Shown here one piece after another: positions 1 through 64,000 of a stretch of 64,000 bases of DNA. Each line of letters begins with the position of its first letter. The stretch's first letter is position 1. Made by a program: the position numbers and the translations under genes. Source of the DNA: Amphiura filiformis (Eukaryota > Echinodermata > Ophiuroidea > Amphilepidida > Amphiuridae); contig NC_092635.1 of NCBI RefSeq assembly GCF_039555335.1, positions 53,573,755 to 53,637,754 of the forward strand, in the 5' to 3' direction. Below the pieces are notes generated by a model, which ran no database searches, had not been told where the DNA came from, and was given only the letters and a program-made list of their open reading frames with translations.

Positions 1-74
1 GTAAAGCTGGATTAGAAAACGTATCATTTTAAATTTTGATACTTGCATGGTAAATAAAAACAAATACCACTTAC

Positions 75-550
75 TCGTTGTATCGTCATCTTTGATGCAA
101 ATAGTTGTCGTAATTTGGCAATCTGCAAGGCTCCCTTCTGAAGGATTCGAAAGAGCTACTTCGAAACATTCGGTTTCCTCAACAATCATGTCGTCGTCTA
201 TGTCTACAGTAAACATGGCGATGTTTATACTACTTCCGAAGGTAACAGCAGTTGTTGGCAGTGTATAGTCAGTGTTTGATGTTGTGATGTCTTTTTCAAC
301 AAGGGCTAGAAAAGAGTGAATGAATAAAGAATTAATCATAGTTATTTTGAAACCAGGCCCCTCGGCGACAAAAGCATTCAAAACAAAGGTCCTTTCTCCA
401 AAATGACAACGTGAACATAAATATGTTCCTACTGTATGCACTTACTTATCGTAGATTGATCGGTCCCCTCTCCAGTTCGGATTACATTCACATCTAATGA
501 TGTGTCGCCTTCAAGAACACAATAGAATTCTCTTTCAAATTTGAAAACAC
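75..550 (-). CDS. Calx-beta module, array unit 1 (type A), both exons in frame
   Basis: Exon a is 446-550 (105 bp, 35 codons) and exon b is 75-305 (231 bp, 77 codons). A 140-bp intron separates them, and both introns are phase 1 with GTAAGT donors. Joined, they give a 112-residue Calx-beta domain: strand FKFEREFYCVLEGD, then SLDVNVIRTGEGTDQS, then VTFGSSINIAMFTVDIDDD, then EETECFEVALSNPS, ending CIKDDDTT. The DIDDD and DDD acidic clusters are the usual Calx-beta Ca2+-binding positions. This copy has SEGSL instead of SKGSL and TTAVTF instead of TTSVTF; the latter variant is shared only with unit 14. This is the most 3' module visible. Confidence 0.9.
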
Positions 551-1340
551 CTGCAATGAGAAGATATTAAACAAGCAAGATTATATTTAAATGTATTCAT
601 ATAAGAACAAAACAAATGCCCAATATTTTGGGACTGAGTGTTACGAAGTCTGAGAGAGTGAACAAAACCTTTTCAACTCCATGCTGTTTGCTAATAGCAT
701 TTGCTATTGGTAAGCGAAGTTGAACAGCCATCAATTTCATTCTGACGCCTATCTCATGCTAGATAAATCAGCTTCCTAAAATTTGACTGTGCAACTGACT
801 TAATCGAATACGTAGAAAATCAGCTTCATGCTATATAAATCAGCATCCTAAAATTTGACTGTGCAACTGGACTTAATCGAATACGTAGAAAATCAGTTTA
901 AAAAATCAAAGAAAGATGACACAATCAAAGTTGATATGAATAAGCACTAGCAATGTACATATCTAACACAAATCACAAGTCCATGTCTATATTAAAGATT
1001 TGTACACTTTCAAAATGAGTTTATTTTACATAAAACACTGAGCTACCCTGGAGCAAAATTAGAATTACCAACTTGCTTGATTTTCGAACAAAAATAAAGA
1101 AGAACAGATACGCACTTTAGTTTTTCTCGTACGAAAGAATAAATGTTACTGTGAACTTCAAAATACAATATTCTTATTGGAAATTAATGTGAGAGTAACT
1201 AGTAGTAAAAATTACATTTGAAAAAAGTATGTCTATAATAACGTATTTGTAGTTTAGATGTTTTCTGTAAAGCTGGATTAGAAAACGTATCATTTTAAAT
1301 TTTGATACTTGCATGGTAAATAAAAACAAATACCACTTAC

Positions 1341-1815
1341 TCGTTGTATCGTCATCTTTGATGCAAATAGTTGTCGTAATTTGGCAATCTGCAAGGCTCC
1401 CATTTGAAGGATTCGAAAGAGCTACTTCGAAACATTCGGTTTCCTCAACAATCATGTCGTCGTCTATGTCTACAGTAAACATGGCGATGTTTATACTACT
1501 TCCGAAGGTAACAGAAGTTGTTGGCAGTGTATAGTCAGTGTTTGATGTTGTGATGTCTTTTCAACAAGGGCTAGAAAAGAGTGAATGAATAAAGAATTAA
1601 TCATAGTTATTTTGAAACCAGGCCCCTCGACGACAAAAGCATTCAAAACAAAGGTCCTTTCTCCAAAATGACAACGTGAACATAAATATGTTCCTACTGT
1701 ATGCACTTACTTATCGTAGATTGATCGGTCCCCTCTCCAGTTCGGATTACATTCACATCTAATGATGTGTCGCCTTCAAGAACACAATAGAATTCTCTTT
1801 CAAATTTGAAAACAC
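1341..1815 (-). CDS. Calx-beta module, array unit 2 (type C), exon b frameshifted
   Basis: Exon a 1711-1815 is intact at 105 bp. Exon b 1341-1570 is 230 bp: the T-run just inside its acceptor (about 1557-1561) has one base fewer, which shifts the frame from the first few codons after VEK. The downstream reading frame, including DIDDD and IKDDD, is otherwise preserved. It carries the type-C sequence NPSNGSL with an N-G-S sequon. This is the only copy with this particular deletion. Confidence 0.85.
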
Positions 1816-2534
1816 CTGCAATGAGAAGATATTAAACAAGCAAGATTATATTTAAATGTATTAATATCAGAACAAAACAAATGCCCAATATTTTGGGACT
1901 GAGTGTTACGAAGTCTGAGAGAGTGAACAAAAAAACTTTTCAACTCCATGCTGTTTGCTAATAGCATTTGCTATTAGTAAGCGAAGTTGAACAGCCATCA
2001 ATTTCATTCTTACGCCTATTTCATGCTAGATAAATCAGCTTCCTAAAATTTGACTGTGCAACTGGACTTAATCGAATACGTAGAAAATCAGTTTTAAAAA
2101 TCAAAGAAAGATGACACAATCAAAGTTGATATGAATAAGCACTAGCAATGTACATGTCTAACACAAATCACTAGTCCATGTCTATATTAAAGATTTGTAC
2201 ACTTTCAAAATGAGTTTATTTTACATAAAACACTGAGCTACCTTGGAGCAAAATTAGAATTACCAACTTGCTTGATTTTCGAACAAAAATAAAGAAGAAC
2301 AGATACGCACTTTAGTTTTTCTCGTACGAAAGAATAAATGTTACTGTGAACTTCAAAATACAATATTCTTATTGGAAATTAATGTGAGAGTAACTAGTAG
2401 TAAAAATTACATTTGAAAAAGTATGTCTATAATAACGTATTTGTAGTTTAGATGTTTTCTGTAAAGCTGGATTAGAAAACGTATCATTTTAAATTTTGAT
2501 ACTTGCATGGTAAATAAAAACAAATACCACTTAC

Positions 2535-3009
2535 TCGTTGTATCGTCATCTTTGATGCAAATAGTTGTCGTAATTTGGCAATCTGCAAGGCTCCCTTTGA
2601 AGGATTCGAAAGAGCTACTTCGAAACATTCGGTTTCCTCAACAATCATGTCGTCGTCTATGTCTACAGTAAACATGGCGATGTTTATACTACTTCCGAAG
2701 GTAACAGAAGTTGTTGGCAGTGTATAGTCAGTGTTTGATGTTGTGATGTCTTTTTCAACAAGGGCTAGAAAAGAGTGAATGAATAAAGAATTAATCATAG
2801 TTATTTTGAAACCAGGCCCCTCGGCGACAAAAGCATTCAAAACAAAGGTCCTTTCTCCAAAATGACAACGTGAACATAAATATGTTAATACTGTATGCAC
2901 TTACTTATCGTAGATTGATCGGTCCCCTCTCCAGTTCGGATTACATTCACATCTAATGATGTGTCGCCTTCAAGAACACAATAGAATTCTCTTTCAAATT
3001 TGAAAACAC
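2535..3009 (-). CDS. Calx-beta module, array unit 3 (type A), exon b frameshifted
   Basis: Exon a 2905-3009 is intact. Exon b 2535-2764 is 230 bp because the A-run after NPS is one base short (plus-strand ccctttgaag instead of cccttttgaag). The frame slips into GALQIAKLRQ and loses the terminal IKDDD in frame. The same deletion recurs in units 6, 9, 12 and 17. Confidence 0.85.
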
Positions 3010-3803
3010 CTGCAATGAGAAGATATTAAACAAGCAAGAATATATTTAAATGTATTCATATAAGAACAAAACAAATGCCCAATATTTTGGGACTGAGTGT
3101 TACGAAGTCTGAGAGAGTGAACCAAAACCTTTTCAACTCCATGCTGTTTGCTAATAGCATTTGCTATTGGTAAGCGAAGTTGAACAGCCATCAATTTCAT
3201 TCTGACGCCTATCTCATGCTAGATAAATCAGCTTCCTAAAATTTGACTGTGCAACTGGACTTAATCGAATACGTAGAAAATCAGTTTCTCTCATGCTATT
3301 AAATCAGCATCCTAAAATTTGACTGTGCAACTGGACTTAATCGAATACGTAGAAAATCAGTTTAAAAAATCAAAGAAAGATGACACAATCAAAGTTGATA
3401 TGAATAAGCACTAGCAATGTACATATCTAACACAAATCACAAGTCCATGTCTATATTAAAGATTTGTACACTTTCAAAATGAGTTTATTTTACATAAAAC
3501 ACTGAGCTACCCTGGAGCAAAATTAGAATTACCAACTTGCTTGATTTTCGAACAAAAATAAAGAAGAACAGATACGCACTTTAGTTTTTCTCGTACGAAA
3601 GAATAAATGTTACTGTGAACTTCAAAATACAATATTCTTATTGGAAATTAATGTGAGAGTAACTAGTAGTAAAAATTACATTTGAAAAAGTATGTCTATA
3701 ATAACGTATTTGTAGTTTAGATGTTTTCTGTAAAGCTGGATTAGAAAACGTATCATTTTAAATTTTGATACTTGCATGGTAAATAAAAACAAATACCACT
3801 TAC

Positions 3804-4278
3804 TCGTTGTATCGTCATCTTTGATGCAAATAGTTGTCGTAATTTGGCAATCTGCAAGGCTCCTTTTGAAGGATTCGAAAGAGCTACTTCGAAACATTCG
3901 GTTTCCTCAACAATCATGTCGTCGTCTATGTCTACAGTAAACATGGCGATGTTTATACTACTTCCGAAGGTAACAGAAGTTGTTGGCAGTGTATAGTCAG
4001 TGTTTGATGTTGTGATGTCTTTTTCAACAAGGGCTAGAAAAGAGTGAATGAATAAAGAATTAATCATAGTTATTTTGAAACCAGGCCCCTCGGCGACAAA
4101 AGCATTCAAAACAAAGGTCCTTTCTCCAAAATGACAACGTGAACATAAATATGTTCCTACTGTATGCACTTACTTATCGTAGATTGATCGGTCCCCTCTC
4201 CAGTTCGGATTACATTCACATCTAATGATGTGTCGCCTTCAAGAACACAATAGAATTCTCTTTCAAATTTGAAAACAC
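3804..4278 (-). CDS. Calx-beta module, array unit 4 (type B), exon b frameshifted
   Basis: Exon a 4174-4278 is intact. Exon b 3804-4033 is 230 bp: one G is missing from the GGG that follows NPSK (plus-strand ctccttttg), at nearly the same place as the unit 3 deletion but in the adjacent G-run. The unit lacks the intronic duplication, so its period is short. Confidence 0.85.
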
Positions 4279-4996
4279 CTGCAATGAGAAGATATTAAAC
4301 AAGCAAGATTATATTTAAATGTATTCATATAAGAACAAAACAAATGCCCAATATTTTGGGACTGAGTGTTACGAAGTCTGAGAGAGTGAACCAAAACCTT
4401 TTCAACTCCATGCTGTTTGCTAATAGCATTTGCTATTGGTAAGCGAAGTTGAACAGCCATCAATTTCATTCTGACGCCTATCTCATGCTAGATAAATCAG
4501 CTTCCTAAAATTTGACTGTGCAACTGGACTTAATCGAATACGTAGAAAATCAGTTTTAAAAATCAAAGAAAGATGACACAATCAAAGTTGATATGAATAA
4601 GCACTAGCAATGTACATATCTAACACAAATCACAAGTCCATGTCTATATTAAAGATTTGTACACTTTCAAAATGAGTTTATTTTACATAAAACACTGAGC
4701 TACCCTGGAGCAAAATTAGAATTACCAACTTGCTTGATTTTCGAACAAAAATAAAGAAGAACAGATACGCACTTTAGTTTTTCTCGTACGAAAGAATAAA
4801 TGTTACTGTGAACTTCAAAATACAATATTCTTATTGGAAATTAATGTGAGAGTAACTAGTAGTAAAAATTACATTTGAAAAAGTATGTCTATAATAACGT
4901 ATTTGTAGTTTAGATGTTTTCTGTAAAGCTGGATTAGAAAACGTATCATTTTAAATTTTGATACTTGCATGGTAAATAAAAACAAATACCACTTAC

Positions 4997-5473
4997 TCGT
5001 TGTATCGTCATCTTTGATGCAAATAGTTGTCGTAATTTGGCAATCTGCAAGGCTCCCATTTGAAGGATTCGAAAGAGCTACTTGAAACATTCGGTTTCCT
5101 CAACAATCATGTCGTCGTCTATGTCTACAGTAAACATGGCGATGTTTATACTACTTCCGAAGGTAACAGAAGTTGTTGGCAGTGTATAGTCAGTGTTTGA
5201 TGTTGTGATGTCTTTTTCAACAAGGGCTAGAAAAGAGTGAATGAATAAAGAATTAATCATAGTTATTTTGAAACCAGGCCCCTCGACGACAAAAGCATTC
5301 AAAACAAAGGTCCTTTCTCTCAAAAATGACAACGTGAACATAAATATGTTCCTACTGTATGCACTTACTTATCGTAGATTGATCGGTTCCCTCTCCAGTT
5401 CGGATTACATTCACATCTAATGATGTGTCGCCTTCAAGAACACAATAGAATTCTCTTTCAAATTTGAAAACAC
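4997..5473 (-). CDS. Calx-beta module, array unit 5 (type C), exon b frameshifted
   Basis: Exon a 5369-5473 is intact with one silent change in the GEG codons. Exon b 4997-5226 is 230 bp: TTCGAA within the ECFEVA codons has lost its C, near 5083. The same loss is found in units 8, 13 and 19, all type C or C-like. It carries the N-G-S sequon. Confidence 0.85.
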
Positions 5474-6190
5474 CTGCAATGAGAAGATATTAAACAAGCA
5501 AGATTATATTTAAATGTATTAATATCAGAACAAAACAAATGCCCAATATTTTGGGACTGAGTGTTACGAAGTCTGAGAGAGTGAACAAAAAACTTTTCAA
5601 CTCCATGCTGTTTGCTAATAGCATTTGCTATTAGTAAGCGAAGTTGAACAGCCATCAATTTCATTCTTACGCCTATTTCATGCTAGATAAATCAGCTTCC
5701 TAAAATTTGACTGTGCAACTGGACTTAATCGAATACGTAGAAAATCAGTTTTAAAAATCAAAGAAAGATGACACAATCAAAGTTGATATGAATAAGCACT
5801 AGCAATGTACATGTCTAACACAAATCACTAGTCCATGTCTATATTAAAGATTTGTACACTTTCAAAATGAGTTTATTTTACATAAAACACTGAGCTACCT
5901 TGGATCAAAATTAGAATTACCAACTTGCTTGATTTTGGAACAAAAATAAAGAAGAACAGATACGCACTTTAGTTTTTCTCGTACGAAAGAATAAATGTTA
6001 CTGTGAACTTCAAAATACAATATTCTTATTGGAAATTAATGTGAGAGTAACTAGTAGTAAAAATTACATTTGAAAAAGTATGTCTATAATAACGTATTTG
6101 TAGTTTAGATGTTTTCTGTAAAGCTGGATTAGAAAACGTATCATTTTAAATTTTGATACTTGCATGGTAAATAAAACAAATACCACTTAC

Positions 6191-6665
6191 TCGTTGTATC
6201 GTCATCTTTGATGCAAATAGTTGTCGTAATTTGGCAATCTGCAAGGCTCCCTTTGAAGGATTCGAAAGAGCTACTTCGAAACATTCGGTTTCCTCAACAA
6301 TCATGTCGTCGTCTATGTCTACAGTAAACATGGCGATGTTTATACTACTTCCGAAGGTAACAGAAGTTGTTGGCAGTGTATAGTCAGTGTTTGATGTTGT
6401 GATGTCTTTTTCAACAAGGGCTAGAAAAGAGTGAATGAATAAAGAATTAATCATAGTTATTTTGAAACCAGGCCCCTCGGCGACAAAAGCATTCAAAACA
6501 AAGGTCCTTTCTCCAAAAATGACAACGTGAACATAAATATGTTAATACTGTATGCACTTACTTATCGTAGATTGATCGGTCCCTCTCCAGTTCGGATTAC
6601 ATTCACATCTAATGATGTGTCGCCTTCAAGAACACAATAGAATTCTCTTTCAAATTTGAAAACAC
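6191..6665 (-). CDS. Calx-beta module, array unit 6 (type A), both exons frameshifted
   Basis: Exon a 6562-6665 is 104 bp because the GGGG within the codons for GEGT has lost one G. Exon b 6191-6420 is 230 bp with the same A-run loss as unit 3. Splice sites are intact. Confidence 0.83.
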
Positions 6666-7459
6666 CTGCAATGAGAAGATATTAAACAAGCAAGAATATA
6701 TTTAAATGTATTCATATAAGAACAAAACAAATGCCCAATATTTTGGGACTGAGTGTTACGAAGTCTGAGAGAGTGAACCAAAACCTTTTCAACTCCATGC
6801 TGTTTGCTAATAGCATTTGCTATTGGTAAGCGAAGTTGAACAGCCATCAATTTCATTCTGACGCCTATCTCATGCTAGATAAATCAGCTTCCTAAAATTT
6901 GACTGTGCAACTGGACTTAATCGAATACGTAGAAAATCAGTTTCTCTCATGCTATATAAATCAGCATCCTAAAATTTGACTGTGCAACTGGACTTAATCG
7001 AATACGTAGAAAATCAGTTTAAAAATCAAAGAAAGATGACACAATCAAAGTTGATATGAATAAGCACTAGCAATGTACATATCTAACACAAATCACAAGT
7101 CCATGTCTATATTAAAGATTTGTACACTTTCAAAATGAGTTTATTTTACATAAAACACTGAGCTACCCTGGAGCAAAATTAGAATTACCAACTTGCTTGA
7201 TTTTCGAACAAAAATAAAGAAGAACAGATACGCACTTTAGTTTTTCTCGTACGAAAGAATAAATGTTACTGTGAACTTCAAAATACAATATTCTTATTGG
7301 AAATTAATGTGAGAGTAACTAGTAGTAAAAATTACATTTGAAAAAGTATGTCTATAATAACGTATTTGTAGTTTAGATGTTTTCTGTAAAGCTGGATTAG
7401 AAAACGTATCATTTTAAATTTTGATACTTGCATGGTAAATAAAAACAAATACCACTTAC

Positions 7460-7936
7460 TCGTTGTATCGTCATCTTTGATGCAAATAGTTGTCGTAATT
7501 TGGCAATCTGCAAGGCTCCCTTTTGAAGGATTCGAAAGAGCTACTTCGAAACATTCGGTTTCCTCAACAATCATGTCGTCGTCTATGTCTACAGTAAACA
7601 TGGCGATGTTTATACTACTTCCGAAGGTAACAGAAGTTGTTGGCAGTGTATAGTCAGTGTTTGATGTTGTGATGTCTTTTTCAACAAGGGCTAGAAAAGA
7701 GTGAATGAATAAAGAATTAATCATAGTTATTTTGAAACCAGGCCCCTCGGCGACAAAAGCATTCAAAACAAAGGTCCTTTCTCCAAAAATGACAACGTGA
7801 ACATAAATATGTTCCTACTGTATGCACTTACTTATCGTAGATTGATCGGTCCCCTCTCCAGTTCGGATTACATTCACATCTAATGATGTGTCGCCTTCAA
7901 GAACACAATAGAATTCTCTTTCAAATTTGAAAACAC
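7460..7936 (-). CDS. Calx-beta module, array unit 7 (type B), both exons in frame
   Basis: Exon a 7832-7936 is 105 bp and exon b 7460-7690 is 231 bp. Both are open and phase 1 at both ends, giving a full 112-residue domain with the SKGSL variant (no N-G-S sequon). One of five fully in-frame units. Confidence 0.9.
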
Positions 7937-8654
7937 CTGCAATGAGAAGATATTAAACAAGCAAGATTATATTTAAATGTATTCATATAAGAACAAAACA
8001 AATGCCCAATATTTTGGGACTGAGTGTTACGAAGTCTGAGAGAGTGAACAAAAACCTTTTCAACTCCATGCTGTTTGCTAATAGCATTTGCTATTGGTAA
8101 GCGAAGTTGAACAGCCATCAATTTCATTCTGACGCCTATCTCATGCTAGATAAATCAGCTTCCTAAAATTTGACTGTGCAACTGGACTTAATCGAGTACG
8201 TAGAAAATCAGTTTTAAAATTCAAAGAAAGATGACACAATCAAAGTTGATATGAATAAGCACTAGCAATGTACATATCTAACACAAATCACAAGTCCATG
8301 TCTATATTAAAGATTTGTACACTTTCAAAATGAGTTTATTTTACATAAAACACTGAGCTACCCTGGAGCAAAATTAGAATTACCAACTTGCTTGATTTTC
8401 GAACAAAAATAAAGAAGAACAGATACGCACTTTAGTTTTTCTCGTACGAAAGAATAAATGTTACTGTGAACTTCAAAATACAATATTCTTATTGGAAATT
8501 AATGTGAGAGTAACTAGTAGTAAAAATTACATTTGAAAAAATATGTCTATAATAACGTATTTGTAGTTTAGATGTTTTCTGTAAAGCTGGATTAGAAAAC
8601 GTATCATTTTAAATTTTGATACTTGCATGGTAAATAAAAACAAATACCACTTAC

Positions 8655-9130
8655 TCGTTGTATCGTCATCTTTGATGCAAATAGTTGTCGTAATTTGGCA
8701 ATCTGCAAGGCTCCCATTTGAAGGATTCGAAAGAGCTACTTGAAACATTCGGTTTCCTCAACAATCATGTCGTCGTCTATGTCTACAGTAAACATGGCGA
8801 TGTTTATACTACTTCCGAAGGTAACAGAAGTTGTTGGCAGTGTATAGTCAGTGTTTGATGTTGTGATGTCTTTTTCAACAAGGGCTAGAAAAGAGTGAAT
8901 GAATAAAGAATTAATCATAGTTATTTTGAAACCAGGCCCCTCGACGACAAAAGCATTCAAAACAAAGGTCCTTTCTCCAAAAATGACAACGTGAACATAA
9001 ATATGTTCCTACTGTATGCACTTACTTATCGTAGATTGATCGGTCCCCTCTCCAGTTCGGATTACATTCACATCTAATGATGTGTCGCCTTCAAGAACAC
9101 AATAGAATTCTCTTTCAAATTTGAAAACAC
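8655..9130 (-). CDS. Calx-beta module, array unit 8 (type C), exon b frameshifted
   Basis: Exon a 9026-9130 is intact. Exon b 8655-8884 is 230 bp through loss of C in TTCGAA. NPSNGSL is retained beyond the shift. Confidence 0.85.
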
Positions 9131-9847
9131 CTGCAATGAGAAGATATTAAACAAGCAAGATTATATTTAAATGTATTAATATCAGAACAAAACAAATGCC
9201 CAATATTTTGGGACTGAGTGTTACGAAGTCTGAGAGAGTGAACAAAAACTTTTCAACTCCATGCTGTTTGCTAATAGCATTTGCTATTAGTAAGCGAAGT
9301 TGAACAGCCATCAATTTCATTCTTACGCCTATTTCATGCTAGATAAATCAGCTTCCTAAAATTTGACTGTGCAACTGGACTTAATCGAATACGTAGAAAA
9401 TCAGTTTTAAAAATCAAAGAAAGATGACACAATCAAAGTTGATATGAATAAGCACTAGCAATGTACATGTCTAACACAAATCACTAGTCCATGTCTATAT
9501 TAAAGATTTGTACACTTTCAAAATGAGTTTATTTTACATAAAACACTGAGCTACCTTGGATCAAAATTAGAATTACCAACTTGCTTGATTTTCGAACAAA
9601 AATAAAGAAGAACAGATACGCACTTTAGTTTTTCTCGTACGAAAGAATAAATGTTACTGTGAACTTCAAAATACAATATTCTTATTGGAAATTAATGTGA
9701 GAGTAACTAGTAGTAAAAATTACATTTGAAAAAGTATGTCTATAATAACGTATTTGTAGTTTAGATGTTTTCTGTAAAGCTGGATTAGAAAACGTATCAT
9801 TTTAAATTTTGATACTTGCATGGTAAATAAAAACAAATACCACTTAC

Positions 9848-10322
9848 TCGTTGTATCGTCATCTTTGATGCAAATAGTTGTCGTAATTTGGCAATCTGCA
9901 AGGCTCCCTTTGAAGGATTCGAAAGAGCTACTTCGAAACATTCGGTTTCCTCAACAATCATGTCGTCGTCTATGTCTACAGTAAACATGGCGATGTTTAT
10001 ACTACTTCCGAAGGTAACAGAAGTTGTTGGCAGTGTATAGTCAGTGTTTGATGTTGTGATGTCTTTTTCAATATTGGCTAGAAAAGAGTGAATGAATAAA
10101 GAATTAATCATAGTTATTTTGAAACCAGGCCCCTCGGCGACAAAAGCATTCAAAACAAAGGTCCTTTCTCCAAAGATGACAACGTGAACATAAATATGTT
10201 AATACTGTATGCACTTACTTATCGTAGATTGATCGGTCCCTCTCCAGTTCGGATTACATTCACATCTAATGATGTGTCGCCTTCAAGAACACAATAGAAT
10301 TCTCTTTCAAATTTGAAAACAC
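9848..10322 (-). CDS. Calx-beta module, array unit 9 (type A), both exons frameshifted
   Basis: Exon a 10219-10322 is 104 bp (G-run loss). Exon b 9848-10077 is 230 bp (A-run loss). The first codons of exon b differ from every other copy: NIEKD replaces LVEKD, produced by a cluster of neighbouring substitutions at about 10071-10076. That pattern looks more like a short template switch than independent point changes. Confidence 0.83.
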
Positions 10323-11116
10323 CTGCAATGAGAAGATATTAAACAAGCAAGAATATATTTAAATGTATTCATATAAGAACAAAACAAATGCCCAATATTT
10401 TGGGACTGAGTGTTACGAAGTCTGAGAGAGTGAACCAAAACCTTTTCAACTCCATGCTGTTTGCTAATAGCATTTGCTATTGGTAAGCGAAGTTGAACAG
10501 CCATCAATTTCATTCTGACGCCTATCTCATGCTAGATAAATCAGCTTCCTAAAATTTGACTGTGCAACTGGACTTAATCGAATACGTAGAAAATCAGTTT
10601 CTCTCATGCTATATAAATCAGCATCCTAAAATTTGACTGTGCAACTGGACTTAATCGAATACGTAGAAAATCAGTTTAAAAAATCAAAGAAAGATGACAC
10701 AATCAAAGTTGATATGAATAAGCACTAGCAATGTACATATCTAACACAAATCACAAGTCCATGTCTATATTAAAGATTTGTACACTTTCAAAATGAGTTT
10801 ATTTTACATAAAACACTGAGCTACCCTGGAGCAAAATTAGAATTACCAACTTGCTTGATTTTCGAACAAAAATAAAGAAGAACAGATACGCACTTTAGTT
10901 TTTCTCGTACGAAAGAATAAATGTTACTGTGAACTTCAAAATACAATATTCTTATTGGAAATTAATGTGAGAGTAACTAGTAGTAAAAATTACATTTGAA
11001 AAAGTATGTCTATAATAACGTATTTGTAGTTTAGATGTTTTCTGTAAAGCTGGATTAGAAAACGTATCATTTTAAATTTGATACTTGCATGGTAAATAAA
11101 AACAAATACCACTTAC

Positions 11117-11593
11117 TCGTTGTATCGTCATCTTTGATGCAAATAGTTGTCGTAATTTGGCAATCTGCAAGGCTCCCATTTGAAGGATTCGAAAGAGCTA
11201 CTTCGAAACATTCGGTTTCCTCAACAATCATGTCGTCGTCTATGTCTACAGTAAACATGGCGATGTTTATACTACTTCCGAAGGTAACAGAAGTTGTTGG
11301 CAGTGTATAGTCAGTGTTTGATGTTGTGATGTCTTTTTCAACAAGGGCTAGAAAAGAGTGAATGAATAAAGAATTAATCATAGTTATTTTGAAACCAGGC
11401 CCCTCGACGACAAAAGCATTCAAAACAAAGGTCCTTTCTCCAAAAATGACAACGTGAACATAAATATGTTCCTACTGTATGCACTTACTTATCGTAGATT
11501 GATCGGTCCCCTCTCCAGTTCGGATTACATTCACATCTAATGATGTGTCGCCTTCAAGAACACAATAGAATTCTCTTTCAAATTTGAAAACAC
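11117..11593 (-). CDS. Calx-beta module, array unit 10 (type C), both exons in frame
   Basis: Exon a 11489-11593 (105 bp) and exon b 11117-11347 (231 bp) are both open. This C unit directly follows an A unit with no B between them, marking a two-unit (A C) rather than three-unit block. TTCGAA is intact here, and the module carries the N-G-S sequon. Confidence 0.9.
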
Positions 11594-12311
11594 CTGCAAT
11601 GAGAAGATATTAAACAAGCAAGATTATATTTAAATGTATTAATATCAGAACAAAACAAATGCCCAATATTTTGGGACTGAGTGTTACGAAGTCTGAGAGA
11701 GTGAACAAAAAACTTTTCAACTCCATGCTGTTTGCTAATAGCATTTGCTATTAGTAAGCGAAGTTGAACAGCCATCAATTTCATTCTTACGCCTATTTCA
11801 TGCTAGATAAATCAGCTTCCTAAAATTTGACTGTGCCACTGGACTTAATCGAGTACGTAGAAAATCAGTTTTAAAAATCAAAGAAAGATGACACAATCAA
11901 AGTTGATATGAATAAGCACTAGCAATGTACATGTCTAACACAAATCACTAGTCCATGTCTATATTAAAGATTTGTACACTTTCAAAATGAGTTTATTTTA
12001 CATAAAACACTGAGCTACCTTGGAGCAAAATTAGAATTACCAACTTGCTTGATTTTCGAACAAAAATAAAGAAGAACAGATACGCACTTTAGTTTTTCTC
12101 GTACGAAAGAATAAATGTTACTGTGAACTTCAAAATACAATATTCTTATTGGAAATTAATGTGAGAGTAACTAGTAGTAAAAATTACATTTGAAAAAGTA
12201 TGTCTATAATAACGTATTTGTAGTTTAGATGTTTTCTGTAAAGCTGGATTAGAAAACGTATCATTTTAAATTTTGATACTTGCATGGTAAATAAAAACAA
12301 ATACCACTTAC

Positions 12312-12787
12312 TCGTTGTATCGTCATCTTTGATGCAAATAGTTGTCGTAATTTGGCAATCTGCAAGGCTCCCTTTTGAAGGATTCGAAAGAGCTACTTCG
12401 AAACATTCGGTTTCCTCAACAATCATGTCGTCGTCTATGTCTACAGTAAACATGGCGATGTTTATACTACTTCCGAAGGTAACAGAAGTTGTTGGCAGTG
12501 TATAGTCAGTGTTTGATGTTGTGATGTCTTTTTCAACAAGGGCTAGAAAAGAGTGAATGAATAAAGAATTAATCATAGTTATTTTGAAACCAGGCCCCTC
12601 GGCGACAAAAGCATTCAAAACAAAGGTCCTTTCTCCAAAAATGACAACGTGAACATAAATATGTTAATACTGTATGCACTTACTTATCGTAGATTGATCG
12701 GTCCCTCTCCAGTTCGGATTACATTCACATCTAATGATGTGTCGCCTTCAAGAACACAATAGAATTCTCTTTCAAATTTGAAAACAC
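12312..12787 (-). CDS. Calx-beta module, array unit 11 (type A), exon a frameshifted
   Basis: Exon b 12312-12542 is intact at 231 bp with the SKGSL variant. Exon a 12684-12787 is 104 bp owing to the recurrent G-run loss in the codons for GEGT. Confidence 0.85.
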
Positions 12788-13580
12788 CTGCAATGAGAAG
12801 ATATTAAACAAGCAAGAATATATTTAAATGTATTCATATAAGAACAAAACAAATGCCCAATATTTTGGGACTGAGTGTTACGAAGTCTGAGAGAGTGAAC
12901 CAAAACCTTTTCAACTCCATGCTGTTTGCTAATAGCATTTGCTATTGGTAAGCGAAGTTGAACAGCCATCAATTTCATTCTGACGCCTATCTCATGCTAG
13001 ATAAATCAGCTTCCTAAAATTTGACTGTGCAACTGGACTTAATCGAATACGTAGAAAATCAGTTTCTCTCATGCTATATAAATCAGCATCCTAAAATTTG
13101 ACTGTGCAACTGGACTTAATCGAATACGTAGAAAATCAAAAAAAAAATCAAAGAAAGATGACACAATCAAAGTTGATATGAATAAGCACTAGCAATGTAC
13201 ATATCTAACACAAATCACAAGTCCATGTCTATATTAAAGATTTGTACACTTTCAAAATGAGTTTATTTTACATTAAACACTGAGCTACCCTGGAGCAAAA
13301 TTAGAATTACCAACTTGCTTGATTTTCGAACAAAAATAAAGAAGAACAGATACGCACTTTAGTTTTTCTCGTACGAAAGAATAAATGTTACTGTGAACTT
13401 CAAAATACAATATTCTTATTGGAAATTAATGTGAGAGTAACTAGTAGTAAAAATTACATTTGAAAAAGTATGTCTATAATAACGTATTTGTAGTTTAGAT
13501 GTTTTCTGTAAAGCTGGATTAGAAAACGTATCATTTTAAATTTGATACTTGCATGGTAAATAAAAACAAATACCACTTAC

Positions 13581-14054
13581 TCGTTGTATCGTCATCTTTG
13601 ATGCAAATAGTTGTCGTAATTTGGCAATCTGCAAGGCTCCCTTTGAAGGATTCGAAAGAGCTACTTCGAAACATTCGGTTTCCTCAACAATCATGTCGTC
13701 GTCTATGTCTACAGTAAACATGGCGATGTTTATACTACTTCGAAGGTAACAGAAGTTGTTGGCAGTGTATAGTCAGTGTTTGATGTTGTGATGTCTTTTT
13801 CAACAAGGGCTAGAAAAGAGTGAATGAATAAAGAATTAATCATAGTTATTTTGAAACCAGGCCCCTCGGCGACAAAAGCATTCAAAACAAAGGTCCTTTC
13901 TCCAAAACTGACAACGTGAACATAAATATGTTCCTACTGTATGCACTTACTTATCGTAGATTGATCGGTCCCTCTCCAGTTCGGATTACATTCACATCTA
14001 ATGATGTGTCGCCTTCAAGAACACAATAGAATTCTCTTTCAAATTTGAAAACAC
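13581..14054 (-). CDS. Calx-beta module, array unit 12 (type B), both exons frameshifted
   Basis: Exon b 13581-13809 is 229 bp with two deletions: the A-run after NPS, and one C in the acttccgaagg stretch near 13740. Exon a 13951-14054 is 104 bp (G-run). This is one of the two most damaged copies. Confidence 0.83.
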
Positions 14055-14773
14055 CTGCAATGAGAAGATATTAAACAAGCAAGATTATATTTAAATGTAT
14101 TCATATAAGAACAAAACAAATGCCCAATATTTTGGGACTGAGTGTTACGAAGTCTGAGAGAGTGAACCAAAACCTTTTCAACTCCATGCTGTTTGCTAAT
14201 AGCATTTGCTATTGGTAAGCGAAGTTGAACAGCCATCAATTTTTATTCTGACGCCTATCTCATGCTAGATAAATCAGCTTCCTAAAATTTGACTGTGCAA
14301 CTGGACTTAATCGAATACGTAGAAAATCAGTTTTAAAAATCAAAGAAAGATGACACAATCAAAGTTGATATGAATAAGCACTAGCAATGTACATATCTAA
14401 CACAAATCACAAGTCCATGTCTATATTAAAGATTTGTACACTTTCAAAATGAGTTTATTTTACATAAAACACTGAGCTACCCTGGAGCAAAATTAGAATT
14501 ACCAACTTGCTTGATTTTCGAACAAAAATAAAGAAGAACAGATACGCACTTTAGTTTTTCTCGTACGAAAGAATAAATGTTACTGTGAACTTCAAAATAC
14601 AATATTCTTATTGGAAATTAATGTGAGAGTAACTAGTAGTAAAAATTACATTTGAAAAAGTATGTCTATAATAACGTATTTGTAGTTTAGATGTTTTCTG
14701 TAAAGCTGGATTAGAAAACGTATCATTTTAAATTTTGATACTTGCATGGTAAATAAAACCAAATACCACTTAC

Positions 14774-15248
14774 TCGTTGTATCGTCATCTTTGATGCAAA
14801 TAGTTGTCGTAATTTGGCAATCTGCAAGGCTCCCATTTGAAGGATTCGAAAGAGCTACTTGAAACATTCGGTTTCTCAACAATCATGTCGTCGTCTATGT
14901 CTACAGTAAACATGGCGATGTTTATACTACTTCCGAAGGTAACAGAAGTTGTTGGCAGTGTATAGTCAGTGTTTGATGTTGTGATGTCTTTTTCAACAAG
15001 GGCTAGAAAAGAGTGAATGAATAAAGAATTAATCATAGTTATTTTGAAACCAGGCCCCTCGACGACAAAAGCATTTAAAACAAAGGTCCTTTCTCCAAAA
15101 ATGACAACGTGAACATAAATATGTTCCTACTGTATGCACTTACTTATCGTAGATTGATCGGTCCCCTCTCCAGTTCGGATTACATTCACATCTAATGATG
15201 TGTCGCCTTCAAGAACACAATAGAATTCTCTTTCAAATTTGAAAACAC
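14774..15248 (-). CDS. Calx-beta module, array unit 13 (type C), exon b with two deletions
   Basis: Exon a 15144-15248 is intact. Exon b 14774-15002 is 229 bp: it has the TTCGAA loss shared with units 5, 8 and 19, plus a private loss of one base in the tttcctc stretch near 14875. Confidence 0.83.
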
Positions 15249-15966
15249 CTGCAATGAGAAGATATTAAACAAGCAAGATTATATTTAAATGTATTAATAT
15301 CAGAACAAAACAAATGCCCAATATTTTGGGACTGAGTGTTACGAAGTCTGAGAGAGTGAACAAAAAACTTTTCAACTCCATGCTGTTTGCTAATAGCATT
15401 TGCTATTAGTAAGCGAAGTTGAACAGCCATCAATTTCATTCTTACGCCTATTTCATGCTAGATAAATCAGCTTCCTAAAATTTGACTGTGCAACTGGACT
15501 TAATCGAATACGTAGAAAATCAGTTTTAAAAATCAAAGAAAGATGACACAATCAAAGTTGATATGAATAAGCACTAGCAATGTACATGTCTAACACAAAT
15601 CACTAGTCCATGTCTATATTAAAGATTTGTACACTTTCAAAATGAGTTTATTTTACATAAAACACTGAGCTACCTTGGAGCAAAATTAGAATTACCAACT
15701 TGCTTGATTTTCGAACAAAAATAAAGAAGAACAGATACGCACTTTAGTTTTTCTCGTACGAAAGAATAAATGTTACTGTGAACTTCAAAATACAATATTC
15801 TTATTGGAAATTAATGTGAGAGTAACTAGTAGTAAAAATTACATTTGAAAAAGTATGTCTATAATAACGTATTTGTAGTTTAGATGTTTTCTGTAAAGCT
15901 GGATTAGAAAACGTATCATTTTAAATTTTGATACTTGCATGGTAAATAAAAACAAATACCACTTAC

Positions 15967-16443
15967 TCGTTGTATCGTCATCTTTGATGCAAATAGTTGT
16001 CGTAATTTGGCAATCTGCAAGGCTCCCTTTTGAAGGATTCGAAAGAGCTACTTCGAAACATTCGGTTTCCTCAACAATCATGTCGTCGTCTATGTCTACA
16101 GTAAACATGGCGATGTTTATACTACTTCCGAAGGTAACAGCAGTTGTTGGCAGTGTATAGTCAGTGTTTGATGTTGTGATGTCTTTTTCAACAAGGGCTA
16201 GAAAAGAGTGAATGAATAAAGAATTAATCATAGTTATTTTGAAACCAGGCCCCTCGGCGACAAAAGCATTCAAAACAAAGGTCCTTTCTCCAAAAATGAC
16301 CACGTGAACATAAATATGTTAATACTGTATGCACTTACTTATCGTAGATTGATCGGTCCCCTCTCCAGTTCGGATTACATTCACATCTAATGATGTGTCG
16401 CCTTCAAGAACACAATAGAATTCTCTTTCAAATTTGAAAACAC
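15967..16443 (-). CDS. Calx-beta module, array unit 14 (type A), both exons in frame
   Basis: Exon a 16339-16443 (105 bp) and exon b 15967-16197 (231 bp) are open. It shares TTAVTF with unit 1, 13 units away, consistent with exchange between distant A units. The upstream intron has the longest spacing (1272 bp to unit 15). Confidence 0.9.
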
Positions 16444-17238
16444 CTGCAATGAGAAGATATTAAACAAGCAAGAATATATTTAAATGTATTAATATAAGAA
16501 CAAAACAAATGCCCAATATTTTGGGACTGAGTGTTACGAAGTCTGAGAGAGTGAACCAAAACCTTTTCAACTCCATGCTGTTTGCTAATAGCATTTGCTA
16601 TTGGTAAGCGAAGTTGAACAGCCATCAATTTCATTCTGACGCCTATCTCATGCTAGATAAATCAGCTTCCTAAAATTTGACTGTGCAACTGGACTTAATC
16701 GAATACGTAGAAAATCAGTTTCTCTCATGCTATATAAATCAGCATCCTAAAATTTGACTGTGCAACTGGACTTAATCGAATACGTAGAAAATCAGTTTAA
16801 AAAATCAAAGAAAGATGACACAATCAAAGTTGATATGAATAAGCACTAGCAATGTACATATCTAACACAAATCACAAGTCCATGTCTATATTAAAGATTT
16901 GTACACTTTCAAAATGAGTTTATTTTACATAAAACACTGAGCTACCCTGGAGCAAAATTAGAATTACCAACTTGCTTGATTTTCGAACAAAAATAAAGAA
17001 GAACAGATACGCACTTTAGTTTTTCTCGTACGAAAGAATAAATGTTACTGTGAACTTCAAAATACAATATTCTTATTGGAAATTAATGTGAGAGTAACTA
17101 GTAGTAAAAATTACATTTGAAAAAGTATGTCTATAATAACGTATTTGTAGTTTAGATGTTTTCTGTAAAGCTGGATTAGAAAACGTATCATTTTAAATTT
17201 TGATACTTGCATGGTAAATAAAAACAAATACCACTTAC

Positions 17239-17713
17239 TCGTTGTATCGTCATCTTTGATGCAAATAGTTGTCGTAATTTGGCAATCTGCAAGGCTCCCT
17301 TTTGAAGGATTCGAAAGAGCTACTTCGAAACATTCGGTTTCCTCAACAATCATGTCGTCGTCTATGTCTACAGTAAACATGGCGATGTTTATACTACTTC
17401 CGAAGGTAACAGAAGTTGTTGGCAGTGTATAGTCAGTGTTTGATGTTGTGATGTCTTTTTCAACAAGGGCTAGAAAAGAGTGAATGAATAAAGAATTAAT
17501 CATAGTTATTTTGAAACCAGGCCCCTCGGCGACAAAAGCATTCAAAACAAAGGTCCTTTCTCCAAAATGACAACGTGAACATAAATATGTTCCTACTGTA
17601 TGCACTTACTTATCGTAGATTGATCGGTCCCTCTCCAGTTCGGATTACATTCACATCTAATGATGTGTCGCCTTCAAGAACACAATAGAATTCTCTTTCA
17701 AATTTGAAAACAC
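17239..17713 (-). CDS. Calx-beta module, array unit 15 (type B), exon a frameshifted
   Basis: Exon b 17239-17469 is intact (SKGSL). Exon a 17610-17713 is 104 bp from the recurrent G-run loss. Confidence 0.85.
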
Positions 17714-18431
17714 CTGCAATGAGAAGATATTAAACAAGCAAGATTATATTTAAATGTATTCATATAAGAACAAAACAAATGCCCAATATTTTGGGACTGA
17801 GTGTTACGAAGTCTGAGAGAGTGAACAAAAACCTTTTCAACTCCATGCTGTTTGCTAATAGCATTTGCTATTGGTAAGCGAAGTTGAACAGCCATCAATT
17901 TCATCCTGACGCCTATCTCATGCTAGATAAATCAGCTTCCTAAAATTTGACTGTGCAACTGGACTTAATCGAATACGTAGAAAATCAGTTTTAAAAATCA
18001 AAGAAAGATGACACAATCAAAGTTGATATGAATAAGCACTAGCAATGTACATATCTAACACAAATCACAAGTCCATGTCTATATTAAAGATTTGTACACT
18101 TTCAAAATGAGTTTATTTTACATAAAACACTGAGCTACCCTGGAGCAAAATTTGAATTACCAACTTGCTTGATTTTCGAACAAAAATAAAGAAGAACAGA
18201 TACGCACTTTAGTTTTTCTCGTACGAAAGAATAAATGTTACTGTGAACTTCAAAATACAATATTCTTATTGGAAATTAATGTGAGAGTAACTAGTAGTAA
18301 AAATTACATTTGAAAAAATATGTCTATAATAACGTAATTGTAGTTTAGATGTTTTCTGTAAAGCTGGATTAGAAAACGTATCATTTTAAATTTTGATACT
18401 TGCATGGTAAATAAAAACAAATACCACTTAC

Positions 18432-18907
18432 TCGTTGTATCGTCATCTTTGATGCAAATAGTTGTCGTAATTTGGCAATCTGCAAGGCTCCCATTTGAAG
18501 GATTCGAAAGAGCTACTTCGAAACATTCGGTTTCCTCAACAATCATGTCGTCGTCTATGTCTACAGTAAACATGGCGATGTTTATACTACTTCCGAAGGT
18601 AACAGAAGTTGTTGGCAGTGTATAGTCAGTGTTTGATGTTGTGATGTCTTTTTCAACAAGGGCTAGAAAAGAGTGAATGAATAAAGAATTAATCATAGTT
18701 ATTTTGAAACCAGGCCCCTCGACGACAAAAAGCATTCAAAACAAAGGTCCTTTCTCCAAAATGACAACGTGAACATAAATATGTTCCTACTGTATGCACT
18801 TACTTATCGTAGATTGATCGGTCCCTCTCCAGTTCGGATTACATTCACATCTAATGATGTGTCGCCTTCAAGAACACAATAGAATTCTCTTTCAAATTTG
18901 AAAACAC
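18432..18907 (-). CDS. Calx-beta module, array unit 16 (type C), exon a frameshifted
   Basis: Exon b 18432-18662 is intact with NPSNGSL. Exon a 18804-18907 is 104 bp. The 140-bp internal intron has one extra A (18724-18730 region), an indel outside the coding sequence. Confidence 0.85.
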
Positions 18908-19625
18908 CTGCAATGAGAAGATATTAAACAAGCAAGATTATATTTAAATGTATTAATATCAGAACAAAACAAATGCCCAATATTTTGGGACTGAGTGTTA
19001 CGAAGTCTGAGAGAGTGAACAAAAAACTTTTCAACTCCATGCTGTTTGCTAATAGCATTTGCTATTGGTAAGCGAAGTTGAACAGCCATCAATTTCATTC
19101 TTACGCCTATTTCATGCTAGATAAATCAGCTTCCTAAAATTTGACTGTGCAACTGGACTTAATCGAATACGTAGAAAATCAGTTTTAAAAATCAAAGAGA
19201 GATGACACAATCAAAGTTGATATGAATAAGCACTAGCAATGTACATGTCTAACACAAATCACTAGTCCATGTCTATATTAAAGATTTGTACACTTTCAAA
19301 ATGAGTTTATTTTATATAAAACACTGAGCTACCTTGGAGCAAAATTAGAATTACCAACTTGCTTGATTTTCGAACAAAAATAAAGAAGAACAGATACGCA
19401 CTTTAGTTTTTCTCGTACGAAAGAATAAATGTTACTGTGAACTTCAAAATACAATATTCTTATTGGAAATTAATGTGAGAGTAACTAGTAGTAAAAATTA
19501 CATTTGAAAAAGTATGTCTATAATAACGTATTTGTAGTTTAGATGTTTTCTGTAAAGCTGGATTAGAAAACGTATCATTTTAAATTTTGATACTTGCATG
19601 GTAAATTAAAACAAATACCACTTAC

Positions 19626-20101
19626 TCGTTGTATCGTCATCTTTGATGCAAATAGTTGTCGTAATTTGGCAATCTGCAAGGCTCCCTTTGAAGGATTCGA
19701 AAGAGCTACTTCGAAACATTCGGTTTCCTCAACAATCATGTCGTCGTCTATGTCTACAGTAAACATGGCGATGTTTATACTACTTCCGAAGGTAACAGAA
19801 GTTGTTGGCAGTGTATAGTCAGTGTTTGATGTTGTGATGTCTTTTTCAACAAGGGCTAGAAAAGAGTGAATGAATAAAGAATTAATCATAGTTATTTTGA
19901 AACCAGGCCCCTCGGCGACAAAAGCATTCAAAACAAAGGTCCTTTCTCCAAAACTGACAACGTGAACATAAATATGTTCCTACTGTATGCACTTACTTAT
20001 CGTAGATTGATCGGTCCCCTCTCCAGTTCGGATTACATTCACATCTAATGATGTGTCGCCTTCAAGAACACAATAGAATTCTCTTTCAAATTTGAAAACA
20101 C
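19626..20101 (-). CDS. Calx-beta module, array unit 17 (type B), exon b frameshifted
   Basis: Exon a 19997-20101 is intact. Exon b 19626-19855 is 230 bp (A-run loss). From this unit to the right the regular A-B-C order is lost. Confidence 0.85.
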
Positions 20102-20818
20102 CTGCAATGAGAAGATATTAAACAAGCAAGATTATATTTAAATGTATTCATATAAGAACAAAACAAATGCCCAATATTTTGGGACTGAGTGTTACGAAGT
20201 CTGAGAGAGTGAACAAAAACCTTTTCAACTCCATGCTGTTTGCTAATAGCATTTGCTATTGGTAAGCGAAGTTGAACAGCCATCAATTTCATCCTGACGC
20301 CTATCTCATGCTAGATAAATCAGCTTCCTAAAATTTGACTGTGCAACTGGACTTAATCGAGTACGTAGAAAATCAGTTTTAAAATTCAAAGAAAGATGAC
20401 ACAATCAAAGTTGATATGAATAAGCACTAGCAATGTAATGTCTAACACAAATCACAAGTCCATGTCTATATTAAAGATTTGTACACTTTCAAAATGAGTT
20501 TATTTTACATAAAACACTGAGCTACCCTGGAGCAAAATTAGAATTACCAACTTGCTTGATTTTCGAACAAAAATAAAGAAGAACAGATACGCACTTTAGT
20601 TTTTCTCGTACGAAAGAATAAATGTTACTGTGAACTTCAAAATACAATATTCTTATTGGAAATTAATGTGAGAGTAACTAGTAGTAAAAATTACATTTGA
20701 AAAAGTATGTCTATAATAACGTATTTGTAGTTTAGATGTTTTCTGTAAAGCTGGATTAGAAAACGTATCATTTTAAATTTTGATACTTGCATGGTAAATT
20801 AAAACAAATACCACTTAC

Positions 20819-21294
20819 TCGTTGTATCGTCATCTTTGATGCAAATAGTTGTCGTAATTTGGCAATCTGCAAGGCTCCCATTTGAAGGATTCGAAAGAGC
20901 TACTTCGAAACATTCGGTTTCCTCAACAATCATGTCGTCGTCTATGTCTACAGTAAACATGGCGATGTTTATACTACTTCCGAAGGTAACAGAAGTTGTT
21001 GGCAGTGTATAGTCAGTGTTTGATGTTGTGATGTCTTTTTCAACAAGGGCTAGAAAAGAGTGAATGAATAAAGAATTAATCATAGTTATTTTGAAACCAG
21101 GCCCCTCGGCGACAAAAGCATTCAAAACAAAGGTCCTTTCTCCAAAATGACAACGTGAACATAAATATGTTCCTACTGTATGCACTTACTTATCGTAGAT
21201 TGATCGGTCCCCTCTCCAGTTCGGATTACATTCACATCTAATGATGTGTCGCCTTCAAGAACACAATAGAATTCTCTTTCAAATTTGAAAACAC
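20819..21294 (-). CDS. Calx-beta module, array unit 18 (B/C hybrid), both exons in frame
   Basis: Exon a 21190-21294 (105 bp) and exon b 20819-21049 (231 bp) are open. Exon b has the type-C NPSNGSL, while the following intron and exon a side have B variants (ctcggcgac, attcatataag). The crossover therefore lies between about 20890 and 21110. Confidence 0.9.
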
Positions 21295-22012
21295 CTGCAA
21301 TGAGAAGATATTAAACAAGCAAGATTATATTTAAATGTATTCATATAAGAACAAAACAAATGCCCAATATTTTGGGACTGAGTGTTACGAAGTCTGAGAG
21401 AGTGAACAAAAACCTTTTCAACTCCATGCTGTTTGCTAATAGCATTTGCTATTGGTAAGCGAAGTTGAACAGCCATCAATTTCATCCTGAGGCCTATCTC
21501 ATGCTAGATAAATCAGCTTCCTAAAATTTGACTGTGCAACTGGACTTAATCGAGTACGTAGAAAATCAGTTTTAAAAATCAAAGAAAGATGACACAATCA
21601 AAGTTGATATGAATAAGCACTAGCAATGTATATGTCTAACACAAATCACAAGTCCATGTCTATATTAAAGATTTGTACACTTTCAAAATGAGTTTATTTT
21701 ACATAAAACACTGAGCTACCCTGGAGCAAAATTAGAATTACCAACTTGCTTGATTTTCGAACAAAAATAAAGAAGAACAGATACGCACTTTAGTTTTTCT
21801 CGTACCAAAGAATAAATGTTACTGTGAACTTCAAAATACAATATTCTTATTGGAAATTAATGTGAGAGTAACTAGTAGTAAAAATTACATTTGAAAAAAT
21901 ATGTCTATAATAACGTATTTGTAGTTTAGATGTTTTCTGTAAAGCTGGATTAGAAAACGTATCATTTTAAATTTTGATACTTGCATGGTAAATAAAAACA
22001 AATACCACTTAC

Positions 22013-22485
22013 TCGTTGTATCGTCATCTTTGATGCAAATAGTTGTCGTAATTTGGCAATCTGCAAGGCTCCCATTTGAAGGATTCGAAAGAGCTACTTG
22101 AAACATTCGGTTTCCTCAACAATCATGTCGTCGTCTATGTCTACAGTAAACATGGCGATGTTTATACTACTTCCGAAGGTAACAGAAGTTGTTGGCAGTG
22201 TATAGTCAGTGTTTGATGTTGTGATGTCTTTTTCAACAAGGGCTAGAAAAGAGTGAATGAATAAAGAATTAATCATAGTTATTTTGAAACCAGGCCCTCG
22301 GCGACAAAAGCATTCAAAACAAAGGTCCTTTCTCCAAAATGACAACGTGAACATAAATATGTTCCTACTGTATGCACTTACTTATCGTAGATTGATCGGT
22401 CCCTCTCCAGTTCGGATTACATTCACATCTAATGATGTGTCGCCTTCAAGAACACAATAGAATTCTCTTTCAAATTTGAAAACAC
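22013..22485 (-). CDS. Calx-beta module, array unit 19 (C-like, first module of the array), both exons frameshifted
   Basis: Exon b 22013-22242 is 230 bp (TTCGAA loss) and exon a 22382-22485 is 104 bp (G-run loss). It is the most 5' array module in the transcript and follows the single-copy exon 25376-25633; the phase-1 joint makes DDDDAPS then VFKFEREF. It mixes C variants (taatatcag) with A/B variants (ctattggtaag, ctgacgcctatctc). Confidence 0.83.
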
Positions 22486-22767
22486 CTGCAATGAGAAGAT
22501 ATTAAACAAGCAAGATTATATTTAAATGTATTAATATCAGAACAAAACAAATGCCCAATATTTTGGGACTGAGTGTTACGAAGTCTGAGAGAGTGAACAA
22601 TAAACTTTTCAACTCCATGCTGTTTGCTAATAGCATTTGCTATTGGTAAGCGAAGTTGAACAGCCATCAATTTCATTCTGACGCCTATCTCATGCTAGAT
22701 AAATCAGCTTCCTAAAATTTGACTGTGCAACTGGACTTAATCGAATACGTAGAAAATCAGTTTTAAA

Positions 22768-22919
22768 AGTCAAACAATTTCGTGTCTATATTAAAGATTT
22801 GTACATAATTTCAAAATCAATTAATTGTAAAGAAGGAATAAATGCTACTGTGAACTTCAAAATACAATATTCTTATTGGAAATTAATGTGAGAGTAACTA
22901 GTAGTAAAAATTACATTTA
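22768..22919 (-). repeat. Truncated right-hand edge of the array
   Basis: After unit 19 the intron sequence continues in degenerate form. About 150 bp of unit sequence is missing or diverged, in several interruptions between 22768 and 22845. The unit sequence then resumes (ctgtgaacttcaaaatac) up to acattt at 22914-22919, where it stops abruptly. This edge copy looks older than the array. Confidence 0.75.
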
Positions 22920-23132
22920 ATAATCACATCATAAAATACATTAAAATTAACAAAAGAATATACGAACACCCCCAGGACACGCTGAAAACCTGTGTTGGCA
23001 GGCCATGAAGCAGGCAAGAGGGCCTTAAAAAGCCAACACAAAACACAATATAAAAATACAACTATTACAAAATACAAATGCCAACATTGTTTTTAACACA
23101 TCAAATGAGGACGTGGGGAGAGATGCATATCT

Positions 23133-23160
23133 GCAAGCAAGCAAGCAAGCAAGCAAGCAA
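23133..23160. repeat. (GCAA)7 microsatellite
   Basis: Seven exact copies of gcaa followed by a G-run, in the C-terminal part of the retroelement relic. Confidence 0.97.
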
Positions 23161-23841
23161 GGGGGGAGCTAGATTTTAAGGTAAGGAGCCGCCTCCCAAT
23201 GAGGCTCATTGCGGGCGTTACAGATTGTAAAGCTGCTGACGAGCGCGATCTTACTAATCTCCCGGACCAATTGCTTGGAGAATTTGGCTCCTGCAAATTT
23301 GAAGGTGTCGCGCAATATTCCCACGTTCTCATTTGTAACCAGACCCCTGGACCCAATTTCAAAACAGTTCAGGTAACATTTGAACCCTTTTTGGATGATA
23401 TCTGATTGCAAATTTTGGTACTTGGAAAATTTCCGCTCGTGGGCGGTTTGGATATTTGTTTCTAGAAGAACGATAAGCTCGAATATATGAATGGACTTTT
23501 TATGGTTGTCAATGATGATAAGATCGGGGTTTTGAGCCGTAGGCAGGATATTTGGTGGAAGAGTGCCACCTGTTATTGTGTATCCGGGGAGGTCGGCAAA
23601 AATAATACAATTGTCCTTTATTAATAATATGTGTGAGGATACTATTGTGCCGCCAGGTATACCTGCTTTGCTGGAGAGACACAGCACAATTGTTCAAAAC
23701 ATGGAGGAGGGTTTGAGTGTTGTGACATAACTTGCATTTTGCATTGACTCTCTAACCCAAGTTCGGAGGTTGGTGAAAGTGGGCAAAAAGTCAATGCAAG
23801 ATCTAACAGCAAATCTCAAGACCCCCTGGGTAAGTTATAGA

Positions 23842-24000
23842 CAGGGACAGGCGATTTGCGCAGAACATTTTTTCCGCGCAATTCCGCGCAATTGGCTATT
23901 TTTTTCCTATGGGTAGGGATACATGATTTGCACTGAAAAAAAAGTTCCGCGCAATTCCGCGCAATTTGCTATTTTTTTCCGCGCAAACTGCCTGTCCCTG
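23842..24000. mobile_element. hAT-type MITE, 159 bp, with 8-bp target duplication
   Basis: Ends are cagggacaggcgatttgcgc on the left and the inverse gcgcaaactgcctgtccctg on the right: 20-bp terminal inverted repeats with two mismatches. It is flanked by the direct repeat gttataga at 23834-23841 and 24001-24008. CAGGG termini and an 8-bp duplication are typical of hAT elements. It interrupts the retroelement relic, so it is the younger insertion. The interior has repeated ttccgcgcaa words and no coding capacity. Confidence 0.9.
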
Positions 24001-24250
24001 GTTATAGATCATCGACTTCCAAGTAAGGTCGCTGTTCTCAGCCTCAATAAGTTTTAGCATGTTACCTTGGGCGACAAGGGGCTGCATATAATTTCTCCAT
24101 TCCCTTTGTTTTTCACAGGTGAGTTCCTTTTTGACGCTTTCCTTGACTACCTTCCATTTGGGCCTAATTTCTTCGGCAGCAGAATCTTGCATGATGCAGT
24201 CATGTCTACAGTAGAATTCACCTCGACCTTTGCAGGACTTAAACCCCATT

Positions 24251-25375
24251 AAAAGCTATTAAACCAAGATAACACTCATTGAAACAGCTCAACTGATTAA
24301 ATCGGATCTTCTCTGGCTGTGCACATGTGTCTGTTGTGCGATATAGCAATGAGCTGCTATAATACAGCTTCAGTTGGGTAACCGATTATAAAGGAAACGA
24401 AAGGAAACAATGGTAGTGGAGCTTTGTTCACGAAATGAGACAATGCCTGCTTTTTGTTAACCAGCATTCTTGAAAATGAGTAACATAATGATTGTTGACT
24501 TAATACGGTTTGGAAATAATTTCTTCATATTTTTGGTGTTATCTGTCGTTTACATATCCTTCTTAAAACACAAAAGTGCGACCCTTTGTCAATCACCTAC
24601 AGTATCCAATTTCGGCATACTATATAAGAAACTCATCATGATGATTGCCAGAGAATAGTTTAAATGTAGCTTGTACCGTTTTTTTGTGGCATCCTTCAGA
24701 AGTGAGCGGTCCGATACCAATATTTTCGGTCAAATCTCCATTCAATTAACACGGGGAGTTGGCTAGCTATGCCTTGCCCTCACTCATATTTTACAAAAGT
24801 GCGACTATTTCTGAACATCTAACCTAGCTGTAATTTTAGGTCATGTTAGAGAAATATATTTGCTAGAAGTTTGGACAATAATTTAAATATTGGCTGGTTA
24901 TTTTTCACACAGTGATGTTAACTAGGCAAGTGCCCATTCTTCCAACATACATCATTTGTAGAGGTCACGCGTCAATGGTGAGAGCACTGTGTATTGTGTA
25001 TAGGAAAACGGACAGTAACTGCAGTATGGGACCGCGTTTGCGCAAGCAGTGAGGTAGATGGCGCTCCATCGTTTACTCCCGAAATACTTTTTTTGCTTCC
25101 AAGCGGACTCACGAGTGAGCTTACATTGAAGAGCGTGGATCACTCGTTCATCTGCTTTCACGAGACATCTTGCATACGACAATGTATGAGCTTCTAAATA
25201 GATGTCAGAATGTTTTGGCAGGGATAGCCCATCAGGGCTGTAAAGAACAGCTGGTGTGGAACCAAATTCGGCAACCCCAAGCCAAGATTTTATAGCATTG
25301 GTGTGAAGGTGATCAAGGCACATCAAGAATTAAATTGTTCAAAATGTGTATATTAAATATTTTATGTTTACTAAC
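24251..25375. other. Intron sequence without recognised features
   Basis: This AT-rich stretch lies between the retroelement relic and the next host exon. No exon, repeat family or coding signature was recognised. Confidence 0.6.
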
Positions 25376-25633
25376 TTGGAGCATCATCATCGTCAATCGT
25401 GACTGTAGCTTTGTGGACAGGTTCCAAAAGTGCGTGTCCATTAGCAGCCGCAGTAGCAGCATCATCAAATTCAATTTCAACCAGCAGCTGCTCTATATCT
25501 TCTTCAATTGAGTCGTCCATAATTTCAAGAGTTACCGATTTTGTGTCTTCACCAACTGCAAATGTCACAATTGCTGGGGTAAATGCTCCATAGTCCGTCG
25601 CAGACGTGGCGGATAAGTCGGTTGCTGTAAGAG
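25376..25633 (-). CDS. Calx-beta domain 4, second-half exon
   Basis: A 258-bp exon, phase 1 at both ends: acceptor TTATTAG at the 25633 side, donor GTTAGT at the 25376 side. It encodes LTATDLSATSATDYGAF, then VTFAVGEDTKSVTLEIMDDS, then EEDIEQLLVEIEF and ATVTIDDDDAP. This is the second half of a Calx-beta fold: the TDY strand, the VTF...G...V strand and the closing VTIDDDD. It lies just upstream of array unit 19 in the transcript and is spliced to it, by inference, because the phases match. A nearby alternative acceptor (CTTACAG) would shift the frame. Confidence 0.9.
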
Positions 25634-26011
25634 CTAATAATTACAGTTTGTTTGGTTATACATGAGGTAAACACAACAAAAAAAATTATACAATCCACTT
25701 TTATTCAAAACATTATAATGAAAAGCTGACCAACGAGCGGTTTTGCCTCTGCACTCGACCGAACAACAATTCCCGACAAATGTTTATTGTTTTATTAGTC
25801 GTAGTAGTCGTAGTATGTCAGTAGTACATAACTCCATAGGCCCATGTTCCAAGACTTGAACAAGAGAATAAGATAATAGTAAATGTCATCCAGCTACAAA
25901 CCAGTTTGTTATCATTCAATTGTGCAATGATTACGCGGTTAAACAACATCAGAAGGCTAACCGTGAATAATTGTTCGTTAAAGTTAACAAATATGAGCAC
26001 TTGCTTCTTAC

Positions 26012-26119
26012 TTGTTGTAGTTGAGACACTGAGATCCCCTCTTCTTCTAACGATTATAGTTACAATACCAGTTGCTTCGTCAACAAAGTAATCCGTACAA
26101 TCCAGAAAGTACCACGTTC
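26012..26119 (-). CDS. Calx-beta domain 4, first-half exon
   Basis: A 108-bp exon, phase 1, acceptor CTTACAG, donor GTAAGA. It encodes GTWYFLDCTDYFVDEATG, then IVTIIVRRRGDLSVSTTT. The pattern Y.V.E...V....V.RRGD is the first beta-strand pair of Calx-beta domains. WYxLDC recurs in domain 3 and, as WYHLDR, in domain 2, suggesting that the single-copy domains form one sub-lineage distinct from the amplified one. Confidence 0.9.
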
Positions 26120-26221
26120 CTGTAAGTTTAATTAGACTGTTCTACTTGAGTTTAATTAGCTTAAAGCTTATACTGCTGTAGCAAAGTCTACAAGCAGCAA
26201 CTTAAATGAACAGGAATACTA

Positions 26222-26660
26222 TACATAGTATAGGGGGAAGCAATTCAATTCAAGTAATGGAAGGCGGAAGGAGTGAAAGAAAGGGGGATTGAATTGAAGA
26301 ATGCGAACTAAAAAAAAGGAAAGAAAAGACCAGGGAAGGAAAGGGAAGATGAATGAGAAAGGGTAAAGAAAGAACAAAAGTGGAAATCAATCGGGCTAAA
26401 AGGAGGAAGGGAAGGGGAGGCAAGGAAAAGAGACGAAGAAGAAAAAGATAGTAAAAGAAAAGAATATTAATAAAATCATCAGAATTGAAAGCCTGAAGAG
26501 GGTAGGGAAGGGTAATTTCAAAAAGGGAAGACCAGGGAAGATGAAGAAGGAAGAAGACTGAAGACAATGAAGAAATAGAAATTGAAGGGTAAGTAATTAA
26601 GTGATATAATGGAAAGTAGGAGTGAGAGAGAGAGGGGATAAAATGAAAAGAACCTGGGAA
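26222..26660 (+). repeat. Long polypurine tract (polypyrimidine in the transcript)
   Basis: About 440 bp of the plus strand is overwhelmingly A and G (runs of gga, aag, gaa) with only scattered pyrimidines. In the host transcript this is a CU-rich tract inside the intron, about 100-540 nt upstream of the acceptor of exon 26012-26119. The 139-codon minus-strand frame across it is a low-complexity artefact. Confidence 0.85.
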
Positions 26661-26800
26661 GACTAGCATGACTAGTGTAGGTACTTAACGTTTATGTAAG
26701 CGCCCATTGTGCCAATTACGGCTTTTCTAAAGTCACGCTGCTGATTCGTTTAAAACGTAAGCATTTGTTTGATATCGTTATTCCATATTTTAATATAATC

Positions 26801-26964
26801 AATTGACTTTTTCGGCAAATCCCATAAGCCTTCACTAGTACACCTGAGAACTCGTCATTTGATGTCACGCCGACCTGCGCCGATGCGCACATCGTTTATC
26901 GAACATCGGTACTACGCATTGAGTCGGCGTGACGTCTTATGGAATTTACCGAAAAGGTCAATTT
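26801..26964. mobile_element. Fold-back MITE, about 164 bp
   Basis: Inverted ends: aattgactttttcggcaaat at 26801 pairs with gaaaaggtcaattta at 26951-26965, extended by cccataag against cttatgg. Inner arms continue with cacgccgac against gtcggcgtg. No coding capacity. Confidence 0.75.
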
Positions 26965-27649
26965 AGGGGTATACTTTTGCTCAAGAGCTTATTTACTTGA
27001 AGGGGGATATTGGAATGCCATCTTTCCCTGGGTAAGATCAGACAGCAAGCCAAGCCACGGCTAGACGGTAACATGAGTAGGTTTATTTCACCTTGAAGTC
27101 ATGGATAGTCTTGCAAATATGGGATAACTTTCCCTTAGGCTATCCAATATGCCTGAATTAGTAGGACTACAACAGCTTACAACTGATATCTACTGGTCAG
27201 TTTATACTCTTATTTCCACATCTGTTATTTGTATGTAGGCCTTTAACTCCTTTAAAGTTCGAATGCGGTAAAGCACCTATACCTATAGTGGCGATAGGTG
27301 AAAACAATTCTTGAATGTATTGCCCTGCGCGATTATGCTCCCTGTAGTGCAGAGCAATACATTTAACTACAATTACGCGGTTCGTAATTAAGGTGGCCCC
27401 CACAAAACTATACACCACATGCGGCCACCATATACTATCACAATAGTTTGAAGTTGATCGGTGATTGCGTTTAATGGAAAAAATAGAGTGGATTAATGGA
27501 AAAAATATGCAAATGAGCTCATTAATATTCATATGCAAATAAAATGACACAAAACTATTCAGCACATCAGGCCACCATATCCTATCACCGTACCAAGTTT
27601 GATATAAAATTGGACGGATTGAGTGTGATACCTGAATTTATCGGTCGAG

Positions 27650-27706
27650 CTAGAGTTTTCAAATATCATGCGAGACGAAGTCGAGCGTGATATTTGAAAA
27701 CTCTAG
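27650..27706. repeat. Hairpin with 22-nt arms
   Basis: The arm 27650-27671 (ctagagttttcaaatatcat plus gc) pairs with 27685-27706 with a single G/A-type mismatch; the loop is 13 nt. It sits immediately upstream of the truncated retroelement, possibly at the target boundary. Confidence 0.85.
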
Positions 27707-27724
27707 CGAGATGCTGGCCATCTG

Positions 27725-29094
27725 ATTTTTATAAATGACATGCCAAATTATTTAAATAACTCAATTATTGACATGTATGCTGATGATACTTTAATCTACG
27801 TTTGTCATAAAGATGTCACTACTATTGAAAATCTCCTAAACGATGACCTTATGTCATTAAATAATTGGCTTGATGATAACCATATGAAAGCAAATGTAAA
27901 CAAAACAAAGGTAATGTTGCTGGGTACGCCATTTAAAACAAGACAAATTAGTAATTTTAATGTAACTATGAATGATATTGTGCTTGAAAATGTAAATTCG
28001 TTAAAGTATCTTGGTGTTTCTATTGATTCAAACTTAAAATGGAATGATCATGTTAACAACGTTTGCCGAAAGGTATGTAATGGCCTTGGTATCATGAGGA
28101 GAATTAAGCCATTTGTACCAAAGAGTTCCCTTATCACAATTTATAACACATTGGTACTTCCTCACTTTGATTATGGTATGATTGTCTGGAGTAGTTGTAC
28201 GGAAACTAATATAAATAGGCTTCAAAAACTCCAGAATACTGCCATGAGAATTATTTTATGTATGCCATTCCGTACACACATTAAAGATATGTTAATGACT
28301 TTAGGCTTCATGGATATTCGTAGTCGAATTTTATATAATAATGGGTGTATGATGTACAAAGTTTTGAATAATATGGCACCTGCTTACCTTAATGATTTAT
28401 TTCATGAAGTTAGTTCTATCCATGCTGTACATACACGAACAAGCAAAGCTGGGAATCTTTACAAGCCTAGTTTTAATACTTATTATGGTAAAAGTACGTT
28501 TCAATATCAAGGATGTATCACATGGAATCTTATTTCAAAGGATATCCGAGATGCAAAATCATTCTCGTCTTTTAAAACAGCTTTTAAAAAGATCTGAAAT
28601 TATGTTAATGTATCTTGCCATTTACGAGTCATCATCTTGCTCTGCATTCTTAAATTATGTTTACAATTACAATAGGTTTTTTAACATATCAATGTATATT
28701 TCTTATATATTTTCTAATGTTTTTTTTAATCAATTATCCTATTTATGTATATATATATATCTTTTATGTCTTTTACATCAGCATGTCTCTTAATATTATG
28801 GTTTTTATGGTTCGATTATATGTTTATGTCAATATTTATATTCTTATGCATTTCTTATGAAGTTTCTAATGTTTTTTATCAAATATTCAATAATGTATAT
28901 ACATATCTTTTATGTCTTTTACATCAACGTGTCTCTTAAGTATGGTTTTATGGATGGATTATATGTTTATGTAAATATTTATTTTCTTTTAACATGTAAA
29001 ACTGTGTTTTATACGTTAGCAGGGCCCTGCTGAAAATCAATTTTTATTGAGCAGGTTACCCTGTTGAAATATTGTGAAATAAATAAATAAATAA
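27725..29094 (+). mobile_element. 5'-truncated non-LTR retrotransposon (CR1/jockey-like reverse-transcriptase C-terminus)
   Basis: An open frame from about 27725 to 28597 (285 codons from the first ATG at 27740) starts just upstream of the catalytic YADDT box and continues through KANVNKTKVMLLG, SLKYLGVSIDSNLKWNDHV and VLPHFDYGMIVWSS, ending AFKKI then a stop. These are the palm C-terminal motifs and the conserved C-terminal extension of CR1/jockey-type non-LTR reverse transcriptases. A normal protein would carry several hundred more residues before YADD, so this copy is dead on arrival. The open frame and clean 3' tail of (aaat)n, 29076-29094, suggest a fairly recent insertion. The 3' UTR has a small gcagggccctgc palindrome near 29020. 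Confidence 0.85.
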
Positions 29095-29470
29095 ATACCC
29101 TACCTCCGTACCAAGTTTGAAGTTGATCGGTGATAGCGTTTAAGCTGGAGAGTGGATTAATGAATTTGCTTCCGCCCGGACAAACAAACAAACAAACAAA
29201 GAAACAAACAAGGGAACAAACAACCATCTGGATGATAACATAAGCCCCACATATATATGTGGGGGCCAAAAATTATTTCCACCTATCATTATGGTCTGCA
29301 TCGAATTATTTATAGTGTTTGTTTAATAAGAATTAATGTTTACATAATTTCAAAATATACCATAATCTGACATTAGTTCCATCAAATCAAGGAAAAGTTA
29401 AAGTATTTTAACTAATTTGACTTCCTTAGACTTTATAACGACTATATTCTGTTTGTTGATCCGTGTGAAT

Positions 29471-29474
<4 letters not shown>

Positions 29475-29505
<31 letters not shown>
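29475..29505. repeat. A31 homopolymer
   Basis: Thirty-one consecutive A on the plus strand, about 35 bp beyond the donor end of exon 29539-29787. Confidence 0.95.
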
Positions 29506-29508
<3 letters not shown>

Positions 29509-29538
29509 ATTTGATTGAAATAACTATTCGAACTATAC

Positions 29539-29787
29539 CTATAAAATCATCATCAATGATTGTGACGAAAGCCTTGTTCAGATCAGTCAGTGCACTTCTT
29601 TCGTCAGCGATATAAGTCAAATTAATTGCTATTTGAAGGTGTTCTAACGGTTCCTCGCTCATGTCATTCGCGATGTTCAGTGTTATCGGTGTGGAACATG
29701 TTTCATCCGCCTCAAAATCGACAGTCACTGATGATAACGCTGTGTAATCACTCGTTGATAGTGCTGTTATGTCTGTTGTCGTTACAT
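29539..29787 (-). CDS. Calx-beta domain 3, second-half exon
   Basis: A 249-bp exon, phase 1, acceptor TTCTACAG, donor GTATAG. It encodes VTTTDITALSTSDYTALSS, then VTVDFEADETCSTPITLNIAND, EEPLEHLQIAINLTYIADE and AFVTIIDDDFI. This is the standard second half of Calx-beta with the closing VTIIDDD acidic cluster. It is 83 codons against 77 in array units because the loop before AFVTI is longer. Confidence 0.9.
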
Positions 29788-29897
29788 CTGTAGAATTGAG
29801 GGAATTCATAAAAGGTATCGTAAATGATATGAGATGAGTTACTTTTTGGCACATCTCATTTTTATTCTAGTGAAACGTAGACAATGCCGCATAGATC

Positions 29898-29955
29898 GAG
29901 AGAGAGAAAGAAAGAAAGAAAGAAAGAAAGAACTTAAGAAAGAAAGCAAGAAAGC

Positions 29956-30039
<84 letters not shown>

Positions 30040-30041
30040 AC
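29898..30041. repeat. (GAAA)n microsatellite
   Basis: About 140 bp of gaaa repeats with a few interruptions (cttaa, gcaa). It produces spurious open frames of K/E/R on one strand and F/L/S on the other. In the transcript it is a CUUU tract about 110 nt upstream of the acceptor of exon 29539-29787. Confidence 0.95.
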
Positions 30042-30710
30042 GAAATTTGACCTTTCGTATTTCAGATATACGGTTTTTTCCAAAATTTACGGAGGGAGGG
30101 GAATGTATATCTTCAATACGAAAGGTCAAATTTTCAAATGAGGGATGGCTTTTACTCCCAGCTACATACACTTGAAGTACATATCATTAGATTTATTATG
30201 TTTACTTTGAGGACTGCTAAATGTCAAAAATATCAGTTTTTAATAATTTGCCATAAAATTGTATTATATCACGAATTTCACAAAATCAAATTAATATTTG
30301 ATATCAAAAGGACATTCCTCGTATTCAGAATGCAATTTCATGTGTCTGATATGCTCTCATGTCCCACAAAAAATACTGTGCAAACGTTGCTATCCAAACA
30401 TTTGCTGAGGTAGGGGAATGTATATCTTCAATACGAAAGGTCAAAATTTTCAAATGATGGACGGCTTTTCCTCCCAGCTTCATACACTTGAAGTACATAT
30501 CATTAGATTTATTATGTTTACTTTGAGGACTGCTAAATGTCAAAATATCAGTTTTTAATAATTTGCCATTGTATTATATCACAAATTTCACAAAATCAAA
30601 AATATTTGATATCAAAAGGACATTCCTCGTATTCAGAATGCAATTTCATTTGTCTGATATGCTCTCATGTCCCACAAAAAATACTGTGCAAACGTTGCTA
30701 TCCGATCCCT
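30042..30710. repeat. Two tandem copies of a ~315-bp unknown repeat plus a short hairpin
   Basis: The word gaatgtatatcttcaatacg begins at 30101 and again at 30416, and about 290 bp downstream of each copy align closely (last shared word caaacgttgctatcc). Just before copy 1, atttgacctttcgtat (about 30044-30059) pairs with atacgaaaggtcaaat, giving a fold-back at the left edge. No coding capacity. Confidence 0.85.
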
Positions 30711-31062
30711 TAATGCAATATTTTCATTATTCTTTATAACTGATAATGACGATTTTCATATTAAGAAATAAAAGATCTGAACAGGGTTGAAATTTAAAGT
30801 TGAAAACTACTGAACGTACGTTGACCCACAAGGATACATGATCATATAGGTCAAATACTATGGCCACAGGGGCCCAGATGTAAATACGAGAAAAAAACAA
30901 TTTCAGCAAATAAAGCAAGATGAGCAGATAGCATTTACCATGGGGCCATTGAAAAATGGCTTCAGGTGTAATTTCAGGTGTGAGGAAAACAAACATTGGT
31001 TCCACTAATGTACCAAGAAAAATTGCCAATTGGAAAATGACTACCATGTACTACAAACTTAC

Positions 31063-31176
31063 CAATAAATCCATAAGCGCTTTTGGTGGTATCTCCTCTC
31101 CTTTTAACTACTAGATCAAGAATTAAGTCAGACTCTCTGACAGTATACTCAACACAATCCAGATAATACCATGTGT
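31063..31176 (-). CDS. Calx-beta domain 3, first-half exon
   Basis: A 114-bp exon, phase 1, acceptor CCACCAG, donor GTAAGT. It encodes TWYYLDCVEYTVRESD, then LILDLVVKRRGDTTKSAYGFI. This is the Calx-beta first half, with Y.V.E and V.RRGD. The joint to exon 29539-29787 gives FID then VTTTDITALS, matching the corresponding joint in domain 4. Confidence 0.9.
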
Positions 31177-31312
31177 CTGGTGGTAAATTAAGAAAAAGAA
31201 AACAAAGAACAGAAAAATATATCAACTATAATCATTTTTATCTATCTTAAGGTGGTACTACACCCCTTGATAAATTTCTGACTACTTTTGCATTTTTCTC
31301 AAAAAATAATAA

Positions 31313-31546
31313 CACACTAGTAACAAAAGTTATGTATATTATAGTGGCAATGAATCCATGTTACTACACTGGAATTTCAGTGACAAAAGACAAGCGGTAC
31401 ATTATTTATGGTATATAAGAAAAGAGCTAGAATGTACCTCATTTCTTAACATAGATAATGAACCACTCGTCTTGAATCACTGAAATTTCAGTGAAGTAAT
31501 TGGATTCCTTGCCGCTATAATATACATAACTTTTGTTACTAGTGTG
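31313..31546. mobile_element. Fold-back repeat with ~38-nt arms
   Basis: The arm cacactagtaacaaaagtta at 31313 continues through tgtatattatagtggcaa. It pairs with ttgccgctataatatac through taacttttgttactagtgtg, ending at 31546. A second inner pair flanks the middle (ggaatttcagtga against tcactgaaatttc). The surrounding aaggtggtactacacccc word is probably part of the same element. Confidence 0.8.
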
Positions 31547-31560
31547 TATTTATTTTTTGA

Positions 31561-32030
31561 AATGAAAACCCAAAATCTTGTCCAAAGTCCCGTGCAAATT
31601 CAATGCTAATTTTACCTCACCAAACCGGCCTGGGTTTGTCGCAGTTGGAAGACGGGTGTCGCGAAACTGTTTTAGGTACGAATTTAATACTTTCTGTCAA
31701 TCAAGCTTGCTCTATACTCTTTCATTAATTCAAGAATTCATAATTCATTATAATAACGGGGGACCGCCTTGATAAGTAAAATGACAGGAGATCGCATGAA
31801 ACTCAAGTCAGAGAGAGCCCAAACCAGTGAAGCCAACCGGAAATGGTAACCATGGCAGTCAAGTGGCCCATTCTAGGCGCTAATTGGATGTGACTGTGGT
31901 AGATGGAACTAGTTTAGCACCGGGTTATTGTTGGCACTTGACAAACAGCACTTAAACCCGGTAAGTGTTGTAAAGGTCATGGAAAATTTACTGTAGACAT
32001 AACTGCACTATGCATGAAGGAAAAACTTAC
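31561..32030. other. Intron without recognised features
   Basis: No inverted ends, tandem repeat or coding signature was seen. Confidence 0.55.
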
Positions 32031-32288
32031 CTATTCTGTCATAGTCATAAATGGATACAGTAGCTGTTGTCAGATCACCAAGATCTTCTTGCACAGTTGA
32101 GTCGGCGACGTTTGGCCCAGGATTTGAAAGATAGACTAAAAATTCTTCTGTGCCCTCAAAAAGTCCGTCGCTATTGATGGTGATATCATACATCTTAACG
32201 AATTCATCCTGTAAAAAGGGTATTGTCACTGTCCCAAAGTTAACATAATCCGCAGTTTCTGATGCAGTCAGACCAACTACTGTAAGAT
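32031..32288 (-). CDS. Calx-beta domain 2, second-half exon
   Basis: A 258-bp exon, phase 1, acceptor TTATTCAG, donor GTAAGT. It encodes LTVVGLTASETADYVNFGT, then VTIPFLQDEFVKMYDITINSD, FEGTEEFLVYLSNPG and ATVSIYDYDRI. The LSNPG and TATVSI strands are typical. The closing acidic cluster is YDYD rather than DDD, so Ca2+ binding at that edge may be weakened. Confidence 0.9.
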
Positions 32289-32966
32289 CTGAATAAAACA
32301 AGTTAATGCAAATTGTATTTTAATCATTTTAATGGCAGTAGCTTGAAGTGCATAATGGACGACATTGACATTTTCTTTATTGACCCCTTTATAGCATCGA
32401 TCCCCATTAATCAAATGACCCTTAAACAGGGTTATTTACAGTGATTTGACCCACAATATAGTCATTTTAACCACAATTTAGGGTCAAATAGTTGAACATG
32501 TCGGTGGGGTTAAATTTAACCCTTTTTAGTCGGTGCATAGTTGACTCAAGTAACGGGGTCAAAAATGACCCTTTTGTGTCGTATTTTGACCCCGTTGTTT
32601 TGAGTGTGACATATGATGTTTTGTTTGGCAAAGGATTTAAACATCTGAGCCCCTTGAACATTTTCTTCAGGTAAAACAAAAGCCAAAATCTTGAATTATG
32701 AAACTACATCTTCTAAAATCACCTCACTTGAAGACTATCGTCGTGGGTTACCTGAATGACAGTCAGCTGTCAACAGCTCCTCGACAGAACACAACGATAA
32801 ACTAGCAGCATTGTTGAAAGTTGGATTAAATACCAAATCAATACAAAAATACCCGCTTTTTCTTCGTCAATTGTAAATGAAACATTTGAACCAACCCATT
32901 GTATTTTACATAATGTGTGTGAGAGGGTACAGTATAAGAATTCCATTTAACATTCTGTTGACTTAC
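32289..32966. other. Intron with GGGTCA/TGACCC-rich degenerate repeat
   Basis: Between about 32430 and 32610 the words gacccac, gggtcaaa and aaatgaccctttt recur in both orientations. This looks like a degraded inverted-repeat element without definable ends. The rest shows nothing. Confidence 0.45.
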
Positions 32967-33089
32967 CGACTGATCCACCATCGTGGTCCGTTTGACCTTT
33001 TCGTATTATAGTAATCGGGAATGTTCTCGTGCCCGTTGATGGTTCACTGACAGAATAGAACGCCCTATCCAAATGATACCAAGTTTGTT
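32967..33089 (-). CDS. Calx-beta domain 2, first-half exon
   Basis: A 123-bp exon, phase 1, acceptor GTTTTAG, donor GTAAGT. It encodes QTWYHLDRAFYSVSEPSTG, then FPITIIRKGQTDHDGGSV. It is the first half of a Calx-beta domain, joined by phase to exon 32031-32288. Upstream in the transcript the next recognisable exon is 46506-46823, implying an intron of about 13.4 kb filled by the transposon complex between them. Confidence 0.9.
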
Positions 33090-33240
33090 CTAAAACGGAT
33101 TAAATCAACCCAATAATAATAATCAGTAAACGATTAAATTTTTCATACAATCATGGAAAAAAGTTTGGAATACTTTTTTTTTTAAACACGCCGATTTCTT
33201 TCTTGGGAAAAATATCTTCATTACTAACAAGCGAACAGTA

Positions 33241-33530
33241 TACCCAGTGGGCACAGGTTAGGATTTCGACGTTGTATCAACGTTGATACAACGTCGAAAT
33301 CTAACCTAACCTGATTTCAACCCGATTTCAACCTAGAGATTGGTTGAAATCAGGTTGAAATTTCAACGTCGATACAACGTTGAAATTTCAACCTGATTTC
33401 AACCATGTTTGAACCAACTTTCAATGAAAAAATTAAGGAGGTTGAAATCAGGTTGAAACTTCAACGTTGATACAACGTTGAAATTTCAACCTGATTTCAA
33501 CCAATGTTTCAATGCACAACTTAATGACCT
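33241..33530. mobile_element. Left terminal region of a TA-flanked TACCCAG element
   Basis: It begins tacccagtgggcaca right after a TA and continues with many short direct and inverted copies of caacctgatttcaac and acgttgatacaacgtt. The inverse end lies at 43609-43623, with related sub-repeats inside. Confidence 0.75.
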
Positions 33531-33810
33531 TATATAAAATATTATTAGGACGAAATATGCCTATGCCTAGTATACTAACATGTTTAAAGGTCGAGAGCAT
33601 TGAGATTTTACCCAAATTTCATTTTATATATCCAGGCCGCATGATCTAACGATTTAAACCGGACTTCCGTTTTCCTTCAAGTGGCGCGAGGCGTGCACTA
33701 CCTCCAATGACTTACCCGAAAACACCGGGTGGTACGGGGTATGCTATACGGCCCCGTCGCCGCTCAATTGGCGGGCTGATGTTGATAATTATGGGAATTC
33801 CTACAACATG

Positions 33811-34079
33811 GTGAACACTTGTGAACACTTGTGGGGGGGGTTGATGCAAAAGGGTGGGGGTGGGGCTTTAGTTTTGACCCTCTTATGGGTACGGCAGGGG
33901 CCTTGAAAAATGACTAAAATTTTCCCAGGAAAATTGAGTTTATATGATTTTCTATGGGATTGACTCATAATTTTCATGTCAAAAAGGGCGGCCCTGAATT
34001 TTTTTAGTACTGAAAGGGGGGGCGAAAAACTTTCGCGATGATTTTTTTTGCATCACCCCCCCCCACAAGTGTTTGTGAG
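33811..34079. mobile_element. Inverted-repeat element with acttgtgggggg ends
   Basis: gtgaacacttgtggggg at the left pairs with ccccccacaagtgtttgtg at the right. Between them is about 230 bp of G-rich sequence with no coding capacity. Confidence 0.65.
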
Positions 34080-34249
34080 TGGTCCCTAATAGGCCTATTG
34101 GAACTTCGCATATCTTCTATTTTACTAACCCGATTATGTGATGTCGCCCCGGGGTATTGCCCGGGTATGCGCCGCGGCGTAGCCGGCGTCAGTAGGTGCA
34201 GATCGAGGTCGGTGGGCACGCCCTCTCTAAATATTGTGATATTGTGGGT

Positions 34250-35140
34250 GGGTACGGTACGTACACGCGTGCACAAGTGTTAACTCGCCGGTACACACAT
34301 GCGTTCGCAAATGTTTGCGAGTACGCACTCATGTTTACAAGTGTTCATGGGTACGATTGCGTACATTGCCGGTACACACATTCACAAGTATATGCGAATA
34401 CGCACGCGCGTGCGCAAGTCTTTATGGGTACGCATGTACATGTTCAAGTTTTTATGGGTACGCACATGTGTTTGCAAGTTATTGCGGGTGCGCACGCGCG
34501 TTCGCAAGTGTTTGCAAGTACACATGTGCATACACAAGTGTTTGCAAGTACAAACGCACGTTCGCAAGTGTTTATGTGCACGCATGCGCGCGGGCAAGAT
34601 ATTGCAGGTAGGCACGCGAGTTTGCAAATGTTTATGAGTACTCGCGTGCGTGCGCAGGTTATTGCGGGTACGCATGCCCGTTCCCAAGTGTTTGCGAGTA
34701 CGCACGCACGTTCGCAAGTTTTTACGTGTATGCACTCGTTCTCAAGTGTTTATGCGTACGCATGCACGTTCGCAAGTGTTTGCAAATACGCAAGCGCATG
34801 CGCAAGTGTTTATGGGTACGCACTTGTGTTCGAAAGTTATTGCGGGAACGCACGCGCGTGCGTGCACAAGACATTGCGTTACGCAGTCGAGTTTTCAAGT
34901 GTTTTCGAGTACGCATGCGCGTTCGCAAGTGTTTATGGGTACGCGAAAGTTATTACGGGTACGCATGTGAGTTCGCAAGTTTTTATGGGTACGCGAAAGT
35001 TATTACGGGTACGCATGCGAATTCGCAAGTGTTTGCAAGTACACTCTCGCGTTCACAAGAAGTGTTTACACGCGCATTTGCAAATTATTGTAGGTACGTA
35101 CGCGCGTGCACAAGTGTTTGTGAGTAGGCCTACGCACACG
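34250..35140. repeat. 30-bp minisatellite, about 29 copies
   Basis: Consensus roughly gggtacgcacgcgcgttcgc followed by aagtgtttgc, with period close to 30. Because 30 is a multiple of three, stop-free frames run through the block on both strands, including a 367-codon frame at 34196-35299 with a ten-residue repeat (such as GTHARSQVFA). The copies vary freely at coding and non-coding positions alike, which argues against a protein. Alternating acgcgcgtgcgtgc stretches are Z-DNA-prone. Confidence 0.9.
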
Positions 35141-36779
35141 CGAGTGCAAAACTTATGCCACTGCCGCGAGCGGGATGGCGCATCAGCCAATGACAAATGC
35201 CTTGAATGTGTCCGTTTGTTTGAACTTGATGTAGGATCTGGATCTGGATCATCTTGTCTCAGGGCTAGTCGGCCTAGGCCTATATCTGAAACATGTTGAA
35301 AAACAATTTCAAATTTGTGGATATTCGCATTTTGACCTTAAAAAAACAGGTTTTAATCCTAGATCCACCATAAATGTTTGGACATTCGAAAATTATATTT
35401 TTGGATTAAAATTGTAGTAGTGCGATATCGCTTTCGCCCAACACTTTTCCAGAGTGGATATTGCCAGGCTAGCGACACTCCGGCACTTTTTGGAAGACAT
35501 GAAGTACAGCAGACAGTTACATGTACAATGTGATTTTCTCATTTATAATTAGGATTACGTCATAGCCAGAATGCCAGAGCTTGTTTCATTTGTTCATTAG
35601 AATGATTGACAGCGGTGGGCGGAGCAAATACTCTAAAAATGTGATTCTCTAATAAATTATAGGTCACTAGGTCAATTCGGACCGTCTCTTCCTCAGATCT
35701 CTATGTAGGACTCTATGGTATCTTCTCATTACACGTTCGTAGTAAGACTTGGCCGGCGATGACGCCTGTCTTCAACCGCTGTATAGCACGGTATAGGCAG
35801 TTTGCAGAGAGTGTCGCTTCTCTACCTTTATTTTCTCTGATATTGCCCAATGTACAGCAGCAAGCAAAAGGAGTTGCACGCGTACGTATGACGTACATAA
35901 ACTTGAGGCCTAAATTTGCAAATAAAACAGGTTAGTAAACATTTAAATTTTCTTTAAAGGTCTACTTGACTTTTGGACACATTGCTGGATGTATATTTCA
36001 ACTTGGTTTTCCATTTTGTATCATCAGGATATGTTAAAATAGTTAAGCTTACTGAGCAGTTTAAAAATTACATGCCTGCTGCACATGACATGCATGCTGT
36101 ATACAATCATGAATGCACCATTCGAGAAACACGAAAAAGTGCTTTGAAGTTGACATGCTTGTGACATTACTTGTACTTTGTAGAAGACCCAGTCATGCCA
36201 GTTTGGAATATTTGCTGGGGCAATCAGGCCCGTAGTCTGGATTTATTGGGGGTGCTGATTTTGAAAAAGTGGACCTTTTTTTTTTCAAAATTTTGACCTT
36301 TTTGGACTGGGCGGATTTGGACATTTTGGACCAAGAAAGCATGCGCTCGCAAATGGGACTTCAGGGGTTAAAAGGGAGATTTTTGTGGTTAAAAAGGGGA
36401 CTTTTGGGGTTAAAAAGAAGACTTTTGGGCCTTTGGCATTTAGGGGGGGGTGGCAAATGTTTATTTTATAATTAACAAACTTAGGCTCTATACTAGGCCT
36501 AGCCCTAGACTAGTCATATCGTGCAGCAAGGTCTAGCTTGGATTGTACTGCTGGGAGCATAGGTGAACCCCTAGACTACAGGTCTAGTCATGCTCATGTG
36601 CTAGGTCATTGTACTAGTGTTTTTGGTCAGTTCTTTACACAGCCGTGCCGTAACGTCACGGCTGTGTCTTTTTTCTTTCAGGATCTTCTTCTTCTTCTTC
36701 TGTCGACCATTACATTTGCTCTAGCACTGACATGCTTACACCGATTTTGACCTAACTTAGTCAGCACCATAACTGACCA
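35141..36779. other. Non-coding interval without recognised genes
   Basis: Contains short G-rich low-complexity sequence around 36240-36460 (a repeated gggactttt word) and otherwise nothing recognised. The small open frames here show no family resemblance. Confidence 0.5.
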
Positions 36780-37700
36780 TGCCCCTACATGTCACATGAA
36801 ACTCGTGGGGTCAAAGGTCACGTAGGGGTCACAGAGGTCAAAAACGTGATTTCAACTCAAAATGCTACTTCTCCTACAAATTTCGCAGGACAGTAACGCC
36901 ACTCGCACACATGCATTGTTATTACCTAGTGTCTATAAATCATACACAGATTTGAGGTCAAAGGTCATTAAGGGGTCACTTCCGGTATTAAACCAAATTC
37001 CTTCAAAAATTTTTATAAGCTAAGAAAAACATAGGAGAGTGACGGTATGTGCACATATTAATTATGTTTATCTTATGTATATGTGGTATTTTTTTGTTTG
37101 AGGTCAAAGGTCATTAAGGGGTCACTTCCGGTATAAAACGAAATAGCTTCAAAATGCTACTTCTCCCACAAATTACGTAGGACGGTGATGCAACTTGCGC
37201 ACATGCATTGCTATTACACAGTGTCTATGAATCATACACAGATTTGAGGTCAAAGGTCATTAAGGGTCATTTCCGGTATAAAACCAAATTCCTTCAAAAA
37301 ATTTTATTAGCTAAGAAAAACATAGGAGAGTGACGGTATTTGCACATGTGAATTACGTTTATCTAATGTGTATGTGGTATTTTTTGTTTGAGGTCAAAGG
37401 TCATTAAGGGGTCACTTCCGGTATAAAACCAAATTCCTTCAAAACGTTTTATCAGCTAAGAAAAACAATGGAGAGTGACGGTATGTGCACACATGAATTA
37501 TGTTTACCTAATGTATATGTGATTTATTTTTTATTTGGGGTCAAAGGTCATAAAGGGATAACTTCCGGTCCAAGACAAAAACATTCAAAATGTCCTTCTG
37601 TCACAAATAACATGGCAGAGTGATAATATGTGCACCCGTGCATTGACATAAGGCAATGCCTGTGGGGTTTTCGTAGATTTTGGGGTCAAAGGTCATTAAG
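36780..37700. repeat. ~146-bp tandem repeat with a DR1 nuclear-receptor motif in each copy
   Basis: Copies share the word aggtcaaaggtcattaaggg. The motif begins at 36808, 36955, 37101, 37247, 37391, 37538 and 37683, so spacings are 147, 146, 146, 144, 147 and 145. Adjacent copies alternate between two flavours: one with caaattccttcaaaa and gagagtgacggtatgtgcac, the other with aaaatgctacttctcc and cacatgcattg. The dimer is thus about 292 bp. Confidence 0.9.
36955..36967 (+). promoter_or_regulatory. Perfect DR1 motif (AGGTCA-A-AGGTCA), representative of the tandem set
   Basis: Two AGGTCA half-sites separated by one base are the consensus for RXR, HNF4, COUP-TF and PPAR-RXR dimers. Perfect copies also lie at 37101-37113, 37247-37259 and 37391-37403. 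GGGTCA variants lie at 36808-36820, 37538-37550 and 37683-37695. Function is not shown by the sequence. Confidence 0.45.
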
Positions 37701-38785
37701 GGATCACAACACGGCTGTGTTCGTGGTCTTAGACCACAGCTATAAAAAAGTCTAGTTTTCTTTCTTTCTTGCACCCCGGTTCCGAAACTAAAGACGTTTG
37801 GAATTTTTCTTCGATTAGTCTGTCTTACCATTCAATGTATAAAGCCTAAATCAGCTCAGCGGACTCAGTTTTTGTTTTTGCTTTTTGCTGAACCATGAAA
37901 TGGTATCAGCCTATAACAGTGTATGTTACTAGGTTACTAACTAACCTTTTGGTCTGAAATGGACATAACTTTAAATGCCACGAAGGTATGAATCAAATCA
38001 TGAACCCCCAGTGATGTCAAATGAAAGAGGAAGGAGTAAAGAATATAATAAAAATATTTCCTAACATCAGAGGTCATAAAGGAGTCACAGGGGTCAAAAA
38101 AGGTCATTTGAACCGAAAATGCTCCAATTGAGCTGAAATTTAAATGCAATGATCATTCTGACATTCTAAACATGTTTAAAATAATTTAATATTCATTTAT
38201 GGTCATTAAGGGGTCATAAAGGGTTGATATATACATGTACCACAATATACTGCCAAAGCCCCATTGTTCAGCTATGGTACGGTAATCGCTCTTGTTTAAA
38301 CATGTAAAGAAACTAGAGCAAAAATACTTTACAATTTCCCTCTTTTTGGTCCGAATAATGGCCCTAAGAATTGTTCAGCAGAATGACCCTAAACAGTCAG
38401 GAGTAACTATCTTACATTAAGCATATTAATCGTACTGCATGTCTATGTCAAATATAATGTTTCTGTATGTGTAAATTATGGAAATGTATTTTCAAATGAT
38501 AATCCCGAAATTGTTATTTTTGTCGTTACAGCTGACGTGTTGTTGTGCCACGTGACAATGGAATCAAAACAAGATTGGCCATGCAATAGACTATAGTCCA
38601 TGACAATGTACAATGTATAAAGCATCAAAAAAATTGACTTTTAACTTAAGAAAGTTTAGATGCAGCCAAAGATTTTGGATGAACTGGCCAATTGAGAGAG
38701 CCATAATTTTAATACAAGAGCATGGTCAAATCAAAGATGGAGTAAACTGACACGGCATGACATGGAACAACTCCGACACTGAATA
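37701..38785. other. Non-coding interval, degraded repeat
   Basis: Contains scattered degenerate relatives of the DR1 repeat (aggtcataaaggagtcacag at 38071, tcattaaggggtcataaagg at 38203) and nothing else recognised. Confidence 0.5.
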
Positions 38786-38948
38786 AAGCTAGATACAGTC
38801 CAGAGGCGGGTCATTCACATCACAGATCGACCCTCCTTCAAATTCTGCCTTTGGGTCCATCGTAAAGCAGTTGCTGCCACGTACATCAGATGGAATGTAC
38901 TTGTACTCACGCCTCACATTCCAGGAACTGTGAAACGGACCAACTTCA
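38786..38948 (+). pseudogene. Non-LTR retrotransposon C-terminal relic
   Basis: The plus strand reads KLDTVQRRVIHITDRPSF, then HRKAVAATYIRWNVL and TPHIPGTVKRTNF. This resembles the conserved LxxVQRRAIRxI...HRRxVA segment at the C-terminus of CR1/jockey-like reverse-transcriptase proteins. Only about 54 codons remain, without reverse-transcriptase motifs. Confidence 0.6.
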
Positions 38949-39835
38949 AAAAGTGTTTTGGTCAAAAATGTGATTTTTGGTCAAAAATGTGCAAACCCAT
39001 CAGCTTCATGATAACAGCTGTTATTGCCTTGATATGTGTCTTGACATAGAAAGAAACAAGTTGAACAACTAAGCAAGCAAATACAGATTCTGGTCTAGAT
39101 TTTCTTCAAGTAATATTGGTATTGATGACATCAATGCGATATAAGCCTACTGGTAGGGTTGACGTTTTTGTTTCTTTTCTCCTTCAGCTAAAACTGAGCA
39201 CAAGGATCCTTTAAATACATTGAAGGGTGGATTGCAGGGGATCACCCCGGTACTGTTGACTGTACTTCAAAATACACTCATTAACTCTAGGTTCCAGAGT
39301 TCTCCTCGTCTGGTTACAAATGTAGCGTTGAGGAGTATCAAAGCAGAAGCAGAAGCAAACGCAGAACAATTCCAAAGCTATTGATCACACTATCTGTATA
39401 TCAGTCTAAGAAAGTTCTGTGAAGTTCTTCCATGAGAAAAATAGAAGTATTCAGTTATATAATCTATCAACAATTTCCAGTTTAGTTATATGTTAGTGTA
39501 TCAAAAGTCAGGACTTAGAAACCATAATTTATATGTTAAAGATACCTTACATGGTATCAGAAGTTTTAAGTTAGTTGTAACGTGAAAAGAAGAAAAACTT
39601 GACATTTTTACTCAGGATTTTTACTTTAAGTATATTAACATCTTAATACTAATTACGGCGTGTCCGTCCGTCCGTCCCTCTGTCCGCTCGCTATCGCGTT
39701 CGCGTCAGCGCGGTTCGCGTTCACGCGATGCACTATCGCGTGCTCGCGGTGCGCTATCCCATGTCTATGTGCGCTATCGCGGAGTATCAACGGGAGTGTG
39801 CGCGGAGTACAGTACGCGCATCGGAAAAGCAGTGT

Positions 39836-39960
39836 GACTAACAGGTGCATCTCATCGGACCAATAATTATAGGCCTTATTTTCAACACATATTTCAATAC
39901 CGAACACGTGCACACACCAAACACGTGCATCTCATCGGACCAATAATTATAGGCCTATTT
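39836..39960. repeat. Short direct duplication, two copies of ~40 bp
   Basis: gtgcatctcatcggaccaat followed by aattataggcct occurs at about 39846 and again at about 39924, a spacing near 80 bp. Confidence 0.8.
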
Positions 39961-40048
39961 CAGCAGAACATGACTATTTCCGGAAGGCATATGAACCGTT
40001 TTTGCGTTCACGTTTCTCGCGATTGATTTCATTACTTTAGTAACGGCC

Positions 40049-40655
40049 TACCCAGCAAACACAAAACGTTTTCGACATCATTCGCAAAAGGTTGTCAGAA
40101 AACGTTTAAATGTCGGGTTATATAAAAGGAATATTAAGAGTATAAAACGGTTTCATAACCTTAAAAAAAATGTTGATAATCTACTTCTCAGCAAACAAAA
40201 ATGTTTTACAGAAAACGTGTAGGGCCTAAATGTCGGGTTATATAAAGGGTATAAAAACGTTTTGATAACATTCCAAAAACATTCTTGAAAACTTGATACA
40301 AAACATTCTAAACAGAATCTTATTTTGGGAAAAATTTTTCCCCAAAATATTTGCAATAACGTTTTCAAACGTTTTTATGACCTTCATGTAACCCGACATT
40401 TAAATGTTATTAAAATGTGTTTTTTTTCAACAAGAACATTTCTGTGTTTGCTGGGTTAAAATATTTTAACATAATGTTATTTAAGTATTGACAAAAATAT
40501 TATTGTAGTGTGTTTTCATACAAAACGTTTTAAACGTTATCATGACCTTTATATAACCCGACATTTTAATGTTATTAAAACGTTTTCACTTAAACCAAAA
40601 GCCAAAATATAACTTATTTAAAACATTTTTAAAACGTTTTTGTGTTTGCTGGGTA
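40049..40655. mobile_element. TA-flanked MITE with tacccagcaaacacaaa ends, 607 bp
   Basis: The left end tacccagcaaacacaaaacg and the right end cgtttttgtgtttgctgggta are inverted. A third copy of the end, tgtgtttgctgggtt, lies inside at about 40443, and a fourth, ttgtgtttgctgggc, at about 42342. The interior repeats cccgacatttaaatgttatt-like words. The ends resemble those of the 33241/43623 element only in the TACCCAG start. Confidence 0.8.
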
Positions 40656-42630
40656 TATCCACGTCCAGATACTAATTTCGGTTTCTCTAAATGTGGTAAC
40701 AGGGCAGGGCTTGGAAGAAGCGAATGATGGGTTTTCAGATTATGGGTAGGCCTACCGAACTACCGAAGTAAGCATCACACCTATAAAACAAACAGAGTTG
40801 ATTAAGTTGTGTAAAGTTGGGTCTTGATCATTGAGAGATGCATTTCATAGTAGTTTAAAAAGTCAGGGCAGGTATATGGGTAACGGGTTTGGGTAATTAG
40901 AAATAGGCCTATCACGAGAAGCGCCCGACCCGAGAACCGCGAAATCTAGTTAAGTATAATGGGCACGTTGCATCCAGTACATTCTTAAAGGTTCCAAAAG
41001 GGTCAAGTTCTAAAGTGTCCTCCTAGTACATAGGCCTATGGATAACCCTCACACTTTAACATAAAATACTTCTTGAAAATTAACGAGTTCTTTTGAGAAC
41101 CATCACAAATCTAATGTGTTTAGGTTCTAAATGTCCAGCTTTTTAAACAAATACACACTTTTTAAAGGAAGGCTCCGCCTATCACAACAATATGCCCTAT
41201 GTAAGAAAAATAATTATCACGCACGAATCACGTGGTTTTATCTAAAACAAACTCATGGCGACCATGTGATTCGGGCTTGATTATTATCTTTCTAACATTT
41301 ATAAGGCATGATATTATAATTGCCGGAGACTCATTAAAGTGCTTAGGAATAAAAGAAAATATTGTTTTCCACATTTTCACGAAACGATTGGTATTTTTGG
41401 CAACACCAACTCCTAAACATCACAAATAAAAAGCTTACATATCTAATTTCTAAAAGTTTAAACTGACTTTCAGCACAAATATCCAAGTAACCTTGAATTG
41501 TCGATGTGTGACACACATCGTCATCAGAAGAATGATGTTGTTACTTATCTAAACATGTCGCTTTAATAGCTAAACGTTAGCATTTAGAGTGTCTAGGATG
41601 CGTTTTGATACAAATTGTATCAAAGTATGAGACATGTAAAGTAACTTGAAAATCAAAAGGACGGAGCTGATTTTATTTTGGATTTGCGATGTGTATGATA
41701 ATATGTTTTATAATATGAAATCATAACAACTTACACTGAATTTCAAAATCTATTGAAATCGCATATCTATGTTCTAAAGACAGAATTTTTTTGAATAAGG
41801 ACCTTAAAATATCCCAATTTTGATCCTTTTTAACCCATATTTTTAATTATTCAAAAATTGTTTTGAATCTTTAGAACATAAATATGCAGTTTTTTTGTGT
41901 GCGTTTTCCAGCTAAAAATAAAGGCGGCAGCCACTATGAAATTGGCTATACCATCTTGAAAAAAAATAATGGATTACCTCATATCCAAAATAATTGTTCT
42001 ACAGCTAGAGCACTATAATATTTCTGGTTGATGTTATACCAATAATAGGTGAAAGAGGTGTCCTGTATATGTACATGTGTTTGTTGTTGTTGTTTTCAGG
42101 CAGTTGTTAAGGCAGCGGCCATTTTAAAAATGGCGGCACATCTTGAAAAAATAAACCAGAATTGTTTAGTCTTTATTGCTGTATTACTCGCATTATAAAG
42201 GTAAACAAAATGCTTTGTCAACTCTTTAATAACATTATGTTAAAATCGTGCATCTATTTTTCAAAAGTGTTTTTAGAACGTTATTAAAACGTTTTATACC
42301 TTTATATAAACCGACAATAACACGTTATCTGTAAAACGTTTTGTGTTTGCTGGGCAACTCAACTTGAAGGCTCTACGACGACGTTGAAAAATTGATACGA
42401 TGATGATATATAAATGTCAAAGTTCAAGGTAACTCGACTTATGGCCTAAAACGCGACGCTTACTTTGCACCTAAAATCTATGGAAAGCTATTTAGGATTT
42501 GAAGGGTAAAAATAGGTCAAATCATCAAATTGAGGCTATTACGATAAACTGATATGAAAAGGTGAGAAATTAGCAAAATCGGATACCAAGAAGATTCCAA
42601 AAAGTTGCATGTTTACTCAGTGGTGGCCAT
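40656..42630. other. Non-coding interval with a stray MITE end
   Basis: Apart from the tgtgtttgctggg end near 42342 and two related ggcggcagccactatgaaat / ggcggcacatcttgaaaa words (41924, 42133), no feature was recognised. Confidence 0.5.
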
Positions 42631-42631
42631 C

Positions 42632-42965
42632 TTGAAACAAAAATGTGATTTTTGGTCAAAAATTAGATTTTTGACAAAATGTGTTTTAGGTAATAATGTG
42701 ATTTTTGGTCATAAATGTGATTTTTGGTCAAAAATGTGTTTTTATTTCAAAATATGTTATTTTGGTCAGGGGTCAAAAATGTGATTTATGGTCAAAATGT
42801 GAATCTTGGTCAAAATGTAATTTTTAGTCAAAATGTAATTTTTGGTCAAAATGTGATTTTTGGTCAAAATGTGATTTTTGGTCAAAATATTGATTTTTGG
42901 TCAAAAATGTGATTTTTGGTCAAAAATGTGATTTTTGGTCAAAAATGTGATTTTTGGTCAAAAAC
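42632..42965. repeat. 18-21-bp minisatellite (tgatttttggtcaaaa)
   Basis: Sixteen or so copies of tgtgatttttggtcaaaa with small length changes. A two-copy outlier of the same motif lies at about 38955-38990. Confidence 0.9.
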
Positions 42966-42989
42966 ATGACCGCCGTTCACGGCCCTCCG

Positions 42990-43260
42990 ACTCCATACCC
43001 GGTTGACTCCCGCGTATGGATGCCGACTGCACCAGCCCTCTGCACCGACAACGAGGCGTGACCACTGCGCAGCTCACCACGACTACACACCCGGTTGCAT
43101 CCCGCGTATGGATGCCGACTGTACCGTCCCTCTGCACCGGCAACGACGGCGTGACCACTGCGCGCGGCTCACCACGACTCCACACCCGGTTGCATCCCGC
43201 GTACGTGTGCCGACTGCACAGGCCCTCTGCACCGACAACGACGGCGATACCAGTTACCCA
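42990..43260. repeat. GC-rich 92-95-bp tandem repeat, about 2.7 copies
   Basis: tgccgact begins at 43021, 43113 and 43208, each followed by gcaccgacaacga-like words and preceded by cccgcgta. Its GC content is far above the surroundings. The two plus-strand frames across it (87 and 116 codons) are repeat artefacts. Confidence 0.85.
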
Positions 43261-43392
43261 GGGGCGATACCAGGCCTAGCCTATAATCATGAATTCATGA
43301 TAATATTCTCTCAGACGGACCACAGCGGTGAGGTTCTACACGGGTACGTATAAATTTATTACTATAGGCCTATAATAATTATAATTATTTAA

Positions 43393-43623
43393 ATAAATAG
43401 CAGGTTAAAATCGGATTTAATTCAGGTTGAAATTAGGTTGAAATTTCGACGTTAATACAACGTGAAATTCAGGTTGAAATCAGGTTGACGTTTCGACGTT
43501 GAATCAACGTTGAAATCGGGTTGAAATCAGGTTAGAGTCGATTTGCAAATACAACGTGATTTCAACGTCGAAACGTCAACCTGATTTCAACGTGATTTCA
43601 ACGTCGGGTGTGCCCACTGGGTA
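43393..43623. mobile_element. Right terminal region of the TA-flanked TACCCAG element
   Basis: Sub-repeats gttgaaatcaggttga and tttcgacgttgaatcaacg lead to the terminal tgtgcccactgggta, an exact inverse of the left end at 33241-33255, followed by TA. If paired, the whole element is 10.4 kb. Confidence 0.7.
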
Positions 43624-43924
43624 TACGCTGCCGAAGTTATGTAATATATAACCTAATCAGCGACAGGGGTGAAGGATTAGCAAAAAGAAAAATAATACGC
43701 GACGATTATATTGAGTATTAACGATAATTGTATTTAAAATTTGTGGTGTGTGTTTTTAATCATTGAAATAAAATTGTTTGAACGTCATGTAGGCATACGT
43801 ATTTAGCACACATTTGACATCATGATCAATTAGATATAATTATTAGACTTTTGTTGAGCAAAATTGACTGATTATGCATGTTTTTCTAGCGCTCATGATA
43901 TAATGATGAATATTCAGCTGTTAA

Positions 43925-44395
43925 GGGTTCATACCACTAAATCCGCATGTGAAGCGGTTTCCGGTAAAAGTTTATCACGACTATAGTCCCAACTTTGCAT
44001 GAAAAATGTGCAAAATCGGTACAATATTAACAATTTTAGTATTGCAAATCGTGTTTTGCTAGAACTTGTGAATGTGATCTCTACTAATTTGAACAGAAAA
44101 CGCGAAAATTTGAGTGATGTTTACGATGATGAGCGCATGAACACACGAGGTCAAAACGCGGTTAGCAGTCGGCCGTAAACACGGGAAAATCGGGTCTTTT
44201 TATATAGCGCTATTTTTCTCAAAAAGTAGACCTAAAATATGGTGTCATTTTCAGATATGTTATGCAGAATTTTGTTCTGATTAAGATGATATCAAATATA
44301 TATTTCAAAGTAAGACCTAACTCGACTTATAGCCTAAAACGTGACCCCTATTTTGCACGTAAAGTCTATGGAGAGCTATTTTGTGGCATGTACCC
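43925..44395. mobile_element. TTAA-flanked MITE, copy 1 (about 471 bp)
   Basis: It starts gggttcat after TTAA (43921-43924) and ends atgtaccc before tTTAA (44396-44400). The ends are an 8-bp inverted repeat with one mismatch. TTAA flanks suggest piggyBac-type mobilisation. No open frame. Confidence 0.7.
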
Positions 44396-44879
44396 TTTAA
44401 GGAGCAATTCCATGCGTTTTCCGCGCGTCTTTGTCTATTTAAAATGCACGCGAATAAAAGAGGAGGGACATCAACAAGCGCGTTCATGGACGCCGCCTGT
44501 TTTTTCGCTGTATGTGCGTTTGCCGCGAATAGGCCTGCTTTTATTTCCAATTTAATAAAAGTTCCGATTTTGGTAGAAGTTTGAAACCTTTTGATATGAA
44601 TAAAGAAGAGTTTCAAAATATTGAAAACATTTTTATTGGTGTTTAAATTACAAAGAAGTTTATCAATATCATTGTTATTTTTAACCAATTTTTTGTCATA
44701 TAAACTCAAGTTTTGGCCTTCAATTTTAATAAAATTACATAAAATATTAGATTTAAGATATTTAAGTTTCTAGTTTGCTTTATTTATACCACTGTCCAGT
44801 ATTTTAAATTGTTATAACATTCAAAGTTTAATTTATATTAATATTTAATTTCAAATAGCCATTCATTACATCGCTTTTT

Positions 44880-44925
44880 GGACAAAACGGGTTAAAAGTG
44901 ACGCTGGAGGGGGGGGGGGGGGTAG
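44880..44925. repeat. G-rich homopolymer tract
   Basis: A run of about 15 G near 44908-44922, between the two copies of the TTAA-flanked MITE. Confidence 0.85.
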
Positions 44926-45267
44926 GCCTACTTGATTGACATTTCTTGTCTTTTTAAATAATCTGCAGGTACTGAGAATGTTTTAATTTTGAAGTTATGC
45001 ACTTGTAAAAGATGTTCAAAGAACGTTTACTCTTAACATCAATTAATATCTTCATGAAAATAGCAAATCAGCAACCATTGTGCATTCATGGGCATCAAAA
45101 TGACGAAAAATGGCAATTGTCGGCTATCATGCTTGTGCTTGAAATCGACATCCTGTCTAAAGTATGAAAGAAAATAACCCAAAATTTCTTACAATTAATT
45201 CAAAATGTAGTGAAAAAGATAACGAAATCATTTTCAAGGACTAAAAACGATGTTTTAGCCTCTTCAA

Positions 45268-45737
45268 GGGTTCATACCACTAAATCCGCATGTGAAGCGG
45301 TTTCCGGTAAAAGTTTATCACGACTATAGTCCCAACTTTGCATGAAAAATGTGCAAAATCGGTACAATATTAACAATTTTAGTATTGCAAATCGTGTTTT
45401 GCTAGAACTTGTGAATGTGATCTCTACTAATTTGAACAGAAAACGCGAAAATTTGAGTGATGTTTACGATGATGAGCGCATGAACACACGAGGTCAAAAC
45501 GCGGTTAGCAGTCGGCCGTAAACACGGGAAAATCGGGTCTTTTATATAGCGCTATTTTTCTCAAAAAGTAGACCTAAAATATGGTGTCATTTTCAGATAT
45601 GTTATGCAGAATTTTGTTCTGATTAAGATGATATCAAATATATATTTCAAAGTAAGACCTAACTCGACTTATAGCCTAAAACGTGACCCCTATTTTGCAC
45701 GTAAAGTCTATGGAGAGCTATTTTGTGGCATGTACCC
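45268..45737. mobile_element. TTAA-flanked MITE, copy 2 (about 470 bp)
   Basis: Nearly identical to copy 1, in the same orientation, 1343 bp further right. It differs by one T in a run near 45541 and at few other sites. The right flank is TTAA (45738-45741); the left flank is TTCA. Confidence 0.75.
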
Positions 45738-46505
45738 TTAAATGATTTATAATGATTTTGGCGGCCATTTTGACATAGCGCCCCAGTGAAATTCAAAAAC
45801 ACATGAAAGTGAAAAAATCAAACTTGGCAAATGTTTCTGAAGTACTAAAAGTAGCTGTTACGTCATGACAAATACTGCTTGGCTATAAAACAGAGGCCTT
45901 CAAAAAACATGTTTTTGAAGCTGGCCTATGATTATAAGGTATGTGAGTTACAGTGTACTGTAAAATGTGTATGAAGGTCGTATTCATAGGTACCTCAAGT
46001 TGGTTCTACATGTATCTCATTTTGATAGCGCCAGTCAAACACCTTTTAAACCAATCAATAATCCTATTGTTGAAGAGGATAATAAGCTTCTACCTATGTC
46101 TATAAAATTCGTTTGAAGCCAAATGATATACCATTTTAAAGCTTTATATGATATTATACAAATATTAACTGCCTATGAGTGTGATGGTCGAAATATAATT
46201 TCACGAGGTGAAAGATGGATTGTTCCATTCCACGAGCCGGAACGGCGAGTTGGCGAGTCTGAGAGTCAGCGCACGGCCTGGCACAGGCGCACTACGGCGC
46301 AGCACTGTGATGGTAAAAACTATCACATGGAGAGGGTGATGGTAAAAATGATAAATGGTAATCAACCAATGAACTGTCTAGAATTTATGTATGAGTGATA
46401 TAAATATTTTCTAAACACGAAATAAAACAAAATTGACCGGGCCGACTTTACGGGTCATTCGTGGTGTACGGTCACATATACACCATCAGGTGCTGCTATA
46501 CTAAC

Positions 46506-46823
46506 CGTTACAATCGCAGCCTGGATTAGGAGGTGGTAAGTAATCATCGTCAATAATATTAACGGTGATAGTCTCGTATCCAGTGTCTACACTACATTCC
46601 ATACCAGCATTGTCCGTACATTCTTGGAATGTCAAAGTTAATGTGAACGTTTCGGTATTTTCAGGAAGTGAATCTCCTACTATTGTTATTGTACTAGCGT
46701 CACATTTCGCCTGATTGCCGCCCAGATTGTTTATTTGAATTGTTATGTCATCTGGTCCCTCGTCAAAGTCTGCTGCCTCAGTTGGGTCAGTGCTGGCAGA
46801 GCCTGTGTGTGTTACGGTTACAA
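46506..46823 (-). CDS. Calx-beta domain 1, second-half exon (cysteine-rich variant)
   Basis: A 318-bp exon, phase 1, acceptor ACATGCAG, donor GTTAGT. It encodes VTVTHTGSASTDPTEAADF, then ITIQINNLGGNQAKCD, STITIVGDSLPENTETFTLT, then ECTDN, GMECSVDTGYETITVNIIDD and DYLPPPNPGCDCN. The strand order and closing VNIIDDD are those of Calx-beta. It is 106 codons, about 25 longer than its relatives, with extra cysteines in a loop and a proline/cysteine tail after DDD that may act as a spacer before domain 2. Confidence 0.85.
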
Positions 46824-46974
46824 CTGCATGTAAAAGAACAATTCAAAGAAATTTACTTAACGGGACGCTCCATTATGTATTACTCCCGATATCAAAAATA
46901 TAACACTATTTTTTTAAATTATAAATATAGTGTCCTGTTTTACAAATAAAACACACCCCGATCCTAATCTTTAA

Positions 46975-47028
46975 AAAAAAATATAAAAAAAAAATAAATA
47001 AATAAATAAATAAAAATAAATAAACAAA

Positions 47029-47071
<43 letters not shown>

Positions 47072-47100
47072 AATAAATAAATAAATAAATAAATAAATAA
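46975..47100. repeat. (TAAA)n microsatellite
   Basis: About 120 bp of taaa repeats with occasional A insertions. Confidence 0.95.
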
Positions 47101-47127
47101 AATAGTTACTTGTTAAAATAAAATGGA

Positions 47128-47454
47128 CAGGGCCGGATTTACCATAGGGCCAGATGGGCCGGGCCCAGGGCCCCACATTTTGGGAGCCCCCAAATTGCCC
47201 TGTGCAGTGTGCATTTTCCAATTTAGGGGTTTGGGGCTAAAATAGGGTACAAAAATTGTAAAATTTTGCGCGCTTTGGTATTATAGCAAAATTCAGCTTA
47301 AGTTTGGGCTAAAATAGTCTAAAATTGATTTTTTTTTTTTCGCGAATGTTCTAGTAATATCTAAAAACTTGTGCACATGCCTTCCTCACGGTGCGTTTGG
47401 GGCCTCCAAATTTTGGCCTGGCCCAGGGCCCCCAAAAAGGTAAATCCGGTCCTG
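47128..47454. mobile_element. MITE with cagggccggatttacc ends, 327 bp
   Basis: The left end cagggccggatttacc and right end ggtaaatccggtcctg are inverted; inside, gggccccacattttgg-like and ccaaattttggcctggcc words also pair. CAGGG termini suggest a hAT type, but the flanks show no clean 8-bp duplication. A relative lies at 60879-61248. Confidence 0.8.
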
Positions 47455-48773
47455 ATTATTTATGGAATACCAAAGCTTGTGGTCAATGCCATTCAGGTGC
47501 CCTACAAGGACTCCAATGTAGCCTCTAGCTCTATAATAATAGAATCCAAAGGGGTTTATTGTGCAACACTTTGGTAAATTCTCCGATTGGATTTGTGTTA
47601 GGTCCCAGCCTCCCTACTTTTCAAAGTCCATCTTCCCTGTTTTGTTTCATCTTCTGTTCCACAGTATGCCGACGGCATGGTCCTTTATATACCTACTATT
47701 TCTCCCCAGATATTCTTCAGGCGGAGTAAGATGCAATGGGCGTGAAGTACAGGGTGAGTCCAAAAAAGTGCAATAAAGAAAAGAATCCATTTTTATTTAA
47801 GAACCAAGTTGGACCTTTTAGGTTTTAAAACATTTTATAAATAACATATCCATTAGTGATATTGTGTGAAAAAATCAAGGAATTAGCATTTAGCGTTTTG
47901 TTTTTATGACACATTTTATAGCGATACCCAATTTTAATGTTTGTCCAATAGACATCTAAAATTTGAATGTCAGCCCACTCTGTGTAAGGTAGATTTGGAA
48001 CAACTGCCATGTTCTTAACCTAATTGGCATTGAAATAAAATGAAGCACCTAAAGTGTTATTGTCCTTGGTCTTGTTAAAGGAGAACAAACATTATTTGTT
48101 GTTATTATCATTTTCCCTTTACTTTAAAGATGTTTATTCTCTATCAAAAACATATAAATTTGTAGGCGGGTTTTTCAAATGTCGAAATGAAATGCGCGCA
48201 AATTAAATTGAAGAGGAGTGGTTATTACAAAATATTCAGTAAGTTGGACATATTGGGGTTAAAAACTGGAGTTGGAGTCGAGCGAGGTATGAAGGACTTA
48301 AAGTAATGTTAGAAAGTTTGTTTGAACAGAAAAAAAAAATTAAGTAACGCAAAAATCAACCTTATTAAGTTAAAAGTCAGTTTCAGTTTCAGAGAAATTG
48401 GGTATCGCAGCAAAAAGACTCGGTAGTAGCGAGTCACTTCATTTTTTTCACAGAAGGTGACTATTGACTGTGGCATTTATAAAACTTTCAATAATGGGAA
48501 GGTTCAACTTGGTTCTTACATAAATATCGATTCTTTGCTCTATCCCAGACCTTAATGCAGCACAAAGCTCCAGCCCTTGAGATTCCCACCGCTCTTCCTC
48601 ATTTTGATTATCTTCGCGTAAAGCTGAATTTATACTCGATCGCTTTTGCAGAAAAACGATTCTCACGCAAGCTCGGTGTTTACTTCCGTTTTCAGACCTT
48701 CAAGCCGATCAATCGATACCAATCACCGGAGCAAAAACGACGTTGCCTTTTAAGCGCGCTTCAGACTCGAGAG

Positions 48774-49026
48774 TATTGTACGTACAATATTGTATGTACA
48801 ATATGTACGTTATTTAATCTATTGCCATTCTATTTCCAGTAATGTTTAAGTTCTAACGAATGTTTGATGACGAAAAATCGATAATATGTTACAAACAATA
48901 TCTAGCAGAAATATATTATCGATTTTACGTCATCAAACATTCGTTAGAACTTAAACATTACTGGAAATAGAATGGCAATAGATTAAATAACGTACATATT
49001 GTACATACAATATTGTACGTACAATA
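48774..49026. repeat. Near-perfect 253-bp palindrome (114-nt arms, 25-nt loop)
   Basis: The left arm 48774-48887 and right arm 48913-49026 are reverse complements with a single mismatch found by eye (gacgaaaaat against gacgtaaaat). The tips read tattgtacgtacaat and attgtacgtacaata. No coding capacity. The transcript of either strand would form a long hairpin. Confidence 0.93.
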
Positions 49027-49080
49027 AAAAGTCTGTATACTGCTTTAGAGTTGAAGAAGTTTCAACTTTCGAGCGATATA

Positions 49081-50011
49081 ACCAATCCGAAAAAAATGCT
49101 TACCAAGGCCGATGGCGGCGGATTAAAAACCAGGGCAAATAAGCCCTTTCGCAATTCCAGATCATGGTGCATCATGGGTAATATTTGCCGATAAATTTGG
49201 AGATAAACACCAGTGGCGTCCCGGGGGGCTGAAGAAAATTAAATTTTGCCGCCCCTTCCTCATCAGCCCGAAAAGGTTGACCCAATTTTTTTTCCGGTGG
49301 TTTGAAAAAGTGAAGAGCAAAAAAAAAAAAGGATTTTAGGCGCTGGCGCCCTAAAAAGCAATATATAGTACCATTTTTTAATGCTTTTTCCAAATTTTCC
49401 GACCTTTTTTCTTTAGTAATTCTTTTTGCCGCCCCTTCTTCTTAAGCCGCCCTTCTTTTTGCCGCCCCTTCTTCTTACGCCGCCCATTAGTTTTTGCCGC
49501 CCCTACATTGACCCCGGGGGCCGGCGCCCCCAAAGCCCCCCCCCCCCCAAAAAAATACGCGCATGAACACGATGCGGCTACTGTACATTTTAAAAGGGGT
49601 GAACTTTGACGTTTGCATAAAAACGTTTTGTACTGGAATTTCGCTGACAGTTTGGTCTTCATTCCTTCACAATATTTGTATTTCACAGGAAATATTAACA
49701 TATGTAGGAATGAACAAAATTTTTTTACAAAAATATGTTTTTGAAAGAAGTGCAAAGTTCGCCACCATTGCAAACGCACTGCAGCCTCCTCGTGTTTATC
49801 TCCAATTCTATCGGCAAAGAAAGGGCTTATATGATTAAAAACCTGGGAACATAGGAGCCGAAAATATTGTCGCGCGAATTCTAGTGAGCACGCCATCACC
49901 GCTCATTTGTTCCCGCCGTTTTTGTTCAGATTCGCGCCACAATATTTTCGGCTATTTTCCCAGGTTTTTAATCCGCCGCCATCGGCATCGGGAAGCATTT
50001 TTTCGGGTTGT
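49081..50011. mobile_element. Element with ~50-bp terminal inverted repeats, 931 bp
   Basis: The left end accaatccgaaaaaaatgct continues to gatggcggcggattaaaaac. The right end runs from gtttttaatccgccgccatc to agcattttttcgggttgt. Additional inner inverse words are gccgaaaatattgtcgcgcg (49858) and cgcgccacaatattttcggc. It is interrupted by the nested element at 49211-49565. Confidence 0.85.
49211..49565. mobile_element. Nested gccgcccc-rich repeat, copy 1, with 5-bp target duplication
   Basis: It starts cagtggcgtc and ends aaatacgcgcatg, and aacac flanks both sides (49206-49210 and 49566-49570). The interior repeats ttttgccgccccttcttctt. It lies inside the 49081-50011 element. Confidence 0.8.
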
Positions 50012-52005
50012 ATGTACTTAATCTCACATTTCTCATACTATGATACATTATTACCATCGTTTGTCTAAAAAATATCATTATGCTAAGATATTCAGGTCAT
50101 TTTGTTCCCGGTTTTTTTCTATCCAATAGTGTATCTAGTTTATATCATGCATGTATATTTAATTCTTAAGATTGGTATATTATTTGCTATTTTTTTGTGT
50201 ATGAATTGTTTTCAGGTAAACCTGATGAAGGACATGTAAGTCCTCAATGATAGTCAGTCACTTATCTTTTGGTCGTTATATGACTATCATTAGGTATATC
50301 ACCTCAAAAATAATCGCAGCAGAAACGCGTTATTTAATGTTCCTACATTATTAAGCTTTATTAAAGCATCAAAAATCAAAAAACAGAATTGAAATCGGTC
50401 AATCCATTGTGATGTAATGTCAATTTAAAGATGCTCGTAGATGGAATGAAATCCTGCCACAAATGGCTGTAATGACAAAATTGGCACATTTCGAGATTTT
50501 GAAGGTTTATTTGGACGTTTGCTTGAAAAAGCAGCGTTAATTTAAATAGCACATGTTAAATGCCTATCTTTCCTGACTTCGTTACAGAAAACAAAAAATA
50601 AAAATCCATCATTGAATAATTATAATAAATTAATCAAATATACTATTTTAGCCATTTCGGCCAATCTGCAGACAAATTAAATCTCAAAAAATGACTAAGT
50701 TCAGCTAATTAATATGCAAAATTGATGCCAATAGAAAACCGTACACGATGTAAAGGTGCGGGTTTTTTTTGCACACATATGTATACAAAGTTCTTTCAAT
50801 TGATGACAAAAAATACACAAAAAGTAATAATTATGCAAATTAGGTAATTACAGCTAATTATGTATTTATGATATTATTATGCAAATTAGGCATGAGTAAT
50901 TTTGGGTTTTTTTCAATATTTAATGAACGTCTGCTCATTCATCATAAATCTTTTAAGTATGATCCTGTTATGAGGTTGAATAAATGAACTGCAGTTAATT
51001 ATTTAAAAACAATACAAAAAAATAAAAAGTTTGACATTTTGACGGTGTCTGGAATATAATTTTCATTTTTACTGTAAACATGGTATGTGTCACCATAACT
51101 CAAAGCCAAGTCCGAAAATAAAAATAAAAATTCAGTTGCAATGAGACTTTAAATTAACTTTTTGTCATCTGTATTAACATGGGAGGACAATCGGTAAAAG
51201 GAACATCCAATTTACTGTATCGCGTATACAAAAATAGTATGGCCTTGGACACACACAATGGCTTAGAGCTATTGTTGTTTGGAAAATTACTCCCTAAAAA
51301 TATCATTGATTAATGTTTTGCTTCAACTAGTTTTAGGGAAGTGCTTCATTCGTTGTCGACGGAAATAATTTACATGCTAAGAAAGATTAGTATTTCAGCT
51401 AAATGGTGGTAGGTCCCTTTACTTCAATAGGCCTATATTTACTGATTTATGAGCGATCTTCAAAAATCCATAAAACAGGCAGTAGCTCTTAAACAAAACA
51501 ATTTTTAATTTTGAGGACCCGATGTTAGCCTCGGAAAGGCTTTACACACCATATATTAAAAATTTAAACAATTTGGATGAATGAAGCATATGAGTAAATT
51601 CATTTATCGACATGGATGTTTTCTAAAATTGGCCAAATTTGAAGCGCGCCCTTTTCAATTCACTGTTATGCTTGCATGCACAGTGTAGCAGAATTATTGT
51701 GCAGCCACTGTGACATACCTACATCATTTGAGAACTGAGTTCTTACCATACATCTTCCGAGGTGCAGTTTCAGCTTGGGATTATTGGGGCAGAGGTTATC
51801 CTTTGAATTCTTTCATGACCACTGAAGCATAGTCAAGCCTGTCAAGGACACTCGGCGTGAATTGAAAGACCATGTCACTCGCCACAAAAGAATGTCAAAG
51901 GTCACCCGACACCAATTTGGTGTACTTCCGCGCCTCGGAAAATGATGTTTAAGGTTAGTGCCTGCATAAAATCTTCTGTTTACTCAAACGACATTATATA
52001 CTTAC
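50012..52005. other. AT-rich intron without recognised features
   Basis: No tandem or inverted repeat, exon or coding signature was recognised in about 2 kb. Confidence 0.55.
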
Positions 52006-52125
52006 AAAATTTGGAGCCACTAGGATTAGGAGCTCCCTTGCAAAGACAGAAACTGAACTCTGTATCCACACCAGTGGATTCTGTTATGTTGTACGTTGTT
52101 CCTGCGCACCGCATGAAGCCATACA
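52006..52125 (-). CDS. Calx-beta domain 1, first-half exon (most 5' exon found)
   Basis: A 120-bp exon, phase 1, acceptor CTCTTTTCAG, donor GTAAGT. It encodes YGFMRCAGTTYNITESTGVD, then TEFSFCLCKGAPNPSGSKF. The TYNITESTG segment equals the Y.V.E...G strand of Calx-beta. Three cysteines (MRCAG, SFCLCKG) match the cysteine-rich second half at 46506-46823. The joint makes KFF then VTVTHTG. YNIT contains an N-I-T sequon. Upstream exons, including any signal peptide, were not found in the remaining 12 kb. Confidence 0.82.
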
Positions 52126-52756
52126 CTGAAAAGAGTGTAGAAGGTTGGTGGTTAATTGAAAGTAATATTAATTTGGTTGAAAACAATAGAGGTTATCCAC
52201 TTCACTCATGTATGACTTCTAACAAAAGGCGCTGGTTCCCGTAGTATTCCTTATTCACACCAACTCAATGCACGACCTCGGAGTTACCTGCATGACTTTG
52301 GCGGGCTATTTTGAAACAGTCATGGTTGCACATGTAGGTACTTCTTTTGAAAGTCCTAAACAAGGTATTATATAGCAGTCGCGTCGCTGATAGGATATGC
52401 AGCTTATATAGCAGTGATCGCCGTACGTCAGAGTTTCTAGAATGCTGCTAAAATAAGAAAAAATTTTAATGCTAATTTATTGCACATTCTAGGGAAGCGT
52501 GGTTACCTTTTGAAATCGCCGAGTGGGAGGGTTTTCAATGAAATATTTTTGGTGTTAAAACTGAAGCATCCTATGTATAAAAGAATATATGAATATTAAC
52601 TACACATCATATAACGATTCGTGATACCCAATCGTGCTAAAATTTATGTGGTTTAGGAGGCAGAGAATTTTATTTCAATTTTATATACGCCAAAATATTT
52701 TCTGAATTTAGTCAAAATTAACACTCAATTGATGGTGAAAATTTTATGTAAATTTT

Positions 52757-52843
52757 ACGTAGGTCCCGACTAAAGATTACTGTTTCGTCTTTATGGGAAT
52801 CTAATCTTATAATATCTGAAAGAAACTTTTGGGACCTACGTGG
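52757..52843. mobile_element. Small inverted-repeat element (acgtaggtccc ends)
   Basis: ttacgtaggtcccga at the left pairs with tttgggacctacgtgga at the right; about 87 bp in total. Confidence 0.65.
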
Positions 52844-52943
52844 ACTTTTCCTATAAATTGCACAAATTCAGACCGTCTTACAAGAAAAATGGTAGGCTGA
52901 CTGGGCTTCATACCTCGCAACCGACGCGATGTCCTGCAGAGCA

Positions 52944-53967
52944 CGTGTATGGCAAGCTAAGCGGCTCAGAACGTGGGACTAGCTACGCGCAGCTTCTTTC
53001 TCGTTACGTGCAGCTTATTAACCAATCAGATTCGCGGTTTTAAACACGTGGAGCTGATGTAAACATCCTCTCTCACAAATATTACGTTGTTAATTTTTGT
53101 AAATGAAAATATCTGTAGTATATGAGCAAAAAATGGTATAGGTGCTATTAAAGTAATATCTGAACAGAATGATGATTGTTCTATATTTAGGGGGCTATCA
53201 TTTTCTTCGGAAGGGGATCCCAAATATAGGGGTCATACTTTTTGGAAAGAAAAATAAGGGGAGGGGGGTCATAAATTGATAATGACAAAATGTAGGGAGT
53301 CACAAGATGACTACATATAGTGTGTTTATTGTATTCAAAAAGACTGATTTCAATACAATTTTAGCCTGTCTAGGGGGTACGGTGTATCGGTGGTGGGTGT
53401 CGGGGGTCATAACATTTTGATGCCGAAATAGTGAGGGCCGCAATTTATTGACGCCGACTTTTTGTAAATTTAGGAACCCCCCTCCCCGTTCCGAAAAAAT
53501 TGATGACCCATTTTACTCTCTCCATATTTACACAGTGGCATGTGATATCGCTTTCCTGCAATATCTTTACACAGCGCTTTACATCAGTAGTTGTTGTTTG
53601 ACCTTCATATCCCCTGCACCGCTAATACAGCCCGAGTATAAAGTTACTTGCTATTAAACACGCTGTAAACTTGGAAACACCAAATAAATATGCTTTGTGT
53701 CATTTTAGCCAGGCATTAGCAACATGTTCTCTTGACACGTGCTGTGATTTGGCCTCCTTTACCCGTTCGTTAACTATGCTAATTCCGTAAATTAATTACA
53801 AGATAATAATTGTGAAAGAGGATACCTATAACTATACTACGCGCAGCTAACGACCCAACCACGTGATTAAATTTGACTATTTTGATTGGTCAAACAGCTG
53901 CTCGTAACGAGAAAGAAGCTACGCGTAGCTGTTCCACGCTTTTGGCCCCCTTGGCTTGCCATACACG
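52944..53967. mobile_element. Inverted-repeat element of about 1 kb with ~100-nt imperfect arms
   Basis: cgtgtatggcaagc at 52944 pairs with gcttgccatacacg ending at 53967. agctacgcgcagcttctttc at 52981 pairs with gaaagaagctacgcgtagct ending at 53930, and accaatcag pairs approximately with attggtca. The middle (53190-53500) holds G-rich words (ggggtcata in both orientations). Confidence 0.75.
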
Positions 53968-54017
53968 TGGCCGAAATCAATATCGATTTTGTATTGTGTA
54001 TGTATATATCATAGGAC

Positions 54018-54384
54018 CAGTGGCGTACCGTGGCCGTTCCAACCCCGGGGGCTGAAGAAAATTCAATTTTGCCGCCCCTTCCCCAACAGCCCGAAAAGGT
54101 TGACCCAATTTTTTTTCGGTGGTTTGAAAAAGTGAAAAAAAAAAAAAAAAGGATTTTTGGCAGTAGCGCCCTAAAAGCAACCATTTTTTCAAAAATTTTA
54201 TACTTTATCAAATTTTTCCGCCCTTTTTTATTTACTAATTCTTTTTGCCGCCCCTTCTTTTTTGCCGCCCCTGTTTTTTGCCGCCCTTCTTCTTCCGCCG
54301 CCCTTCGTTTTGGCCGCCCCCCTTTTTACCCTGGGGGGAACTAACGCCCCAAAGGCCCCCCCAAAAAAAAAAAATACGCGCATG
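54018..54384. mobile_element. gccgcccc-rich repeat, copy 2
   Basis: Same ends as the 49211-49565 copy (cagtggcgta, aaatacgcgcatg) and the same interior order with small differences. Flanks aggac and aggaa suggest a 5-bp duplication with one mismatch. Confidence 0.8.
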
Positions 54385-54639
54385 AGGAACCTCGTATTAA
54401 TTGTCTGTATGGGCTTGAGAATTCAACAATATTAATAATGGTAGCTCTACAGGGTGTAACAATAAAATTTGTACAATTTTGAAAATAGGATGAAACAAGT
54501 ATACCGCTTATTTTTTGGTTTTGATATTTATATTTCTATCAAGATATATTTCTTTAGCCACCAGATAAACTTTGTTCCAATAAAATCGATGGTATAAAAG
54601 TGAAGATATGGCCAATTATGTAACCTAGTCTTAAAACCG

Positions 54640-56495
54640 CCTGGGCCACTTTTGTCTAAGTGTTACAAAAGTGACTACAGTTAGGACGCGGGACTACCAA
54701 TTCTTTAGAAATGCATAGTCGCGCTAAAAGTCGATCGATACATGTTAAAATCAGCACAATTCAGAGATACACCTTTTGCTATGAAATTTATTTTCTCGGT
54801 CAAATATAAAGCTATATTTTTTTTTCTTCAGTAATGTCAGTTAAAGACATAGTGCTTGGATATACATTTTTTTTTTAAATCCTGGTGTTAAAATTCAAGC
54901 ATCATATTTTGTCTTTTAGTGTGATATTTTTGATTTTTATATGCCTTTAGTTCGCCCGTGAGCTTTTTACGGAATTCATTTTTAGCGTCTCAAACTAATA
55001 TAGTTTGCTAAAGAAAGATATTTCCCACCTCTGTAAAGCACATCGTGTGGGTCTATATATTATAGTTTTGTCAGAATTTCCGTTTTTATTTTACCCTTTT
55101 TCCCTTCATGCTCCGAAAATGTCAAACTCAGTACTTTATCTCGAGAACAACCAGCAGAAATAATCGATATTTCAATTGTTGTCAACCAGGTCCCTTTTCC
55201 ATTGAAAACCAGGATTGCCTGACCAGCGATTTTGTAGCCCAAAACCCCAATTCTGGTAAATGAGGTGAATTTTGGAAATTTGCTCCCGTGATAGCCTGCA
55301 ATTTCAATTTATAGGGGCTATGGATTCCATGATTATGAAAACCATTTTGTCTGTTTGTTTGTTTGTTTGTTTATTTACCTAGGATGAGGTCCTTGGGAAA
55401 TCCACTGTCCAAACCTAGAAAAATTCGCGTGTTATTCGGGGGGATTTTAATTTTCCTGCCCCCCTCTCTCCAGGTGAATTTTGAAGGCCCCCCCCCCCCC
55501 CCCATCGCGGGTTGGCATTTTCATTACACCCTTCAGACTTGCGTTCGGGTTTGTGTAGGCCTATTTGTCATAATTTAGTGCTATAGGACCTACTTTCTAA
55601 ATGTAGGCTATAGTTATAGCCGTGCTATATAAATATTATAAGGTACCGGTATGTAATATTATGTAGGCCTATGGGGTTGGGGTGGGTACTCAACACATTT
55701 TAACCATGACTTACAATGCAAGGCTCATTGTTGCCATAAATGATTTTTCCTTTAGTTCATTATAATAGGTTGTTATAAACTTCCATGTTTAACCTTGTAT
55801 TGTTTTGGCTGCTTCATTATGACTTTCGGTGGGTTTAAGCAATTTCAAACAAACACAAACAAAAGGCACTATACCCAGTCACCTTCATGACAATTGAAAC
55901 ACTAGGTAATTTCTTTGCTATATTGAAGTTCTGGCAACACTGTATCCAGGCCGGGCACCCAGAGATATCGATCCACAATGCTAGTATTAGCCTAAGATTT
56001 CACGCGTGGATTTGAAAAATTTTCAGCTGGTAGTCAAAAATTATGGAATCAAAACGGAAATTCTGACAAAACTATGATATATCGCTCACGGTGATGTGCG
56101 TTAGAAAGTTGGGAAAAATCCTTCTTTAGCGAACTATATTACTTTGAAAAGCTAAGAGATTGATCCAAAAAAAGGCTCGCGGGCAGAGTTGAAGCCATCA
56201 AAATCGAAAATCTTACACTAAATGACTGAATTTCACGACTAAGTTTAACACTAAGATTTGAAGAAAAAAAATACAGTATCAAGCATTACAGTTTTTCCTG
56301 ACATTTACTGAAAAAATGAAAATTATTGCTTTTCATTTGGCCGAGAAAAAGATTTTAACACTGAAAAGGTGTAACTCAAAATTTTGTTCATTTGAATACC
56401 AAATTCGATCGTTTGTATTGCCTTATTAAATGACTGAGTGAGCCTTGCAGAACAATAACAATCGGTAGTCCCGCGTCCTAACTGACTAAGTGATA
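54640..56495. mobile_element. Large degenerate fold-back, arms of ~430 bp
   Basis: cagttaggacgcgggactac at 54679 pairs with gtagtcccgcgtcctaactg near 56466. Further in, ctatattatagttttgtcag at about 55053 pairs with the ctgacaaaactatgatata word near 56066, and ttagcgtctcaaactaatat corresponds loosely to the inverse near 56150. The arms are diverged, so the element is old. A shared gggccacttttg against caaaagtggccc (54646, 57989) hints at a still larger outer boundary. Confidence 0.6.
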
Positions 56496-56779
56496 GAGTT
56501 GAACCATGGACCAGTTGGACGATGCTCTTATGATAGGTAGTTTTAAACAATAGTCGAAATGGTTACATAATAGAATATCTCCTTGAGTTTTTGAAAGGCA
56601 CAACTAAGCACTGACATAACAACCTCATCTACTAGAAATCGTGGCTGCAGCCCGACGCTGCAGCTCAACAACTTCAACCCCAATTCACATTGGGAGAGCG
56701 TATTTTTATGGTTGTGACATTCGGTAGCACATGGGGTCAAGCAGAAACCATACGATTGTTTATAGCTCATTTTCCAACT

Positions 56780-57636
56780 CAGGGAGGTAAATAAGGATAA
56801 TTTACTGGGTGGGCAATTTGATTTATTTTTGCCCTCAAATTTGGGGAAATAATTTACTGGGTGGGTAGCAGTAATTAATGGCATCCAGGCGTTTGAATTT
56901 TCGGAAATGTAGACCAGTTCCTGCTTTGAATTTGGATTTGTTGTAAAAAATGGACTTTACCCTCCCCATAAATGCATCTTATACCGATATTACCATATTC
57001 ATGTATATTGTAAATTTCAAGAAAAAGTGTGTACCGTATTATATAAATTTCAATTTTGACATACTCACCATTACTCTTATAGGAAAAACCCCAATAAAAT
57101 TTGATGGGAAGGGTAATATTTTTATGTGGTATTGAAGGGAAATAATATTTTGACTTTTACTGTGTAACTTCTCTTCAGCCCATATGGGGAACTTTATTTT
57201 ATCCAAATTTGCACATTATTTCAGGCGTTTTTTCACAAAGTTTCTGGGTTTTTAAGTGGCATTTCTGTGGTATAAGTTGGTATTCCCCGATATTTTCCAC
57301 CAAAGCCGGTAAATGAATTTACCAGAATTTGGTAATATATGGCCAACCCTGAATTATATTGACCTATTTCCTAACATTAAAATGTTTATTTTGTCAATTC
57401 TTAAAGAAGCTGTAAACATGGTGAATGAATAAATTGGCAGATGTTAAAAAAAAGGATATATCACTTTCATTATTCAACACTTTCAAAATGCAATGATAAT
57501 TAATATATGTGCCCAATTTTTGTGGGCAAAATAATTTACTGGTGGGCACTTTTGGGCAATGGGCAAGTTGAATTTACTGGGTGGGCAAAATAATTTACTG
57601 GGTGGGCAAATAGTTAACATGTTATTTACCTCCCTG
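56780..57636. mobile_element. CAGGG-ended element with 15-bp terminal inverted repeats, 857 bp
   Basis: The left end cagggaggtaaataa and right end ttatttacctccctg match exactly. Subterminal copies of tttactgggtgggcaa occur four or more times. Flanks show no clear 8-bp duplication. Probably a non-autonomous hAT-type element. Confidence 0.75.
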
Positions 57637-58129
57637 TAATCCAACTCCAACAAGGCATACAATTACATATAACTATGAGAAGTATCTAGAATTTGTTAAA
57701 TGCTGGCAATAGTGATCGGCCCAGAACAGCTAGAAGCCCAGCTGAACTTAATTTCAAAATTTTATTGTTTTGTAGTTATGGATGCAAAAACTGATATCTA
57801 AGGGATATGAGAAATTACTTTATTTATCAGATAATTTGAAAGAAATTTCATGACTGATTTTAAAGAAATATATTATTATGTTAATTGTATGCAGAAACAC
57901 AACTTGTAATTCTTTCGTGCCCGTTCTTTGATGTTTAATGCACGATTAGCATATCTACGCGGTTCAAACTTGATATGCACAATCATGGCAAAAGTGGCCC
58001 AACACGTTTTCTGGTCGATTTAATTAATCGCACGTAACTTTTAAACCCAAGCTAGTAAAGAAACCAACTAAACGTACGGTGTACGACATGTGCCACTTTT
58101 TCCAAAAATGGTTTTATTTTTTCCAAAAT

Positions 58130-59290
58130 TGTTTTATTTTTTCCAACAGACGTTTTACTTTTTCCAACAGACGTTTTACTTTTTCCAACAGACGTTTTAC
58201 TTTTTCCAACAGACGTTTTACTTTTTCCAACAGACGTTTTACTTTTTCCAACAGCTTTACTTTTGCCACAAATTTCCACACTTTTGCCAAGAAATACCAC
58301 TTACTTTTGCCACAAATTTCCACACTTTTGCCAAAAAATCCCACTTACTTTTGCCACAAATTAACACATTTTTGCCAAAAAATCCCACTTACTTTTGCCA
58401 CAAATTTCCACACTTTTGCCAAAAACCCCACTTACTTTTGCCACAAATTTCCACATTTTTTGCCAAAAATCGCACTTACTTTTGCCACAAATTTCCACAT
58501 TTTGCCAAAAATCCCACTTACTTTTGCCACAAATTTCCACATTTTGCCAAAAATCCCACTTACTTTTTGCCACAAATTTCCACATTTTTGCCAAAAATCC
58601 CACTTACTTTTGCCACAAATTTCCACATTTTTGCTAAAAATGTCACTTATTTTTGCCACAAATTTCCACATTTTGCCAAAAATCCCACTTACTTTTGCCA
58701 CAAATTTCCACTTTTTTGCCAAAAATCCCACTTACTTTTTTGCCACAAATTTCAACATTTTTGCCAAAAATCCCACTTACTTTTGCCACAAATTTCCACA
58801 TTTTTGCCAAAAAATCCCACTTACTTTTGCCACAAATTTCCACATTTTTGCCAAAAAATCCCACTTACTTTTGCCACAAATTTCCACATTTTTGCCAAAA
58901 AATGTCACTTACTTTTGCCACAAATTTCCACATTTTTGCCAAAAAATCCCACTTACTTTTGCCACAAATTTCCACTTTTTGCCAAAAAATCCCACTTACT
59001 TTTGCCACAAATTTCAACATTTTTGCCAAAAATCCCACTTACTTTTTGCCATAAATTTTCATACTTTTGCCAAAAAATCCCACTTACTTTTGCCACAAAT
59101 TTCCACACTTTTGCCAAACAATCCTACTTACTTTTGCCAAAATTTTCCATACTTTTCCCAAAAAATCCTACATACTTTTGCCACAAATTTCCACACTTTT
59201 GCCCAAAAATCCCACTTACTTTTGCCACAAATTTCCATACTTTTGCCCAAAAGTTGCACTTACTTTTGCCAAAGATTTCTATACCATCGA
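58130..59290 (+). repeat. Two linked minisatellites: 21-bp and ~45-bp units
   Basis: The region 58130-58250 repeats acttttttccaacagacgtttt-like units about six times with a 21-bp period. The region 58255-59290 repeats cttttgccacaaatttccac followed by atttttgccaaaaaatccc, a dimer of 44-46 bp, about 23 times. Periods divisible or nearly divisible by three leave frames of 438 and 411 codons open in parallel. The sequences are pure repeat (FATNFHTFAKKSHLLLPQIS and similar), have no domain and are not called a gene. Confidence 0.9.
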
Positions 59291-59569
59291 AAAATCAAAT
59301 CCGGGGTCAAGGTCTCACCGCATGACATCAAGGCTTTGATCTTTACCCATCATCATTCCATGACACACTATACAGACCCCATGCCTTCTCTATGAAGCAC
59401 AAGGGCGCACACAGCCAAATCATGAGTTCCGTTAAAAAATCTTTTTGTCGTCACGGAGTGGCATGGCACTCATATGGAATTTACACTTTAATAAGAGACC
59501 ACTAGGGCAGGTGCGGATTCAGGGGCCGCGGGCCTGCCCCTATCCTCCTCTCCCTCCCCAAAATGGAAA

Positions 59570-59635
59570 GTAGAGAAGAGAAGAGAAGAGAAAGAGGGAA
59601 AAGGAGAGAAAAGGAGAAATGGGAGAAGGGAAAAT
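59570..59635. repeat. GA-rich low-complexity tract
   Basis: Runs of agaagagaagagaa and aaggagaaa over about 65 bp. Confidence 0.85.
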
Positions 59636-59954
59636 GTTAAATTGCACGCCTAAATCGCAGTCTGGTCAATCTATAGCCTATAGGCCTAGGTCTGTGATTA
59701 TTTTGCTTGAAGGCGGGTTCTCTGCCCAAAAGCATGTGAAAATTAAGATGGGCGCGCCGATATGTAGGGCCCGTCACATTTTGTCACCAAAGGCCTATTA
59801 AGACGGACTCCGCGCTGACTTCAATTCAACATCGATCCATGCATGCTTTAATTGCGAATCTCAAAGTCTTAGGCCTATAAAAAGTCAATAAACATTTAAA
59901 ATTTTACAAATTGAGTTCGGTCCCTTTTTTGTTTCAAAAATGATATAAAATGTA

Positions 59955-60660
59955 AAAACGATGCACCAAATGGCTTCAATTGGACCTTCATTTTGACAAA
60001 TTTTCGAACTTCTGAGGGAGAATTTATATCCCCATCAGACACCCCCAATAATTCATACAATAACAGTGAAAAAGGTGGCTTCAATTGGCCTGTCATTTCG
60101 CAACTGATATTTTCGGCTTTTTTAAACTAAAATTTTACACAATAATAGTGCCAAAATGGCCCACCAATGGCTTCAATTAGGTCTTCAGTTTGCAAAAGTT
60201 TCTCACTGCAGGGGGGCATACCCCCCAGACACCCCCTGTGTGCGCAACTTTATGTTTACATCTAAAGCAATATCGGGTAATTTATAAAGGTCAAAACTTG
60301 TCCACAAAATGGCTTCAATTGGGCCGTCATTTCGCAAATTTTCGGCCTTTTCAAACATACAATTTCATTTACACAATAATAGTGCAAAAATAGTCCACCA
60401 AATGGCTTCAATTGGGTCTTCATTTTACACAATTTTCTCACTTCTGAGGGCAAACATCCCCTTAGACACCCCTGCGTGCGCAACTTATAAAGCAATAATT
60501 CATATAACAAAAGTCAAAACTTGTCCACAAATGGCTTCAATTGGGCTGTCTTTTCGCAAATTTTATAGGCTTTTTCAAACTAAAATTTTACACATTAATA
60601 GTGACAAAATAGTCCACCATAATGGCTTCAATTGGATCTTCATTTTCCAAAAGTTTCTAA
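59955..60660. repeat. ~220-bp tandem repeat built of two related halves
   Basis: The word atggcttcaattg or a near match occurs at about 59969, 60077, 60165, 60308, 60401, 60530 and 60622. It is followed alternately by ggcctgtcatttcgcaa-like and ggtcttcattttac-like words, so each long unit is a dimer. Some copies carry cagacacccc before the next copy. Confidence 0.8.
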
Positions 60661-60816
60661 CTTCATACACCACCCCCTCCGTTGCGCAAGCGCTCAGGGA
60701 TGGCTGCTTCGCGCCCATTACTTTCATTTTCTTTCGAAAATTGCCCCCCCCCCCTCTGACTGCTCTGGATCCGCCACTGCGCTTGGGTGCTATTTGGGTC
60801 TCTTATTGCTTTATTC

Positions 60817-61356
60817 CAGGGGCGTAGCAAGAGCATCAGGGGCCCATGGACAAGGAGCAGTACCGGGGCCCTTGTAACCAGGGTGGGATTGATCTTATGT
60901 TGACCCTGGGCCAGGCCAAAATTCGGAGGCCCCGAACTCACGTGCCGAGGAAGGCATCGTGGCCAAGTTTTGGTTTAGGCCTACATATAATATAGAGGGG
61001 GAATAACATATTTTGTTACGATGTTATTGGACATTTGCGCGCTAAGCACGCGAAAAAATTCAATTTCAGACTATTTTAGCCCAGATCACTGAACATAAAT
61101 TTTGCCATTTGAATGCGCGCGAAGCGCGGACAATTTTACAATTTTACCCTTAAACATGCTGTTATTGGGGTTAAAAGAAAGATGCATAGGGCAATTTTGG
61201 GGGGCCCTGGACACGGGCCCATCTGACCCAGTGGTAAATTCGGCCCTGCTCTCCATTATCAGCCCTTATTTAATTTTTGCTTTTGGGCTCGGGGCCCCTG
61301 AACCCTCGGGGCCCATGGACTTCGTCCACCCTGTCCCCCCGCTTGCTACGCGCCTG
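60817..61356. mobile_element. hAT-type MITE, 540 bp, with exact 8-bp target duplication
   Basis: The left end caggggcgtagcaagagc and right end cgcttgctacgcgcctg are inverted. ctttattc flanks both sides exactly (60809-60816 and 61357-61364). A second MITE is nested inside. Confidence 0.92.
60879..61248. mobile_element. Nested MITE related to the one at 47128-47454
   Basis: The right end ggtaaattcggccctg inverts to cagggccgaatttacc, matching the 47128 family. The left end cagggtgggattgatc is diverged. Inner words gccaggccaaaattcggagg and aattttggggggccctgg correspond to those of the other copy. Confidence 0.7.
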
Positions 61357-61529
61357 CTTTATTCATATCCACACCCAATGTTGGCGGAATTTATGTCTAA
61401 TAATATCTTTAATTTAGGTTCATAATGCTATTGTCAGGTTGGCATGGGAATTTGCTCTATTTGCATATGCATTAAGTTGACTTAGTCATGTTAGGGGTGG
61501 TGCAATACCGTATTAAATTATGTGTACCC

Positions 61530-61660
61530 CGGGGTGGTGAATTATAGGGGGGGGGGCAAAGATTTTCTTGGCAGGCCAAAGGGGAGGGGGCAAACATTTT
61601 TGGGCAGGTCGAAAGGGGGGTCAAGCAATTTTTGACTTTTTTTTTTTTTTAAAAAAGAAA
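61530..61660. repeat. G-rich degenerate repeat
   Basis: Three approximate copies of ggcaaa...ttttggcaggccaaagggg over about 110 bp, then a T-run and an A-run. Confidence 0.55.
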
Positions 61661-62364
61661 AGTAAGCCTATTATAAAAAAAATTCAGCATCACTGAACCA
61701 TTGGGTGAAATTTTATAGCACGTGAAGAGATTTGTAGCCTCATACATTTACAACATGAACTGTACATAGTAGGCCTACACTTGAAAAAAAAACCTGATGT
61801 TATAAAAACACAGTAAAATTAAACAAAATATAATAATAAAAATAAAAAACTTTTTGGTTTGTTGGCCCACACTGTTGTTTCATTGCAAATTGAATATAAA
61901 AATATCACCAATCGATTACAAATCGAAGAAAATGTAACATATGTTTAGTAAACGGGTAGTCTTTCGATTAAATTTCGACGGGCGTTTAAACAACACCATC
62001 ACCGTTTTTCCTGAAAACCCGTTTCTGGTCATTTTTCAATCCGAGGGCCTACTTTTTTTTCCCAAAAATTGTGTTTGGGAACCAAGTTCATGTATATATC
62101 TCAAATTATTATGGTATAACATGATTCTCCTTTTGATTGTATAAGTCCACAGAAAGGCCCAAAATACTTCAAAAATGATTAAAGAGTTTAACTTCAACAC
62201 TACACTATTTCAGCCTGTGTTTTGCTGCTTCACAGTGACGCCCTCAATTTTACTCGGATTTCTACTTTTGCACAATATTATAATGCCCAGTGGTATACTA
62301 AAATACCACGTAATAGACTAAGCCTGAAGTGCTTTAATAAAAGTAAAATTTAAATTTTTGTATT

Positions 62365-62388
62365 AAAACCGGGTCGACCCGGTTTTAT
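62365..62388. repeat. 24-bp perfect palindrome
   Basis: The word taaaaccgggtc is followed directly by its own reverse complement, centred at 62376/62377, with no loop. Confidence 0.9.
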
Positions 62389-62480
62389 TAATAGTTCAAC
62401 GATCGTGTGCTTGCTAACATGTACCGTGGATGTCAGCTTGTATGTACACACGTCGAGCGCGATGCTCCGTGCAGCTACAT

Positions 62481-62832
62481 CCGGGGGGGTGTCACTCCCA
62501 TTGTGGCCTGTACACCATCCGCGATAATCAACTTTTGAAAAGCACCCTAAACAAGGATTTCCCTTGGCTAAAACGATACCCTAAACAGGTAACACGCGCC
62601 TGTCTTCACACACTAAACAGGGATTTCATTCCTTGCATCAAATTTCATACCCTACATTTCATTTCCGCGCAGTAGCAATTGCAATTTTGCTACCCTTTTT
62701 TCCAACATTTCATGTTTTTGACACGCTAAACACGATACGCGCGTATCGTGCCTATCCACGAAAAAACTACCCTTTGTACGCGTTTTATTATCGCGGATAG
62801 TGTACAGGCCACAATGGTAGTGACCCCCCCGG
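62481..62832. mobile_element. MITE with ~48-bp terminal inverted repeats, 352 bp
   Basis: The left end ccgggggggtgtcactccca continues to ttgtggcctgtacaccatcc. The right end holds the inverse (ggatagtgtacaggccacaa through tagtgaccccccccgg). Flanks agctacat and agttacat suggest an 8-bp duplication with one mismatch. A cacgatacgcgcgtatcgtg palindrome lies inside at about 62731. Confidence 0.85.
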
Positions 62833-63049
62833 AGTTACATGTAATATGATCAGCGAGCTTAGTACACGCATTGTAGGCGTTGGAATGAAATCGCAATTTT
62901 CTTCGTTATACCTCATTTGTTTGGCTCGAAATGAAAAGGGGATAATGTGATCAGTGAAAACAAACATTTAAATAAAAATCTATTCTTTATGCAAATCACA
63001 CATTATTGCTTTAAGGAGTATGCTCAGCTTAGAAATAAAAAACACAACT

Positions 63050-63320
63050 TGCCTTGTTGCCTAGCTGGGGGGGGGTTACACCCCCAGCTGCTAGGGTCTG
63101 TTTTCGGTCGGTTTGTTCTTCCGCTGGAAACAAATGATCTCTTGCCCTCTGTGCATGTGGGCATGTACCATGATAAAGGAAACTTGATAATGCTATAGAT
63201 GCAAACCCATAAGGACCCATACAATTTTACTGGTTTACACCCCCAGCTAGGTATTCTAATGCTATTAGATGCTTCTTTAACCCCCAGCTAGGTATTATAA
63301 TGCTATCCGATTCTGCTTCT
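63050..63320. repeat. Repeats of cccccagctaggtat
   Basis: cccccagct occurs at about 63080, 63240 and 63281, twice followed by aggtatt and aatgctat. The first lies in a short inverted repeat with agctggggg at 63063. Confidence 0.6.
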
Positions 63321-63349
63321 TTCTTCTTCTGGCAACAGAAACTAGATAA

Positions 63350-64000
63350 TTTCAAAATGCTTCTCCTCCTACATGTTACAGCCTACAATTATGTAACTTG
63401 CACATATGTATCGCCTATCCAGTGCCCATAGGGTGTAAACAGCATTGGGGGGGGTTATAGATATACCTTCAAATACCTTCAAAATGCTTCTTCTGCCACA
63501 TATTACATAGCACAATGACGTCACCTGCACATATGAATCGGCTTTCCAAGTGCCTATAACTTGAACATGCAATTGGGGTCAAAGGTCATTAAGGGGGTAA
63601 AATATTACAATTGCATTATCTGGACATTTGTAAGGGGTATGGGGATCAAACTCGGTGACAACGAATCTTATGACCAGGGGAACATTTTGTAGGGGTCAGG
63701 TCAAAGGTCATGCAGAGGTCAAATAGTAGAAATGCATTTCCTGGACATCTGTAAGGAGTACGGGGTTCAAACTTGGTGACAATAAACTTAATGATCAGGG
63801 GAACATTTTGGAACACTTTGCAAGGCTCAGGTTAAAGGTTATCTGGGTCAAATCTTAGAATTTCAGTTTCTGGATATCTGCTCAAACTCAGTGACAACAA
63901 ATTTCATGACCAGGGGAACATTTTGCAGGGGTCAGGTCAAAGGTCATGCAGAGGTCAAATTTTGGAAATGCATTTTCTGGATATCTGTACGGGGCACGGG
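63350..64000. repeat. Second DR1-bearing tandem repeat block, continues off right edge
   Basis: Motifs GGGTCA-A-AGGTCA at 63576-63588 and AGGTCA-A-AGGTCA at 63698-63710 and 63934-63946, with a decayed aggttaaaggtta near 63829. Spacings are close to 118-122 bp, so it is a related but shorter-period family than that at 36.8-37.7 kb. The words aatgcttctcctcc and ttaaggggg link the two. Confidence 0.8.

What the first reader, a model, noticed from the sequence alone, without database searches (positions are those of the whole stretch)
1..22919. Coding higher-order repeat: a giant Calx-beta array with alpha-satellite-like A-B-C organisation
Nineteen exon-pair units of three types are arranged A C A B C A B C A C A B C A B C B B/C C'. 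The repeating block is three units (about 3.66 kb), with two-unit (A C, about 2.46 kb) deletion derivatives. This is direct evidence that unequal crossing-over works on multi-unit blocks inside a protein-coding gene, with introns and exons homogenised together. Each exchange adds or removes two or three whole 112-residue domains in frame. The number of modules is therefore likely to differ between alleles and individuals.
Basis: partly seen in the sequence, partly recalled or inferred. Interest (0 to 1): 0.88.

Follow-up and report, generated by a model that had tools for sequence, protein, structure and literature searches.

The report
Tandem Calx-beta exon-pair array, echinoderm gene
A gene, probably from a brittle star or a close relative, carries at least nineteen nearly identical copies of a calcium-binding-type protein module in three ordered versions; it resembles known human and spider genes that gain and lose modules, but most copies as assembled have small deletions that break the reading frame.

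Summary
Window 1-22912 (minus strand) holds 19 tandem units of 1.19-1.27 kb, each with two exons (105 + 231 bp when complete, phase 1, GT-AG) encoding one Calx-beta domain.

Three corrections. (1) Only C and A (without U19) are clades, B is paraphyletic, exons alone do not resolve types, and same-type units three apart are not significantly closer than other same-type pairs (P = 0.12): no strict block phylogeny. (2) As assembled, 14 of 19 units carry single-base exon deletions (20 in all) and no two adjacent units are in frame: consensus error or real damage, unresolved. (3) The gene extends upstream through eight intact unique exons to 52125.

The closest named relatives are Amphiura filiformis (brittle star) proteins, some of which amplify a different Calx-beta module. 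Coding arrays with multi-module exchange are known (LPA KIV-2, CR1, nebulin, spider silk): a new member of a known kind. Copy-number variation is untested.

The parts
1..22912 (-). Tandem array of 19 two-exon Calx-beta units (U19 at the left to U01 at the right); continues to the window's left edge, so its 3' end is not seen
22013..22485 (-). U01, first (5') array unit, mosaic C'; exons 22382-22485 and 22013-22242, both one base short
20819..21294 (-). U02, type B with one C-like exon base, fully in frame; exons 21190-21294 and 20819-21049
3804..20101 (-). Other B units: U03, U05, U08, U13, U16 (only U13, exons 7832-7936 and 7460-7690, fully in frame)
1341..18907 (-). C units: U04, U07, U10, U12, U15, U18 (only U10, exons 11489-11593 and 11117-11347, fully in frame)
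75..16443 (-). A units: U06, U09, U11, U14, U17, U19 (U06, exons 16339-16443 and 15967-16197, and U19, exons 446-550 and 75-305, fully in frame)
16646..16798 (.). 77-bp intron tandem duplication that marks type A (U06); also 12990-13138, 10525-10677, 6868-7020, 3212-3363, and about 752-899 in U19
25376..25624 (-). d2 exon 2 (unique Calx-beta), splices in phase into the array
26012..26119 (-). d2 exon 1
29539..29787 (-). d3 exon 2
31063..31176 (-). d3 exon 1
32031..32288 (-). d4 exon 2
32967..33089 (-). d4 exon 1
46506..46823 (-). d5 exon 2 (Pfam Calx-beta match below the cutoff: 20.8 bits against 27)
52006..52125 (-). d5 exon 1, the most 5' exon found; no signal-peptide exon found in the window

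Best explanation
A large animal gene on the minus strand, echinoderm and most likely brittle star, encodes an extracellular protein built of Calx-beta domains: d5-d4-d3-d2, then at least 19 copies of one module. The run grew by intragenic unequal exchange. A unit of two symmetric phase-1 exons with its introns was duplicated; a C lineage diverged; A arose from B by a 77-bp intron duplication; C-B-A blocks were multiplied and B was lost from some; exchange or conversion inside units made hybrids (U19, U01). Each whole-unit exchange adds or removes 112-residue domains in frame, so protein length is free to vary. Each domain is predicted to be a Ca2+-binding beta-sandwich, together a stiff rod. 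Shown: anatomy, types, order, domain family, phases, upstream exons. Inferred: exchange history, Ca2+ rod, extracellular place, expression, organism, and that the array works despite the frame-breaking deletions in this assembly (I lean 60:40 to site-specific consensus error).
For: Unit anatomy and 76 of 76 canonical splice dinucleotides. Calx-beta by Pfam and by best PDB match, a Na/Ca exchange protein (3rb5, 2e-14 for two joined units), with aligned acidic stretches. Non-random order. On introns C clade 100 and A clade (without U19) 96 ultrafast bootstrap. Hybrids U19 and U01. Eight unique exons, each a multiple of 3 long, no stop through 513 residues, each matched in one frame by Amphiura proteins. 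Three of six Amphiura relatives carry 8, 9 and 4 near-identical copies of another module, so module amplification recurs in this family.
Against: 14 of 19 units carry single-base exon deletions and no two adjacent units are in frame. Within-type shuffles show no significant block-level signal. B is paraphyletic and exon trees are unresolved. Deletions sit at a few sites rather than across homopolymers, and the one at column 1193 is only in C/C' units (4 of 4, P = 0.009), which fits real inherited damage. No transcript, read or second individual. The array-type module in Amphiura P0097 is present only three times (by eye).
Confidence: 0.7

Rival explanations
1. The array is real but decaying: the frameshifts are true, the array part of the gene no longer makes a long protein, and exchange spreads broken units.
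For: 20 exon deletions in 14 of 19 units, none in 1539 bp of unique exons where 4.8 are expected (P = 0.008); exons have more indels per substitution than introns (18:9 against 19:39, P = 0.005); deletions concentrated at a few sites, not spread over homopolymers; column 1193 confined to C/C'.
Against: 76 of 76 splice dinucleotides intact, no insertion column in exons and no stop created by substitution seen; the column-884 deletion occurs in A, B, C and C' backgrounds, which needs several independent events or short conversions.
Confidence: 0.3
2. Copy number is inflated by assembly: for example, two haplotypes of one 8-unit stretch were joined head to tail.
For: U04-U11 and U12-U19 have the same type order, CBACBACA.
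Against: Lag-8 partners are not closer than other same-type pairs (P = 0.35); given six blocks, two of them without B, 3 of 15 placements would give the same halves by chance (my arithmetic).
Confidence: 0.15
3. The similarity is kept mainly by gene conversion between units, with little crossing-over.
For: Hybrid units U19 and U01 and no block-level signal.
Against: Conversion does not create 19 units or the repeated type order by itself; unit gain and loss is needed.
Confidence: 0.2

Closest known systems
[quoted passage not shown]
   Same: Intragenic tandem array; each unit is two short exons (about 160 and 182 bp) with two introns encoding one domain; near-identical units with subtypes named A, B and C (passages of PMC11462820)
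   Different: 5.6-kb unit, kringle domain, 1 to about 40 copies per allele. Here a 1.2-kb unit, Calx-beta, ordered three-type blocks, allelic variation unknown
Spider dragline silk MaSp1
   Same: Four repeat types in a consistent order form a higher-level unit iterated 20 times inside coding sequence; unequal crossing-over is invoked, and homogenised repeated introns and exons of other silk genes are mentioned (passages of PMC1885213)
   Different: MaSp1 is a single exon of short silk motifs, not folded domains with introns
CR1 long homologous repeats
   Same: Repeat blocks gained or lost by unequal crossing-over, alleles with 3-6 blocks (one passage of PMC4842007)
   Different: Another protein family (its short consensus repeat domains are recalled, from no call); allele data exist there
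Nebulin triplicate region
   Same: Eight-exon block repeated within a gene, copy number variable between alleles (passages of PMC12402328)
   Different: Actin-binding repeats; population and clinical data exist there
Amphiura filiformis Calx-beta proteins P0001, P0004-P0008, P0097
   Same: P0004, P0005 and P0008 share d5, d4 and d3 with this gene (P0006 in part); P0007 has d2-like domains; P0001 and P0097 carry the array-type module
   Different: The modules amplified there are of the TWYSLDC kind (8, 9 and 4 copies in P0004, P0005, P0006); P0097 shows three array-type modules, visibly diverged from one another (by eye; identity not computed)
ADGRV1/VLGR1
   Same: Long ectodomain with 35 Calx-beta domains (passages of PMC10323441)
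   Different: I identified no receptor part in this window (no dedicated search made); the gene's 3' end lies outside it

Membership tests
Calx-beta domain (PF03160) | Profile score above the curated cutoff | tested here: met
   51.1 bits against 27 for the spliced U02 unit, residues 2-110 of 112
Calx-beta domain (PF03160) | Ca2+ binding | not testable with these tools
   Only aligned acidic stretches against 3rb5; the structure job was not returned
Higher-order repeat array | Distinct unit types in a repeated fixed order | tested here: met
   Core CBACBACACBACBACA, P = 2e-5
Higher-order repeat array | Units of one type form a clade across blocks | tested here: inconclusive
   Introns: C 100, A without U19 96, B paraphyletic; exons unresolved
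Higher-order repeat array | Blocks homogenised as wholes (neighbouring blocks closer than distant ones, type for type) | tested here: not met
   Within-type shuffles P = 0.12 (lag 3) and 0.35 (lag 8); few informative sites, so low power
Coding VNTR of the LPA KIV-2 kind | Tandem exon-pair units that keep the reading frame | tested here: inconclusive
   Exons 105 and 231 bp in 5 of 19 units; 14 of 19 carry one to three single-base deletions
Coding VNTR of the LPA KIV-2 kind | Copy number differs between alleles | not testable with these tools
   One sequence only; no genome held
Amphiura-type Calx-beta gene family | d5-d4-d3 domains in order | tested here: met
   tblastn of six Amphiura proteins finds the unique exons in order on one strand
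Amphiura-type Calx-beta gene family | N-terminal signal peptide; C-terminal EGF repeats or membrane anchor | tested here: inconclusive
   P0008 N-terminus and EGF part gave no convincing signal or EGF exon in the window; the 3' end lies beyond the left edge
ADGRV1 | GAIN domain and seven-helix part | not tested
   3' end of the gene is outside the window; relative P0097 has only a sub-threshold GAIN-subdomain hit (21.6 bits, cutoff 21.7)

The most novel reading that the evidence does not exclude
A brittle-star surface protein whose length is set by a fast-changing array in which broken (frameshifted) and intact modules are shuffled together; because every exon is symmetric, broken exons could be skipped, so individuals would differ both in module number and in which modules are usable.
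Probability: 0.12. Interest if true: 0.7.

Novelty: new member of a known kind. Interest (0 to 1): 0.42.

Why it matters
If the array is intact and varies between individuals, it would be an invertebrate parallel to the human LPA KIV-2 array with clearer block order: a natural test of how multi-module exchange tunes the length of an extracellular protein. The Amphiura relatives suggest that one gene family amplifies different modules in different genes, so the family could show which module is chosen and why. If the frameshifts are real, the array shows how exchange can also spread damage.

Tried and rejected
Own-genome search: no genome is held for the window. Rfam at gathering threshold and the tRNA scan found nothing. 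A strict block phylogeny and an 8-unit duplication were tested by within-type shuffles and not supported (B units U05/U13 and U08/U16 do share bases at columns 115 and 688). Nearness of exon deletions to CpG, as a possible sign of read error, was not significant (P = 0.58). For the short form of exon 1 I looked by eye (sequence) at the next GT as donor: it leaves an in-frame stop. My regular expression for array-type modules in P0097 found none because the spelling differs; the count of three is by eye. One script stopped half-way on a coding mistake; its remaining tests were rerun. Paper searches: of the titles listed (20 of 465, 1 of 1, 5 of 5, 11 of 11, 8 of 75, 1 of 1) none describes a Calx-beta array of this kind in an echinoderm; they cover only the held open library. 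One passage of PMC5460417 reports a Frem/Fras-like protein with five Calx-beta domains in echinoderm skeleton, a different architecture.
Full report
OBSERVATION. The first 22.9 kb of the window are one tandem array. Over 94% of the 16-mers in each full kilobase up to 22 kb recur in the window, with spacings that include 1193/1194, 2464, 3657 and 9778 bp. Nineteen exon-1 starts and nineteen exon-2 ends were found, all on the minus strand. Array homology stops at 22912; the left edge is cut by the window, so 19 is a minimum. Each unit is a long intron, exon 1 (105 bp when complete), a short intron and exon 2 (231 bp). All 76 splice dinucleotides (19 units x 4) are AG or GT. The spliced unit is a 112-residue Calx-beta domain (51.1 bits against a cutoff of 27); the best solved match is a Na/Ca exchange protein, 3rb5, E = 2e-14 for two joined units.

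TYPES AND ORDER. A 77-bp intron duplication marks type A (U06, 09, 11, 14, 17, 19; 73-77 bases of it) and a set of single bases marks type C (U04, 07, 10, 12, 15, 18); the rest are B, with U01 a mosaic. Left to right this is A C A B C A B C A C A B C A B C B B C'. U01 was left out of the order tests and of the trees. For U04-U19 the order has only four kinds of neighbour pair (P = 2e-5) and four CBA words (P = 0.0013); for all 18 units P = 0.012 and 0.006. Substitution distances are 1-7 within C (15 pairs), 0-10 within A (15), 3-10 within B (15), 5-17 between A and B (36), 15-23 between A and C (36) and 12-18 between B and C (36); U01 lies 9-18 from all the others. Maximum-likelihood trees on introns, with the duplication region left out, give C 100 and A without U19 96, with B paraphyletic; on all columns C 100 and A 91; exons resolve nothing.

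Mean distance is lowest at lags 3 and 8 (6.4 and 4.5, against 9.6-15.6 at the other lags up to 9), but that follows from type. When units are shuffled within type, lag 3 (P = 0.12), lag 5 (0.70) and lag 8 (0.35) are not special; with indels counted, 0.08, 0.63 and 0.63. Few sites are informative, so power is low. The types and their order are real; block-by-block homogenisation is not shown. The left-most A (U19) carries the duplication but B-like bases at columns 923-924, and U01 is B-like, then C-like, then B-like: exchange or conversion also acts inside units.

THE GENE AROUND IT. Eight further exons lie on the same strand: 52006-52125, 46506-46823, 32967-33089, 32031-32288, 31063-31176, 29539-29787, 26012-26119 and 25376-25624. 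Their borders are AG and GT, their lengths are divisible by 3, their phase is 1, and they read through 513 residues without a stop. Seven were first seen as open frames, which could bias against broken ones; tblastn with six Amphiura filiformis proteins then gave best matches in one frame at all seven and at 52006-52125. d5 exon 2 scores below the Pfam cutoff on its own (20.8 against 27). The last exon splices in phase into the array. In Amphiura, P0004, P0005 and P0008 share d5, d4 and d3 (P0006 in part), and P0004, P0005 and P0006 carry 8, 9 and 4 similar copies of another module, TWYSLDC (82-96, 69-98 and 93-97% identity between copies; one P0005 copy is frame-altered). P0001 has two array-type modules, the second cut short, and P0097 has three, visibly diverged, counted by eye. 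P0001 is 53% identical to the unit over 99% of it. Amphiura gives the one named protein of three hits, the five best of 93 and the best of 113. Other named animals in these lists score far lower: Paramuricea clavata, Holothuria leucospilota and Dysidea avara. Many other hits are bacterial or unnamed. So I infer a brittle star or a close echinoderm; the species is unknown.

THE PROBLEM. In the assembled sequence 14 of 19 units carry one to three single-base exon deletions, 20 in all; only U02, U06, U10, U13 and U19 are fully in frame, and no two of these are adjacent. Read literally, translation stops in U01, the first array unit. The unique exons have none in 1539 bp, where 4.8 are expected at the array rate (P = 0.008; the events are not independent, so this is rough). 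For consensus error: no insertion column in exons, no stop created by substitution seen, intact splice sites, and the column-884 deletion on A, B, C and C' backgrounds. Against general homopolymer error: 23 of 27 scored intronic runs of four or more show 0 of 18 units with a deletion, while the exon G4 and A4 runs show 6 of 18 each and one intron T5 run 7 of 18 (U01 left out); exons have more indels per substitution than introns (18:9 against 19:39, P = 0.005; U01 and the duplication region left out); and the column-1193 deletion is confined to C/C' units (4 of 4, P = 0.009, one of three recurrent exon sites). I lean 60:40 to site-specific consensus error, without proof.

MECHANISM. Best supported: duplication and deletion of whole units by unequal exchange, A arising from B by the 77-bp duplication, C-B-A multiplication, loss of B from some blocks, and exchange or conversion within units. 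The halves U04-U11 and U12-U19 have the same type order, which could be one 8-unit duplication, chance (3 of 15 placements of the two missing Bs, my arithmetic) or joined haplotypes; distances favour none. Function, inferred: a Ca2+-stiffened extracellular rod whose length changes in 112-residue steps.

NOVELTY. Two-exon, one-domain coding arrays with A/B/C subtypes and variable copy number are known in LPA KIV-2 (passages, PMC11462820). Blocks exchanged within genes are known in CR1 (one passage, PMC4842007), copy-variable eight-exon blocks in nebulin (passages, PMC12402328), and ordered four-type coding repeats in spider silk (passages, PMC1885213). ADGRV1 has 35 Calx-beta domains (passages, PMC10323441). 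None of the titles listed describes such an array in an echinoderm Calx-beta gene. I file it as a new member of a known kind.

Noticed in passing
window 27707-28594 (+): Open frame with a reverse-transcriptase match (RVT_1, 1e-7), probably a LINE-type element, in the intron between exons d3e2 and d2e1
   Followed up: no
window 58257-59279 and 58095-58268: 44-bp minisatellite of 23.5 copies next to a 21-bp repeat of 8.5 copies
   Followed up: no
window 34381-34944, 36951-37569, 42988-43246, 30079-30703: Further tandem repeats with periods of 30, 145, 95 and 308 bp
   Followed up: no
Amphiura P0005, second TWYSLDC unit: A frame-altered stretch inside one unit of an otherwise regular nine-unit array, reminiscent of the frameshifts seen here
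   Followed up: partly
Amphiura contigs: Relatives of d5-d4-d3 (P0005, P0006, P0008) are listed on a contig of 67,844,303 bp (P0004 on one of 1,116,000), relatives of d2 and the array module (P0007, P0001, P0097) and P0137 on one of 68,856,880 bp; the gene in this window joins both sets
   Followed up: no
P0002, an unnamed ENA protein from a 571-bp contig: 86% identical over 45% of the unit and similar past the splice site into the intron, so a close relative of the unit exists in another sample
   Followed up: no
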